Source: Apteryx mantelli
Taxonomy: Eukaryota > Chordata > Aves > Apterygiformes > Apterygidae
Length of the DNA stretch: 64,000 nucleotides
NCBI RefSeq assembly: GCF_036417845.1
Contig: NC_090011.1
Span: 930,001 to 994,000 of the forward strand
Reading direction: 5' to 3'
Positions 1-64,000 of the stretch are shown here, piece after piece (position 1 is the stretch's first letter; each line of letters opens with the position of its first letter). Below the pieces are notes generated by a model. It saw only the letters and a program-made list of their open reading frames with translations. It had not been told where the DNA came from and ran no database searches. The position numbers and the translations under genes are program-made.

Positions 1-1694
1 AGAGTTACTGAATGCTGCCTTTGCTTCAGTCTTTACTGCTAAGACCAGCCTTCAGGAACCCCAGACGCTGGAGGCAAGTGAGAAAGTCTGGAGAAAGGAA
101 GACTTTCCCTTGGTCAAGGAGGATCGGGTTAGAAATCATTTAGGCAAACCTGACACCCACAAATCCACGGACCTTGATGGGACGCACCCACGAGTGCTGA
201 GGGAACTGGCGCATGTTCTGGCTAGGCCCCTCTCCATCATCTTTGAAAGGTCACGGAGAACAGGAGAGGTGCCTGAAGACTGGAAGAAAGTCAGTGTCAC
301 CCCAGTCTTCAAAAAGGGCAAGAAGGAGGACCCAGGGAACTACAGGCCAGTCAGCCTCACCTGCATCCCTGGAAAGGTGATGGAGCAGCTCATCCTGGAG
401 GCCATCTCCAAGCATGTGGAGGACAAGACGGTGATCAGGAGTAGTCAGCATGGCTTCACCAAGGGGAAATCATGCTTAACCAACCTGATAGCCTTCTCTG
501 ATGGCATGACTGGCTGGGTAGATGAGGGGAGAGCAGTGGATGTTGTCTCCCTTGACTTCAGCAAGGCTTTTGACACTGTCTCCCATAACATCCTCACAGG
601 GAAGCTCAGGAAGTGTGGGCTGGATGAGTGGACAGTGAGGTGGATTGAGAACTGGCTGAATGGCAGAGCTCAGAGAGTTGTGATCAGTGGCACAGAGTCT
701 AGGTGGAGGCCTGTAGCTAGCGGTGTCCCCCAGGGGTCAGTACTGGGTCCAGTCTTGTTCAACTTCTTCATCAATGACCTGGATGAAGGCACAGAGTGCA
801 CCCTCAGCAAGTTTGCTGACGATACAAAACTGGGAGGAGTGGCTGATACACCAGAGGGCTGTGGTGCCATTCAGAGAGACCTGGACAGGCTGGAGAGGTG
901 GGTGGACAGGAACCTCCTGAAGTTCAACAAAGGCAAGTGCAGGGTCCTGCACCTGGGGAGGAATAACCCCATGCAGCAGTACAGGTTGGGGGTTGACCTG
1001 CTGGAAAGCAGCTCTGTGGAGAAGGACCTGGGAGTGCTGGTGGACACCAAGTTAAGCATGAGGCAGCAATGTGCCCTTGTGGCCAAGAAGGCCAATGGTA
1101 TGCTGGGGTGCATCAGGAAGAGTGTTGCCAGCAGGTCGAGGGAGGTGATTCTCCCCCTCTCCTCAGCCCTGGTGAGGCCACATCTGGAGTACTGTGTCCA
1201 GGTCTGGGCTCCCCAGTACAAGAGGGATGTGGCACTACTGGAGCAAGTCCAGCAAAGGGTTACAAAGATGATGAGGGGACTGGAGCATCTCTCTTATGAG
1301 GAAAGGCTGAGAGAGCTTGGCCTGTTTAGCTTGGAGAAGAGAAGGCTGAGAGGAGATCTTATCAACGTGTACAAGGATCTGAAGGGAGGGTGTCAAGAGG
1401 ACAGGGCCAGACTCTTTTCAGTGGTGCCCAGTGACAGAACGCAAGGCAACAGGCACAAACTGAAACACAGACAGTTCCATCTGAACATGAGGAAATGTTT
1501 TTCACTGTGAGGGTGACAGAGCACTGGAACAGGTTGCCCAGAGAGGTTGTGGAGTCTCCTTCTCTGGAGATATTCAAAACCCACCTGGATACAATCCTGT
1601 GCAATGTGCTCTAGGTGACCCTGCTTGAGCAGGGGATTTGGACTAGATGATCTGCAGAGGTCCCTTCCAACCTCAGTGATTGTGTGATTCTGTG
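1..1694 (+). mobile_element. CR1 LINE retrotransposon, 3-prime portion
   Basis: This is a CR1 (chicken repeat 1) non-LTR retrotransposon in sense orientation. The window opens inside ORF2, so the element extends upstream of base 1. ORF2 reverse transcriptase runs to about 1510, its shifted tail to about 1614, then a short 3-prime UTR. The element ends with the CR1-type octamer ATTCTGTG at 1687-1694, preceded by a degenerate copy. There is no poly-A tail, as expected for CR1. The base composition and the RT blocks match the avian CR1 family. The flank after 1694 is homologous to unrelated sequence at 21197, which fixes the 3-prime insertion boundary. Confidence 0.95.
2..1510 (+). pseudogene. 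CR1 ORF2 reverse transcriptase, C-terminally frameshifted
   Basis: The frame is open from base 2 to the stop at 1508-1510, about 502 codons, and its 5-prime end lies outside the window. An internal ATG-start reading from about 110 gives 466 residues. RT landmarks are visible: the block around [12 protein letters not shown] (motif A, catalytic Asp), [11 protein letters not shown] (motif B) and FADDTKL (motif C, the FADD form of YxDD), then the CR1-type C-terminal region with [19 protein letters not shown]. The frame stops early after HLNMRKC. The usual CR1 tail is found in another frame from a T run near 1496-1501 to a stop at 1612-1614, so a one-base indel has truncated the protein. The endonuclease domain is not in the window. 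The copy is young-looking but probably inactive. Confidence 0.9.
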
Positions 1695-1940
1695 AAACTG
1701 AAGGCATCTCCCAGAGTGATTTGCAGCACCTGAGAAAGGGCACACCGCAGAAAGAAGGCACTGGTCCAAGGAGAGCTTTGCAGAGTAGAGGCAGGTTCAG
1801 ATTTCTAAACATACCCACCTCACACCATTTAGGCCTCTGAGAGCACCTGAGAGAGGCACAAGGCTATAGCAGACATAGCCAAAGTGCTCCTCAACACCCA
1901 TGCTGTGCAAAGTAGGATGTAGACAGTAGTGCTGAAAATG
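1695..1940. repeat. Direct repeat copy 1 (pair at 21197-21442)
   Basis: About 246 bp is clearly similar to 21197-21442 in the same orientation, starting at the base after the CR1 end and ending near GAAAATG. Shared landmarks are CCCAGAGTGATTTG, TTTCTAAACATACCCACCTCA and CCATGCTGTGCAAAGT. I do not recognise the family. It may be an old dispersed element or part of a segmental duplication. Confidence 0.8.
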
Positions 1941-2957
1941 GCAGTAAGGACCCACCCTGGGACAAGTACTTCCTGGCCTCAGTTCTCCTGGGGCTGCACT
2001 GCACAAAATGCAAAGTCTGTGTGCTACAGAAACACACCTGCTGTGCAGGATCAAGAAGGTATGCACACCGCAACACCAGTCTCAGAAGTCTATTCACAAT
2101 AAAGCAAAGAATTACTGTTACTCCCTTTAGAATGACACAAGCATTTGAACTCTAAATTCTCCCCAAGTACTGCTAATTCTCCTGTTTGAATGCAAGGAGA
2201 GTTCAAACAGGCGTGCATCTGGTGGCATATCTACCCCTTTCTCCAGCAGTATGCTCAGCCTTTCAGTGCCCCAGTGGATCCCAAGGCTGGGTGGCAACAG
2301 ACATCCCCCCAGACGTAATGTCTTCAGGGTACAACCCTACTGCACTAGGTAGACTAAAGCTAAGAAAACGTTTGCTACCTGACTGTTGGCCAGATGCTTG
2401 CCCTAAGTATCAGCAAGGGAGAGCAAGGCCAGCAGGAAGAAGTCCAGAGAAAACTTCTAAGTCTAGATGGTGCAAGTTGTTGAGGCAAAACAGTATCTCC
2501 TTACCACCAAAGGCAACACCATACTTTGCAGGCTACAGTAGGCACCAGTCAGAGGTTGATGACTATTGAGATGGCTATTTGATCTGCCTTTCTAGATCCA
2601 TCCCAACTGCATAGGAAATATGTAGTGAAAAATCATTTGACATTCTGCTTCTTCCCTCAGCAGCAAAAAAACTATGAGGAGCAGGAAGGAGATCATTTCC
2701 CTGAGAGTAACGGGAAGGTGCAGACACAAAGTCAAAGATGGAACCATAACCAGAACTGTCTGGTAGTGCATTGCCATCATTTCCATTCATTTTTTTTTCT
2801 TTATTAGGGATTCTTTTCTTTTTTTTTTTTTTCCTCCTCAGTTCAGAAAAGGAGACCAAGCCCTGCTATATATACTACATCAAAGATAAGCATCACCACC
2901 AGGGACCTTCCCACCACTGTGTACTCACAGCAGGTTCTGGTTTTTCTCATAGGAAAA
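1941..2957. other. Non-coding stretch, nothing recognised
   Basis: A 127-codon open frame at 2186-2569 has no recognisable domain or coding character. T-rich tracts occur at 2790-2833. I see no splice-bounded exon. It is probably intron of the butyrophilin-like gene whose exons follow. Confidence 0.4.
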
Positions 2958-3484
2958 AAAAGGAGACCCCCCTCTGTTAGAGAGACGTGGTCGCACCCGA
3001 AGGAAGGACACCTCAGTGTCACAGTGACACCTCTCTTGCTTCTCAGGAAAGGCACTGGAGACAAACACCGCAAGGGCCCTGGAAGCCATGCAGGAGGAGG
3101 TGGAGGGGATTCTGAGTGAGAAGCTGGCCACCTTCCAGAGCCATGTGGAAGCACCACTCCGTGCAGCACCCCGTCCGGAGGAGAGCAACATGGCAGAGCT
3201 GCAGAGCAAACTAGGTGAGCAGGGACATTGTGAGGTGGGTCTTCATCTGCCCAAAGACGCAAAGCTGTGCTATAGCCACAAGAGCCTCTGAGCTGCTTCT
3301 CTGCATGACCTTACAAGTAGCGGAGAATAGCAAGCCCTTCTCTACAGGGTGGCTCCTTGGCCACACTCCCCACAGCCGTCTCCATGAGCAGGAGGTGAGC
3401 ACAGGTGCCCAAGCTCCCTTCTGCATCCCCGCCATTTGGAAGGCAGTCTGTCACATGGGCTCCCCTCTAGCCCTGCATAGGGCA
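2958..3484 (+). repeat. Exon-bearing tandem duplication, copy 1
   Basis: This segment is homologous to 4127-4824, covering upstream intron, a coiled-coil exon and downstream intron. Similarity starts near AGGAGACCC and fades after GCCATTTGGAAGGCAGT. The main difference is a 174-nt in-frame absence inside the exon of this copy. The exon starts are 1,166 bp apart. Confidence 0.9.
3047..3214 (+). CDS. Coiled-coil exon of butyrophilin-like gene, short copy
   Basis: The acceptor CTTGCTTCTCAG precedes 3047 and the donor GTGAGC follows 3214. The exon is 168 nt, phase 1 at both ends, open throughout, and encodes 56 residues (eight heptads in length) starting GKALETNTARALEAMQEEVE and ending in AELQSKL. 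The composition (Glu, Ala, Leu, Gln with spaced Leu/Met/Val) indicates a helical coiled coil, presumably in the stalk or cytoplasmic part of the protein. It matches both ends of the exon at 4213-4554 but lacks its middle 58 codons. Being symmetrical it could be included or skipped without a frame change. Whether it is used in mRNA is not known. Confidence 0.65.
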
Positions 3485-4126
3485 GACATCTCCCTCTGAG
3501 CTCAGGCATGTCCCCAGCCAAGTCGTGCTTCCTTCTCTGCCTTGCTCTGCTCACCTCCCGCAGGCACAAAGGGGCTTCTCCCCCACAGGCCAAGGAACTG
3601 TGTGGAGAAAGGAAATGAGGTGATTTCTAGCTGCTGTTCTCACTGGCATGCCTTTGTGAAGCATTCGGGCAGGATGGCAGGGCCTGTGCTCTTTCTGCAT
3701 CCTTCGTGCAGCCAGCAAAAGCAAGGCAAAGAAATACAGAGAGGGGCGGCCGTATCGCTGCCTTTTGCTGCTCTTCCTTGCCCAGGGCACGTGCCCTTGG
3801 GCCCTCCCCTGGCAGGTGGACACTGCTGTGTGCAAAGGGCAAAGAGAGGTGGCCAAGCCGGAGAGAGGCAGCTCGCTGACTGGGGGCTGTAAGGGAGGGA
3901 GTTTGAGTCGAGGCCTTTGGCAAGCCCCACTGCTTTTCCACACGTTAAGGAGTCCCAATCACACCTTGTGTGCTTTCCCTCCTCCCAGTAGCACACTTTC
4001 CACAAGAGTGCTGATTCCCCAGGAAAGGCCCGCTCACAAGCTGCCCGTTTCACACCACACTGATCTCCTGAAGCAGGTGCTTTGTGCTGCTCAAGGGAGA
4101 GATGAGTCATTTTTAGTACGCCTGCA
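3485..4126. other. Intron between the two coiled-coil exons
   Basis: No splice-bounded exon was found. Overlapping open frames on both strands at 3542-4166 have no domain character and are taken as chance. Confidence 0.5.
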
Positions 4127-4824
4127 AAGGAGACCCTCTGGGTTAGAGAGACGTGGTGTCCCCTGAAGGAAGGACAGCTCTGTGTCACAGTGACACCTCT
4201 CTTGCTTCTCAGGAAAGGCACTGGAGACAAACACCGCAAGGGCCCTGGAAGCCATGCAGGAGGAGGTGGAGAGGATCCTGAGTGAAAAACTGGCCACCTT
4301 ACAGAGCCGTGTGGAAGCGGCCCACCATGCAGCACCCCCTCCAGAGGAACTGACCAGCCCCTCAACTTCCACCCTCCAGAACCTCTCCCAAGAAGTTCAA
4401 GCTCTGCAGAGATCTTTGGAGAGCATGCAGGCGTCCATGCAGCGTGAGCGCCAGCACTCCAAAGCAGACCTGGAGGGCATAAGATCCCAAGTGGAGAAAG
4501 CAGCCCAGGCGTCCTGGTCCGAGAGCAAGGTGGCAGAGCTGGAGAGCAAACTAGGTGAGCAGGGACATTGCGAGGTGGGTCTTCATCTCCCTAAAGATGC
4601 AAAGCTGTGCTATAGCCACAACAGTCTCTGAGCTGCTTCTCTGCATGGCCTTGCAAGTAGTGGAGAATGGCAAGCCCTTCTCTACAGGGTGGCTCCTTGG
4701 CCACACTCCCCACAGCCGTCTCCATGAGCAGGCGGTGAGCACAGGTGCCCAAGCTCCCTTCTGCATCCCCGCCATTTGGAAGGCAGTCCGTAGCATGGAC
4801 TTTCCACTAACTCTGTATGTGGCA
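4127..4824 (+). repeat. Exon-bearing tandem duplication, copy 2
   Basis: Partner of 2958-3484. The intronic flanks are nearly identical over stretches such as GGTGGCTCCTTGGCCACACT, so the duplication is recent compared with the decayed exon copies at 10990 and 12006. Confidence 0.9.
4213..4554 (+). CDS. Coiled-coil exon of butyrophilin-like gene, long copy
   Basis: The exon is 342 nt between acceptor CTTGCTTCTCAG and donor GTGAGC, phase 1-1, and open for 114 residues. Residues 1 to about 42 form one predicted coil (MQEEVERILSEKLATLQSRV). A proline-rich break, APPPEELTSPST, lies around residues 43-54. A second coil follows to the end (LQNLSQEVQALQRSLESMQA, then SKVAELESKL). The joined reading CTA-G|GA-AAG shows that exons of this family can be concatenated in frame. 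The family recurs at 3047 and, decayed, at 10990 and 12006. The likely role is an oligomerising segment between the membrane part and the B30.2 domain. I infer this from its position and from butyrophilin/B-G architecture. Confidence 0.75.
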
Positions 4825-4933
4825 CACAGTTTTGAAAGTGAGTCTCACTGGTTTCATCCTTCTTTGCCCTACCCAGCAGCTAGTCTGTGTGCTCCCTCTC
4901 TCCCCCAGCAAGAGTAACTACCTTCGTTTGCAG

Positions 4934-4956
4934 TGTCAGAAGATCTGAGAGGCTGG
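4934..4956 (+). other. Possible relic heptad exon
   Basis: A good acceptor (CCTTCGTTTGCAG) is followed by codons reading V-SEDLRG-W and a GTAATG donor. The piece is 23 nt, not 21, and would break the phase-1 chain to the exon at 5276. It is either a dead heptad exon or chance. Confidence 0.2.
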
Positions 4957-5020
4957 GTAATGCATTTCCTCAGTCCTGGCTTCGACCATGACCTCCTCCC
5001 TTCAGAAATTTCTCCCTTTG

Positions 5021-5051
5021 AGATTGGTTTAGATTGGTTTCAGATTGGTTT
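5021..5051 (+). repeat. Triplicated decamer AGATTGGTTT
   Basis: Three copies of AGATTGGTTT lie at 5021, 5031 and 5042, the last offset by one C. It is a short intronic tandem repeat with no evident function. Confidence 0.9.
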
Positions 5052-5275
5052 CGAGACTGTGCTAAAGGATCAAGCCATCCTCAGTGTCCCAAGGACTTTC
5101 CCTCTCTGCAGGATGACTCGGGCTCTTTTGGTGTGCTTTCCTACTTACACAACAAACACATTTCTGCAGAAGAGCACAGTCTGTATGGGCAGTGGATGGG
5201 CTGTTTGTTAATACAATGGAGACCAGGACTCCTTGACAGATCCACTTATTGCCTGCTTTATTCTTTTCCCCACAG

Positions 5276-5302
5276 AGTTTCTCAAAATGCAGCGTTACAC
5301 AG
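5276..5302 (+). CDS. 27-nt linker exon of butyrophilin-like gene
   Basis: The acceptor is TTCTTTTCCCCACAG and the donor GTAAGT. The 27-nt phase 1-1 exon encodes EFLKMQRYT (first base from the preceding exon). A short exon of about this length just before the B30.2 exon is a known feature of butyrophilin genes. It joins in frame to the exon at 6810, giving ...QRYT-VDVTLDAD. The splice sites and frame agreement support it despite its size. Confidence 0.75.
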
Positions 5303-6809
5303 GTAAGTATAAAGCAGATGGTGAACATGTGCTCTTAGAGACCGTGTGCAGCTCTGGAAAACACATCCATCCCAACCAATTCAGAGAACAATACTCATGG
5401 GTTGATCTCTTTTTTCTTACTCAAGTGCTGCCAAGAAAGACTCTTGCCCTTTTGGCAATGGAGTGGGAGTTTCCTGAATTAGCTACTTCAGCCCCTGTCT
5501 CCCATCCTGTTTTTACCCTCTTAGGAATTTCAGGATAAGTATCTAGAGATGATCTTTCTCCTCTAGATGTGCAGCTCCTTAACCTTTAGATCAGAACTGA
5601 GCTAGAGCAGCCTCATTCACAATACTGTACCTTGCTAGAGACCTTTCAGATGTCTGTCACCTATGTAGATCAGCCGGGCAAACTGAAGTAAGAAACTTTT
5701 ACTCATCATTGGGGTGGTGGAGCTCACTCTTCTCTTCTAGTCTGTGTTGAAAACTACCCTAGGCTGGTCAGAAGAAACTACTGAAAGTTTAGCAAAACAC
5801 CTGCAGTATTTCCCAAGGAGTTAATTGTGGCATCTGAACTAAATTCTGAAAACCCCTCCCCAAATGCAGTGTCATTGCAAGGCAGATGGAAAGAAAAAGC
5901 CCACTGCCCGTTCTATTCCTCTTTCAGCCCAGCAGGTCACACTGAAGGACAGAAAGCAGGCAGGGTTATGGGATTATTATAAGCACAATTTAAATCAACT
6001 CATGAGCTTCACAGCTCAGTAATTTAAATATCTGATTGTGCTGGCATAGGGCACGTCAAGCTGGAAAACTCACCACTGCTGCAGGATTTTGAAAGCTTTT
6101 TCAGGTTTCCTGTGATCTTAGTGTCTCTACAACATACACAGAGTTTTTATTCCTTCCACCCTAATTCATGCTAGGATGACCTCCAGTTTATGAGCTTTTA
6201 AGCACCCGTACTGCAGACTTTGGATCTATGTTTTAGTATTTCTTGTGGACCACTGCATAGATGAGTATCTGCATTGATTTCCAGGTGGCTTTCAACTGCC
6301 TGCAGGGTTGATCAGTTGACTCTCTCACCAGCTACCTCTTCTCTTTAAGTCATACCATGCTTCCTTTGGCCATTATGATTTCATGCCTATACTCTTGAAA
6401 AAGGCTGGCACGATTATCTTTTTTTCCCAAAGGGGGGTAACACCTGGCCCTTTTTCTCCACTCATCCCTACTGAATTTCAAAAACAAAGGAAGAAGGTAT
6501 TAAGCCCCACATGCTCCTCCTTGGGGCTGAATGCTTGAGCCACAGGAAGAGCTGTTGAGTGCCTTGCATTGGACGCATGCTGACTGCCTGCTCGCTCATC
6601 AGCAGCCCAAAGACAGCAACAGAGGGACATGAGAGGCATGCAGTGGGGAGAAGCTACAGCAATCCTGGGGCAGGAGGCTGCTTAGGGCACAAGGAAGTGG
6701 AGGGGATGGGGAAGGCGAGGGAAGGGGTGGATGGGAACAAAACATAGAAAGCCTCCGAAAAGCAGACCTCCTGACTTCTGCTGCTCAAGGAATGACTTGA
6801 TCATTGCAG
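5303..6809. other. Last intron of butyrophilin-like gene
   Basis: About 1.5 kb of AT-rich sequence has no splice-bounded exon, no repeat that I recognise and no RNA gene. An open frame runs into the B30.2 exon from 6731, but the junction is better placed at the acceptor ending 6809. Confidence 0.6.
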
Positions 6810-7348
6810 TTGATGTCACCCTGGATGCTGACACAGCTCATCCCAGACTGGAACTCTCTCAAGATGGGAAGAGTGTGAAAGATACTGGCACTATCCGAAG
6901 TGTGCCCAGGACAGAGAAGAGATTTGATTCCCACCTCTTTGTTTTGGCAAAGGAAGGATACACATCTGGGAAACGTTACTGGGAAGTGGATGTTGGAAAG
7001 AAAAGAAACTGGGATGTGGGCATTGCCTGGGAGTCTGTGATTTGCAAAGGAACACTGGCTCTGTCCCCAGAGAAGGGCTTCTGGGTCATAGGGTTAGCAG
7101 ATGGGCAAGACTATGGGGCCCATACAGAGCCTTGGACCCGTTTGGCTGTGAGCGGGAAACCCAGAAAGATTGGGATCTTCCTGGATGTCTCAGCCAAGAA
7201 GCTGTCATTCTTTAATGTCAAAAATGGAACACATTTGCACACTTTCACTCTTGGTGGAGACAGCAGCCAGGAAGGGAAGTTCTTTCCCTTCTTCTCAACA
7301 GGGTCCATTTCTGCAAAGCCTGACACTGAACCACTGAAAATAGACTAG
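6810..7348 (+). CDS. Terminal PRY-SPRY (B30.2) exon, butyrophilin-like
   Basis: The acceptor TGATCATTGCAG ends at 6809. Reading in phase 1, the exon starts VDVTLDADTAHPRLELSQDG and ends ...EPLKID with stop TAG at 7346-7348, about 179 codons. This is a whole B30.2 domain: PRY at residues 1 to about 55 (with the TAHP motif), then SPRY with SGKRYWEVDV, NWDVGIAW, GFWVIGL and IGIFLDVSAKKLSFFNV. In butyrophilins B30.2 lies in the cytosol and binds ligands such as phosphoantigens or protein partners. Two core motifs differ from the common forms: LDA for LDP, and LDVS for LDYE. No frameshift or stop is present. The 27-nt exon at 5276 and the coil exons upstream favour a butyrophilin or B-G-related zipper-protein-like gene over TRIM, whose exon pattern differs. 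Confidence 0.9.
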
Positions 7349-7880
7349 GGATTTGATAGTGATGAATAGTGCACTCTTCATCTTGGAGGTCTAGCATGTA
7401 GAGCCACTGATCACACTGCACTGTTGTCAGATTTCTGCCTATCTGGGCAAGTGAATTGTCCTGAAAAATAGTTATATTTTTAGCCTGGTGTATTTTTCCC
7501 CCCTTTTTTTTCTTAATGAAAACTTTTTTTTTTTCATGTGGATTGAGGAAAAAGAGAAACTATTTCACTCTTACTCCCCACCTGTAGTATTTTCCTGAGC
7601 AGCAGATCACTCAGTCTCCAAGGGTGTGCTTAACCTTTAAGTGGTAAATCGCTGCTAAAAAAAAAAAAAATCATTTTTTATTTCTTTTCTTAGAGATGTT
7701 GAAAGTTTATGAAATTTGTATATCACTAGAGTAATGTCTACCATAGAATTCAGCAATACATTGGGTTTTTTTGAATACCTTTCTTCTCCGGTTAAATACT
7801 GAAGGATGCCTGTGATATCCATGCTCAGAATTTGATTATGTTTTTAGCATGCAAATAAAGAGCTCAATCATATTCATAAT
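7349..7880 (+). other. 3-prime UTR of butyrophilin-like gene
   Basis: AT-rich sequence between the stop codon and the polyadenylation signal, with T runs at 7504-7535 and an A run near 7657-7671. No coding signal. Confidence 0.6.
7854..7859 (+). terminator. AATAAA polyadenylation signal
   Basis: A canonical AATAAA lies about 500 bp after the B30.2 stop codon, with T/GT-rich sequence downstream (CATATTCATAATGGAGTTCT and beyond). It is the first clear signal after the stop and is taken as the 3-prime end of the gene. Confidence 0.6.
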
Positions 7881-9523
7881 GGAGTTCTGTGACATATGTG
7901 GCATAAATATTTATAACTGAAACGAATGTATGGAGAAAGTTCAAACAACTGATTCTCCCAGTGACTGCATACCAAAATTCTTCAAGCTTGGCAAGGAATA
8001 CCTTAAATATTAGCATTTTGATTAGTGTTGCAAGATCTTTTCAACAAATGTGCATATTTTTCAGCAGAGGACTGTTAGCTGCTGTTTAAAAGAGACCTTG
8101 TTGCTGGACTTTCCTTTATCACAGAATTCAGTCCTTCATTCCAACACAGCAGTTCATAAGTGCCCATCTCTGTCTTTTAGTCACGTTGGAGCTCAAGTAA
8201 TGAAAATTAATGCCAGACATCTACTGTCTGTGGTGCCTCACCCAGAAGTAAAGATCCCCTAGGTTCATGGTGTAAACAGTGGAAGGAGGGTCGAAGGAGG
8301 AATGCTCCTGCAGGATTGTTTCCCTCTCTGATGCTATTCAGTGGGTGTAGGCTCAGTCAGTTCTGAAGCTGTGCCTTTCAGGTAGGTGCCTGAGGTTGGC
8401 CTTGCGCTTACTCTTGAGTTCCTTGAGAAGCCCATCCTTCCCGCATCTCAGAAAAATGGTGCCTTGGGACAGTCCAGTGCGATGAGCCTCCCTTCTACTA
8501 AGTCACTAGGTGAAATGAAATCTCCAGCAGACGTACCCACATGGATGATTTAGAGACACAGTCTCAAGGGACAGCTGTGGCCCTTATTCTTCCAAGCAAC
8601 TCTTGGGGCTGCAGCAGGGCCCTGCATGTTTAATACACTTCCTTTCCTACCATTTTTCAGAGGTGAGTAAGGCATCCCTCTGCTCTACATGGTGGCTTCT
8701 GGGACTGCTGCTCTGGGACTCTAAACTATCACCTCACCAGTTGCCAAAATAGTAGTGTCCCTAGTCTGTGTCTCTTTTCCAAAGCTGCATGCCTGGGGAC
8801 AAGCTGCGTTCCACTCTTGCTTCAGAATCGGAGCCTGGAATTCAGTTTGCTCTCTGTGAACTTCACGATTGCTCCTTTGCATTTAGTCCTCAGCCTCTGT
8901 GGATGCATTTTGTGTCTGAATATGCTGTTGGGTCCCATGCCTGAAATTAGGCAAGCACATTCACAGCAATTGCTTTGGACAGTCATGTGGGCTCCTTCCA
9001 GAGTCCACCGGAAGAGGCAGCAGCTCCAGCAGGTAACTCATGCTGTACTGAGGAGGGTGCCTGAGGGAATTCCCCTGCAGCAGCAGATCCTTGGGTAGTA
9101 GCTATGGGAGGACCACCATACCATGCCTAACCTTTGCGGGTTGATGGCAGGAACCATTTCAGGATAGGCAGAGACCCATATTTGCTGACTCTGTCACTCC
9201 TATGTACCAAAATTAAGAGAGAATGTTGTCAAAAGTAGAAGGTGGCAATTCAACGCAAACTGTCACAAAATAACCCGTTTTGACCAGCAACACCATCTTT
9301 AAAAAAGGTTGCTTTCTGCACAGGGTATGAAAGAAAAATGTTCTTGCCAACTCCTTCTGCCTCAGTCATGTTCCCACCAATATCACAGCCTCAGCTTTAA
9401 CAGGGGCATTCCTCAACACAACACCTCCCAAAGAAAGCGAGGGGAACAACCTCAAATACTCATCTGTTAACTGCTTACAGTCCAAGGTGCAGCAAAACCA
9501 TTCATACATCAGACTTAACCTGC
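7881..9523. other. Intergenic or intronic, nothing recognised
   Basis: A few open frames under 100 codons (8050-8262, 8817-9098) show no domain and no splice context. Confidence 0.4.
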
Positions 9524-9785
9524 TCAAGCTTTTTTTCACAGAAAGGAGGGAAGGGTGGTATGAGCCATCTGATGCTTCCCCATCTCAAGAAGCAGCCATT
9601 AGGTACACTCCAGAGCAGTAAGCATGTCAGCTGACTGAATTTTTGCCCAAGCTGTAGCTCACACATGAGCCACAACTTTCCAGCACCAAGCCAATGTTAA
9701 AATGTGAGTCACTGCACATACAGTCAGTCACACAGACATCCATTCTCCACTTGGAGGACTCTCACAATTGGCACCCCGACTCACT
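9524..9785. repeat. Dispersed direct repeat, copy 1 (pair at 14114-14376)
   Basis: About 262 bp is highly similar to 14114-14376 in the same orientation, from TCAAGCTTTTTTTCACAG to GACTCACT. Both ends are sharp and the flanks differ. Family not recognised. It may be a non-autonomous mobile element or LTR fragment, but terminal inverted TG/CA ends are not evident. Confidence 0.85.
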
Positions 9786-10989
9786 GGTTGAGTGAGTTGG
9801 TTGCCCCTTTCTTCCTTTTCTTTTTTTTAATATAAGAAAAATGCCTATGGTAGAAAATGGGTGCATAAGGGCTGGATGCCCTATTTTGTATTAAGATCTT
9901 GTTAGATAATGAATAGAAAGGAACATGAAGTTTTGACTGGTATGGTGAAGGCACTACTTGAGATGAAAGATAAATGGACTTTGAGCCTCTGGGGACAGTA
10001 TCACATCACAACAGTAGCCCTAGGGTTTTTCTTGGAAATGCATACTTGTGACCTGAAGTGAGATATTCCCACAAGCACTGTGAAGTGTCTTTTCTTTTGT
10101 ATCCAGGATAAAACAAGGCATGAATTCCTGGTGTAAAACTTTCCCTTCTCAAAGATGAATCTAGAAATCACTTGTTTAGAACTGGAATTGTCACAGAGAT
10201 CATTTAAGGAAGACAAAACATAGGCTTTGGGGGAATGTGTATGTCAAAAATTCGGAGTGTTCAAATCTGATATAGGGACTACAAAATGTAGCTTTGCTGA
10301 ATGCAGAGGAAAAGCTTTTGAGATCAGTGTGTTATCACAGAGCATTGTTTCACTTTTTAATTTTTATTTCAATAAGAATAGAGAGAAACAAAGTAATCCT
10401 TTTTCCTTTCTTCTTCTTGTTTATATGTCACAAAGAATAAAATGCAACTGGAAGTTGAAATGGTGACAGCACAACTAAGCACATAGAAATGGTAGTACAC
10501 TTCAGCCATAAAGGTGAAAGCAGCATCTGCATGTGAATGTAGTTTTGAGCTAGACATACTTGATTATTTGAATGATCAACTGGTGACTATCTTTTTGCAT
10601 GCTAATTTGGTGGTGTTTGGCTTGCAATTACAATTGTTTGCATTTGTTAACCTGTTCTGCTTCCAAGAGTAAATCATATTTGCTAAGAACTTGTTAAGCA
10701 TTTAGTTCTCCAACCCCTTGAATTCATTAAGTGAGAGCTAGAATAATCCATCTTCAGAAGGACAGAAAACAGTTTGCTGATCCACTGAAAACTGAGGAAT
10801 TCAGCTAGATTCTTTTTTTAATTATTAGGGGGAAAAATAATAAAAAAAAAAACCTCTCTAAGTATTATGCAAGTATATCAAGCAAGATGGTTTCTTCTTC
10901 TTCTCTTGCCCCCTGGGAAACAAAAGCACCTCTTCTCTGACATGTCAAATTAGCAGAAGAAATCTAATAGGTTGTTCTTTCAATGTTAG
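9786..10989. other. AT-rich stretch, nothing recognised
   Basis: Short open frames on both strands only; no exon or repeat identified. Confidence 0.4.
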
Positions 10990-11221
10990 AAATTAATAAT
11001 TAATGTGGAAGAACACATGAAGCAGCTGATCAGATTGAGTGAGAAGGAGATAAAGACTTTATTGAATCAGAAGATAGAAAGTGTCCAAAAGTATTTAACA
11101 ACTGAGCTGCAAAATGAGCTGCAACAGTTGGAATTGCTTCTGAAAAACAAACTTCATGGGATGCAGACTATGGCAGAAATCAGCATCTTGGAGAGGTAAC
11201 TGGAATATCTTGCAAACCAGG
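10990..11221 (+). pseudogene. Decayed coiled-coil exon, copy 3
   Basis: This is the exon family of 4213-4554 in degraded form. The reading EEHMKQLIRLSEKEIKTLLN and then QKIESVQKYL aligns with the QEEVERILSEKLATLQSRV block of the intact copy. The frame from 11005 is closed by TAA at 11197-11199. After the stop the same frame reads LEYLANQ up to a still good phase-1 donor, GTAAGG at 11222. The start has an insertion that breaks phase with the likely acceptor AATGTTAG. It is probably the relic of a second butyrophilin-like gene, or of extra exons of the first. Confidence 0.6.
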
Positions 11222-12005
11222 GTAAGGACAGCATTTCAATATTTCTCTACAGCATTTGTGTGCATGGGAGGAATAGCAGCAGGTTGTGCTTTCTGAGCTT
11301 GTATGGAAACCACCATTCATTTGGAAAGAGACGGGGGAAGGAGAAACACAGTAACGTGACTCTTCTGTTTCTTTTCAGATTGAAAGGAGGAGTGTATCAC
11401 TCCCTTTTATAAAGATCTTTATGAAGCAGGTCTGAATTTGCAAACTGAAATTCAGACCACGTTTAATGATAGATATGTTGATATAGGGACTACAGAATGT
11501 AAATAAAGGGATGCCTTAAAAAGAAGGGCACAGATGAGCAACTGAGAGGGGAAGTAAATCATCTGAATGCAGCATCAGATCAGCTACAGTACCTTGTCTT
11601 GCCTCCAGAGGAAACAGCATGAAGTTTAATTTGTGAACTTACCATGTCATCTAGCTTCCAGGAAACTTCAAATAGTTAATGTTTTGGAGAAATCATAGGA
11701 ATGGATTCAACTCCCTTTTAATTAAAACTCAGAGGTAGTAATTATCCTTTGTGACCAAAAGAATTGTTTGTTAAGCACTATATTCATCCATGTCTTTCCC
11801 AAGCTCTAATAATTGTATTTTGTGTCTTCAGTTGGCACATCACATTGGTTGTCTTTTGAGAATGGTTTGAGAATGGTTAGAAGTTTGAAAACAAACTTCT
11901 AATCTAATGCTGTCTTTCTATCCTTTATTTGCAAAGCATATTTCTAATCACTAGTAATAATCAGAGGGTTACACACTGTTAAGTGTGTTTTCTTATTTAC
12001 TCTAG
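11222..12005. other. Intron-like spacer between decayed exons
   Basis: AT-rich sequence with no further coil exon or heptad micro-exon that I could find. Confidence 0.4.
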
Positions 12006-12341
12006 GAAAGGAGATGGAAGAATGCCTGAAGGCTGAGATTAAATCCAGTCAAGAGGAAATGAAGGCTTCATTGGACCAGCAGCTTATAAGTATCCAACAA
12101 CATCTAGAAAAGCAGCTCCGAGGTCCTCTTTCAGAGTTGAAAACAGAGGTGAAGGCAGCTGTCAACAGTTTGACCTCCCTCAGAAAAACTGTTGTCTGTG
12201 GATTTGAAAAGCAAGAAGGAGCTCTAGCAGATGCGTAGCAAATGAGTAGAGACCAGCTGAATCAATTGGAAGATCATTTAGCAAAAATATTCTCTAGGTT
12301 GGAGATAAACCAGGGACTGGGCCCTCAGTGGGGAAAACTAG
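12006..12341 (+). pseudogene. Decayed coiled-coil exon, copy 4
   Basis: The acceptor TTATTTACTCTAG is intact and the exon starts GKEMEECLKAEIKSSQEEMK. The block EEMKASLDQQLISIQQHLEKQ aligns with EEVERILSEKLATLQSRVEAA of the intact copy. The frame is stopped by TAG at 12236-12238, then stays open (QMSRDQLNQLEDHLAK and on) to ...GKL at 12341, 336 nt in total against 342 in the intact exon. The donor that should follow AAACTAG reads ATAACT instead of GTGAGC, so the splice site is lost. It carries two independent disabling changes. Confidence 0.7.
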
Positions 12342-14113
12342 ATAACTAGAAAGTGTAGGTAGGAGACGACATCTTTCAAAAGTTTCATCTCCTGTCCCAC
12401 TGAAGCCTTTATGACAGAGGTCAGACTGTTTGAGAGGTATAGATGAGACCTCTAGTGTTCAGGTCTACCTAAGCCGAGATCTCAAATTACCTTTATGAGC
12501 TGAAACTTAAACTTAAGTGGAAGTTGTGTCTCCACAGATCAAACAAAATGAACAAACAGGCAAACAAATCTCAGCTAAAACCAACAGACTTCTGCATAGG
12601 CATTCGCACTGAACTTTCTTTTCCTTCTAAAAATCACATAACTGAAAGCACCCAGAAGAGCTTCTCCCTTTTCGGACACCTATATGCCTCTCTCCTGCTA
12701 GCCAAATAGGTCCTCTCCACCTTTGAAAGAACTGAAAAAGAAGCTGTGTGTAAATCCTAGCTTATCAAATAGCAGATAATCAGAGCCCCTTTAATACTGA
12801 ACCACAAATGCTTCTGCTGCCTGCCTTATGCACAGTAGTCTAGCGAAAGAAGCACTTGTGTAGGCTAAAGAGGTTAGCTAGGAGTTCAAGAATAAATAAT
12901 GAAACCCAAAGCTGACCACCTGAAACCAAGTCTGCTTAGCTTATGAGGGATACCTTCCAGTTGCAAAGGAATGAACCATGGGTTTAGTTCCTTCTCCCAA
13001 GCTTGTGTTTATATTTTCCTATAGGCATATAGAATGGGTGTATACATATCCCTATCCCTGTATACCCTAGAACCTACTTGATGATCAGACTTCTATGATT
13101 CACTTACAAAAAACTCACTTTGCTGAATGTGAGTGTGTATACTCCTTCGGGGACTTCAGTGGGGGTAGATGGTTAAAGACACCAGCCTGCTATCTGATCT
13201 GAGGAGGGAAGTCAGGTATGACTTCCAAGTCTATAGTTACTCCATTTGAGAGACTGAATAACATGAAGCAGTACTAGTCAAAATATCAACAAAGGACCTG
13301 ACTAATGTCAAATGACAATGTCTTACTGTTGTGTCATGACTGGAAAATATCCTTCCGCATCCATCTTACATGTTTAAATACACTGCTGCTTACCTAGAAA
13401 ATATTCACATTACTATGTTCATCATCACTATCATTTGGAATTGCTGCTGGTTTTCCACCAGGGCTCTGTTCCCATGATCAATGTCATGGCATGCCTACCA
13501 GATCACTTCCAGGATCCCTTCTCCCAGGTAACCTGGACCAAGGAGAATGGGCACAGGTCTGCAAGACTTTATTCTGAGGAGCTGCAGCACAGTCCTTTCC
13601 AGTGCTACCCAAAACAAGCAAGCCAGATTAAAAATGTTTAACTTAAAGGCCTATGATAAGAACTGGTGGGTTCTGTGAGTATCCAGAGAAAGTAGTTCCC
13701 ATCAGCTGCCAGGCAAAATTTAACCCAGCTGCAGAGTACCGATCACATGATCTATATCCTATAACAACCTAACATTAATTAAGGCTATTTAAAATGCTGA
13801 GCATTTTATTATGTAATGGCTTTTGTGTCCTGTGGAATTCAGTAAAATTGTCTTTACAAGTTTGCCTATGCAACTCCAAAGACCCTGAAACTCAAAGTTT
13901 TCATGTATGACTTTGTATTTTGATGAAAATTGCTAATACTGTGCAATTCAGAACAAAGTCAGCAAGACCAGTAATAGTTTGCAAACTGAATTTATTTTTA
14001 ATAGCAACCACGAAAGAATGTACTTCCAATAATTGAAAAAATGTTAATAATAAGGGCAGCAAGAAATCCAGTGTCATGCATGCTATCTTTTTTCTATTAA
14101 TTTCTATTAATAG
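12342..14113. other. Non-coding stretch, nothing recognised
   Basis: Open frames at 12524-12709 and 13435-13641 have no domain or splice context. No repeat was recognised. Confidence 0.4.
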
Positions 14114-14376
14114 TCAAGCTTTTTTTCACAGAAAGGAGGGAAGGGTGGCAGGAGCCATCTGATACTTCCCCATCTCAAGAAGCAGCCATTAGGTACACTC
14201 CAGAGCAGTCAGCATGTCAGCGGAGTTAATTTTTGCCCAAGCTGTAGCTCGCTCATGAGCCACAACCTTTCCAGCTACAAGCCAATGTTAAAACGTGAGT
14301 CACTGCACATACAGTCAGTCACACAGACATCCATTCTCCACTTGGAGGAGTCTCACAATTGGCACGCAGACTCACT
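14114..14376. repeat. Dispersed direct repeat, copy 2 (pair at 9524-9785)
   Basis: Same orientation as copy 1, about 4.59 kb downstream. The two copies bracket the decayed coil exons. Differences are scattered substitutions and one-base indels, so the pair is old. Confidence 0.85.
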
Positions 14377-16756
14377 GTCAATGAGGTCCTGGCTAACAAG
14401 CCTTTGGAAAGACAGGAGGCAGCTGTCAGCACCTGGAGCACAAGTATTGCTTCCTGGGGTTCAGCTTTCTTTGAAGAGAGAGCTGTTTGAGAGGCTTCAG
14501 CCAGCCTTGGACTGCTTCCACAAAAAGCCAGAAGCAGCCTCTTCAAGGGCTTACGTCACTCCACTCAGCAGTTGCCTTTCAGCTTGGGCCCTCGCCCTTC
14601 CCTGAGCTATCTTGTGGTCATGCCCATGTCTGGTCATGTACCTTGCTGATTTGCACCCACAGACTTGACTTCCCAGTTTGATCTTCTCCATGCAGCCACT
14701 GCCTCTGCCTGCCTTGTCACCACACTCAGCATCCAGCTCCACTTCACTTTCAGAGCAGCTCCTTGTTCCTCCCTAACACCTGCTCTCAGGATTGCACACA
14801 GCTGGAATCTGTGCCTGGGGTTCACTCCCTTCAAGGAGGAGGGCACAAGCAGGCGTCATTTCCTGGAACACAGATTACTGTTGGGACTTTCCCAGAGTGG
14901 TACGAATGCTTCAGCCAGTTAGGGAACAGCTGTGTGCTAAAGGTTCAACCCCGTCTTTTATGGGCACTCTTTCCTGGAACTGCATAAAGTCCAGCGACCC
15001 TGAACACTGCCTGCCCATAGCTCTGCGCCATTGTGCTGTAAGCGAAACCCAGCTCTTCTCTGGAGAAACAGCATGGGAAGTGCCTTCTCCCAAGGTATGT
15101 GATTGCATTTCTCCATCTATTCCCTTTCATTCTTTAGGAGTTCACACCTCTGCCACTCTGTTGCAAGGGGAAAACATCCTGAAGATGAGTAGTTGCCTCG
15201 GTTTTGTATGTTCTCGCTTCATGTGACCGTTTTGTCGGGATCCACTTCATAGACAACAGAAATCTCGTCAGTGTAGGCAGTGGCACGTCACATGCCAGGA
15301 CACGATTCCCTTCATTCTAGGGTAGATGTTGTGGTGGGAATTCAACCCCAAAACTCAAGGGGTGGCACCACCTCTATCCCTGCACACCAACATTTCAGCG
15401 TCCAAGGTGGGGGTGATCTACATGTGTGCTGGGTGTCTAGGGTCACCACATGGTTTGTTTGAAGCTAGCAAAGATGTGCACTGAGGGATTTAGACCACCT
15501 CGAAGCAGATGCGGGCTTTTGTTGGTTTCTCTTCAGGGTGTCTCTTCCTCCCTTTGGTTAAGCTGCCTTCCTTGGCTGCTGCTCTCTGCCCTCCTCTCAG
15601 GGTTCTTCCCAGAGCTGTTCTTCAGCAGGCATGAAGCATGAAGAGGGCGCTTTTATAGCTGCCTTTTCATTGATACACACATGCACTTAGGTGTTTACTC
15701 ATGTGCATACATGACACATTTCCATTGTTTGTTCTAAACGTCCTATGAAGTTTCTCAAGCCGTATCCTCTGGGATGGGATTGCATCTGGGACTGGATTAC
15801 TTTACAGCTCAGGCTTTGGAAGTGCTCTTTTGAAATGCCTCCCCACACCAACATACACCACACACAGACACAGAGGCACACACACACAAGCACACACACA
15901 CCTTTTTATGGCCATTGGGAGCACGGCTAAGATGACAAGAGTGGAGCAAAGGGCAACTCAGCTGAGTCAAGAGAAAGAGGCATGAACAACAGAGCAGAAC
16001 AGGGAGGAGTGCCTTGAGCAGAACTCCTTCCCTGTAACAAGCAGAGCAGTTAGCATTTCTCACTTCTCATGCGAGCTCCACATCCCTTCTCTACAAGATC
16101 TTGTCAGACATGGCAGGCTCCTCTGTGGGAAAAGCTGGTAAAGCAACTGCAGTAGCAGGGCGGTGTGCTCTTGCAGATATGTTTTGGCCTCAGGTAAGCC
16201 TGAGTGTCTTCAGCCATCAGGTCACATTCCTGGCTCATGCTGGTAGAGGAAGAAAGAGAGGTTGCATCGTCACGCTCTTCAAGAGCACCTCTTTAGGCTG
16301 CTGCTCTGAATCTCTGACTGGAGATGCCTTTCTCTGTTGACTCTGAAGAAATCGTGGTCTGGTCAGCTTGCAGGACTGGAGTTAATCTCATGGAGTTTCC
16401 ACCTGGACAAGGTTTCCATCACTCTGTCCTTGTGGAAAATTTTGGCTGGGGTCAAGCACCTTCTTCTGCACTCTGCAGACACAAGAAATACCCTGATTCA
16501 ATTTGACTAAGGAAAACATTCATGCACAGCTGCATTGTCAGGGAGCTACACTGGAGTCAAAGATAGGAGAGTGGCCATTTCTCAGGCCATCAGATCATCC
16601 TGCAGCCATGGTCCTCCATTCTCTACCATGGTGCACACAAGAGAACTTTTCCTGGGAGGAGTGAGCCTGGCTTGACTGTGTTGCCAGCTGGTGAGCAGCA
16701 TGCCAGGAGGAAACATCACTCCCAGGAAAGGGCTCACTTTTGTCCTTGCATTTCAG
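14377..16756. other. Non-coding stretch, nothing firm
   Basis: Several overlapping open frames at 14255-15226 on both strands lack domain character. A good donor-like GTATGTG lies near 15095, but no matching acceptor-bounded exon was found. Confidence 0.4.
15844..15901. repeat. (CA)n microsatellite, interrupted
   Basis: CACACA runs interrupted by AT, GA and AG steps. The minus-strand frames reading VCVCLCVCV here are artefacts of the repeat. Confidence 0.9.
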
Positions 16757-16818
16757 ACTGAACTTGGAGAAAGGGGCCGAGGAAAGCAGAAGACCTGAGG
16801 ACATGTCTTGGCAACATG
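16757..16818 (+). other. Candidate exon, function unknown
   Basis: A strong acceptor (TTTGTCCTTGCATTTCAG) and a strong donor (GTAAGA) bound 62 nt. One frame is open, reading LNLEKGAEESRRPEDMSWQH after one leading base, ending in phase 1. The phases are 2 then 1, unlike the symmetrical exons of the locus. It could be a lone exon of an unrecognised gene or a cryptic site pair. Confidence 0.3.
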
Positions 16819-17040
16819 GTAAGAGCGGGATGACTTCTCCTCAGTTGGGGGCCAAAATGACAGTGGATGCTCTATAAAGCCTGAATGCCTGGGAGGAATC
16901 AGGAGGCCATGGGAGGCAAGTACTCTATGGCTTGAGGGTCAGAAACGAGTCCTCCTTCTCTTCTGTATTGCCCCTTCAGTCTACAAGAACATCCTTCCCT
17001 TTAATCTCAGTCACAGGGAATGCAACTCCTCTGTGTGCAG

Positions 17041-17880
17041 GGCAAACCTCTCCTTGGTCGGGAGGTCTGTTTTGTAGCATAGATGGGCTCAGGGTTGGGT
17101 GCAGGGAGGAGCAGCCAGCTGAACTGTGAGTTGTGCTAACTATGGAGAGGCAAGTAAGAAGGCACTCTGCCTAGGTGACAGGAAACCTGTAGCTAGCAGC
17201 CACACAGAGAGCAAGGCCTTGGGGTCTTCAGCACCCAGCAGTCCTTATGCACAGACGCAAGGCAAGGGAAAGGTCTTAACTAAGCTTCCTCTTGTTCTCC
17301 TCCTTCTCTGCTCATACAAACGCAATGTCCAGGACACCAGGACCCTGCGCGGGACCTCCAAGGACAGAGAAATATCTCTGAACTTGCGAGTAAGTATGCT
17401 GGAGGCAATTCCTGTTGCGTGCGGTCAGTTACATGTGAAAAGCGCTGGAGTGTCTGGAGAAGTCCAATTTTGGTTTTACGGGGTTTGGGAAGGGTGTCAG
17501 AGGAAAGCCCTGCACTGGGACAAAGCCCACAGCCTTAGCAATACTAGGGCTACTGCTAATCGTACACAATCAGAAGGCAGCTGTTAGCTTAGTAGTTCAC
17601 TTGGTTTCTAATGCGAACAGAGGAGTATAGTAAAAGAGCTTGACCTTTGCCAGGGTGCTGAGAGCAGTCAGCCACAGCGCTGACTGTATCCCTGATCCTT
17701 ATGGCTCTATTCACCGTTACCTCACTGGAGACACTTTCCTCACTACGACCTCTGCATTGCGGTGGGGTGGCTCATTTGACCAAGTGTGAGGATCTCATTT
17801 AGATCAGAGATTATGGATCCCCAGGTCGGGCCAACTAGTGCCATTGGCAGCATTGTGGTGGTCTAGCCTGGCCTCCAAAT
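17041..17880. repeat. Segmental duplication copy 1 (pair at 21796-23010)
   Basis: Blocks match in order: GTGCAGGGAGGAGCAGCCAG (17099; 21850), GGAGTGTCTGGAGAA (17446; 22568), TTGGTTTTACGG/AGC (17470; 22592), GACTGTATCCCTG (17682; 22820), ACGACCTCTGCATT (17745; 22868) and GGTCAGAGATTA-like sequence (17803; 22925). The offset grows from about 4.75 to 5.13 kb through indels and repeats in the right copy. A GTAAGTATG donor near 17391 follows an open stretch without a clear acceptor. Confidence 0.7.
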
Positions 17881-17995
17881 GCCGTGCCAGAAGGACACGG
17901 ATCTGCAGTGGGTCCTGCGTCACCCCTGCCAGCCCGGTGTGAAGATCTCAGGTACCCTGCCCCTTTGGTTCTTCTCCTTTGCTTTTGCATTCCAG

Positions 17996-18061
17996 AAGGT
18001 CCACCCCATGTAAGCACTCCACAAAATGTTGAGAGAGCTCAGAATTATGTGGAGGGTCTCT
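17996..18061 (+). other. Candidate relic exon, PPHV type, copy 1
   Basis: After acceptor CTTTTGCATTCCAG the phase-1 reading is E-GPPHVSTPQNVERAQNYVEG-L, 66 nt if it ends like the copy at 19458. The expected donor reads CTAATG, so splicing is lost. It resembles 19458-19511 in protein. Identity unknown. Confidence 0.25.
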
Positions 18062-19457
18062 CTAATGCTGATGCACTATGACAGCACAGTGTAGACATCT
18101 GCAATGCACTCTCTGTGAGAGTCGTGAGCTCGGATGAGCTTCCCTGAAGTAGGGCTTTGCTTTTTGAACAGTCCCCACTCTCTGAAAGGAAAACAGCATC
18201 CTATCTCTTTGAATGAGGATTCTCTTGAAAGACCGGCATTTTCAGACCCCGCTCCAGTACACCCAAACTCGGAATCCTGCCCGTCAAGCCATCTTCTGCC
18301 TGCCTTTTGCAGGCAATTGGGGCAAGCCCAGAAATCTAGCATGTCACCAGTGTCCCAGAAGGAACCGCTCCCTCTCAGCTGACAGAAGTAATGGCTCCAC
18401 TTGTCTTTTACACCTAGCTCCATTGCCCCACAAGACAAGTCTGCAGCTCTAATCGGACGTTAACGCCACCATTCTCCCGGAAACTCAGTCCAGTACTTCC
18501 CAGAGCAACCTAACAGGGGAAACAGGAAAGTCAGGGAATGCATAACTAATGCTGACAGAGGATGTGTATCAGCCATGCTGCCTCTGCTTCCCTGTGTTAG
18601 CTCTGCTCATTTTCCCTGTGCTACACGCCCTCTCTGCTGACCATTCTTATGAGTCTGAGAAGTGTCTCATTACCCACATGCAAAGGGCACAAAATCCTGC
18701 TTTCCTCTCTTCACTGTACAAAATGCAGCTGGAATCTCGGCTTTCAGGCACACACACACACACACACAACCTTTTCCTGGAAATCTCCCCACTTCCCTGC
18801 TGTCAGCTTCCCTGCTGGGGCTCATAGTTGGCCGAGTTTGGAGCTACCTGTGTGCTTTCCTTGCTGCAGCAGCACTAAGAGGCACAAACCTGAACTCTCT
18901 GTGCCTGGGGGTTTCCAGAGCCACCAGGACAAACCCCCGAGCGGCATGCTTGGACCTCAGCGCACACCCTGCTTTGAGCAGGAGGTGCCCCTGCAGCACT
19001 CCTGAGGTCCCTTCCACGCAGCAGCATTGTGTCGTTTGAGGAGAGAGGCAGGCCAAAATCCCAAGCCACAGACAAGATTCTTCCAAGCCGATAAACATTC
19101 CAATGACTTTTTCAGGAACAACAAGTGCATGATGGATGGCTCTGATGAGTATTGTGTGAGGAGAAGGGAGGGAGCAGAGCATGGCACTGGTGAGGTGAGA
19201 AGAAGGGGCAGAGTGATGCCGTGATTCCCCCCAGGGAAAAGAACGTACAGTGCTGCACTTCTCGGGAGGGACTTCTGGGCACAGGAGAGCATTAGAAGTT
19301 TGGCTGGGTAGGCTAAGGAGCAGTGTGCACTCTGGGAGCTAGGCCTTTGTGTCTTTTGAAGCCAAAAGCCCTTTTGGCAGGAGGGCAGGGAAAGGGAAAG
19401 AACCTAATGAAGTCTCCTCTTTTGTCTTCCTTTCCTATGTGACATAATGTCCTGAAG
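18062..19457. other. Non-coding stretch, nothing firm
   Basis: Contains the (CA)n tract at 18748-18769. Overlapping open frames at 18549-19292 on both strands lack domains. Confidence 0.4.
18748..18769. repeat. (CA)n microsatellite
   Basis: About eleven CA units within an otherwise unremarkable stretch. Confidence 0.9.
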
Positions 19458-19511
19458 TTGAGAAGAGTCCACCACATGTCAAACAATGCATAAAATACTT
19501 TGACGGTCTGA
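19458..19511 (+). other. Candidate exon, PPHV type, copy 2
   Basis: The phase 1-1 reading of 54 nt is V-EKSPPHVKQCIKYFDGL, followed by a strong GTAAGT donor at 19512. The acceptor (TAATGTCCTGAAG) is weak. Similarity to 17996-18061 (E-x-PPHV ... Q-x-x-x-Y-x-x-GL) suggests a duplicated exon type. Function unknown. Confidence 0.3.
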
Positions 19512-19952
19512 GTAAGTATTCTGGATCTTTTGCTCAAGCTGGGTGCTTTGAGGTGGGATGTCTCATTCCAGAGGAAAACGTGGCCTGTGGAGGCCTGTCC
19601 CCCTGAGGCCCATACCCACAGCTCCCCTTAGAGTCAACAGCAGAAAGCATGCCCTGCAGGATGGTGGCATTCCTCTCTTCAGTAGGGCACATGGCTTTGG
19701 TGTCAGGCTGGTCATGCTCTCGTGGCCTGCTCTGCTCTCCATTGCCAATGGAAGGCCTGCAAAAGTCGGGCTCACATGTTGAAGTTGAAGGAGAAGAGGG
19801 CCAGTCACGCTGTTGCCCTGCCCTCCTGCACCACAAATGAATGGAATGATCATCACATGCTGTAGCAGTGCAGGCTGTCACGCTGCCCAGGTTGAGAAAG
19901 AACACCTTGGATTGAGTGCACTCCCATCCTCCTGACGAGCTAAGGAGAACCA

Positions 19953-20285
19953 TTCTCCTGTCGTTGCTCGTTCAAGTGGCATGGCTGGAGGTGAACATCA
20001 GTCACCTCCTTGGGGAAGGCTTGCCAATGAGCATGCCCTGTCCTCAGCGATAGGCTCGCTCCTGGGGCCAACCAAAAAGGTGGGCTGCAAACCAGGTGGC
20101 TGTGGCTAAGGCCTTACCATAGTGCTTGGGCTTTCTTTTTCCGGACACCAGCCTAAACAAAGCACAACTCACAGCCAAACAGGGAGGGGGGGAATTGCCA
20201 GAGACAGCTCACAGACACCGCTCAGAGGACATTGCATGGAAAGAGGGCCAGATGTCATCCATAAAGCAGAACATTCCCTCCTGCA
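19953..20285. repeat. Direct repeat copy 1 (pair at 21457-21788)
   Basis: About 330 bp matches 21457-21788 in the same orientation. Landmarks are TTCAAGTGGCATGGCTGGAG, CTGCAAACCAGGTGGCTGTG and GCTTGGGCTTTCTTTTT. After the pyrimidine tract both copies carry a Lys/Gln-rich reading (SLNKAQLTAKQ here, SQNKAQIAAKQ in the pair). The second copy has an AG acceptor there and this one has CCGG. It may be a relic coil exon. Confidence 0.8.
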
Positions 20286-21196
20286 AGGAGGTAGGGTGGA
20301 CTCACATGAGAGAGCCCTGAGTCTCCACTCACAGCAGATCAACAGGGAAAGACGACCAGAAAGACAGGGAAGTGGTAAGTAATAGTGACAGTAGGTCTGT
20401 CAACAACATCTGTCATTCGCCTCAGCTGGCTGCATACCACAGCCATGAAAAGAGCAAAAATTGCTTGAGCAAGGAGAAGAGCATCACAGAGCAGATCTTT
20501 TAGCAACAAGGCAGCACAGGGCAAGCAACTAAGCAGTGAAGTGACTTCATTGGGAAGAAGGGAACTTCATGAAAGCTTTCTCCCCTCCTCCCCCATGAAG
20601 TTCTTGGTTCTCCCTTCTGCCTGCAATTGCCCATCGCAACATGCTGCAGTAAGAGGAGGACCCACCTTTGGATGGGCTACTCTTGCAGGCTGTTCTCTAG
20701 TCTTGCGCATGACTGCCAAGGCTGCCCGCATGCTTCCGTCTTTGCTCACCAGATGATGTTTGCACTCGGGCACTGGTCCCAAGCAGCAGGCATCCCTGCC
20801 ACTTTATTTCCTGGTGCCCAGCAACACCTTCCTGACTCCCCTGTTGAGCTGTGCAATCACCAAGGAGCCCCTGGGGGCATAAGGGGGCAGATATGGCATG
20901 GCATGCTGCTAGTAGTGATCTGTGTACACAGCACTAATGCAAGAAGGAGCTCACCTGAGACTTTCACCCTTTTTATCCTGAAGATGACAAAACAGGAAGA
21001 GGAGGACCACCACCCAAAGAGGGAGAGGGGATGCCTCTGAGCACAGGTGAGTGCTGGGAAGACCTCTGTTTAAAGGAGACAGGGCTGGCAAGGCAAAGAA
21101 GTCAGATGCCACGCTGTTTCCTCTAAGCAAAATTTGGTGATAGAGAGCAATAGGAAGCTTTCCCTGCAAGTTCAAAGTACAGAGGAAGCTTTGAAG
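20286..21196. other. Non-coding stretch, nothing recognised
   Basis: Open frames at 20541-21040 lack domain or splice support. Confidence 0.4.
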
Positions 21197-21442
21197 AAAC
21201 CGAAGGGGTCTCCCAGAGTGATTTGTAGCATCTGAGAAAGGGCATACAACAGAAAGGAGGCACTGGTCCGAGGAGAGCTTTGCAGAGCAGAAGCAGGTTC
21301 CGATTTCTAAACATACCCACCTCATGCCATTTAGGCCTCCAAAAGCACCTGAGAGAGGCATGAGGACATGGCAGACATAACCAAAGTGCTCCTCAACACC
21401 CATGCTGTGCAAAGTTGGATGTAGAGTGCAGTGGTGAAAATG
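21197..21442. repeat. Direct repeat copy 2 (pair at 1695-1940)
   Basis: Matches the flank directly after the CR1 element at the left edge. Here no CR1 precedes it; the upstream sequence is unrelated, and the repeat abuts the next duplicated block at 21457. Confidence 0.8.
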
Positions 21443-21456
21443 AGCTCAGGCAAGGC

Positions 21457-21788
21457 TTTTCCTGATGTTGCTCATTCAAGTGGCATGGCTGGAGCTGAAC
21501 ATTAATCATCTCCTCGGGGAATGCTTGCCAATGACCGTGCCCTGTCCTCAGCGTCAGGGTCCCTCCTGTGGCCACCAAAAAAGGGGGCTGCAAACCAGGT
21601 GGCTGTGGCTAAGGGCTTACTGTAGTGCTTGGGCTTTCTTTTTGCAGAGACCAGCCAAAACAAAGCACAAATTGCAGCCAAACAGCGAGGGGGGAGTCAC
21701 TAGAAACAGCTCAGGGACACCACTCAGAGGACATTGCAGGGCAAGGAGGGCCAGAATCTCAGCCACAGGGAAGACCACTCCTCTGAGT
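21457..21788. repeat. Direct repeat copy 2 (pair at 19953-20285)
   Basis: In this copy the tract CTTTCTTTTTGCAG is a plausible acceptor, followed by E-TSQNKAQIAAKQRGG and then an in-frame TAG, so any exon here is dead. Confidence 0.8.
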
Positions 21789-22663
21789 GCGCAGCACACC
21801 TGTCTTTGGCCATGAGGTCTCTTTCGTAGCATCAGTGGGCTCAGGGCTGCGTGCAGGGAGGAGCAGCCAGCTGGGCTGTGAGGTAGACAGTGGCATAGCC
21901 ATTGGAGGTGCGTGCAACTTTCTTCAGGGATGTTCATCAGGAGAAATCTGAAGTCCCGGCTCTCCTCAGCGACGCTCCCCTCCAGCCCTGTGATGGGAGT
22001 GACTTGCCTTTTCCCCAAAGCAAGTGGAAGAAAGGCTAGTGTTGGGGGTGAGGCTCCTTAGCTGGGCTCACTATAAAGTCCAACCTTCTGCCTCAAGGCA
22101 GGAGTCTCTGATGTACAGAGAAAAAGGGAGAGCGGCAGTCATCCAGCAAAACTGTTTGTTGGGGAGGCTTGTGCAAGTGGTGCCCTTAAACACCTTTTGT
22201 ACCTTGCAAAAAAGGATGATGAAGGAGAAGAGCAGGGTGGCAGAAGACACATGAGGCAGACACAAACACCACTGAGTTGGTGAACACCATGAATCCACAT
22301 TCATGGAAGGCTGAGATGAGACAGAAGGGGAGTGCTCCTGCGATCTCTCTTCACGCTCAAACACCTGCCATGCTTGAGTTCCCATGGGAGGGAAGGAAAC
22401 GTGCCCAGAAATTGTCTCCTTGGCTGGTGATCCTTTTCCTTCTGACACATCGTGGTCTCGGCCTGTCGTCCATTCTCTTCTGCCACGCGGTCTCCACACA
22501 AACTGAAGCAGAGATTTCACATGGCCGTAGCCAAAGGGAGGTTGTGAAGTTCCAGGTGAAAAGCAGTGGAGTGTCTGGAGAACTCAGACTTTGGTTTTAC
22601 AGCATTTGGGAAGGGTGTTGAAAGCAAGCCCTGCCCTCACAGGAATCTCACAGTCCTAGCAAT

Positions 22664-22687
22664 ACTCCTCCTCCTCCTCCTCCTCCT
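22664..22687. repeat. (TCC)n microsatellite
   Basis: About eight CTC/TCC units, then degenerate ACTACTCCTACTC. Confidence 0.9.
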
Positions 22688-22741
22688 AATACTACTCCTA
22701 CTCAGAGGACTCCTATTCGTACCTCATTAGAAGGCAATAAT

Positions 22742-22830
22742 TCCTGTGAGGGTGACAGAACACTGGAACAGGCTTCCCAGAGGGGTGTGGAGTCTCCATC
22801 CTGGAGCCATTCACAAGGGCTGACTGTATC
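22742..22830 (+). mobile_element. CR1 LINE fragment (ORF2 end)
   Basis: GTGAGGGTGACAGAACACTGG and GTGGAGTCTCC match the ORF2 tail of the CR1 copy at 1507-1560. It is a short, 5-prime- and 3-prime-truncated piece. Confidence 0.8.
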
Positions 22831-23034
22831 CCTGGTCATTCTTGGATCTCACGTATCATACTTCATTACGACCTCTGCATTCTGGTGGGCTGGCTCCTCT
22901 GGCCACGTGCGAGGCTGAGATTTAGGTCAGAGATTAAAGATCCCCAGCTTGGGCCTACTATTGCCATTTTCATAATTGTGGTGGTAGAGTCTGGCCTCTA
23001 AATGATCTACATCATCTGGCCTCGAATCATCAAA

Positions 23035-23103
23035 AGAATCTCTCATAGGATGAAAGGCTGAGAGAGATGGGACTGTCCAGCCTGGAGAAGAGAAGACTGA
23101 GGA
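23035..23103 (+). mobile_element. CR1 LINE fragment (ORF2 C-terminal region)
   Basis: CTCATAGGATGAAAGGCTGA and GAGAAGAGAAGACTGAGG match CR1 sequence at about 1292-1352. It abuts the first base of unit-like sequence (AAGCGATAAGCAGGGCAAG), so it marks the left limit of the array. Confidence 0.8.
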
Positions 23104-23640
23104 AGCGATAAGCAGGGCAAGAAGGAGGGAAGGAAGCCATTAAGGCAGAGTGGAAGAGAAGGGAAGGGTGGATGTGGGGCAGGGCATCAGGGCATGAGGA
23201 AGGGCTTGCAGAAGGCAGGCTGGAGGGAGGGAAGGAAGGGTGAAAGGAAGGAAGGCAGGAAGGAAGGGCTGCCAAAAGGCTTTGGGTGGCTTGAGGGAAG
23301 GCAGGAGCTGAGGCTAGAAGGGGTCAAGAGGGGAATGAGAGAAGGGAGACATGCAGCGTGGGAGTAGGAAGGAAGGAAGGATGAAGGGAAGGAGAGAATG
23401 AAGGAAGGAAGGGAAAGAACATGAAGGAAGGAAGGATATAAAAAGGTTTGGGATGCATTGAAGGAAGGCAGAAGAGGCTAGAAGGGGTAAAGAGGGGAAT
23501 GAGAGAAGGGAGAAACCTAGCGTGGGAGGAGGAAGGGAGGAAGGAAGGAAGGAAGGAAGGATTTAAAGAATGTTTTGGCTGGATTGAAGGAAGGCAGGAG
23601 AAGAGGCTAGAAGGGGTCAAGACGGGAATGAGAGACAGGA
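23104..23640 (+). repeat. Divergent left-edge part of the array unit
   Basis: Matches the purine-rich part of a standard unit (24960-25270) but is diverged and longer. The module with GAGGCTAGAAGGGGT and GGGAATGAGAGA occurs three times here (about 23291, 23457 and 23582) and once in standard units. GGAAG runs separate the copies. No micro-exon is present. Confidence 0.8.
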
Positions 23641-23926
23641 GAAACTGAGAACGCGAGCACTCTGAATTCTCCTGTGAGCACCATTGAGCTCGTGTGGGCT
23701 CTCTGCCTCAGGTAGGGCATGCACAGCGCTGGCCTTTGTTTAGCTGTGTGAGCCCAGGTGCCAAGCGTCTTCCCAGGGCAGGGCTGCACAGCAGCACAGT
23801 GCTGCACTGGTTGCCGAAGGCTGCTGCCTTCTCCCAAGAATCAGAACCCGACCAGGGTACTCGCCCAGCGCTGTGTGCAATGCCTCCCCCTGCAGTTTGT
23901 AACGGCCCTTCTGCTTTCTTTTGCAG

Positions 23927-24638
23927 GGCAACTGCAAGCACAGGCAGGTGAGTGCTTCCTGGCGTGTGAGAGAGGCTCCTTGTTGCTGGCGGGGAAGGTG
24001 GGAATGGGGAGCGCTGTGTGTCCGTGGGGCCAGCCCTTCACCCGGGCGGCCAGGAAGGAAGCCTGCTGCTTGCCTCCCAAGGTGTCCCTTGCCCTCCTGC
24101 CCTCTGCTGCCGCGGCAGCCCTGGCAAGGTGGACTGAGCAGGCAGCAGGGGCTGGAAGCCGTAAGAGCTGACATTCTTCAGAAGGCTCTCTTGCCAGAAG
24201 ACTCACACCTCTCTCTCTCCTTTCCACTTCCCTTTGCCTTTTACAGACCGACTGAAGAAAGAACACAGTAAGTGGCCTTTCATACTGATACTTGTTTGGC
24301 GACCATGAACTGCTGGGATGTCTTGGGGCACCTGCTGAGCTCAGGAAAGCCTCCTGGCCTCCCCCAGTTGTGCAGGGACACATCATGCTGTGATCATCAA
24401 GGCCCTGTAGAAAGGGAAGGCCATTACGTCAAAGGATCTGCTTGGGCCCTAGGCTGAGAGGTTGCTCCTGGGGTCCCCGGGGCGCACAACGCGGACCGGG
24501 AAGAGAGCTGCAGCAAGGGGAAAGGAGAAGTCAGCAAACGCCTGGGTGGGGAGACGTGGCGGGCTCTGAGGCGCAGTGCCTTGTCTTTGCTAAGTGCCTT
24601 TTCCCTTCCTTTTGTAGCTCAGGGGAAAGAAGAAAAGG
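23927..24638 (+). CDS. Heptad micro-exons, unit 1
   Basis: Reference unit for the array. E1 23927-23947 encodes GQLQAQA (acceptor CTTTCTTTTGCAG, donor GTGAGT). E2 24247-24267 encodes DRLKKEH (acceptor TTTGCCTTTTACAG, donor GTAAGT). E3 24618-24638 encodes TQGKEEK (acceptor TTCCTTTTGTAG, donor GTAAGT). All three are 21 nt and phase 1-1, so the last base of each exon gives the first base of the next codon: G, then AC for Asp; A, then CT for Thr; G, then GG for Gly. Leu at position 3 and Ala/Leu at position 7 of E1 would take coiled-coil core places; the rest is polar and charged. The arrangement matches the 21-nt heptad exons known in cytoplasmic tails of chicken B-G proteins. Expression is not shown by the sequence. 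Confidence 0.75.
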
Positions 24639-24899
24639 GTAAGTGGTCTGCGCTGCCTGGGACGTGGTCCTTGTGGAGAGGTCCCGTGGCAAGAAGGAGG
24701 TGCTGGTGTCCAAAGCCCTGGGACTTCTTGGGGCAGGCAAGGAGCCCCTTGTTGTGAGCAGGAGCGCAGCTGCTGGCCCTGTGCAGGCTGCCCAGCGGAG
24801 GTCTTCATCTTCATCTGGAGCCTGCCCGGCAGGCTTGCCTGAGGAACAGGAGCATGTGGAAGGGAGGTAGAGAGGGCCGGAAGGCAGAACTGGAATGAG

Positions 24900-25250
24900 G
24901 GGTGAGCGAAGGAAGGAAGGAAGGTGAGCAGAGCAGAGCAGAGCAGAGCAGAGGAGGAAGCGATAAGCAGGGCAAGAAGGAGGGAAGGAAGCCATTAAGG
25001 CTGAGTGGAAGGGAAGGGAAGGGTGGAGGTGTGGCAGGGCATCAGGGCTTGGGGAAGGACTTGCAGAAGGCAGGCTGGAGGGAGGGAGGGAAGGAAGGGT
25101 GGAAGGAAGTGTGGAAGGAAAGGACGAAGGAAGAATGAAAGGAAGGAAGGAAGCAAGCAAGCAAGCAAGCTAGGAACGACATGAAGGAAGGAGGGATTTG
25201 AAAAGGTTTTGTATGGATTGAAGGAAGGCAGGAGAAGAGGCTAGAAGGGG
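24900..25250 (+). repeat. Purine-rich GGAAG/GCAGA/CAAG segment (example from unit 1)
   Basis: Each unit has about 350 bp in which the + strand is almost all purine: GGAAG runs, a GCAGA pentamer tract (5-7 copies), GGGAGGGAGG and a CAAG tetramer tract. It lies in the long intron between E3 and the next E1. Minus-strand Pro/Ser/Leu-rich open frames of up to 209 codons in it are composition artefacts. Confidence 0.85.
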
Positions 25251-25560
25251 TCAAGACGGGAATGAGAGACAGGAGAAACTGAGAACGCGAGCACTCTGAA
25301 TTCTCCTGTGAGCACCATTGAGCTCGTGTGGGCTCTCTGCCTCAGGTAGGGCATGCACAGCGCTGGCCTTTGTTTAGCTGTGTGAGCCCAGGTGCCAAGC
25401 GTCTTCCCAGGGCAGGGCTGCACAGCAGCACAGTGCTGCACTGGTTGCCGAAGGCTGCTGCCTTCTCCCAAGAATCAGAACCCGACCAGGGTACTCGCCC
25501 AGCGCTGTGTGCAATGCCTCCCCCTGCAGTTTGTAACGGCCCTTCTGCTTTCTTTTGCAG

Positions 25561-26272
25561 GGCAACTGCAAGCACAGGCAGGTGAGTGCTTCCTGGCGTG
25601 TGAGAGAGGCTCCTTGTTGCTGGCGGGGAAGGTGGGAATGGGGAGCGCTGTGTGTCCGTGGGGCCAGCCCTTCACCCGGGTGGCCAGGAAGGAAGCCTGC
25701 TGCTTGCCTCCCAAGGTGTCCCTTGCCCTCCTGCCCTCTGCTGCCGCGGCAGCCCTGGCAAGGTGGACTGAGCAGGCAGCAGGGGCTGGAAGCCGTAAGA
25801 GCTGACATTCTTCAGAAGGCTCTCTTGCCAGAAGACTCACACCTCTCTCTCTCCTTTCCACTTCCCTTTGCCTTTTACAGACCGACTGCAGAAAGAACAC
25901 AGTAAGTGGCCTTTCATACTGATACTTGTTTGGCGACCATGAACTGCTGGGATGTCTTGGGGCACCTGCTGAGCTCAGGAAAGCCTCCTGGCCTCCCCCA
26001 GTTGTGCAGGGACACATCATGCTGTGATCATCAAGGCCCTGTAGAAAGGGAAGGCCATTACGTCAAAGGATCTGCTTGGGCCCTAGGCTGAGAGGTTGCT
26101 CCTGGGGTCCCCGGGGCGCACAACGCGGACCGGGAAGAGAGCTGCAGCAAGGGGAAAGGAGAAGTCAGCAAACGCCTGGGTGGGGAGACGTGGCGGGCTC
26201 TGAGGCGCAGTGCCTTGTCTTTGCTAAGTGCCTTTTCCCTTCCTTTTGTAGCTCAGGGGAAAGAAGAAAAGG
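25561..26272 (+). CDS. Heptad micro-exons, unit 2
   Basis: E1 25561-25581 GQLQAQA; E2 25881-25901 DRLQKEH; E3 26252-26272 TQGKEEK. Nearly identical to unit 1, with Lys to Gln in E2. Confidence 0.72.
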
Positions 26273-27194
26273 GTAAGTGGTCTGCGCTGCCTGGGACGTG
26301 GTCCTTGTGGAGAGGTCCCGTGGCAAGAAGGAGGTGCTGGTGTCCAAAGCCCTGGGACTTCTTGGGGCAGGCAAGGAGCCCCTTGTTGTGAGCAGGAGCG
26401 CAGCTGCTGGCCCTGTGCAGGCTGCCCAGCGGAGGTCTTCATCTTCATCTGGAGCCTGCCCGGCAGGCTTGCCTGAGGAACAGGAGCATGTGGAAGGGAG
26501 GTAGAGAGGGCCGGAAGGCAGAACTGGAATGAGGGGTGAGCGAAGGAAGGAAGGAAGGTGAGCAGAGCAGAGCAGAGCAGAGCAGAGGAGGAAGCGATAA
26601 GCAGGGCAAGAAGGAGGGAAGGAAGCCATTAAGGCTGAGTGGAAGGGAAGGGAAGGGTGGAGGTGTGGCAGGGCATCAGGGCTTGGGGAAGGACTTGCAG
26701 AAGGCAGGCTGGAGGGAGGGAGGGAAGGAAGGGTGGAAGGAAGTGTGGAAGGAAAGGACGAAGGAAGAATGAAAGGAAGGAAGGAAGCAAGCAAGCAAGC
26801 AAGCTAGGAACGACATGAAGGAAGGAGGGATTTGAAAAGGTTTTGTATGGATTGAAGGAAGGCAGGAGAAGAGGCTAGAAGGGGTCAAGACGGGAATGAG
26901 AGACAGGAGAAACTGAGAACGCGAGCACTCTGAATTCTCCTGTGAGCACCATTGAGCTCGTGTGGGCTCTCTGCCTCAGGTAGGGCATGCACAGCGCTGG
27001 CCTTTGTTTAGCTGTGTGAGCCCAGGTGCCAAGCGTCTTCCCAGGGCAGGGCTGCACAGCAGCACAGTGCTGCACTGGTTGCCGAAGGCTGCTGCCTTCT
27101 CCCAAGAATCAGAACCCGACCAGGGTACTCGCCCAGCGCTGTGTGCAATGCCTCCCCCTGCAGTTTGTAACGGCCCTTCTGCTTTCTTTTGCAG

Positions 27195-27907
27195 GGCAAC
27201 TGCAAGCACAGGCAGGTGAGTGCTTCCTGGCGTGTGAGAGAGGCTCCTTGTTGCTGGCGGGGAAGGTGGGAATGGGGAGCGCTGTGTGTCCGTGGGGCCA
27301 GCCCTTCACCCGGGCGGCCAGGAAGGAAGCCTGCTGCTTGCCTCCCAAGGTGTCCCTTGCCCTCCTGCCCTCTGCTGCCGCGGCAGCCCTGGCAAGGTGG
27401 ACTGAGCAGGCAGCAGGGGCTGGAAGCCGTAAGAGCTGACATTCTTCAGAAGGCTCTCTTGCCAGAAGACTCACACCTCTCTCTCTCCTTTCCACTTCCC
27501 TTTGCCTTTTACAGACCGACTGCAGAAAGAACACAGTAAGTGGCCTTTCCTTTCTGATACTTGTTTGGCGACCATGAACTGCTGGGATGTCTTGGGGCAC
27601 CTGCTGAGCTCAGGAAAGCCTCCTGGCCTCCCCCAGTTGTGCAGGGACACATCATGCTGTGATCATCAAGGCCCTGTAGAAAGGGAAGGCCATTACGTCA
27701 AAGGATCTGCTTGGGCCCTAGGCTGAGAGGTTGCTCCTGGGGTCCCCGGGGCGCACAACGCGGACCGGGAAGAGAGCTGCAGCAAGGGGAAAGGAGAAGT
27801 CAGCAAACGCCTGGGTGGGGAGACGTGGCGGGCTCTGAGGCGCAGTGCCTTGTCTTTGCTAAGTGCCTTTTCCCTTCCTTTTGTAGCTCAGGGGAAAGAA
27901 GAAAAGG
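27195..27907 (+). CDS. Heptad micro-exons, unit 3
   Basis: E1 27195-27215 GQLQAQA; E2 27515-27535 DRLQKEH; E3 27887-27907 TQGKEEK. One base longer after E2 (CCTTTCCTTTCTG in place of CCTTTCATACTG). Confidence 0.72.
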
Positions 27908-28829
27908 GTAAGTGGTCTGCGCTGCCTGGGACGTGGTCCTTGTGGAGAGGTCCCGTGGCAAGAAGGAGGTGCTGGTGTCCAAAGCCCTGGGACTTCTTGG
28001 GGCAGGCAAGGAGCCCCTTGTTGTGAGCAGGAGCGCAGCTGCTGGCCCTGTGCAGGCTGCCCAGCGGAGGTCTTCATCTTCATCTGGAGCCTGCCCGGCA
28101 GGCTTGCCTGAGGAACAGGAGCATGTGGAAGGGAGGTAGAGAGGGCCGGAAGGCAGAACTGGAATGAGGGGTGAGCGAAGGAAGGAAGGAAGGTGAGCAG
28201 AGCAGAGCAGAGCAGAGCAGAGGAGGAAGCGATAAGCAGGGCAAGAAGGAGGGAAGGAAGCCATTAAGGCTGAGTGGAAGGGAAGGGAAGGGTGGAGGTG
28301 TGGCAGGGCATCAGGGCTTGGGGAAGGACTTGCAGAAGGCAGGCTGGAGGGAGGGAGGGAAGGAAGGGTGGAAGGAAGTGTGGAAGGAAAGGACGAAGGA
28401 AGAATGAAAGGAAGGAAGGAAGCAAGCAAGCAAGCAAGCTAGGAACGACATGAAGGAAGGAGGGATTTAAAAAGGTTTTGTATGGATTGAAGGAAGGCAG
28501 GAGAAGAGGCTAGAAGGGGTCAAGACGGGAATGAGAGACAGGAGAAACTGAGAACGCGAGCACTCTGAATTCTCCTGTGAGCACCATTGAGCTCGTGTGG
28601 GCTCTCTGCCTCAGGTAGGGCATGCACAGCGCTGGCCTTTGTTTAGCTGTGTGAGCCCAGGTGCCAAGCGTCTTCCCAGGGCAGGGCTGCACAGCAGCAC
28701 AGTGCTGCACTGGTTGCCGAAGGCTGCTGCCTTCTCCCAAGAATCAGAACCCGACCAGGGTACTCGCCCAGCGCTGTGTGCAATGCCTCCCCCTGCAGTT
28801 TGTAACGGCCCTTCTGCTTTCTTTTGCAG

Positions 28830-29542
28830 GGCAACTGCAAGCACAGGCAGGTGAGTGCTTCCTGGCGTGTGAGAGAGGCTCCTTGTTGCTGGCGGGGAAG
28901 GTGGGAATGGGGAGCGCTGTGTGTCCGTGGGGCCAGCCCTTCACCCGGGCGGCCAGGAAGGAAGCCTGCTGCTTGCCTCCCAAGGTGTCCCTTGCCCTCC
29001 TGCCCTCTGCTGCCGCGGCAGCCCTGGCAAGGTGGACTGAGCAGGCAGCAGGGGCTGGAAGCCGTAAGAGCTGACATTCTTCAGAAGGCTCTCTTGCCAG
29101 AAGACTCACACCTCTCTCTCTCCTTTCCACTTCCCTTTGCCTTTTACAGACCGACGGCAGAAAGAACACAGTAAGTGGCCTTTCCTTTCTGATACTTCTT
29201 TGGCGACCATGAACTGCTGGGATGTCTTGGGGCACCTGCTGAGCTCAGGAAAGCCTCCTGGCCTCCCCCAGCTGTGCAGGGACACATCATGCTGTGATCA
29301 TCAAGGCCCTTTAGAAAGGGAAGGCCATTACGTCAAAGGATCTGCTTGGGCCCTAGGCTGAGAGGTTGCTCCTGGGGTCCCCGGGGTGCACAACGCGGAC
29401 CGGGAAGAGAGCTGCAGCAAGGGGAAGGGAGAAGTCAGCAAACGCCTGGGTGGGGAGACGTGGCGGGCTCTGAGGCGCAGCGCCTTGTCTTTGCTAAGTG
29501 CCTTTTCCCTTCCTTTTGTAGCTCAGGGGAAAGAAGAAAAGG
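28830..29542 (+). CDS. Heptad micro-exons, unit 4
   Basis: E1 28830-28850 GQLQAQA; E2 29150-29170 DRRQKEH; E3 29522-29542 TQGKEEK. CTG to CGG puts Arg at the only hydrophobic position of the E2 heptad, unique in the window. The GCAGA tract has 7 copies, one mutated, which makes this the longest unit (1,649 bp). Confidence 0.7.
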
Positions 29543-30478
29543 GTAAGTGGTCTGCGCTGCCTGGGACGTGGTCCTTGTGGAGAGGTCCCGTGGCAAGAGG
29601 GAGGTGCTGGTGTCCAAAGCCCTGGGTCTTCTTGGGGCAGGCAAGGAGCCCCTTGTTGTGAGCAGGAGCGCAGCTGCTGGCCCTGTGCAGGCTGCCCAGC
29701 GGAGGTCTTCATCTTCATCTGGAGCCTGCCCGGCAGGCTTGCCTGAGGAACAGGAGCATGTGGAAGGGAGGTAGAGAGGGCCGGAAGGCAGAACTGGAAT
29801 GAGGGGTGAGCGAAGGAAGGAAGGAAGGTGAGCAGAACAGAGCAGAGCAGAGCAGAGCAGAGCAGAGGAGGAAGCGATAAGCAGGGCAAGAAGGAGGGAA
29901 GGAAGCCATTAAGGCTGAGTGGAAGGGAAGGGAAGGGTGGAGGTGTGGCAGGGCATCAGGGCTTGGGGAAGGACTTGCAGAAGGCAGGCTGGAGGGAGGG
30001 AGGGAAGGAAGGGTGGAAGGAAGTGTGGAAGGAAAGGACGAAGGAAGAATGAAAGGAAGGAAGGAAGCAAGCAAGCAAGCAAGCAAGCTAGGAACGACAT
30101 GAAGGAAGGAGGGATTTAAAAAGGTTTTGTATGGATTGAAGGAAGGCAGGAGAAGAGGCTAGAAGGGGTCAAGACGGGAATGAGAGACAGGAGAAACTGA
30201 GAACGCGAGCACTCTGAATTCTCCTGTGAGCACCATTGAGCTCGTGTGGGCTCTCTGCCTCAGGTAGGGCATGCACAGCGCTGGCCTTTGTTTAGCTGTG
30301 TGAGCCCAGGTGCCAAGCGTCTTCCCAGGGCAGGGCTGCACAGCAGCACAGTGCTGCACTGGTTGCCGAAGGCTGCTGCCTTCTCCCAAGAATCAGAACC
30401 CGACCAGGGTACTCGCCCAGCGCTGTGTGCAATGCCTCCCCCTGCAGTTTGTAACGGCCCTTCTGCTTTCTTTTGCAG

Positions 30479-31190
30479 GGCAACTGCAAGCACAGGCAGG
30501 TGAGTGCTTCCTGGCGTGTGAGAGAGGCTCCTTGTTGCTGGCGGGGAAGGTGGGAATGGGGAGCGCTGTGTGTCCGTGGGGCCAGCCCTTCACCCGGGCG
30601 GCCAGGAAGGAAGCCTGCTGCTTGCCTCCCAAGGTGTCCCTTGCCCTCCTGCCCTCTGCTGCCGCGGCAGCCCTGGCAAGGTGGACTGAGCAGGCAGCAG
30701 GGGCTGGAAGCCGTAAGAGCTGACATTCTTCAGAAGGCTCTCTTGCCAAAAGACTCACACCTCTCTCTCTCCTTTCCACTTCCCTTTGCCTTTTACAGAC
30801 CGACTGCAGAAAGAACACAGTAAGTGGCCTTTCATACTGATACTTGTTTGGCGACCATGAACTGCTGGGATGTCTTGGGGCACCTGCTGAGCTCAGGAAA
30901 GCCTCCTGGCCTCCCCCAGTTGTGCAGGGACACATCATGCTGTGATCATCAAGGCCCTGTAGAAAGGGAAGGCCATTACGTCAAAGGATCTGCTTGGGCC
31001 CTAGGCTGAGAGGTTGCTCCTGGGGTCCCCGGGGCGCACAACGCGGACCGGGAAGAGAGCTGCAGCAAGGGGAAAGGAGAAGTCAGCAAACGCCTGGGTG
31101 GGGAGACGTGGCGGGCTCTGAGGCGCAGTGCCTTGTCTTTGCTAAGTGCCTTTTCCCTTCCTTTTGTAGCTCAGGGGAAAGAAGAAAAGG
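30479..31190 (+). CDS. Heptad micro-exons, unit 5
   Basis: E1 30479-30499 GQLQAQA; E2 30799-30819 DRLQKEH; E3 31170-31190 TQGKEEK. It shares the CCAAAAGACTC intron variant with B-type units but has the CATACTG form after E2, as in units 1 and 2. Confidence 0.72.
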
Positions 31191-32117
31191 GTAAGTGGTC
31201 TGCGCTGCCTGGGACGTGGTCCTTGTGGAGAGGTCCCATGGCAAGAGGGAGGTGCTGGTGTCCAAAGCCCTGGGACTTCTTGGGGCAGGCAAGGAGCCCC
31301 TTGTTGTGAGCAGGAGCGCAGCTGCTGGCCCTGTGCAGGCTGCCCAGCGGAGGTCTTCATCTTCATCTGGAGCCTGCCCGGCAGGCTTGCCTGAGGAACA
31401 GGAGCATGTGGAAGGGAGGTAGAGAGGGCCGGAAGGCAGAACTGGAATGAGGGGTGAGCGAAGGAAGGAAGGAAGGTGAGCAGAGCAGAGCAGAGCAGAG
31501 CAGAGCAGAGGAGGAAGCGATAAGCAGGGCAAGAAGGAGGGAAGGAAGCCATTAAGGCTGAGTGGAAGGGAAGGGAAGGGTGGAGGTGTGGCAGGGCATC
31601 AGGGCTTGGGGAAGGACTTGCAGAAGGCAGGCTGGAGGGAGGGAGGGAAGGAAGGGTGGAAGGAAGTGTGGAAGGAAAGGACGAAGGAAGAATGAAAGGA
31701 AGGAAGGAAGCAAGCAAGCAAGCAAGCTAGGAACGACATGAAGGAAGGAGGGATTTAAAAAGGTTTTGTATGGATTGAAGGAAGGCAGGAGAAGAGGCTA
31801 GAAGGGGTCAAGACGGGAATGAGAGACAGGAGAAACTGAGAACGCGAGCACTCTGAATTCTCCTGTGAGCACCATTGAGCTCGTGTGGGCTCTCTGCCTC
31901 AGGTAGGGCATGCACAGCGCTGGCCTTTGTTTAGCTGTGTGAGCCCAGGTGCCAAGCGTCTTCCCAGGGCAGGGCTGCACAGCAGCACAGTGCTGCACTG
32001 GTTGCCGAAGGCTGCTGCCTTCTCCCAAGAATCAGAACCCGACCAGGGTACTCGCCCAGCGCTGTGTGCAATGCCTCCCCCTGCAGTTTGTAACGGCCCT
32101 TCTGCTTTCTTTTGCAG

Positions 32118-32834
32118 GGCAACTGCAAGCACAGGCAGGTGAGTGCTTCCTGGCGTGTGAGAGAGGCTCCTTGTTGCTGGCGGGGAAGGTGGGAATGGGG
32201 AGCGCTGTGTGTCCGTGGGGCCAGCCCTTCACCCGGGCGGCCAGGAAGGAAGCCTGCTGCTTGCCTCCCAAGGTGTCCCTTGCCCTCCTGCCCTCTGCTG
32301 CCGCGGCACTTCTGGCAAGGTGGACTGAGCAGGCAGCAGGGGCTGGAAGCCATAAGAGCTGACATTCTTCAGAAGGCTCTCTTGCCAGAAGACTCACACC
32401 TCTCTCTCTCTCTCCTTTCCACTTCCCTTTGCCTTTTACAGACCGACTGAAGAAAGAACACAGTAAGTGGCCTTTCCTTTCTGATACTTCTTTGGCGACC
32501 AGGAACTGCTGGGATGTCTTGGGGCACCTGCTGAGCTCAGGAAAGCCTCCTGGCCTCCCCCAGTTGTGCAGGGACACATCATGCTGTGATCATCAAGGCC
32601 CTGTAGAAAGGGAAGGCCATTACGTCAAAGGATCTGCTTGGGCCCTAGGCTGAGAGGTTGCTCCTGGGGTCCCCGGGGTGCACAACGCGGACCGGGAAGA
32701 GAGCTGCAGCAAGGGGAAGGGAGAAGTCAGCAAAGGCCTGTGTGGGGAGACGTGGCGGGCTCTGAGGCGCAGCGCCTTGTCTTTGCTAAGTGCCTTTTCC
32801 CTTCCTTTTGTAGCTCAGGTGAAAGAAGAAAAAG
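32118..32834 (+). CDS. Heptad micro-exons, unit 6 (C type)
   Basis: E1 32118-32138 GQLQAQA; E2 32442-32462 DRLKKEH; E3 32814-32834 TQVKEEK. First unit with Val in E3 and with AAA rather than AAG for its last Lys. It carries the C mark GCACTTCTGGC in the first intron. Confidence 0.72.
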
Positions 32835-33756
32835 GTAAGTGGTCTGCGCTGCCTGGGACGTGGTCCTTGTGGAGAGGTCCCGTGGCAAGAGGGAGGTGCT
32901 GGTGTCCAAAGCCCTGGGACTTCTTGGGGCAGGCAAGGAGCCCCTTGTTGTGAGCAGGAGCGCAGCTGCTGGCCCTGTGCAGGCTGCCCAGCAGAGGTCT
33001 TCATCTTCATCTGGAGCCTGCCCGGCAGGCTTGCCTGAGGAACAGGAGCATGTGGAAGGGAGGTAGAGAGGGCCGGAAGGCAGAACTGGAATGAGGGGTG
33101 AGCGAAGGAAGGAAGGAAGGTGAGCAGAGCAGAGCAGAGCAGAGCAGAGGAGGAAGCGATAAGCAGGGCAAGAAGGAGGGAAGGAAGCCATTAAGGCTGA
33201 GTGGAAGGGAAGGGAAGGGTGGAGGTGTGGCAGGGCATCAGGGCTTGGGGAAGGACTTGCAGAAGGCAGGCTGGAGGGAGGGAGGGAAGGAAGGGTGGAA
33301 GGAAGTGTGGAAGGAAAGGACGAAGGAAGAATGAAAGGAAGGAAGGAAGCAAGCAAGCAAGCAAGCTAGGAACGACATGAAGGAAGGAGGGATTTAAAAA
33401 GGTTTTGTATGGATTGAAGGAAGGCAGGAGAAGAGGCTAGAAGGGGTCAAGACGGGAATGAGAGACAGGAGAAACTGAGAACGCGAGCACTCTGAATTCT
33501 CCTGTGAGCACCATTGAGCTCGTGTGGGCTCTCTGCCTCAGGTAGGGCATGCACAGCGCTGGCCTTTGTTTAGCTGTGTGAGCCCAGGTGCCAAGCGTCT
33601 TCCCAGGGCAGGGCTGCACAGCAGCACAGTGCTGCACTGGTTGCCGAAGGCTGCTGCCTTCTCCCAAGAATCAGAACCCGACCAGGGTACTCGCCCAGCG
33701 CTGTGTGCAATGCCTCCCCCTGCAGTTTGTAACGGCCCTTCTGCTTTCTTTTGCAG

Positions 33757-34475
33757 GGCAACTGCAAGCACAGGCAGGTGAGTGCTTCCTGGCGTGTGAG
33801 AGAGGCTCCTTGTTGCTGGCGGGGAAGGTGGGAATGGGGAGCGCTGTGTGTCCGTGGGGCCAGCCCTTCACCCGGGCGGCCAGGAAGGAAGCCTGCTGCT
33901 TGCCTCCCAAGGTGTCCCTTGCCCTCCTGCCCTCTGCTGCCGCGGCAGCCCTGGCAAGGTGGACTGAGCAGGCAGCAGGGGCTGGAAGCCGTAAGAGCTG
34001 ACATTCTTCAGAAGGCTCTCTTGCCAGAAGACTCACACCTCTCTCTCTCTCTCTCCTTTCCACTTCCCTTTGCCTTTTACAGACCGACTGAAGAAAGAAC
34101 ACAGTAAGTGGCCTTTCCTTTCTGATACTTCTTTGGCGACCAGGAACTGCTGGGATGTCTTGGGGCACCTGCTGAGCTCAGGAAAGCCTCCTGGCCTCCC
34201 CCAGTTGTGCAGGGACACATCATGCTGTGATCATCAAGGCCCTGTAGAAAGGGAAGGCCATTACGTCAAAGGATCTGCTTGGGCCCTAGGCTGAGAGGTT
34301 GCTCCTGGGGTCCCCGGGGTGCACAACGCGGACCGGGAAGAGAGCTGCAGCAAGGGGAAGGGAGAAGTCAGCAAACGCCTGGGTGGGGAGACGTGGCGGG
34401 CTCTGAGGCGCAGCGCCTTGTCTTTGCTAAGTGCCTTTTCCCTTCCTTTTGTAGCTCAGGTGAAAGAAGAAAAAG
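33757..34475 (+). CDS. Heptad micro-exons, unit 7 (A type)
   Basis: E1 33757-33777 GQLQAQA; E2 34083-34103 DRLKKEH; E3 34455-34475 TQVKEEK. Long (CT)n before E2; 7 GCAGA copies. Confidence 0.72.
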
Positions 34476-35403
34476 GTAAGTGGTCTGCGCTGCCTGGGAC
34501 GTGGTCCTTGTGGAGAGGTCCCGTGGCAAGAGGGAGGTGCTGGTGTCCAAAGCCCTGGGACTTCTTGGGGCAGGCAAGGAGCCCCTTGTTGTGAGCAGGA
34601 GCGCAGCTGCTGGCCCTGTGCAGGCTGCCCAGCAGAGGTCTTCATCTTCATCTGGAGCCTGCCCGGCAGGCTTGCCTGAGGAACAGGAGCATGTGGAAGG
34701 GAGGTAGAGAGGGCCGGAAGGCAGAACTGGAATGAGGGGTGAGCGAAGGAAGGAAGGAAGGTGAGCAGAGCAGAGCAGAGCAGAGCAGAGCAGAGCAGAG
34801 GAGGAAGCGATAAGCAGGGCAAGAAGGAGGGAAGGAAGCCATTAAGGCTGAGTGGAAGGGAAGGGAAGGGTGGAGGTGTGGCAGGGCATCAGGGCTTGGG
34901 GAAGGACTTGCAGAAGGCAGGCTGGAGGGAGGGAGGGAAGGAAGGGTGGAAGGAAGTGTGGAAGGAAAGGACGAAGGAAGAATGAAAGGAAGGAAGGAAG
35001 CAAGCAAGCAAGCTAGGAACGACATGAAGGAAGGAGGGATTTGAAAAGGTTTTGTATGGATTGAAGGAAGGCAGGAGAAGAGGCTAGAAGGGGTCAAGAC
35101 GGGAATGAGAGACAGGAGAAACTGAGAACGCGAGCACTCTGAATTCTCCTGTGAGCACCACTGAGCTCGTGTGGGCTCTCTGCCTCAGGTAGGGCATGCA
35201 CAGCGCTGGCCTTTGTTTAGCTGTGTGAGCCCAGGTGCCAAGCGTCTTCCCAGGGCAGGGCTGCACAGCAGCACAGTGCTGCACTGGTTGCCGAAGGCTG
35301 CTGCCTTCTCCCAAGAATCAGAACCCGACCAGGGTACTCGCCCAGCGCTGTGTGCAATGCCTCCCCCTGCAGTTTGTAACGGCCCTTCTGCTTTCTTTTG
35401 CAG

Positions 35404-36116
35404 GGCAACTGCAAGCACAGGCAGGTGAGTGCTTCCTGGCGTGTGAGAGAGGCTCCTTGTTGCTGGCGGGGAAGGTGGGAATGGGGAGCGCTGTGTGTCC
35501 GTGGGGCCAGCCCTTCACCCGGGCGGCCAGGAAGGAAGCCTGCTGCTTGCCTCCCAAGGTGTCCCTTGCCCTCCTGCCCTCTGCTGCCGCGGCAGCCCTG
35601 GCAAGGTGGACTGAGCAGGCAGCAGGGGCTGGAAGCCATAAGAGCTGACATTCTTCAGAAGGCTCTCTTGCCAAAAGACTCACACCTCTCTCTCTCCTTT
35701 CCACTTCCCTTTGCCTTTCACAGACCGACTGCAGAAAGAACACAGTAAGTGGCCTTTCCTTTCTGATACTTCTTTGGCGACCATGAACTGCTGGGATGTC
35801 TTGGGGCACCTGCTGAGCTCAGGAAAGCCTCCTGGCCTCCCCCAGCTGTGCAGGGACACATCATGCTGTGATCATCAAGGCCCAGTAGAAAGGGAAGGCC
35901 ATTACGTCAAAGGTTCTGCTTGGGCCCTAGGCTGAGAGGTTGCTCCTGGGGTCCCCGGGGTGCACAACGCGGACCGGGAAGAGAGCTGCAGCAAGGGGAA
36001 GGGAGAAGTCAGCAAAGGCCTGTGTGGGGAGACGTGGCGGGCTCTGAGGCGCAGCGCCTTGTCTTTGCTAAGTGCCTTTTCCCTTCCTTTTGTAGCTCAG
36101 GTGAAAGAAGAAAAAG
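35404..36116 (+). CDS. Heptad micro-exons, unit 8 (B type)
   Basis: E1 35404-35424 GQLQAQA; E2 35724-35744 DRLQKEH, with acceptor TTTCACAG instead of TTTTACAG; E3 36096-36116 TQVKEEK. Confidence 0.72.
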
Positions 36117-37043
36117 GTAAGTGGTCTGCGCTGCCTGGGACGTGGTCCTTGTGGAGAGGTCCCGTGGCAAGAGGGAGGTGCTGGTGTCCAAAGCCCTGGG
36201 ACTTCTTGGGGCAGGCAAGGAGCCCCTTGTTGTGAGCAGGAGCGCAGCTGCTGGCCCTGTGCAGGCTGCCCAGCGGAGGTCTTCATCTTCATCTGGAGCC
36301 TGCCCGGCAGGCTTGCCTGAGGAACAGGAGCATGTGGAAGGGAGGTAGAGAGGGCCGGAAGGCAGAACTGGAATGAGGGGTGAGCGAAGGAAGGAAGGAA
36401 GGTGAGCAGAGCAGAGCAGAGCAGAGCAGAGCAGAGGAGGAAGCGATAAGCAGGGCAAGAAGGAGGGAAGGAAGCCATTAAGGCTGAGTGGAAGGGAAGG
36501 GAAGGGTGGAGGTGTGGCAGGGCATCAGGGCTTGGGGAAGGACTTGCAGAAGGCAGGCTGGAGGGAGGGAGGGAAGGAAGGGTGGAAGGAAGTGTGGAAG
36601 GAAAGGACGAAGGAAGAATGAAAGGAAGGAAGGAAGCAAGCAAGCAAGCAAGCTAGGAACGACATGAAGGAAGGAGGGATTTAAAAAGGTTTTGTATGGA
36701 TTGAAGGAAGGCAGGAGAAGAGGCTAGAAGGGGTCAAGACGGGAATGAGAGACAGGAGAAACTGAGAACGCGAGCACTCTGAATTCTCCTGTGAGCACCA
36801 TTGAGCTCGTGTGGGCTCTCTGCCTCAGGTAGGGCATGCACAGCGCTGGCCTTTGTTTAGCTGTGTGAGCCCAGGTGCCAAGCGTCTTCCCAGGGCAGGG
36901 CTGCACAGCAGCACAGTGCTGCACTGGTTGCCGAAGGCTGCTGCCTTCTCCCAAGAATCAGAACCCGACCAGGGTACTCGCCCAGCGCTGTGTGCAATGC
37001 CTCCCCCTGCAGTTTGTAACGGCCCTTCTGCTTTCTTTTGCAG

Positions 37044-37760
37044 GGCAACTGCAAGCACAGGCAGGTGAGTGCTTCCTGGCGTGTGAGAGAGGCTCCTTGT
37101 TGCTGGCGGGGAAGGTGGGAATGGGGAGCGCTGTGTGTCCGTGGGGCCAGCCCTTCACCCGGGCGGCCAGGAAGGAAGCCTGCTGCTTGCCTCCCAAGGT
37201 GTCCCTTGCCCTCCTGCCCTCTGCTGCCGCGGCACTTCTGGCAAGGTGGACTGAGCAGGCAGCAGGGGCTGGAAGCCATAAGAGCTGACATTCTTCAGAA
37301 GGCTCTCTTGCCAGAAGACTCACACCTCTCTCTCTCTCTCCTTTCCACTTCCCTTTGCCTTTTACAGACCGACTGAAGAAAGAACACAGTAAGTGGCCTT
37401 TCCTTTCTGATACTTCTTTGGCGACCAGGAACTGCTGGGATGTCTTGGGGCACCTGCTGAGCTCAGGAAAGCCTCCTGGCCTCCCCCAGTTGTGCAGGGA
37501 CACATCATGCTGTGATCATCAAGGCCCTGTAGAAAGGGAAGGCCATTACGTCAAAGGATCTGCTTGGGCCCTAGGCTGAGAGGTTGCTCCTGGGGTCCCC
37601 GGGGTGCACAACGCGGACCGGGAAGAGAGCTGCAGCAAGGGGAAGGGAGAAGTCAGCAAAGGCCTGTGTGGGGAGACGTGGCGGGCTCTGAGGCGCAGCG
37701 CCTTGTCTTTGCTAAGTGCCTTTTCCCTTCCTTTTGTAGCTCAGGTGAAAGAAGAAAAAG
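37044..37760 (+). CDS. Heptad micro-exons, unit 9 (C type)
   Basis: E1 37044-37064 GQLQAQA; E2 37368-37388 DRLKKEH; E3 37740-37760 TQVKEEK. Shift of 4,926 bp from unit 6 at every exon. Confidence 0.72.
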
Positions 37761-38682
37761 GTAAGTGGTCTGCGCTGCCTGGGACGTGGTCCTTGTGGAG
37801 AGGTCCCGTGGCAAGAGGGAGGTGCTGGTGTCCAAAGCCCTGGGACTTCTTGGGGCAGGCAAGGAGCCCCTTGTTGTGAGCAGGAGCGCAGCTGCTGGCC
37901 CTGTGCAGGCTGCCCAGCAGAGGTCTTCATCTTCATCTGGAGCCTGCCCGGCAGGCTTGCCTGAGGAACAGGAGCATGTGGAAGGGAGGTAGAGAGGGCC
38001 GGAAGGCAGAACTGGAATGAGGGGTGAGCGAAGGAAGGAAGGAAGGTGAGCAGAGCAGAGCAGAGCAGAGCAGAGGAGGAAGCGATAAGCAGGGCAAGAA
38101 GGAGGGAAGGAAGCCATTAAGGCTGAGTGGAAGGGAAGGGAAGGGTGGAGGTGTGGCAGGGCATCAGGGCTTGGGGAAGGACTTGCAGAAGGCAGGCTGG
38201 AGGGAGGGAGGGAAGGAAGGGTGGAAGGAAGTGTGGAAGGAAAGGACGAAGGAAGAATGAAAGGAAGGAAGGAAGCAAGCAAGCAAGCAAGCTAGGAACG
38301 ACATGAAGGAAGGAGGGATTTAAAAAGGTTTTGTATGGATTGAAGGAAGGCAGGAGAAGAGGCTAGAAGGGGTCAAGACGGGAATGAGAGACAGGAGAAA
38401 CTGAGAACGCGAGCACTCTGAATTCTCCTGTGAGCACCATTGAGCTCGTGTGGGCTCTCTGCCTCAGGTAGGGCATGCACAGCGCTGGCCTTTGTTTAGC
38501 TGTGTGAGCCCAGGTGCCAAGCGTCTTCCCAGGGCAGGGCTGCACAGCAGCACAGTGCTGCACTGGTTGCCGAAGGCTGCTGCCTTCTCCCAAGAATCAG
38601 AACCCGACCAGGGTACTCGCCCAGCGCTGTGTGCAATGCCTCCCCCTGCAGTTTGTAACGGCCCTTCTGCTTTCTTTTGCAG

Positions 38683-39401
38683 GGCAACTGCAAGCACAGG
38701 CAGGTGAGTGCTTCCTGGCGTGTGAGAGAGGCTCCTTGTTGCTGGCGGGGAAGGTGGGAATGGGGAGCGCTGTGTGTCCGTGGGGCCAGCCCTTCACCCG
38801 GGCGGCCAGGAAGGAAGCCTGCTGCTTGCCTCCCAAGGTGTCCCTTGCCCTCCTGCCCTCTGCTGCCGCGGCAGCCCTGGCAAGGTGGACTGAGCAGGCA
38901 GCAGGGGCTGGAAGCCGTAAGAGCTGACATTCTTCAGAAGGCTCTCTTGCCAGAAGACTCACACCTCTCTCTCTCTCTCTCCTTTCCACTTCCCTTTGCC
39001 TTTTACAGACCGACTGAAGAAAGAACACAGTAAGTGGCCTTTCCTTTCTGATACTTCTTTGGCGACCAGGAACTGCTGGGATGTCTTGGGGCACCTGCTG
39101 AGCTCAGGAAAGCCTCCTGGCCTCCCCCAGTTGTGCAGGGACACATCATGCTGTGATCATCAAGGCCCTGTAGAAAGGGAAGGCCATTACGTCAAAGGAT
39201 CTGCTTGGGCCCTAGGCTGAGAGGTTGCTCCTGGGGTCCCCGGGGTGCACAACGCGGACCGGGAAGAGAGCTGCAGCAAGGGAAAGGGAGAAGTCAGCAA
39301 ACGCCTGGGTGGGGAGACGTGGCGGGCTCTGAGGCGCAGCGCCTTGTCTTTGCTAAGTGCCTTTTCCCTTCCTTTTGTAGCTCAGGTGAAAGAAGAAAAA
39401 G
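38683..39401 (+). CDS. Heptad micro-exons, unit 10 (A type)
   Basis: E1 38683-38703 GQLQAQA; E2 39009-39029 DRLKKEH; E3 39381-39401 TQVKEEK. Differs from unit 7 by GGGAAAGGGAG in place of GGGGAAGGGAG in the second intron. Confidence 0.72.
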
Positions 39402-40329
39402 GTAAGTGGTCTGCGCTGCCTGGGACGTGGTCCTTGTGGAGAGGTCCCGTGGCAAGAGGGAGGTGCTGGTGTCCAAAGCCCTGGGACTTCTTGGGGCAGG
39501 CAAGGAGCCCCTTGTTGTGAGCAGGAGCGCAGCTGCTGGCCCTGTGCAGGCTGCCCAGCAGAGGTCTTCATCTTCATCTGGAGCCTGCCCGGCAGGCTTG
39601 CCTGAGGAACAGGAGCATGTGGAAGGGAGGTAGAGAGGGCCGGAAGGCAGAACTGGAATGAGGGGTGAGCGAAGGAAGGAAGGAAGGTGAGCAGAGCAGA
39701 GCAGAGCAGAGCAGAGCAGAGCAGAGGAGGAAGCGATAAGCAGGGCAAGAAGGAGGGAAGGAAGCCATTAAGGCTGAGTGGAAGGGAAGGGAAGGGTGGA
39801 GGTGTGGCAGGGCATCAGGGCTTGGGGAAGGACTTGCAGAAGGCAGGCTGGAGGGAGGGAGGGAAGGAAGGGTGGAAGGAAGTGTGGAAGGAAAGGACGA
39901 AGGAAGAATGAAAGGAAGGAAGGAAGCAAGCAAGCAAGCTAGGAACGACATGAAGGAAGGAGGGATTTGAAAAGGTTTTGTATGGATTGAAGGAAGGCAG
40001 GAGAAGAGGCTAGAAGGGGTCAAGACGGGAATGAGAGACAGGAGAAACTGAGAACGCGAGCACTCTGAATTCTCCTGTGAGCACCACTGAGCTCGTGTGG
40101 GCTCTCTGCCTCAGGTAGGGCATGCACAGCGCTGGCCTTTGTTTAGCTGTGTGAGCCCAGGTGCCAAGCGTCTTCCCAGGGCAGGGCTGCACAGCAGCAC
40201 AGTGCTGCACTGGTTGCCGAAGGCTGCTGCCTTCTCCCAAGAATCAGAACCCGACCAGGGTACTCGCCCAGCGCTGTGTGCAATGCCTCCCCCTGCAGTT
40301 TGTAACGGCCCTTCTGCTTTCTTTTGCAG

Positions 40330-41042
40330 GGCAACTGCAAGCACAGGCAGGTGAGTGCTTCCTGGCGTGTGAGAGAGGCTCCTTGTTGCTGGCGGGGAAG
40401 GTGGGAATGGGGAGCGCTGTGTGTCCGTGGGGCCAGCCCTTCACCCGGGCGGCCAGGAAGGAAGCCTGCTGCTTGCCTCCCAAGGTGTCCCTTGCCCTCC
40501 TGCCCTCTGCTGCCGCGGCAGCCCTGGCAAGGTGGACTGAGCAGGCAGCAGGGGCTGGAAGCCATAAGAGCTGACATTCTTCAGAAGGCTCTCTTGCCAA
40601 AAGACTCACACCTCTCTCTCTCCTTTCCACTTCCCTTTGCCTTTCACAGACCGACTGCAGAAAGAACACAGTAAGTGGCCTTTCCTTTCTGATACTTCTT
40701 TGGCGACCATGAACTGCTGGGATGTCTTGGGGCACCTGCTGAGCTCAGGAAAGCCTCCTGGCCTCCCCCAGCTGTGCAGGGACACATCATGCTGTGATCA
40801 TCAAGGCCCAGTAGAAAGGGAAGGCCATTACGTCAAAGGTTCTGCTTGGGCCCTAGGCTGAGAGGTTGCTCCTGGGGTCCCCGGGGTGCACAACGCGGAC
40901 CGGGAAGAGAGCTGCAGCAAGGGGAAGGGAGAAGTCAGCAAAGGCCTGTGTGGGGAGACGTGGCGGGCTCTGAGGCGCAGCGCCTTGTCTTTGCTAAGTG
41001 CCTTTTCCCTTCCTTTTGTAGCTCAGGTGAAAGAAGAAAAAG
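40330..41042 (+). CDS. Heptad micro-exons, unit 11 (B type)
   Basis: E1 40330-40350 GQLQAQA; E2 40650-40670 DRLQKEH; E3 41022-41042 TQVKEEK. No difference from unit 8 noticed. Confidence 0.72.
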
Positions 41043-41969
41043 GTAAGTGGTCTGCGCTGCCTGGGACGTGGTCCTTGTGGAGAGGTCCCGTGGCAAGAGG
41101 GAGGTGCTGGTGTCCAAAGCCCTGGGACTTCTTGGGGCAGGCAAGGAGCCCCTTGTTGTGAGCAGGAGCGCAGCTGCTGGCCCTGTGCAGGCTGCCCAGC
41201 GGAGGTCTTCATCTTCATCTGGAGCCTGCCCGGCAGGCTTGCCTGAGGAACAGGAGCATGTGGAAGGGAGGTAGAGAGGGCCGGAAGGCAGAACTGGAAT
41301 GAGGGGTGAGCGAAGGAAGGAAGGAAGGTGAGCAGAGCAGAGCAGAGCAGAGCAGAGCAGAGGAGGAAGCGATAAGCAGGGCAAGAAGGAGGGAAGGAAG
41401 CCATTAAGGCTGAGTGGAAGGGAAGGGAAGGGTGGAGGTGTGGCAGGGCATCAGGGCTTGGGGAAGGACTTGCAGAAGGCAGGCTGGAGGGAGGGAGGGA
41501 AGGAAGGGTGGAAGGAAGTGTGGAAGGAAAGGACGAAGGAAGAATGAAAGGAAGGAAGGAAGCAAGCAAGCAAGCAAGCTAGGAACGACATGAAGGAAGG
41601 AGGGATTTAAAAAGGTTTTGTATGGATTGAAGGAAGGCAGGAGAAGAGGCTAGAAGGGGTCAAGACGGGAATGAGAGACAGGAGAAACTGAGAACGCGAG
41701 CACTCTGAATTCTCCTGTGAGCACCATTGAGCTCGTGTGGGCTCTCTGCCTCAGGTAGGGCATGCACAGCGCTGGCCTTTGTTTAGCTGTGTGAGCCCAG
41801 GTGCCAAGCGTCTTCCCAGGGCAGGGCTGCACAGCAGCACAGTGCTGCACTGGTTGCCGAAGGCTGCTGCCTTCTCCCAAGAATCAGAACCCGACCAGGG
41901 TACTCGCCCAGCGCTGTGTGCAATGCCTCCCCCTGCAGTTTGTAACGGCCCTTCTGCTTTCTTTTGCAG

Positions 41970-42686
41970 GGCAACTGCAAGCACAGGCAGGTGAGTGCTT
42001 CCTGGCGTGTGAGAGAGGCTCCTTGTTGCTGGCGGGGAAGGTGGGAATGGGGAGCGCTGTGTGTCCGTGGGGCCAGCCCTTCACCCGGGCGGCCAGGAAG
42101 GAAGCCTGCTGCTTGCCTCCCAAGGTGTCCCTTGCCCTCCTGCCCTCTGCTGCCGCGGCACTTCTGGCAAGGTGGACTGAGCAGGCAGCAGGGGCTGGAA
42201 GCCATAAGAGCTGACATTCTTCAGAAGGCTCTCTTGCCAGAAGACTCACACCTCTCTCTCTCTCTCCTTTCCACTTCCCTTTGCCTTTTACAGACCGACT
42301 GAAGAAAGAACACAGTAAGTGGCCTTTCCTTTCTGATACTTCTTTGGCGACCAGGAACTGCTGGGATGTCTTGGGGCACCTGCTGAGCTCAGGAAAGCCT
42401 CCTGGCCTCCCCCAGTTGTGCAGGGACACATCATGCTGTGATCATCAAGGCCCTGTAGAAAGGGAAGGCCATTACGTCAAAGGATCTGCTTGGGCCCTAG
42501 GCTGAGAGGTTGCTCCTGGGGTCCCCGGGGTGCACAACGCGGACCGGGAAGAGAGCTGCAGCAAGGGGAAGGGAGAAGTCAGCAAACGCCTGGGTGGGGA
42601 GACGTGGCGGGCTCTGAGGCGCAGCGCCTTGTCTTTGCTAAGTGCCTTTTCCCTTCCTTTTGTAGCTCAGGTGAAAGAAGAAAAAG
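41970..42686 (+). CDS. Heptad micro-exons, unit 12 (C type)
   Basis: E1 41970-41990 GQLQAQA; E2 42294-42314 DRLKKEH; E3 42666-42686 TQVKEEK. Second intron has ACGCCTGGGTGG where units 6 and 9 have AGGCCTGTGTGG. Confidence 0.72.
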
Positions 42687-43608
42687 GTAAGTGGTCTGCG
42701 CTGCCTGGGACGTGGTCCTTGTGGAGAGGTCCCGTGGCAAGAGGGAGGTGCTGGTGTCCAAAGCCCTGGGACTTCTTGGGGCAGGCAAGGAGCCCCTTGT
42801 TGTGAGCAGGAGCGCAGCTGCTGGCCCTGTGCAGGCTGCCCAGCAGAGGTCTTCATCTTCATCTGGAGCCTGCCCGGCAGGCTTGCCTGAGGAACAGGAG
42901 CATGTGGAAGGGAGGTAGAGAGGGCCGGAAGGCAGAACTGGAATGAGGGGTGAGCGAAGGAAGGAAGGAAGGTGAGCAGAGCAGAGCAGAGCAGAGCAGA
43001 GGAGGAAGCGATAAGCAGGGCAAGAAGGAGGGAAGGAAGCCATTAAGGCTGAGTGGAAGGGAAGGGAAGGGTGGAGGTGTGGCAGGGCATCAGGGCTTGG
43101 GGAAGGACTTGCAGAAGGCAGGCTGGAGGGAGGGAGGGAAGGAAGGGTGGAAGGAAGTGTGGAAGGAAAGGACGAAGGAAGAATGAAAGGAAGGAAGGAA
43201 GCAAGCAAGCAAGCAAGCTAGGAACGACATGAAGGAAGGAGGGATTTAAAAAGGTTTTGTATGGATTGAAGGAAGGCAGGAGAAGAGGCTAGAAGGGGTC
43301 AAGACGGGAATGAGAGACAGGAGAAACTGAGAACGCGAGCACTCTGAATTCTCCTGTGAGCACCATTGAGCTCGTGTGGGCTCTCTGCCTCAGGTAGGGC
43401 ATGCACAGCGCTGGCCTTTGTTTAGCTGTGTGAGCCCAGGTGCCAAGCGTCTTCCCAGGGCAGGGCTGCACAGCAGCACAGTGCTGCACTGGTTGCCGAA
43501 GGCTGCTGCCTTCTCCCAAGAATCAGAACCCGACCAGGGTACTCGCCCAGCGCTGTGTGCAATGCCTCCCCCTGCAGTTTGTAACGGCCCTTCTGCTTTC
43601 TTTTGCAG

Positions 43609-44327
43609 GGCAACTGCAAGCACAGGCAGGTGAGTGCTTCCTGGCGTGTGAGAGAGGCTCCTTGTTGCTGGCGGGGAAGGTGGGAATGGGGAGCGCTGTG
43701 TGTCCGTGGGGCCAGCCCTTCACCCGGGCGGCCAGGAAGGAAGCCTGCTGCTTGCCTCCCAAGGTGTCCCTTGCCCTCCTGCCCTCTGCTGCCGCGGCAG
43801 CCCTGGCAAGGTGGACTGAGCAGGCAGCAGGGGCTGGAAGCCGTAAGAGCTGACATTCTTCAGAAGGCTCTCTTGCCAGAAGACTCACACCTCTCTCTCT
43901 CTCTCTCCTTTCCACTTCCCTTTGCCTTTTACAGACCGACTGAAGAAAGAACACAGTAAGTGGCCTTTCCTTTCTGATACTTCTTTGGCGACCAGGAACT
44001 GCTGGGATGTCTTGGGGCACCTGCTGAGCTCAGGAAAGCCTCCTGGCCTCCCCCAGTTGTGCAGGGACACATCATGCTGTGATCATCAAGGCCCAGTAGA
44101 AAGGGAAGGCCATTACGTCAAAGGATCTGCTTGGGCCCTAGGCTGAGAGGTTGCTCCTGGGGTCCCCGGGGTGCACAACGCGGACCGGGAAGAGAGCTGC
44201 AGCAAGGGAAAGGGAGAAGTCAGCAAACGCCTGGGTGGGGAGACGTGGCGGGCTCTGAGGCGCAGCGCCTTGTCTTTGCTAAGTGCCTTTTCCCTTCCTT
44301 TTGTAGCTCAGGTGAAAGAAGAAAAAG
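43609..44327 (+). CDS. Heptad micro-exons, unit 13 (A type)
   Basis: E1 43609-43629 GQLQAQA; E2 43935-43955 DRLKKEH; E3 44307-44327 TQVKEEK. Carries the GGCCCAGTAG variant otherwise seen in B units. Confidence 0.72.
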
Positions 44328-45255
44328 GTAAGTGGTCTGCGCTGCCTGGGACGTGGTCCTTGTGGAGAGGTCCCGTGGCAAGAGGGAGGTGCTGGTGTCC
44401 AAAGCCCTGGGACTTCTTGGGGCAGGCAAGGAGCCCCTTGTTGTGAGCAGGAGCGCAGCTGCTGGCCCTGTGCAGGCTGCCCAGCAGAGGTCTTCATCTT
44501 CATCTGGAGCCTGCCCGGCAGGCTTGCCTGAGGAACAGGAGCATGTGGAAGGGAGGTAGAGAGGGCCGGAAGGCAGAACTGGAATGAGGGGTGAGCGAAG
44601 GAAGGAAGGAAGGTGAGCAGAGCAGAGCAGAGCAGAGCAGAGCAGAGCAGAGGAGGAAGCGATAAGCAGGGCAAGAAGGAGGGAAGGAAGCCATTAAGGC
44701 TGAGTGGAAGGGAAGGGAAGGGTGGAGGTGTGGCAGGGCATCAGGGCTTGGGGAAGGACTTGCAGAAGGCAGGCTGGAGGGAGGGAGGGAAGGAAGGGTG
44801 GAAGGAAGTGTGGAAGGAAAGGACGAAGGAAGAATGAAAGGAAGGAAGGAAGCAAGCAAGCAAGCTAGGAACGACATGAAGGAAGGAGGGATTTGAAAAG
44901 GTTTTGTATGGATTGAAGGAAGGCAGGAGAAGAGGCTAGAAGGGGTCAAGACGGGAATGAGAGACAGGAGAAACTGAGAACGCGAGCACTCTGAATTCTC
45001 CTGTGAGCACCACTGAGCTCGTGTGGGCTCTCTGCCTCAGGTAGGGCATGCACAGCGCTGGCCTTTGTTTAGCTGTGTGAGCCCAGGTGCCAAGCGTCTT
45101 CCCAGGGCAGGGCTGCACAGCAGCACAGTGCTGCACTGGTTGCCGAAGGCTGCTGCCTTCTCCCAAGAATCAGAACCCGACCAGGGTACTCGCCCAGCGC
45201 TGTGTGCAATGCCTCCCCCTGCAGTTTGTAACGGCCCTTCTGCTTTCTTTTGCAG

Positions 45256-45968
45256 GGCAACTGCAAGCACAGGCAGGTGAGTGCTTCCTGGCATGTGAGA
45301 GAGGCTCCTTGTTGCTGGCGGGGAAGGTGGGAATGGGGAGCGCTGTGTGTCCGTGGGGCCAGCCCTTCACCCGGGCGGCCAGGAAGGAAGCCTGCTGCTT
45401 GCCTCCCAAGGTGTCCCTTGCCCTCCTGCCCTCTGCTGCCGCGGCAGCCCTGGCAAGGTGGACTGAGCAGGCAGCAGGGGCTGGAAGCCATAAGAGCTGA
45501 CATTCTTCAGAAGGCTCTCTTGCCAAAAGACTCACACCTCTCTCTCTCCTTTCCACTTCCCTTTGCCTTTCACAGACCGACTGCAGAAAGAACACAGTAA
45601 GTGGCCTTTCCTTTCTGATACTTCTTTGGCGACCATGAACTGCTGGGATGTCTTGGGGCACCTGCTGAGCTCAGGAAAGCCTCCTGGCCTCCCCCAGCTG
45701 TGCAGGGACACATCATGCTGTGATCATCAAGGCCCAGTAGAAAGGGAAGGCCATTACGTCAAAGGTTCTGCTTGGGCCCTAGGCTGAGAGGTTGCTCCTG
45801 GGGTCCCCGGGGTGCACAACGCGGACCGGGAAGAGAGCTGCAGCAAGGGGAAGGGAGAAGTCAGCAAAGGCCTGTGTGGGGAGACGTGGCGGGCTCTGAG
45901 GCGCAGCGCCTTGTCTTTGCTAAGTGCCTTTTCCCTTCCTTTTGTAGCTCAGGTGAAAGAAGAAAAAG
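45256..45968 (+). CDS. Heptad micro-exons, unit 14 (B type)
   Basis: E1 45256-45276 GQLQAQA; E2 45576-45596 DRLQKEH; E3 45948-45968 TQVKEEK. GCATGTGAGAG after E1 instead of GCGTGTGAGAG, a variant shared with units 21 and 22. Confidence 0.72.
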
Positions 45969-46895
45969 GTAAGTGGTCTGCGCTGCCTGGGACGTGGTCC
46001 TTGTGGAGAGGTCCCGTGGCAAGAGGGAGGTGCTGGTGTCCAAAGCCCTGGGACTTCTTGGGGCAGGCAAGGAGCCCCTTGTTGTGAGCAGGAGCGCAGC
46101 TGCTGGCCCTGTGCAGGCTGCCCAGCGGAGGTCTTCATCTTCATCTGGAGCCTGCCCGGCAGGCTTGCCTGAGGAACAGGAGCATGTGGAAGGGAGGTAG
46201 AGAGGGCCGGAAGGCAGAACTGGAATGAGGGGTGAGCGAAGGAAGGAAGGAAGGTGAGCAGAGCAGAGCAGAGCAGAGCAGAGCAGAGGAGGAAGCGATA
46301 AGCAGGGCAAGAAGGAGGGAAGGAAGCCATTAAGGCTGAGTGGAAGGGAAGGGAAGGGTGGAGGTGTGGCAGGGCATCAGGGCTTGGGGAAGGACTTGCA
46401 GAAGGCAGGCTGGAGGGAGGGAGGGAAGGAAGGGTGGAAGGAAGTGTGGAAGGAAAGGACGAAGGAAGAATGAAAGGAAGGAAGGAAGCAAGCAAGCAAG
46501 CAAGCTAGGAACGACATGAAGGAAGGAGGGATTTAAAAAGGTTTTGTATGGATTGAAGGAAGGCAGGAGAAGAGGCTAGAAGGGGTCAAGACGGGAATGA
46601 GAGACAGGAGAAACTGAGAACGCGAGCACTCTGAATTCTCCTGTGAGCACCATTGAGCTCGTGTGGGCTCTCTGCCTCAGGTAGGGCATGCACAGCGCTG
46701 GCCTTTGTTTAGCTGTGTGAGCCCAGGTGCCAAGCGTCTTCCCAGGGCAGGGCTGCACAGCAGCACAGTGCTGCACTGGTTGCCGAAGGCTGCTGCCTTC
46801 TCCCAAGAATCAGAACCCGACCAGGGTACTCGCCCAGCGCTGTGTGCAATGCCTCCCCCTGCAGTTTGTAACGGCCCTTCTGCTTTCTTTTGCAG

Positions 46896-47612
46896 GGCAA
46901 CTGCAAGCACAGGCAGGTGAGTGCTTCCTGGCGTGTGAGAGAGGCTCCTTGTTGCTGGCGGGGAAGGTGGGAATGGGGAGCGCTGTGTGTCCGTGGGGCC
47001 AGCCCTTCACCCGGGCGGCCAGGAAGGAAGCCTGCTGCTTGCCTCCCAAGGTGTCCCTTGCCCTCCTGCCCTCTGCTGCCGCGGCACTTTTGGCAAGGTG
47101 GACTGAGCAGGCAGCAGGGGCTGGAAGCCATAAGAGCTGACATTCTTCAGAAGGCTCTCTTGCCAGAAGACTCACACCTCTCTCTCTCTCTCCTTTCCAC
47201 TTCCCTTTGCCTTTTACAGACCGACTGAAGAAAGAACACAGTAAGTGGCCTTTCCTTTCTGATACTTCTTTGGCGACCAGGAACTGCTGGGATGTCTTGG
47301 GGCACCTGCTGAGCTCAGGAAAGCCTCCTGGCCTCCCCCAGTTGTGCAGGGACACATCATGCTGTGATCATCAAGGCCCTGTAGAAAGGGAAGGCCATTA
47401 CGTCAAAGGATCTGCTTGGGCCCTAGGCTGAGAGGTTGCTCCTGGGGTCCCCGGGGTGCACAACGCGGACCGGGAAGAGAGCTGCAGCAAGGGGAAGGGA
47501 GAAGTCAGCAAACGCCTGGGTGGGGAGACGTGGCGGGCTCTGAGGCGCAGCGCCTTGTCTTTGCTAAGTGCCTTTTCCCTTCCTTTTGTAGCTCAGGTGA
47601 AAGAAGAAAAAG
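46896..47612 (+). CDS. Heptad micro-exons, unit 15 (C type)
   Basis: E1 46896-46916 GQLQAQA; E2 47220-47240 DRLKKEH; E3 47592-47612 TQVKEEK. C mark altered to GCACTTTTGGC. Confidence 0.72.
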
Positions 47613-48534
47613 GTAAGTGGTCTGCGCTGCCTGGGACGTGGTCCTTGTGGAGAGGTCCCGTGGCAAGAGGGAGGTGCTGGTGTCCAAAGCCCTGGGACTT
47701 CTTGGGGCAGGCAAGGAGCCCCTTGTTGTGAGCAGGAGCGCAGCTGCTGGCCCTGTGCAGGCTGCCCAGCAGAGGTCTTCATCTTCATCTGGAGCCTGCC
47801 CGGCAGGCTTGCCTGAGGAACAGGAGCATGTGGAAGGGAGGTAGAGAGGGCCGGAAGGCAGAACTGGAATGAGGGGTGAGCGAAGGAAGGAAGGAAGGTG
47901 AGCAGAGCAGAGCAGAGCAGAGCAGAGGAGGAAGCGATAAGCAGGGCAAGAAGGAGGGAAGGAAGCCATTAAGGCTGAGTGGAAGGGAAGGGAAGGGTGG
48001 AGGTGTGGCAGGGCATCAGGGCTTGGGGAAGGACTTGCAGAAGGCAGGCTGGAGGGAGGGAGGGAAGGAAGGGTGGAAGGAAGTGTGGAAGGAAAGGACG
48101 AAGGAAGAATGAAAGGAAGGAAGGAAGCAAGCAAGCAAGCAAGCTAGGAACGACATGAAGGAAGGAGGGATTTAAAAAGGTTTTGTATGGATTGAAGGAA
48201 GGCAGGAGAAGAGGCTAGAAGGGGTCAAGACGGGAATGAGAGACAGGAGAAACTGAGAACGCGAGCACTCTGAATTCTCCTGTGAGCACCATTGAGCTCG
48301 TGTGGGCTCTCTGCCTCAGGTAGGGCATGCACAGCGCTGGCCTTTGTTTAGCTGTGTGAGCCCAGGTGCCAAGCGTCTTCCCAGGGCAGGGCTGCACAGC
48401 AGCACAGTGCTGCACTGGTTGCCGAAGGCTGCTGCCTTCTCCCAAGAATCAGAACCCGACCAGGGTACTCGCCCAGCGCTGTGTGCAATGCCTCCCCCTG
48501 CAGTTTGTAACGGCCCTTCTGCTTTCTTTTGCAG

Positions 48535-49247
48535 GGCAACTGCAAGCACAGGCAGGTGAGTGCTTCCTGGCGTGTGAGAGAGGCTCCTTGTTGCTGGCGG
48601 GGAAGGTGGGAATGGGGAGCGCTGTGTGTCCGTGGGGCCAGCCCTTCACCCGGGCGGCCAGGAAGGAAGCCTGCTGCTTGCCTCCCAAGGTGTCCCTTGC
48701 CCTCCTGCCCTCTGCTGCCGCGGCACTTCTGGCAAGGTGGACTGAGCAGGCAGCAGGGGCTGGAAGCCGTAAGAGCTGACATTCTTCAGAAGGCTCTCTT
48801 GCCAGAAGACTCACACCTCTCTCTCTCCTTTCCACTTCCCTTTGCCTTTTACAGACCGACTGCAGAAAGAACACAGTAAGTGGCCTTTCCTTTCTGATAC
48901 TTCTTTGGCGACCATGAACTGCTGGGATGTCTTGGGGCACCTGCTGAGCTCAGGAAAGCCTCCTGGCCTCCCCCAGCTGTGCAGGGACACATCATGCTGT
49001 GATCATCAAGGCCCTGTAGAAAGGGAAGGCCATTACGTCAAAGGATCTGCTTGGGCCCTAGGCTGAGAGGTTGCTCCTGGGGTCCCCGGGGTGCACAACG
49101 CAGACCGGGAAGAGAGCTGCAGCAAGGGAAAGGGAGAAGTCAGCAAACGCCTGGGTGGGGAGACGTGGCGGGCTCTGAGGCGCAGTGCCTTGTCTTTGCT
49201 AAGTGCCTTTTCCCTTCCTTTTGTAGCTCAGGGGAAAGAAGAAAAGG
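48535..49247 (+). CDS. Heptad micro-exons, unit 16 (mosaic)
   Basis: E1 48535-48555 GQLQAQA; E2 48855-48875 DRLQKEH; E3 49227-49247 TQGKEEK. It sits in the A position of the 4,926-bp register but has the C mark before E2 and G-type E3 like units 2-5, so it looks recombinant. Confidence 0.72.
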
Positions 49248-50169
49248 GTAAGTGGTCTGCGCTGCCTGGGACGTGGTCCTTGTGGAGAGGTCCCGTGGCA
49301 AGAGGGAGGTGCTGGTGTCCAAAGCCCTGGGTCTTCTTGGGGCAGGCAAGGAGCCCCTTGTTGTGAGCAGGAGCGCAGCTGCTGGCCCTGTGCAGGCTGC
49401 CCAGCGGAGGTCTTCATCTTCATCTGGAGCCTGCCCGGCAGGCTTGCCTGAGGAACAGGAGCATGTGGAAGGGAGGTAGAGAGGGCCGGAAGGCAGAACT
49501 GGAATGAGGGGTGAGCGAAGGAAGGAAGGAAGGTGAGCAGAGCAGAGCAGAGCAGAGCAGAGGAGGAAGCGATAAGCAGGGCAAGAAGGAGGGAAGGAAG
49601 CCATTAAGGCTGAGTGGAAGGGAAGGGAAGGGTGGAGGTGTGGCAGGGCATCAGGGCTTGGGGAAGGACTTGCAGAAGGCAGGCTGGAGGGAGGGAGGGA
49701 AGGAAGGGTGGAAGGAAGTGTGGAAGGAAAGGACGAAGGAAGAATGAAAGGAAGGAAGGAAGGAAGCAAGCAAGCAAGCTAGGAACGACATGAAGGAAGG
49801 AGGGATTTGAAAAGGTTTTGTATGGATTGAAGGAAGGCAGGAGAAGAGGCTAGAAGGGGTCAAGACGGGAATGAGAGACAGGAGAAACTGAGAACGCGAG
49901 CACTCTGAATTCTCCTGTGAGCACCACTGAGCTCGTGTGGGCTCTCTGCCTCAGGTAGGGCATGCACAGCGCTGGCCTTTGTTTAGCTGTGTGAGCCCAG
50001 GTGCCAAGCGTCTTCCCAGGGCAGGGCTGCACAGCAGCACAGTGCTGCACTGGTTGCCGAAGGCTGCTGCCTTCTCCCAAGAATCAGAACCCGACCAGGG
50101 TACTCGCCCAGCGCTGTGTGCAATGCCTCCCCCTGCAGTTTGTAACGGCCCTTCTGCTTTCTTTTGCAG

Positions 50170-50882
50170 GGCAACTGCAAGCACAGGCAGGTGAGTGCTT
50201 CCTGGCGTGTGAGAGAGGCTCCTTGTTGCTGGCGGGGAAGGTGGGAATGGGGAGCGCTGTGTGTCCGTGGGGCCAGCCCTTCACCCGGGCGGCCAGGAAG
50301 GAAGCCTGCTGCTTGCCTCCCAAGGTGTCCCTTGCCCTCCTGCCCTCTGCTGCCGCGGCAGCCCTGGCAAGGTGGACTGAGCAGGCAGCAGGGGCTGGAA
50401 GCCATAAGAGCTGACATTCTTCAGAAGGCTCTCTTGCCAAAAGACTCACACCTCTCTCTCTCCTTTCCACTTCCCTTTGCCTTTCACAGACCGACTGCAG
50501 AAAGAACACAGTAAGTGGCCTTTCCTTTCTGATACTTCTTTGGCGACCATGAACTGCTGGGATGTCTTGGGGCACCTGCTGAGCTCAGGAAAGCCTCCTG
50601 GCCTCCCCCAGCTGTGCAGGGACACATCATGCTGTGATCATCAAGGCCCAGTAGAAAGGGAAGGCCATTACGTCAAAGGTTCTGCTTGGGCCCTAGGCTG
50701 AGAGGTTGCTCCTGGGGTCCCCGGGGTGCACAACGCGGACCGGGAAGAGAGCTGCAGCAAGGGGAAGGGAGAAGTCAGCAAACGCCTGGGTGGGGAGACG
50801 TGGCGGGCTCTGAGGCGCAGCGCCTTGTCTTTGCTAAGTGCCTTTTCCCTTCCTTTTGTAGCTCAGGGGAAAGAAGAAAAGG
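50170..50882 (+). CDS. Heptad micro-exons, unit 17 (mosaic B)
   Basis: E1 50170-50190 GQLQAQA; E2 50490-50510 DRLQKEH (TTTCACAG acceptor); E3 50862-50882 TQGKEEK. B type up to the second intron, then G-type E3. Confidence 0.72.
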
Positions 50883-51809
50883 GTAAGTGGTCTGCGCTGC
50901 CTGGGACGTGGTCCTTGTGGAGAGGTCCCGTGGCAAGAGGGAGGTGCTGGTGTCCAAAGCCCTGGGACTTCTTGGGGCAGGCAAGGAGCCCCTTGTTGTG
51001 AGCAGGAGCGCAGCTGCTGGCCCTGTGCAGGCTGCCCAGCGGAGGTCTTCATCTTCATCTGGAGCCTGCCCGGCAGGCTTGCCTGAGGAACAGGAGCATG
51101 TGGAAGGGAGGTAGAGAGGGCCGGAAGGCAGAACTGGAATGAGGGGTGAGCGAAGGAAGGAAGGAAGGTGAGCAGAGCAGAGCAGAGCAGAGCAGAGCAG
51201 AGGAGGAAGCGATAAGCAGGGCAAGAAGGAGGGAAGGAAGCCATTAAGGCTGAGTGGAAGGGAAGGGAAGGGTGGAGGTGTGGCAGGGCATCAGGGCTTG
51301 GGGAAGGACTTGCAGAAGGCAGGCTGGAGGGAGGGAGGGAAGGAAGGGTGGAAGGAAGTGTGGAAGGAAAGGACGAAGGAAGAATGAAAGGAAGGAAGCA
51401 AGCAAGCAAGCAAGCAAGCTAGGAACGACATGAAGGAAGGAGGGATTTAAAAAGGTTTTGTATGGATTGAAGGAAGGCAGGAGAAGAGGCTAGAAGGGGT
51501 CAAGACGGGAATGAGAGACAGGAGAAACTGAGAACGCGAGCACTCTGAATTCTCCTGTGAGCACCATTGAGCTCGTGTGGGCTCTCTGCCTCAGGTAGGG
51601 CATGCACAGCGCTGGCCTTTGTTTAGCTGTGTGAGCCCAGGTGCCAAGCGTCTTCCCAGGGCAGGGCTGCACAGCAGCACAGTGCTGCACTGGTTGCCGA
51701 AGGCTGCTGCCTTCTCCCAAGAATCAGAACCCGACCAGGGTACTCGCCCAGCGCTGTGTGCAATGCCTCCCCCTGCAGTTTGTAACGGCCCTTCTGCTTT
51801 CTTTTGCAG

Positions 51810-52526
51810 GGCAACTGCAAGCACAGGCAGGTGAGTGCTTCCTGGCGTGTGAGAGAGGCTCCTTGTTGCTGGCGGGGAAGGTGGGAATGGGGAGCGCTGT
51901 GTGTCCGTGGGGCCAGCCCTTCACCCGGGCGGCCAGGAAGGAAGCCTGCTGCTTGCCTCCCAAGGTGTCCCTTGCCCTCCTGCCCTCTGCTGCCGCGGCA
52001 CTTCTGGCAAGGTGGACTGAGCAGGCAGCAGGGGCTGGAAGCCATAAGAGCTGACATTCTTCAGAAGGCTCTCTTGCCAGAAGACTCACACCTCTCTCTC
52101 TCTCTCCTTTCCACTTCCCTTTGCCTTTTACAGACCGACTGAAGAAAGAACACAGTAAGTGGCCTTTCCTTTCTGATACTTCTTTGGCGACCAGGAACTG
52201 CTGGGATGTCTTGGGGCACCTGCTGAGCTCAGGAAAGCCTCCTGGCCTCCCCCAGTTGTGCAGGGACACATCATGCTGTGATCATCAAGGCCCTGTAGAA
52301 AGGGAAGGCCATTACGTCAAAGGATCTGCTTGGGCCCTAGGCTGAGAGGTTGCTCCTGGGGTCCCCGGGGTGCACAACGCGGACCGGGAAGAGAGCTGCA
52401 GCAAGGGGAAGGGAGAAGTCAGCAAACGCCTGGGTGGGGAGACGTGGCGGGCTCTGAGGCGCAGCGCCTTGTCTTTGCTAAGTGCCTTTTCCCTTCCTTT
52501 TGTAGCTCAGGTGAAAGAAGAAAAAG
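51810..52526 (+). CDS. Heptad micro-exons, unit 18 (C type)
   Basis: E1 51810-51830 GQLQAQA; E2 52134-52154 DRLKKEH; E3 52506-52526 TQVKEEK. Its downstream part has 7 GCAGA copies, like A units, not the 5 typical of C. Confidence 0.72.
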
Positions 52527-53454
52527 GTAAGTGGTCTGCGCTGCCTGGGACGTGGTCCTTGTGGAGAGGTCCCGTGGCAAGAGGGAGGTGCTGGTGTCCA
52601 AAGCCCTGGGACTTCTTGGGGCAGGCAAGGAGCCCCTTGTTGTGAGCAGGAGCGCAGCTGCTGGCCCTGTGCAGGCTGCCCAGCAGAGGTCTTCATCTTC
52701 ATCTGGAGCCTGCCCGGCAGGCTTGCCTGAGGAACAGGAGCATGTGGAAGGGAGGTAGAGAGGGCCGGAAGGCAGAACTGGAATGAGGGGTGAGCGAAGG
52801 AAGGAAGGAAGGTGAGCAGAGCAGAGCAGAGCAGAGCAGAGCAGAGCAGAGGAGGAAGCGATAAGCAGGGCAAGAAGGAGGGAAGGAAGCCATTAAGGCT
52901 GAGTGGAAGGGAAGGGAAGGGTGGAGGTGTGGCAGGGCATCAGGGCTTGGGGAAGGACTTGCAGAAGGCAGGCTGGAGGGAGGGAGGGAAGGAAGGGTGG
53001 AAGGAAGTGTGGAAGGAAAGGACGAAGGAAGAATGAAAGGAAGGAAGGAAGCAAGCAAGCAAGCTAGGAACGACATGAAGGAAGGAGGGATTTGAAAAGG
53101 TTTTGTATGGATTGAAGGAAGGCAGGAGAAGAGGCTAGAAGGGGTCAAGACGGGAATGAGAGACAAGAGAAACTGAGAACGGGAGCACTCTGAATTCTCC
53201 TGTGAACACCACTGAGCTCGTGTGGGCTCTCTGCCTCAGGTAGGGCATGCACAGCGCTGGCCTTTGTTTAGCTGTGTGAGCCCAGGTGCCAAGCGTCTTC
53301 CCAGGGCAGGGCTGCACAGCAGCACAGTGCTGCACTGGTTGCCGAAGGCTGCTGCCTTCTCCCAAGAATCAGAACCTGACCAGGGTACTCGCCCAGCGCT
53401 GTGTGCAATGCCTCCCCCTGCAGTTTGCAATGGCCCTTCTGCTTTCTTTTGCAG

Positions 53455-54167
53455 GGCAACTGCAAGCACAGCTAGGTGAGTGCCTCCTGGCGTGTGAGAG
53501 AGGCTCCTTGTTGCTGGCGGGGAAGGTGGGAATGGGGAGCGCTGTGTGTCCGTGGGGCCAGCCCTTCACCCGGGCGGCCAGGAAGGAAGCCTGCTGCTTG
53601 CCTCCCAAGGTGTCCCTTGCCCTCCTGCCCTCTGCTGCCGCGGCAGCCCTGGCAAGGTGGACTGAGCAGGCAGCAGGGGCTGGAAGCCATAAGAGCTGAC
53701 ATTCTTCAGAAGGCTCTCTTGCCAGAAGACTCACACCTCTCTCTCTCCTTTCCACTTCCCTTTGCCTTTCACAGACCGACTGCAGAAAGAACACAGTAAG
53801 TGGCCTTTCCTTTCTGATACTTCTTTGGCGACCAGGAACTGCTGGGATGTCTTGGGGCACCTGCTGAGCTCAGGAAAGCCTCCTGGCCTCCCCCAGTTGT
53901 GCAGGGACACATCATGCTGTGATCATCAAGGCCCTGTAGAAAGGGAAGGCCATTACGTCAAAGGATCTGCTTGGGCCCTAGGCTGAGAGGTTGCTCCTGG
54001 GGTCCCCGGGGTGCACAACGCGGACCGGGAAGAGAGCTGCAGCAAGGGAAAGGGAGAAGTCAGCAAACGCCTGGGTGGGGAGACGTGGCGGGCTCTGAGG
54101 CGCAGCGCCTTGTCTTTGCTAAGTGCCTTTTCCCTTCCTTTTGTAGCTCAGGTGAAAGAAGAAAAAG
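53455..54167 (+). CDS. Heptad micro-exons, unit 19
   Basis: E1 53455-53475 GQLQAQL (Ala to Leu at position 7, a better coiled-coil core residue); E2 53775-53795 DRLQKEH; E3 54147-54167 TQVKEEK. Start of the unit has AGACAAGAGAAACTGAGAAC and TTTGCAATGG, shared with unit 24. Confidence 0.72.
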
Positions 54168-55089
54168 GTAAGTGGTCTGCGCTGCCTGGGACGTGGTCCT
54201 TGTGGAGAGGTCCCGTGGCAAGAAGGAGGTGCTGGTGTCCAAAGCCCTGGGACTTCTTGGGGCAGGCAAGGAGCCCCTTGTTGTCAGCAGGAGCGCAGCT
54301 GCTGGCCCTGTGCAGGCTGCCCAGCAGAGGTCTTCATCTTCATCTGGAGCCTGCCCGGCAGGCTTGCCTGAGGAACAGGAGCATGTGGAAGGGAGGTAGA
54401 GAGGGCCGGAAGGCAGAACTGGAATGAGGGGTGAGCGAAGGAAGGAAGGAAGGTGAGCAGAGCAGAGCAGAGCAGAGCAGAGGAGGAAGCGATAAGCAGG
54501 GCAAGAAGGAGGGAAGGAAGCCATTAAGGCTGAGTGGAAGGGAAGGGAAGGGTGGAGGTGTGGCAGGGCATCAGGGCTTGGGGAAGGACTTGCAGAAGGC
54601 AGGCTGGAGGGAGGGAGGGAAGGAAGGGTGGAAGGAAGTGTGGAAGGAAAGGACGAAGGAAGAATGAAAGGAAGGAAGGAAGCAAGCAAGCAAGCAAGCT
54701 AGGAACGACATGAAGGAAGGAGGGATTTGAAAAGGTTTTGTATGGATTGAAGGAAGGCAGGAGAAGAGGCTAGAAGGGGTCAAGACGGGAATGAGAGACA
54801 GGAGAAACTGAGAATGCGAGCACTCTGAATTCTCCTGTGAGCACCATTGAGCTCGTGTGGGCTCTCTGCCTCAGGTAGGGCATGCACAGCGCTGGCCTTT
54901 GTTTAGCTGTGTGAGCCCAGGTGCCAAGCGTCTTCCCAGGGCAGGGCTGCACAGCAGCACAGTGCTGCACTGGTTGCCGAAGGCTGCTGCCTTCTCCCAA
55001 GAATCAGAACCCGACCAGGGTACTCGCCCAGCGCTGTGTGCAATGCCTCCCCCTGCAGTTTGTAACGGCCCTTCTGCTTTCTTTTGCAG

Positions 55090-55808
55090 GGCAGCTGCAA
55101 GCACAGGCAGGTGAGTGCTTCCTGGCGTGTGAGAGAGGCTCCTTGTTGCTGGCGGGGAAGGTGGGAATGGGGAGCGCTGTGTGTCCGTGGGGCCAGCCCT
55201 TCACCCGGGCGGCCAGGAAGGAAGCCTGCTGCTTGCCTCCCAAGGTGTCCCTTGCCCTCCTGCCCTCTGCTGCCGCGGCAGCCCTGGCAAGGTGGACTGA
55301 GCAGGCAGCAGGGGCTGGAAGCCATAAGAGCTGACATTCTTCAGAAGGCTCTCTTGCCAGAAGACTCACACCTCTCTCTCTCTCTCTCCTTTCCACTTCC
55401 CTTTGCCTTTTACAGACCGACTGAAGAAAGAACACAGTAAGTGGCCTTTCCTTTCTGATACTTCTTTGGCGACCAGGAACTGCTGGGATGTCTTGGGGCA
55501 CCTGCTGAGCTCAGGAAAGCCTCCTGGCCTCACCCAGTTGTGCAGGGACACATCATGCTGTGATCATCAAGGCCCTGTAGAAAGGGAAGGCCATTATGTC
55601 AAAGGATCTGCTTGGGCCCTAGGCTGAGAGGTTGCTCCTGGGGTCCCCGGGGTGCACAACGCGGACCGGGAAGAGAGCTGCAGCAAGGGAAAGGGAGAAG
55701 TCAGCAAACGCCTGGGTGGGGAGACGTGGCGGGCTCTGAGGCGCAGCGCCTTGTCTTTGCTAAGTGCCTTTTCCCTTCCTTTTGTAGCTCAGGGAAACGA
55801 GGAGAAGG
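55090..55808 (+). CDS. Heptad micro-exons, unit 20
   Basis: E1 55090-55110 GQLQAQA, with synonymous CAG for the first Gln; E2 55416-55436 DRLKKEH; E3 55788-55808 TQGNEEK (Lys to Asn, with GAG-GAG for the Glu pair). Confidence 0.72.
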
Positions 55809-56735
55809 GTAAGTGGTCTGCGCTGCCTGGGACGTGGTCCTTGTGGAGAGGTCCCGTGGCAAGAGGGAGGTGCTGGTGTCCAAAGCCCTGGGACTTCTTG
55901 GGGCAGGCAAGGAGCCCCTTGTTGTGAGCAGGAGCGCAGCTGCTGGCCCTGTGCAGGCTGCCCAGCGGAGGTCTTCATCTTCATCTGGAGCCTGCCCGGC
56001 AGGCTTGCCTGAGGAACAGGAGCATGTGGAAGGGAGGTAGAGAGGGCCGGAAGGCAGAACTGGAATGAGGGGTGAGCGAAGGAAGGAAGGAAGGTGAGCA
56101 GAGCAGAGCAGAGCAGAGCAGAGCAGAGGAGGAAGCGATAAGCAGGGCAAGAAGGAGGGAAGGAAGCCATTAAGGCTGAGTGGAAGGGAAGGGAAGGGTG
56201 GAGGTGTGGCAGGGCATCAGGGCTTGGGGAAGGACTTGCAGAAGGCAGGCTGGAGGGAGGGAGGGAAGGAAGGGTGGAAGGAAGTGTGGAAGGAAAGGAC
56301 GAAGGAAGAATGAAAGGAAGGAAGGAAGCAAGCAAGCAAGCAAGCTAGGAACGACATGAAGGAAGGAGGGATTTGAAAAGGTTTTGTATGGATTGAAGGA
56401 AGGCAGGAGAAGAGGCTAGAAGGGGTCAAGACGGGAATGAGAGACAGGAGAAACTGAGAACGCGAGCACTCTGAATTCTCCTGTGAGCACCACTGAGCTC
56501 GTGTGGGCTCTCTGCCTCAGGTAGGGCATGCACAGCGCTGGCCTTTGTTTAGCTGTGTGAGCCCAGGTGCCAAGCGTCTTCCCAGGGCAGGGCTGCACAG
56601 CAGCACAGTGCTGCACTGGTTGCCGAAGGCTGCTGCCTTCTCCCAAGAATCAGAACCCGACCAGGGTACTCGCCCAGCGCTGTGTGCAATGCCTCCCCCT
56701 GCAGTTTGTAACGGCCCTTCTGCTTTCTTTTGCAG

Positions 56736-57448
56736 GGCAACTGCAAGCACAGGCAGGTGAGTGCTTCCTGGCATGTGAGAGAGGCTCCTTGTTGCTGGCA
56801 GGGAAGGTGGGAATGGGGAGCGCTGTGTGTCCGTGGGGCCAGCCCTTCACCCGGGCGGCCAGGAAGGAAGCCTGCTGCTTGCCTCCCAAGGTGTCCCTTG
56901 CCCTCCTGCCCTCTGCTGCCGCGGCAGCCCTGGCAAGGTGGACTGAGCAGGCAGCAGGGGCTGGAAGCCATAAGAGCTGACATTCTTCAGAAGGCTCTCT
57001 TGCCAGAAGACTCACACCTCTCTCTCTCCTTTCCACTTCCCTTTGCCTTTTACAGACCGACTGAAGAAAGAACACAGTAAGTGGCCTTTCCTTTCTGATA
57101 CTTCTTTGGCGACCAGGAACTGCTGGGATGTCTTGGGGCACCTGCTGAGCTCAGGAAAGCCTCCTGGCCTCACCCAGTTGTGCAGGGACACATCATGCTG
57201 TGATCATCAAGGCCCTGTAGAAAGGGAAGGCCATTATGTCAAAGGATCTGCTTGGGCCCTAGGCTGAGAGGTTGCTCCTGGGGTCCCCGGGGTGCACAAC
57301 GCGGACCGGGAAGAGAGCTGCAGCAAGGGAAAGGGAGAAGTCAGCAAACGCCTGGGTGGGGAGACGTGGCGGGCTCTGAGGCGCAGCGCCTTGTCTTTGC
57401 TAAGTGCCTTTTCCCTTCCTTTTGTAGCTCAGGGAAACGAGGAGAAGG
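56736..57448 (+). CDS. Heptad micro-exons, unit 21
   Basis: E1 56736-56756 GQLQAQA; E2 57056-57076 DRLKKEH; E3 57428-57448 TQGNEEK. Shares E3, CACCCAGTTG and GGCCATTATGTC with unit 20: a recent duplicate pair from E2 onward. Confidence 0.72.
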
Positions 57449-58375
57449 GTAAGTGGTCTGCGCTGCCTGGGACGTGGTCCTTGTGGAGAGGTCCCGTGGC
57501 AAGAGGGAGGTGCTGGTGTCCAAAGCCCTGGGACTTCTTGGGGCAGGCAAGGAGCCCCTTGTTGTGAGCAGGAGCGCAGCTGCTGGCCCTGTGCAGGCTG
57601 CCCAGCGGAGGTCTTCATCTTCATCTGGAGCCTGCCCGGCAGGCTTGCCTGAGGAACAGGAGCATGTGGAAGGGAGGTAGAGAGGGCCGGAAGGCAGAAC
57701 TGGAATGAGGGGTGAGCGAAGGAAGGAAGGAAGGTGAGCAGAGCAGAGCAGAGCAGAGCAGAGCAGAGGAGGAAGCGATAAGCAGGGCAAGAAGGAGGGA
57801 AGGAAGCCATTAAGGCTGAGTGGAAGGGAAGGGAAGGGTGGAGGTGTGGCAGGGCATCAGGGCTTGGGGAAGGACTTGCAGAAGGCAGGCTGGAGGGAGG
57901 GAGGGAAGGAAGGGTGGAAGGAAGTGTGGAAGGAAAGGACGAAGGAAGAATGAAAGGAAGGAAGGAAGGAAGCAAGCAAGCAAGCTAGGAACGACATGAA
58001 GGAAGGAGGGATTTGAAAAGGTTTTGTATGGATTGAAGGAAGGCAGGAGAAGAGGCTAGAAGGGGTCAAGACGGGAATGAGAGACAGGAGAAACTGAGAA
58101 CGCGAGCACTCTGAATTCTCCTGTGAGCACCACTGAGCTCGTGTGGGCTCTCTGCCTCAGGTAGGGCATGCACAGCGCTGGCCTTTGTTTAGCTGTGTGA
58201 GCCCAGGTGCCAAGCGTCTTCCCAGGGCAGGGCTGCACAGCAGCACAGTGCTGCACTGGTTGCCGAAGGCTGCTGCCTTCTCCCAAGAATCAGAACCCGA
58301 CCAGGGTACTCGCCCAGCGCTGTGTGCAATGCCTCCCCCTGCAGTTTGTAACGGCCCTTCTGCTTTCTTTTGCAG

Positions 58376-59088
58376 GGCAACTGCAAGCACAGGCAGGTGA
58401 GTGCTTCCTGGCATGTGAGAGAGGCTCCTTGTTGCTGGCGGGGAAGGTGGGAATGGGGAGCGCTGTGTGTCCGTGGGGCCAGCCCTTCACCCGGGCGGCC
58501 AGGAAGGAAGCCTGCTGCTTGCCTCCCAAGGTGTCCCTTGCCCTCCTGCCCTCTGCTGCCGCGGCAGCCCTGGCAAGGTGGACTGAGCAGGCAGCAGGGG
58601 CTGGAAGCCATAAGAGCTGACATTCTTCAGAAGGCTCTCTTGCCAGAAGACTCACACCTCTCTCTCTCCTTTCCACTTCCCTTTGCCTTTTACAGACCGA
58701 CTGCAGAAAGAACACAGTAAGTGGCCTTTCCTTTCTGATACTTCTTTGGCGACCAGGAACTGCTGGGATGTCTTGGGGCACCTGCTGAGCTCAGGAAAGC
58801 CTCCTGGCCTCCCCCAGCTGTGCAGGGACACATCATGCTGTGATCATCAAGGCCCAGTAGAAAGGGAAGGCCATTACGTCAAAGGATCTGCTTGGGCCCT
58901 AGGCTGAGAGGTTGCTCCTGGGGTCCCCGGGGTGCACAACGCGGACCGGGAAGAGAGCTGCAGCAAGGGAAAGGGAGAAGTCAGCAAACGCCTGGGTGGG
59001 GAGACGTGGCGGGCTCTGAGGCGCAGCGCCTTGTCTTTGCTAAGTGCCTTTTCCCTTCCTTTTGTAGCTCAGGGGAAAGAAGAAAAGG
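58376..59088 (+). CDS. Heptad micro-exons, unit 22
   Basis: E1 58376-58396 GQLQAQA; E2 58696-58716 DRLQKEH; E3 59068-59088 TQGKEEK. Confidence 0.72.
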
Positions 59089-60015
59089 GTAAGTGGTCTG
59101 CGCTGCCTGGGACGTGGTCCTTGTGGAGAGGTCCCGTGGCAAGAGGGAGGTGCTGGTGTCCAAAGCCCTGGGACTTCTTGGGGCAGGCAAGGAGCCCCTT
59201 GTTGTGAGCAGGAGCGCAGCTGCTGGCCCTGTGCAGGCTGCCCAGCGGAGGTCTTCATCTTCATCTGGAGCCTGCCCGGCAGGCTTGCCTGAGGAACAGG
59301 AGCATGTGGAAGGGAGGTAGAGAGGGCCGGAAGGCAGAACTGGAATGAGGGGTGAGCGAAGGAAGGAAGGAAGGTGAGCAGAGCAGAGCAGAGCAGAGCA
59401 GAGCAGAGGAGGAAGCGATAAGCAGGGCAAGAAGGAGGGAAGGAAGCCATTAAGGCTGAGTGGAAGGGAAGGGAAGGGTGGAGGTGTGGCAGGGCATCAG
59501 GGCTTGGGGAAGGACTTGCAGAAGGCAGGCTGGAGGGAGGGAGGGAAGGAAGGGTGGAAGGAAGTGTGGAAGGAAAGGACGAAGGAAGAATGAAAGGAAG
59601 GAAGGAAGCAAGCAAGCAAGCAAGCTAGGAACGACATGAAGGAAGGAGGGATTTGAAAAGGTTTTGTATGGATTGAAGGAAGGCAGGAGAAGAGGCTAGA
59701 AGGGGTCAAGACGGGAATGAGAGACAGGAGAAACTGAGAACGCGAGCACTCTGAATTCTCCTGTGAGCACCACTGAGCTCGTGTGGGCTCTCTGCCTCAG
59801 GTAGGGCATGCACAGCGGTGGCCTTTGTTTAGCTGTGTGAGCCCAGGTGCCAAGCGTCTTCCCAGGGCAGGGCTGCACAGCAGCACAGTGCTGCACTGGT
59901 TGCCGAAGGCTGCTGCCTTCTCCCAAGAATCAGAACCCGACCAGGGTACTCGCCCAGCGCTGTGTGCAATGCCTCCCCCTGCAGTTTGTAACGGCCCTTC
60001 TGCTTTCTTTTGCAG

Positions 60016-60728
60016 GGCAACTGCAAGCACAGGCAGGTGAGTGCTTCCTGGCGTGTGAGAGAGGCTCCTTGTTGCTGGCGGGGAAGGTGGGAATGGGGAG
60101 CGCTGTGTGTCCGTGGGGCCAGCCCTTCACCCGGGCGGCCAGGAAGGAAGCCTGCTGCTTGCCTCCCAAGGTGTCCCTTGCCCTCCTGCCCTCTGCTGCC
60201 GCGGCAGCCCTGGCAAGGTGGACTGAGCAGGCAGCAGGGGCTGGAAGCCGTAAGAGCTGACATTCTTCAGAAGGCTCTCTTGCCAGAAGACTCACACCTC
60301 TCTCTCTCCTTTCCACTTCCCTTTGCCTTTTACAGACCGACTGCAGAAAGAACACAGTAAGTGGCCTTTCCTTTCTGATACTTCTTTGGCGACCAGGAAC
60401 TGCTGGGATGTCTTGGGGCACCTGCTGAGCTCAGGAAAGCCTCCTGGCCTCCCCCAGCTGTGCAGGGACACATCATGCTGTGATCATCAAGGCCCAGTAG
60501 AAAGGGAAGGCCATTACGTCAAAGGATCTGCTTGGGCCCTAGGCTGAGAGGTTGCTCCTGGGGTCCCCGGGGTGCACAACGCGGACCGGGAAGAGAGCTG
60601 CAGCAAGGGAAAGGGAGAAGTCAGCAAACGCCTGGGTGGGGAGACGTGGCGGGCTCTGAGGCGCAGCGCCTTGTCTTTGCTAAGTGCCTTTTCCCTTCCT
60701 TTTGTAGCTCAGGTGAAAGAAGAAAAAG
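60016..60728 (+). CDS. Heptad micro-exons, unit 23
   Basis: E1 60016-60036 GQLQAQA; E2 60336-60356 DRLQKEH; E3 60708-60728 TQVKEEK. Has CACAGCGGTGG where other units have CACAGCGCTGG. Confidence 0.72.
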
Positions 60729-61660
60729 GTAAGTGGTCTGCGCTGCCTGGGACGTGGTCCTTGTGGAGAGGTCCCGTGGCAAGAGGGAGGTGCTGGTGTC
60801 CAAAGCCCTGGGACTTCTTGGGGCAGGCAAGGAGCCCCTTGTTGTGAGCAGGAGCGCAGCTGCTGGCCCTGTGCAGGCTGCCCAGCGGAGGTCTTCATCT
60901 TCATCTGGAGCCTGCCCGGCAGGCTTGCCTGAGGAACAGGAGCATGTGGAAGGGAGGTAGAGAGGGCCGGAAGGCAGAACTGGAATGAGGGGTGAGCGAA
61001 GGAAGGAAGGAAGGTGAGCAGAGCAGAGCAGAGCAGAGCAGAGCAGAGCAGAGGAGGAAGCGATAAGCAGGGCAAGAAGGAGGGAAGGAAGCCATTAAGG
61101 CTGAGTGGAAGGGAAGGGAAGGGTGGAGGTGTGGCAGGGCATCAGGGCTTGGGGAAGGACTTGCAGAAGGCAGGCTGGAGGGAGGGAGGGAAGGAAGGGT
61201 GGAAGGAAGTGTGGAAGGAAAGGACGAAGGAAGAATGAAAGGAAGGAAGGAAGCAAGCAAGCAAGCAAGCTAGGAACGACATGAAGGAAGGAGGGATTTA
61301 AAAAGGTTTTGTATGGATTGAAGGAAGGCAGGAGAAGAGGCTAGAAGGGGTCAAGACGGGAATGAGAGACAAGAGAAACTGAGAACGGGAGCACTCTGAA
61401 TTCTCCTGTGAACACCACTGAGCTCGTGTGGGCTCTCTGCCTCAGGTAGGGCATGCACAGCGCTGGCCTTTGTTTAGCTGTGTGAGCCCAGGTGCCAAGC
61501 GTCTTCCCAGGGCAGGGCTGCACAGCAGCACAGTGCTGCACTGGTTGCCGAAGGCTGCTGCCTTCTCCCAAGAATCAGAACCCGACCAGGGTACTCGCCC
61601 AGCGCTGTGTGCAATGCCTCCCCCTGCAGTTTGCAATGGCCCTTCTGCTTTCTTTTGCAG

Positions 61661-62377
61661 GGCAACTGCAAGCACAGCTAGGTGAGTGCCTCCTGGCGTG
61701 TGAGAGAGGCTCCTTGTTGCTGGCGGGGAAGGTGGGAATGGGGAGCGCTGTGTGTCCGTGGGGCCAGCCCTTCACCCGGGCGGCCAGGAAGGAAGCCTGC
61801 TGCTTGCCTCCCAAGGTGTCCCTTGCCCTCCTGCCCTCTGCTGCCGCGGCAGCCCTGGCAAGGTGGACTGAGCAGGCAGCAGGGGCTGGAAGCCATAAGA
61901 GCTGACATTCTTCAGAAGGCTCTCTTGCCAGAAGACTCACACCTCTCTCTCTCTCTCCTTTCCACTTCCCTTTGCCTTTTACAGACCGACTGAAGAAAGA
62001 ACACAGTAAGTGGCCTTTCCTTTCTGATACTTCTTTGGCGACCAGGAACTGCTGGGATGTCTTGGGGCACCTGCTGAGCTCAGGAAAGCCTCCTGGCCTC
62101 CCCCAGTTGTGCAGGGACACATCATGCTGTGATCATCAAGGCCCTGTAGAAAGGGAAGGCCATTACGTCAAAGGATCTGCTTGGGCCCTAGGCTGAGAGG
62201 TTGCTCCTGGGGTCCCCGGGGTGCACAACGCGGACCGGGAAGAGAGCTGCAGCAAGGGAAAGGGAGAAGTCAGCAAACGCCTGGGTGGGGAGACGTGGCG
62301 GGCTCTGAGGCGCAGCGCCTTGTCTTTGCTAAGTGCCTTTTCCCTTCCTTTTGTAGCTCAGGGGAAAGAAGAAAAAG
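61661..62377 (+). CDS. Heptad micro-exons, unit 24
   Basis: E1 61661-61681 GQLQAQL; E2 61985-62005 DRLKKEH; E3 62357-62377 TQGKEEK, with G-type residue but the AAA Lys codon of V-type exons, so it is intermediate between the two E3 classes. Confidence 0.72.
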
Positions 62378-63304
62378 GTAAGTGGTCTGCGCTGCCTGGG
62401 ACGTGGTCCTTGTGGAGAGGTCCCGTGGCAAGAGGGAGGTGCTGGTGTCCAAAGCCCTGGGACTTCTTGGGGCAGGCAAGGAGCCCCTTGTTGTGAGCAG
62501 GAGCGCAGCTGCTGGCCCTGTGCAGGCTGCCCAGCGGAGGTCTTCATCTTCATCTGGAGCCTGCCCGGCAGGCTTGCCTGAGGAACAGGAGCATGTGGAA
62601 GGGAGGTAGAGAGGGCCGGAAGGCAGAACTGGAATGAGGGGTGAGCGAAGGAAGGAAGGAAGGTGAGCAGAGCAGAGCAGAGCAGAGCAGAGCAGAGGAG
62701 GAAGCGATAAGCAGGGCAAGAAGGAGGGAAGGAAGCCATTAAGGCTGAGTGGAAGGGAAGGGAAGGGTGGAGGTGTGGCAGGGCATCAGGGCTTGGGGAA
62801 GGACTTGCAGAAGGCAGGCTGGAGGGAGGGAGGGAAGGAAGGGTGGAAGGAAGTGTGGAAGGAAAGGACGAAGGAAGAATGAAAGGAAGGAAGGAAGGAA
62901 GCAAGCAAGCAAGCTAGGAACGACATGAAGGAAGGAGGGATTTGAAAAGGTTTTGTATGGATTGAAGGAAGGCAGGAGAAGAGGCTAGAAGGGGTCAAGA
63001 CGGGAATGAGAGACAAGAGAAACTGAGAACGGGAGCACTCTGAATTCTCCTGTGAGCACCATTGAGCTCGTCTGGGCTCTCTGCCTCAGCTAGGGCATGC
63101 ACAGCGATGGTCTTTGTTTAGGTGTGTGAGCCCAGGCGCCAAGGGTCTTGCCAGGGCAGGGCTGCACAGCAGCACAGTGCTGGACTAGTTGCCGAAGGCT
63201 GCTGCCTTCTCCCGAGAATCATAACCCTACCAGGGTACTTGCCCAGTGCTGTGTGCAATGCCTCCCCCTGCAGTTTGTAACGGCCTTTCTTCTTTCTTTT
63301 GCAG

Positions 63305-63649
63305 GGCAACTGCAAGCACAGCTAGGTGAGTGCTTCCTGGCGTGTGAGAGAGGCTCCTTGTTGCTGGCGGGGAAGGTGGGAATGGGGAGCGCTGTGTGTC
63401 CGTGGGGCCAGCCCTTCACCCGGGCGGCCAGGAAGGAAGCCTGCTGCTTGCCTCCCAAGGTGTCCCTTGCCCTCCTGCCCTCTGCTGCCGCGGCAGCCCT
63501 GGCAAGGTGGACTGAGCAGGCAGCAGGGGCTGGAAGCCATAAGAGCTGACATTCTTCAGAAGGCTCTCTTGCCAGAAGACTCACACCTCTCTCTCTCTCT
63601 CCTTTCCACTTCCCTTTGCCTTTTACAGACCGACTGAAGAAAGAACACA
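63305..63649 (+). CDS. Heptad micro-exons, unit 25 (partial)
   Basis: E1 63305-63325 GQLQAQL; E2 63629-63649 DRLKKEH. The E3 acceptor TTCCTTTTGTAG ends exactly at base 64000, so E3 lies just outside. About 63060-63300 is diverged from all other units while the rest is homogenised. Confidence 0.7.
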
Positions 63650-64000
63650 GTAAGTGGCCTTTCCTTTCTGATACTTCTTTGGCGACCAGGAACTGCTGGG
63701 ATGTCTTGGGGCACCTGCTGAGCTCAGGAAAGCCTCCTGGCCTCCCCCAGTTGTGCAGGGACACATCATGCTGTGATCATCAAGGCCCTGTAGAAAGGGA
63801 AGGCCATTACGTCAAAGGATCTGCTTGGGCCCTAGGCTGAGAGGTTGCTCCTGGGGTCCCCGGGGTGCACAACGCGGACCGGGAAGAGAGCTGCAGCAAG
63901 GGAAAGGGAGAAGTCAGCAAACGCCTGGGTGGGGAGACGTGGCGGGCTCTGAGGCGCAGCGCCTTGTCTTTGCTAAGTGCCTTTTCCCTTCCTTTTGTAG

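Follow-up and report, generated by a model that had tools for sequence, protein, structure and literature searches.

In chicken BG genes, heptads are encoded by 21-nt phase-1 exons, which number 13–36 per gene in the B12 haplotype according to the excerpted account (PMC4046983) and 37 in line 15I according to a second one, whose accessible part also reports variation of the tail as being under selection (PMC5938342). These genes bear one IgV exon and are described, in the available portion of the source, without a B30.2 domain; mammalian butyrophilins such as BTN3A1 have a short heptad region before B30.2 (PMC8813856). As for tandem repetition of multi-exon coding units, the accessible accounts describe LPA KIV-2 as a head-to-tail array of a 5.5-kb two-exon unit, introns included, whose copies number from 1 to over 40 (PMC4378929), and the triplicate region of nebulin as a 10-kb eight-exon block present three times in one gene (PMC9109913). 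Here we analyzed a stretch of 64,000 nucleotides of the kiwi Apteryx mantelli (positions 930,001 to 994,000 of contig NC_090011.1, hereafter the window; contig positions carry the prefix C34), which contains a tandem array of heptad micro-exons. The array probably belongs, as a multi-exon VNTR, to the stalk region of a single butyrophilin/TRIM39-like B30.2 gene, growing by duplication of kilobase cassettes.

Results

The array occupies positions 23547..64000 of the plus strand in units of 1634–1649 bp (24 whole, the 25th cut at the window edge) and goes on outside the window to about C34:1001979. A strict scan, defined by a pyrimidine-rich acceptor, 21 nt and a GTRAG donor without any stop filter, found 74 exons from 23927 to 63649 on this strand, whose order 1-2-3 was never broken: 25 E1 exons (xGG CAA CTG CAA GCA CAG GCA/CTA G, giving G-Q-L-Q-A-Q-A/L; first 23927-23947, last 63305-63325), 25 E2 exons (D-R-L-K/Q-K-E-H, with R-R-Q in one unit; first 24247-24267, last 63629-63649) and 24 E3 exons (T-Q-G/V-K/N-E-E-K; first 24618-24638, last 62357-62377), separated by introns of 299–305, 350–351 and 922–936 bp. 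Adding a phase-1 stop filter again returned 74 exons, showing that all of them are open. The exon set described in the initial annotation was thus recovered in number, length, order and open frame, and its 518 residues equal 74 × 7. The next E3 begins at C34:994001, the first base past the window, and with the outside part the array comprises 86 exons encoding 602 residues. Read with the junction codons, these give 602 aa without a stop and 791 aa through an open B30.2 exon that begins downstream of the array at C34:1002914, 9 kb past the window; as the 86-exon scan discards stop-bearing candidates, the lack of stops outside the window is partly built in. The array exons would be spliced in RNA and joined to this B30.2 exon.

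The same scan yielded a mean of 0.05 exons (maximum 1) in 40 first-order resamples of the array, and none on the minus strand of the window or in its bases 1–23500. Over C34:870001-1134000, the stop-filtered scan gave 199 exons of 21 nt on the plus strand and 0 on the minus strand, whereas other lengths were rare (18 nt, none; 24 nt, 0 plus and 1 minus; 27 nt, 12 plus). Because the 74 near-identical copies amount to only three independent open frames, the case is carried by homologous proteins. The same redundancy favors reading the array as a non-coding satellite with splice-like motifs arisen by chance and no real exons, since unit copies inherit any chance motif and 74 copies then stand for three independent ones. 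Against this, the strand controls were empty for 21-nt exons, two other large arrays with different units carry five and (two units read) four 21-nt phase-1 exons, and annotated kiwi proteins use identical exon types. In particular, the rod of P0004, the product of a sister kiwi gene, was reproduced exactly by ten 21-nt exons joined to a B30.2 exon, which in our view rules out chance as far as the exon family is concerned and leaves that reading scarcely credible for this locus.

The 24 whole units differ from each other by 0–2%. Three-unit blocks (u6-8, u9-11 and u12-14) form a higher-order repeat at 31738..46515 on the plus strand, in which matching units differ by 0–1 per 1000 (rounded, gaps left out of the count) and the GAGCA copy number cycles 5.6/7.6/6.6, in agreement with the three-unit block. 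At least two further large arrays lie in the cluster, the three unit lengths being 1.64, 2.42 and 2.83 kb; the upstream one, A1, has 121 exons (847 aa), and the third has 24 units bearing E1. Near-identical units, block duplication and the differing unit lengths of these arrays support growth of heptad exons by kilobase-scale tandem duplication, as had been proposed. The number of near-identical units in the assembly may not be correct: u6/u9 and u8/u11 have a rounded difference of 0 per 1000, and the array tail has a 13.7-kb duplicate with 99.6% identity, as would be expected if mis-assembled repeats had inflated the array. But differences reach 2% between other units, and equal inflation of three arrays with different unit lengths is unlikely, making an assembly artefact an improbable explanation of the length.

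Contig C34 carries at least 16 B30.2 exons with 82–100% amino acid identity to that of the window, 15 of the 16 without a stop, and the best match of the cluster B30.2 among solved structures is BTN3A1 (E 1.4e-38). Related B30.2 proteins, named 'E3 ubiquitin-protein ligase TRIM39-like' or 'butyrophilin subfamily 1 member A1-like', were found in kiwi (P0004, P0007, P0130, P0132), emu (P0006, P0012), ostrich (P0011, P0133), duck (P0137) and zebra finch (P0174), with B30.2 identities of 79–87% for P0004, P0006, P0007, P0011 and P0012. Their stalks use heptad exons of the same kinds, and the array resembles annotated kiwi, emu and ostrich stalks: in emu P0012, DRLLEEH-TQVKEEN keeps the E2-E3 order and is followed by the peptide of a 27-nt exon and B30.2, and P0131 has a run of E1-like, E2 and E3 heptads by eye. 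The duck and finch stalks are likewise repetitive, with repeats of ~113 and ~55 residues by eye. The annotated kiwi stalks have 10 heptads (P0004) and, by eye, 17 (P0130), in contrast to 86 at the array, mostly on 1.64-kb units. Of the exons in its gene, the P0004 model omits all five of E2 type, the two that encode QLQGQL and the one of 27 nt. Membership of the TRIM proteins proper was rejected, as a pattern search of C34:870001-1134000, which can miss divergent domains, found no RING and no plus-strand B-box; its one B-box-like match lies on the minus strand at 932001-932072.

The initial annotation had referred the array to a B-G gene, a reading that does not hold: no V exon was found near the array and a B30.2 exon follows it. 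A B-G gene proper would have a V domain and a transmembrane exon upstream. The many 21-nt phase-1 heptad exons do agree with the chicken genes, but C34:820001-1134000 (314 kb) yielded just two V exons (824228 and 1107525), both accompanied by a C-type exon and a divergent B30.2 of their own (regular expression over 870001-1134000 plus tblastn, by which a divergent V can be missed), so that the single upstream IgV of chicken BG was not found, and a BG tail would not run on to a B30.2 exon, as splicing to the open one at C34:1002914 would make it do. Furthermore, hydrophobicity falls on codon position 3 and in part on 7, compared with 4 and 7 in the accessible description of chicken BG (PMC5938342), if the numbering matches. 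We therefore consider a B-G gene proper very improbable. Likewise, of the butyrophilin order V-C-TM-heptads-B30.2, heptads and then B30.2 are present, and the stretch from the preceding B30.2 (C34:937345) to the array yielded no Ig V, C or transmembrane exon. Exons matching P0007 precede A1 (signal segment, 100%; transmembrane segment, 70%), and exons of this type were found only there, at C34:841790-845642.

A preceding gene of the same family lies in the window on the plus strand, with boundaries read from the sequence for two coiled-coil exons of phase 1-1 (168 nt, 3047..3214; 342 nt, 4213..4554) and a PRY-SPRY (B30.2) coding exon with its stop codon (6810..7348), and with a 27-nt exon (FLKMQRYT) at 5276..5302. 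By eye, the 342-nt exon is similar to parts of kiwi P0132 and ostrich P0133. Among six window ORFs searched against Pfam, only B30.2 passed the curated cut-off.

For the array gene itself, homology with P0004 places an upstream coiled-coil exon at 12006..12297 (plus strand, boundaries read from the sequence) and, before it, a small exon MAEISILER... at 11170..11229 (plus strand). This coiled-coil exon is shared by P0004 and P0130 and intact in the P0004 gene; in the window copy it is broken, as an in-frame stop lies close to its 3' end and its length is off by one base ahead of the donor, and the small exon has an in-frame stop too. An open exon of this type joined to heptads was not found here; the B30.2 is of the cluster type. 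The copy at C34:1028196 likewise has a stop in its coiled-coil exon. Other family members, such as P0007, have different 5' ends, and this exon is not family-wide. With its upstream exons broken, the window copy may currently yield no protein, or it may start from another first exon. The initially proposed full rod is accordingly weakened, for three reasons: the broken upstream exons, the omission of whole exon classes by the sister gene's model, and the absence of a long rod from the 10 protein-search matches (331–1053 aa), in a search that scored just the 7997 candidates with the most shared words. The reality of the heptad micro-exons stands, given the P0004 match; that the window copy makes a long rod is doubtful.

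Variation within the array was higher in exons than in introns, which was unexpected (variable sites: 11/63 and 49/1489), and in A1 the excess was not clear (2/105 and 30/2594). None of the 24 core splice positions varied in the window array, though fewer than one was expected to. In 19 independent comparisons between arrays, made after five of 244 scan matches had been set aside as non-heptad (C34:920212, 1032775, 1063402, 1091139 and 1122734), heptad exons diverged by 15.2% versus 8.4% for the flanks with pN ~ pS, and no purifying selection on heptad residues was seen. Positive selection is not claimed, as a pairwise table hinting at a non-synonymous excess used a de-duplication rule favoring differing exons and the cleaner test gave pN ~ pS. 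B30.2 exons had a median pN/pS of 0.515, taken over the 22 pairs (of 28) whose pS exceeded 0.05; of the six pairs excluded for low pS, two have 1.63 and two 0.82. The heptads are weakly hydrophobic: across the 602-aa rod, hydrophobic residues occupy position 3 in 86% of them but position 7 in only 36%, and from the latter value a weak coiled coil would be predicted.

These data also bear on whether the window copy is decaying, the 5' part of a B30.2 gene being dead and its repeats spreading as a satellite-like passenger without protein. Decay competes with a working gene and not with family membership. It would account for the upstream stops (assigned by homology) and the one-base length change, the satellite-like near-identity and block duplication of units, exons no better conserved than their flanks, and the lack of a long rod among the proteins found. 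On the other hand, length, frame and splice signals are exact in 74 of 74 exons with invariant core splice positions, the downstream B30.2 exon is open and another first exon may serve. Decay is thus a real prospect, which we hold at somewhat below an even chance.

Discussion

If the gene works, each 1.64-kb unit would supply three symmetric phase 1-1 exons of one heptad apiece, and the resulting stalk would then meet B30.2. With a length of 21 nt and phase 1-1 throughout the exons, the frame is kept on gain, loss or skipping of any units or exons; unequal exchange could therefore alter rod length without frameshift, and splicing could select subsets. The number of units is predicted to vary among individual kiwis. 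The product may be an intracellular helical spacer ahead of the B30.2 ligand-binding domain, whose length may matter functionally. A broader proposal, which we judge rather unlikely, is that the family uses macrosatellite micro-exon arrays as an evolvable molecular ruler, in which array size sets B30.2 rod length, splicing picks heptad classes, exons swap between arrays as cassettes (hence exon variation exceeding that of introns) and at least three arrays do so separately in one bird. If spliced, the cluster would be a clear case of a macrosatellite setting protein length, with a stalk that could grow or shrink along with the repeats; it would let one test why BG/BTN stalk lengths vary and would connect a physical spacer with copy-number variation in immune genes. 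For annotation, gene finders can miss such exons and short reads are expected to collapse the arrays.

This mode of expansion had been called unusual, a view weakened by the precedents of LPA KIV-2 (PMC4378929) and the nebulin triplicate region (PMC9109913), as far as their accessible accounts go. The former is alike in that, according to the same excerpt, a multi-exon coding unit is tandemly repeated with the frame kept (PMC4378929), just as tandem kilobase units with frame-keeping exons are present here. The two differ in that the KIV-2 exons are 160 and 182 bp and encode a folded kringle, whereas the kiwi unit has three 21-nt exons of one heptad each. Nebulin normally has three copies per allele, and its exons are not known to be one-heptad micro-exons. 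BTN3A1 is unlike the array gene in having only a short heptad region as well as Ig V and C domains, and the kiwi arrays exceed chicken BG in number of exons (86 and 121), which are carried on kilobase tandem units. Among the open-licence titles covered, none dealt with a heptad array in kiwi, a weak negative. Both micro-exons for heptads and coding VNTRs of several exons are already known; here the two come together in one cluster, at a scale of 86 and 121 exons.

Heptad micro-exons of the array

Strict scanning of the window detected 74 exons of 21 nt within 23927-63649, consisting of 25 E1, 25 E2 and 24 E3 (the three heptad exon types), which run in the order E1-E2-E3 without interruption and are separated by introns of 299-305, 350-351 and 922-936 bp. 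The count stayed at 74 when a stop filter was added to the scan, and therefore all 74 exons are open in phase 1; the exon numbers, regular order and lack of stops reported in the initial annotation were thus confirmed. As a chance control, 40 first-order resamples of the array gave a mean of 0.05 such exons and a maximum of 1, and the same scan gave none on the minus strand of the window and none in the 23.5 kb left of the array. The 24 complete units, each carrying all three exon types, were 1634-1649 bp long and differed from one another by 0-2%, with units 6-8, 9-11 and 12-14 forming a three-unit higher-order repeat. These near-identical units and their higher-order repeat support the earlier proposal that heptad exons increase in number by kilobase-scale tandem duplication. 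Purine-rich simple repeats (GAGCA and GAAG) were also observed inside the long E3-E1 intron of each unit (e.g. window 24926-25196); their copy number marks the three-unit blocks, and they are a possible slippage site.

Connection of the array to a B30.2 exon

The window covers bases 930001-994000 of contig NC_090011.1 (C34; 2,665,363 bases within a 1.504-Gb genome), on which the array extends past the window edge to C34:1001979, giving a total of 86 exons in a scan from which candidates with an internal stop were already excluded, and these, when joined, would give a rod of 602 residues free of stops, junction codons included. The open frame continues into an exon for the B30.2 (PRY-SPRY) domain starting at C34:1002914, for 791 residues in total, and no E2 copy was found in the last units (spacings from C34:994969, 996565 and 998176). 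The array is real and large; its heptad micro-exons belong to a B30.2 gene, in its stalk region, and this gene is not a B-G gene. A 13.7-kb duplication of 99.6% identity (C34:994514-1008218 and 1034419-1048125), either real or an assembly duplicate, copies the tail of the array and its B30.2 exon.

The annotated Apteryx mantelli proteins P0004 and P0007 were recovered with the window's B30.2 domain as query. The database model of P0004 comprises a coiled-coil exon, ten heptads and B30.2, and its rod and B30.2 start were reproduced exactly by joining 10 of the 17 21-nt exons at C34:1071116-1082721 to the B30.2 exon at 1084936; the seven exons skipped by the model were five of E2 type and two of the type named QLQGQL after its peptide. 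Among other database models, kiwi P0130 has 17 heptads and a coiled-coil exon of the P0004 kind, kiwi P0131 includes an E1-like/E2/E3 run and looks like two adjacent genes fused into one model, and emu P0012 reads DRLLEEH-TQAKEEK-GQLQGQL-DRLLEEH-TQVKEEN followed by FLNIQRHK and B30.2. The 602-residue rod as protein query gave 10 matches (proteins of 331-1053 residues; scoring covered the 7997 candidates with the most words in common), none with a long rod, and P0004 was the sole one named from a bird. Both window exons corresponding to the P0004 start region contain in-frame stops, the second having in addition a one-base length difference ahead of its donor, and the copy of this second exon at C34:1028196 carries a stop too. 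A protein product of the window's array copy is doubtful.

The surrounding gene cluster

Exon boundaries of the preceding gene in the window were taken from the sequence itself and define two coiled-coil exons (3047-3214 and 4213-4554), one 27-nt exon (5276-5302) and one B30.2 exon (6810-7348). Scoring of 150 of 219 candidates showed at least 16 matches to the cluster type of B30.2 on C34 (82-100% identity, one with a stop), and the nearest solved structure by sequence to the window's B30.2 was that of BTN3A1. The median pN/pS of B30.2 exons was 0.515 for the 22 of 28 pairs with pS >0.05; among the six pairs outside this median, the ratio was 1.63 in two and 0.82 in another two. Contigs C4 and C32 and numerous small contigs carry many more B30.2 matches, most of them of 30-45% identity, and C4 and small contigs show an expansion. 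Two near-identical conventional butyrophilin-type genes (V, C and a divergent B30.2; C34:824228-833940 and 1107525-1116978) flank this part of the cluster on both sides. Reading frames that we take to resemble CR1-type LINE reverse transcriptase lie between the genes; they occur at window 1-1507 and elsewhere on C34, one of them spanning 562 codons from C34:929822. Avian relatives were mostly named TRIM39-like or BTN1A1-like among the 120 of 243 matches listed; these names are to be taken loosely, because two duck genes named TRIM39-like are, according to PMC10445537, not TRIM39 orthologues.

Other arrays on the contig

Upstream of the window, array A1 (C34:847227-915142) has 121 exons of 21 nt encoding 847 residues, mostly in almost identical 2.83-kb units of five exons, with the QLQGQL type in 20 copies spaced by 2829-2833 bp. 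It is followed by a 27-nt exon and then B30.2, and the exons ahead of it match P0007 (signal segment 100%, transmembrane segment 70%). When the whole genome was searched for the E1 pattern together with its splice sites, at least 98 plus-strand matches were obtained, all on C34, and none on the minus strand or for a reversed E1 control pattern. Among these, 24 matches spaced by 2403-2424 bp mark a third array at C34:1179160-1234783, where each of the two units inspected contained four 21-nt exons, and six mark a smaller array at C34:1350483-1364799. Since the unit lengths differ, we infer that the arrays grew independently.

Variation in exons and introns

Across the 24 complete units, variable sites numbered 11/63 in exons, 1/78 in splice flanks and 49/1489 elsewhere (Fisher p 1.5e-5), and none of 20000 random draws of three 21-nt intron blocks reached 11 (mean 1.8, maximum 9). 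Exons, not introns, hold the concentration of variable sites at window 23927-63649; distinct across-unit patterns numbered 7 in exons versus 31 in introns. One E3 variant, in which several sites differ together, occurs in two adjacent units (window 55788 and 57428) and is identical to an E3 of the P0004 gene (C34:1078649), which suggests that short exchange tracts may lie behind it. A1 exons showed no clear excess (2/105 exon sites versus 30/2594). In 19 independent pairs between flank clusters, exons differed by 15.2% versus 8.4% for flanks, so heptad exons were no more conserved than introns, and pN of 0.1525 versus pS of 0.157 did not demonstrate selection on them in either direction.

Proposed working and comparison with known systems

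Because the 21-nt exons are symmetric, gain, loss or skipping of any of them would leave the frame intact, and unequal exchange among 1.64-kb or 4.9-kb blocks would change the heptad number, which most probably places a spacer of variable length ahead of the B30.2 domain. A coiled coil formed by the 602-residue rod would be weak, since position 3 is hydrophobic in 86% of heptads and position 7 in only 36%. Known comparators are LPA KIV-2 (PMC4378929), nebulin (PMC9109913) and chicken BG, whose B12-haplotype genes each have 13-36 exons of this kind (PMC4046983) and whose tail variation appears selected (PMC5938342).
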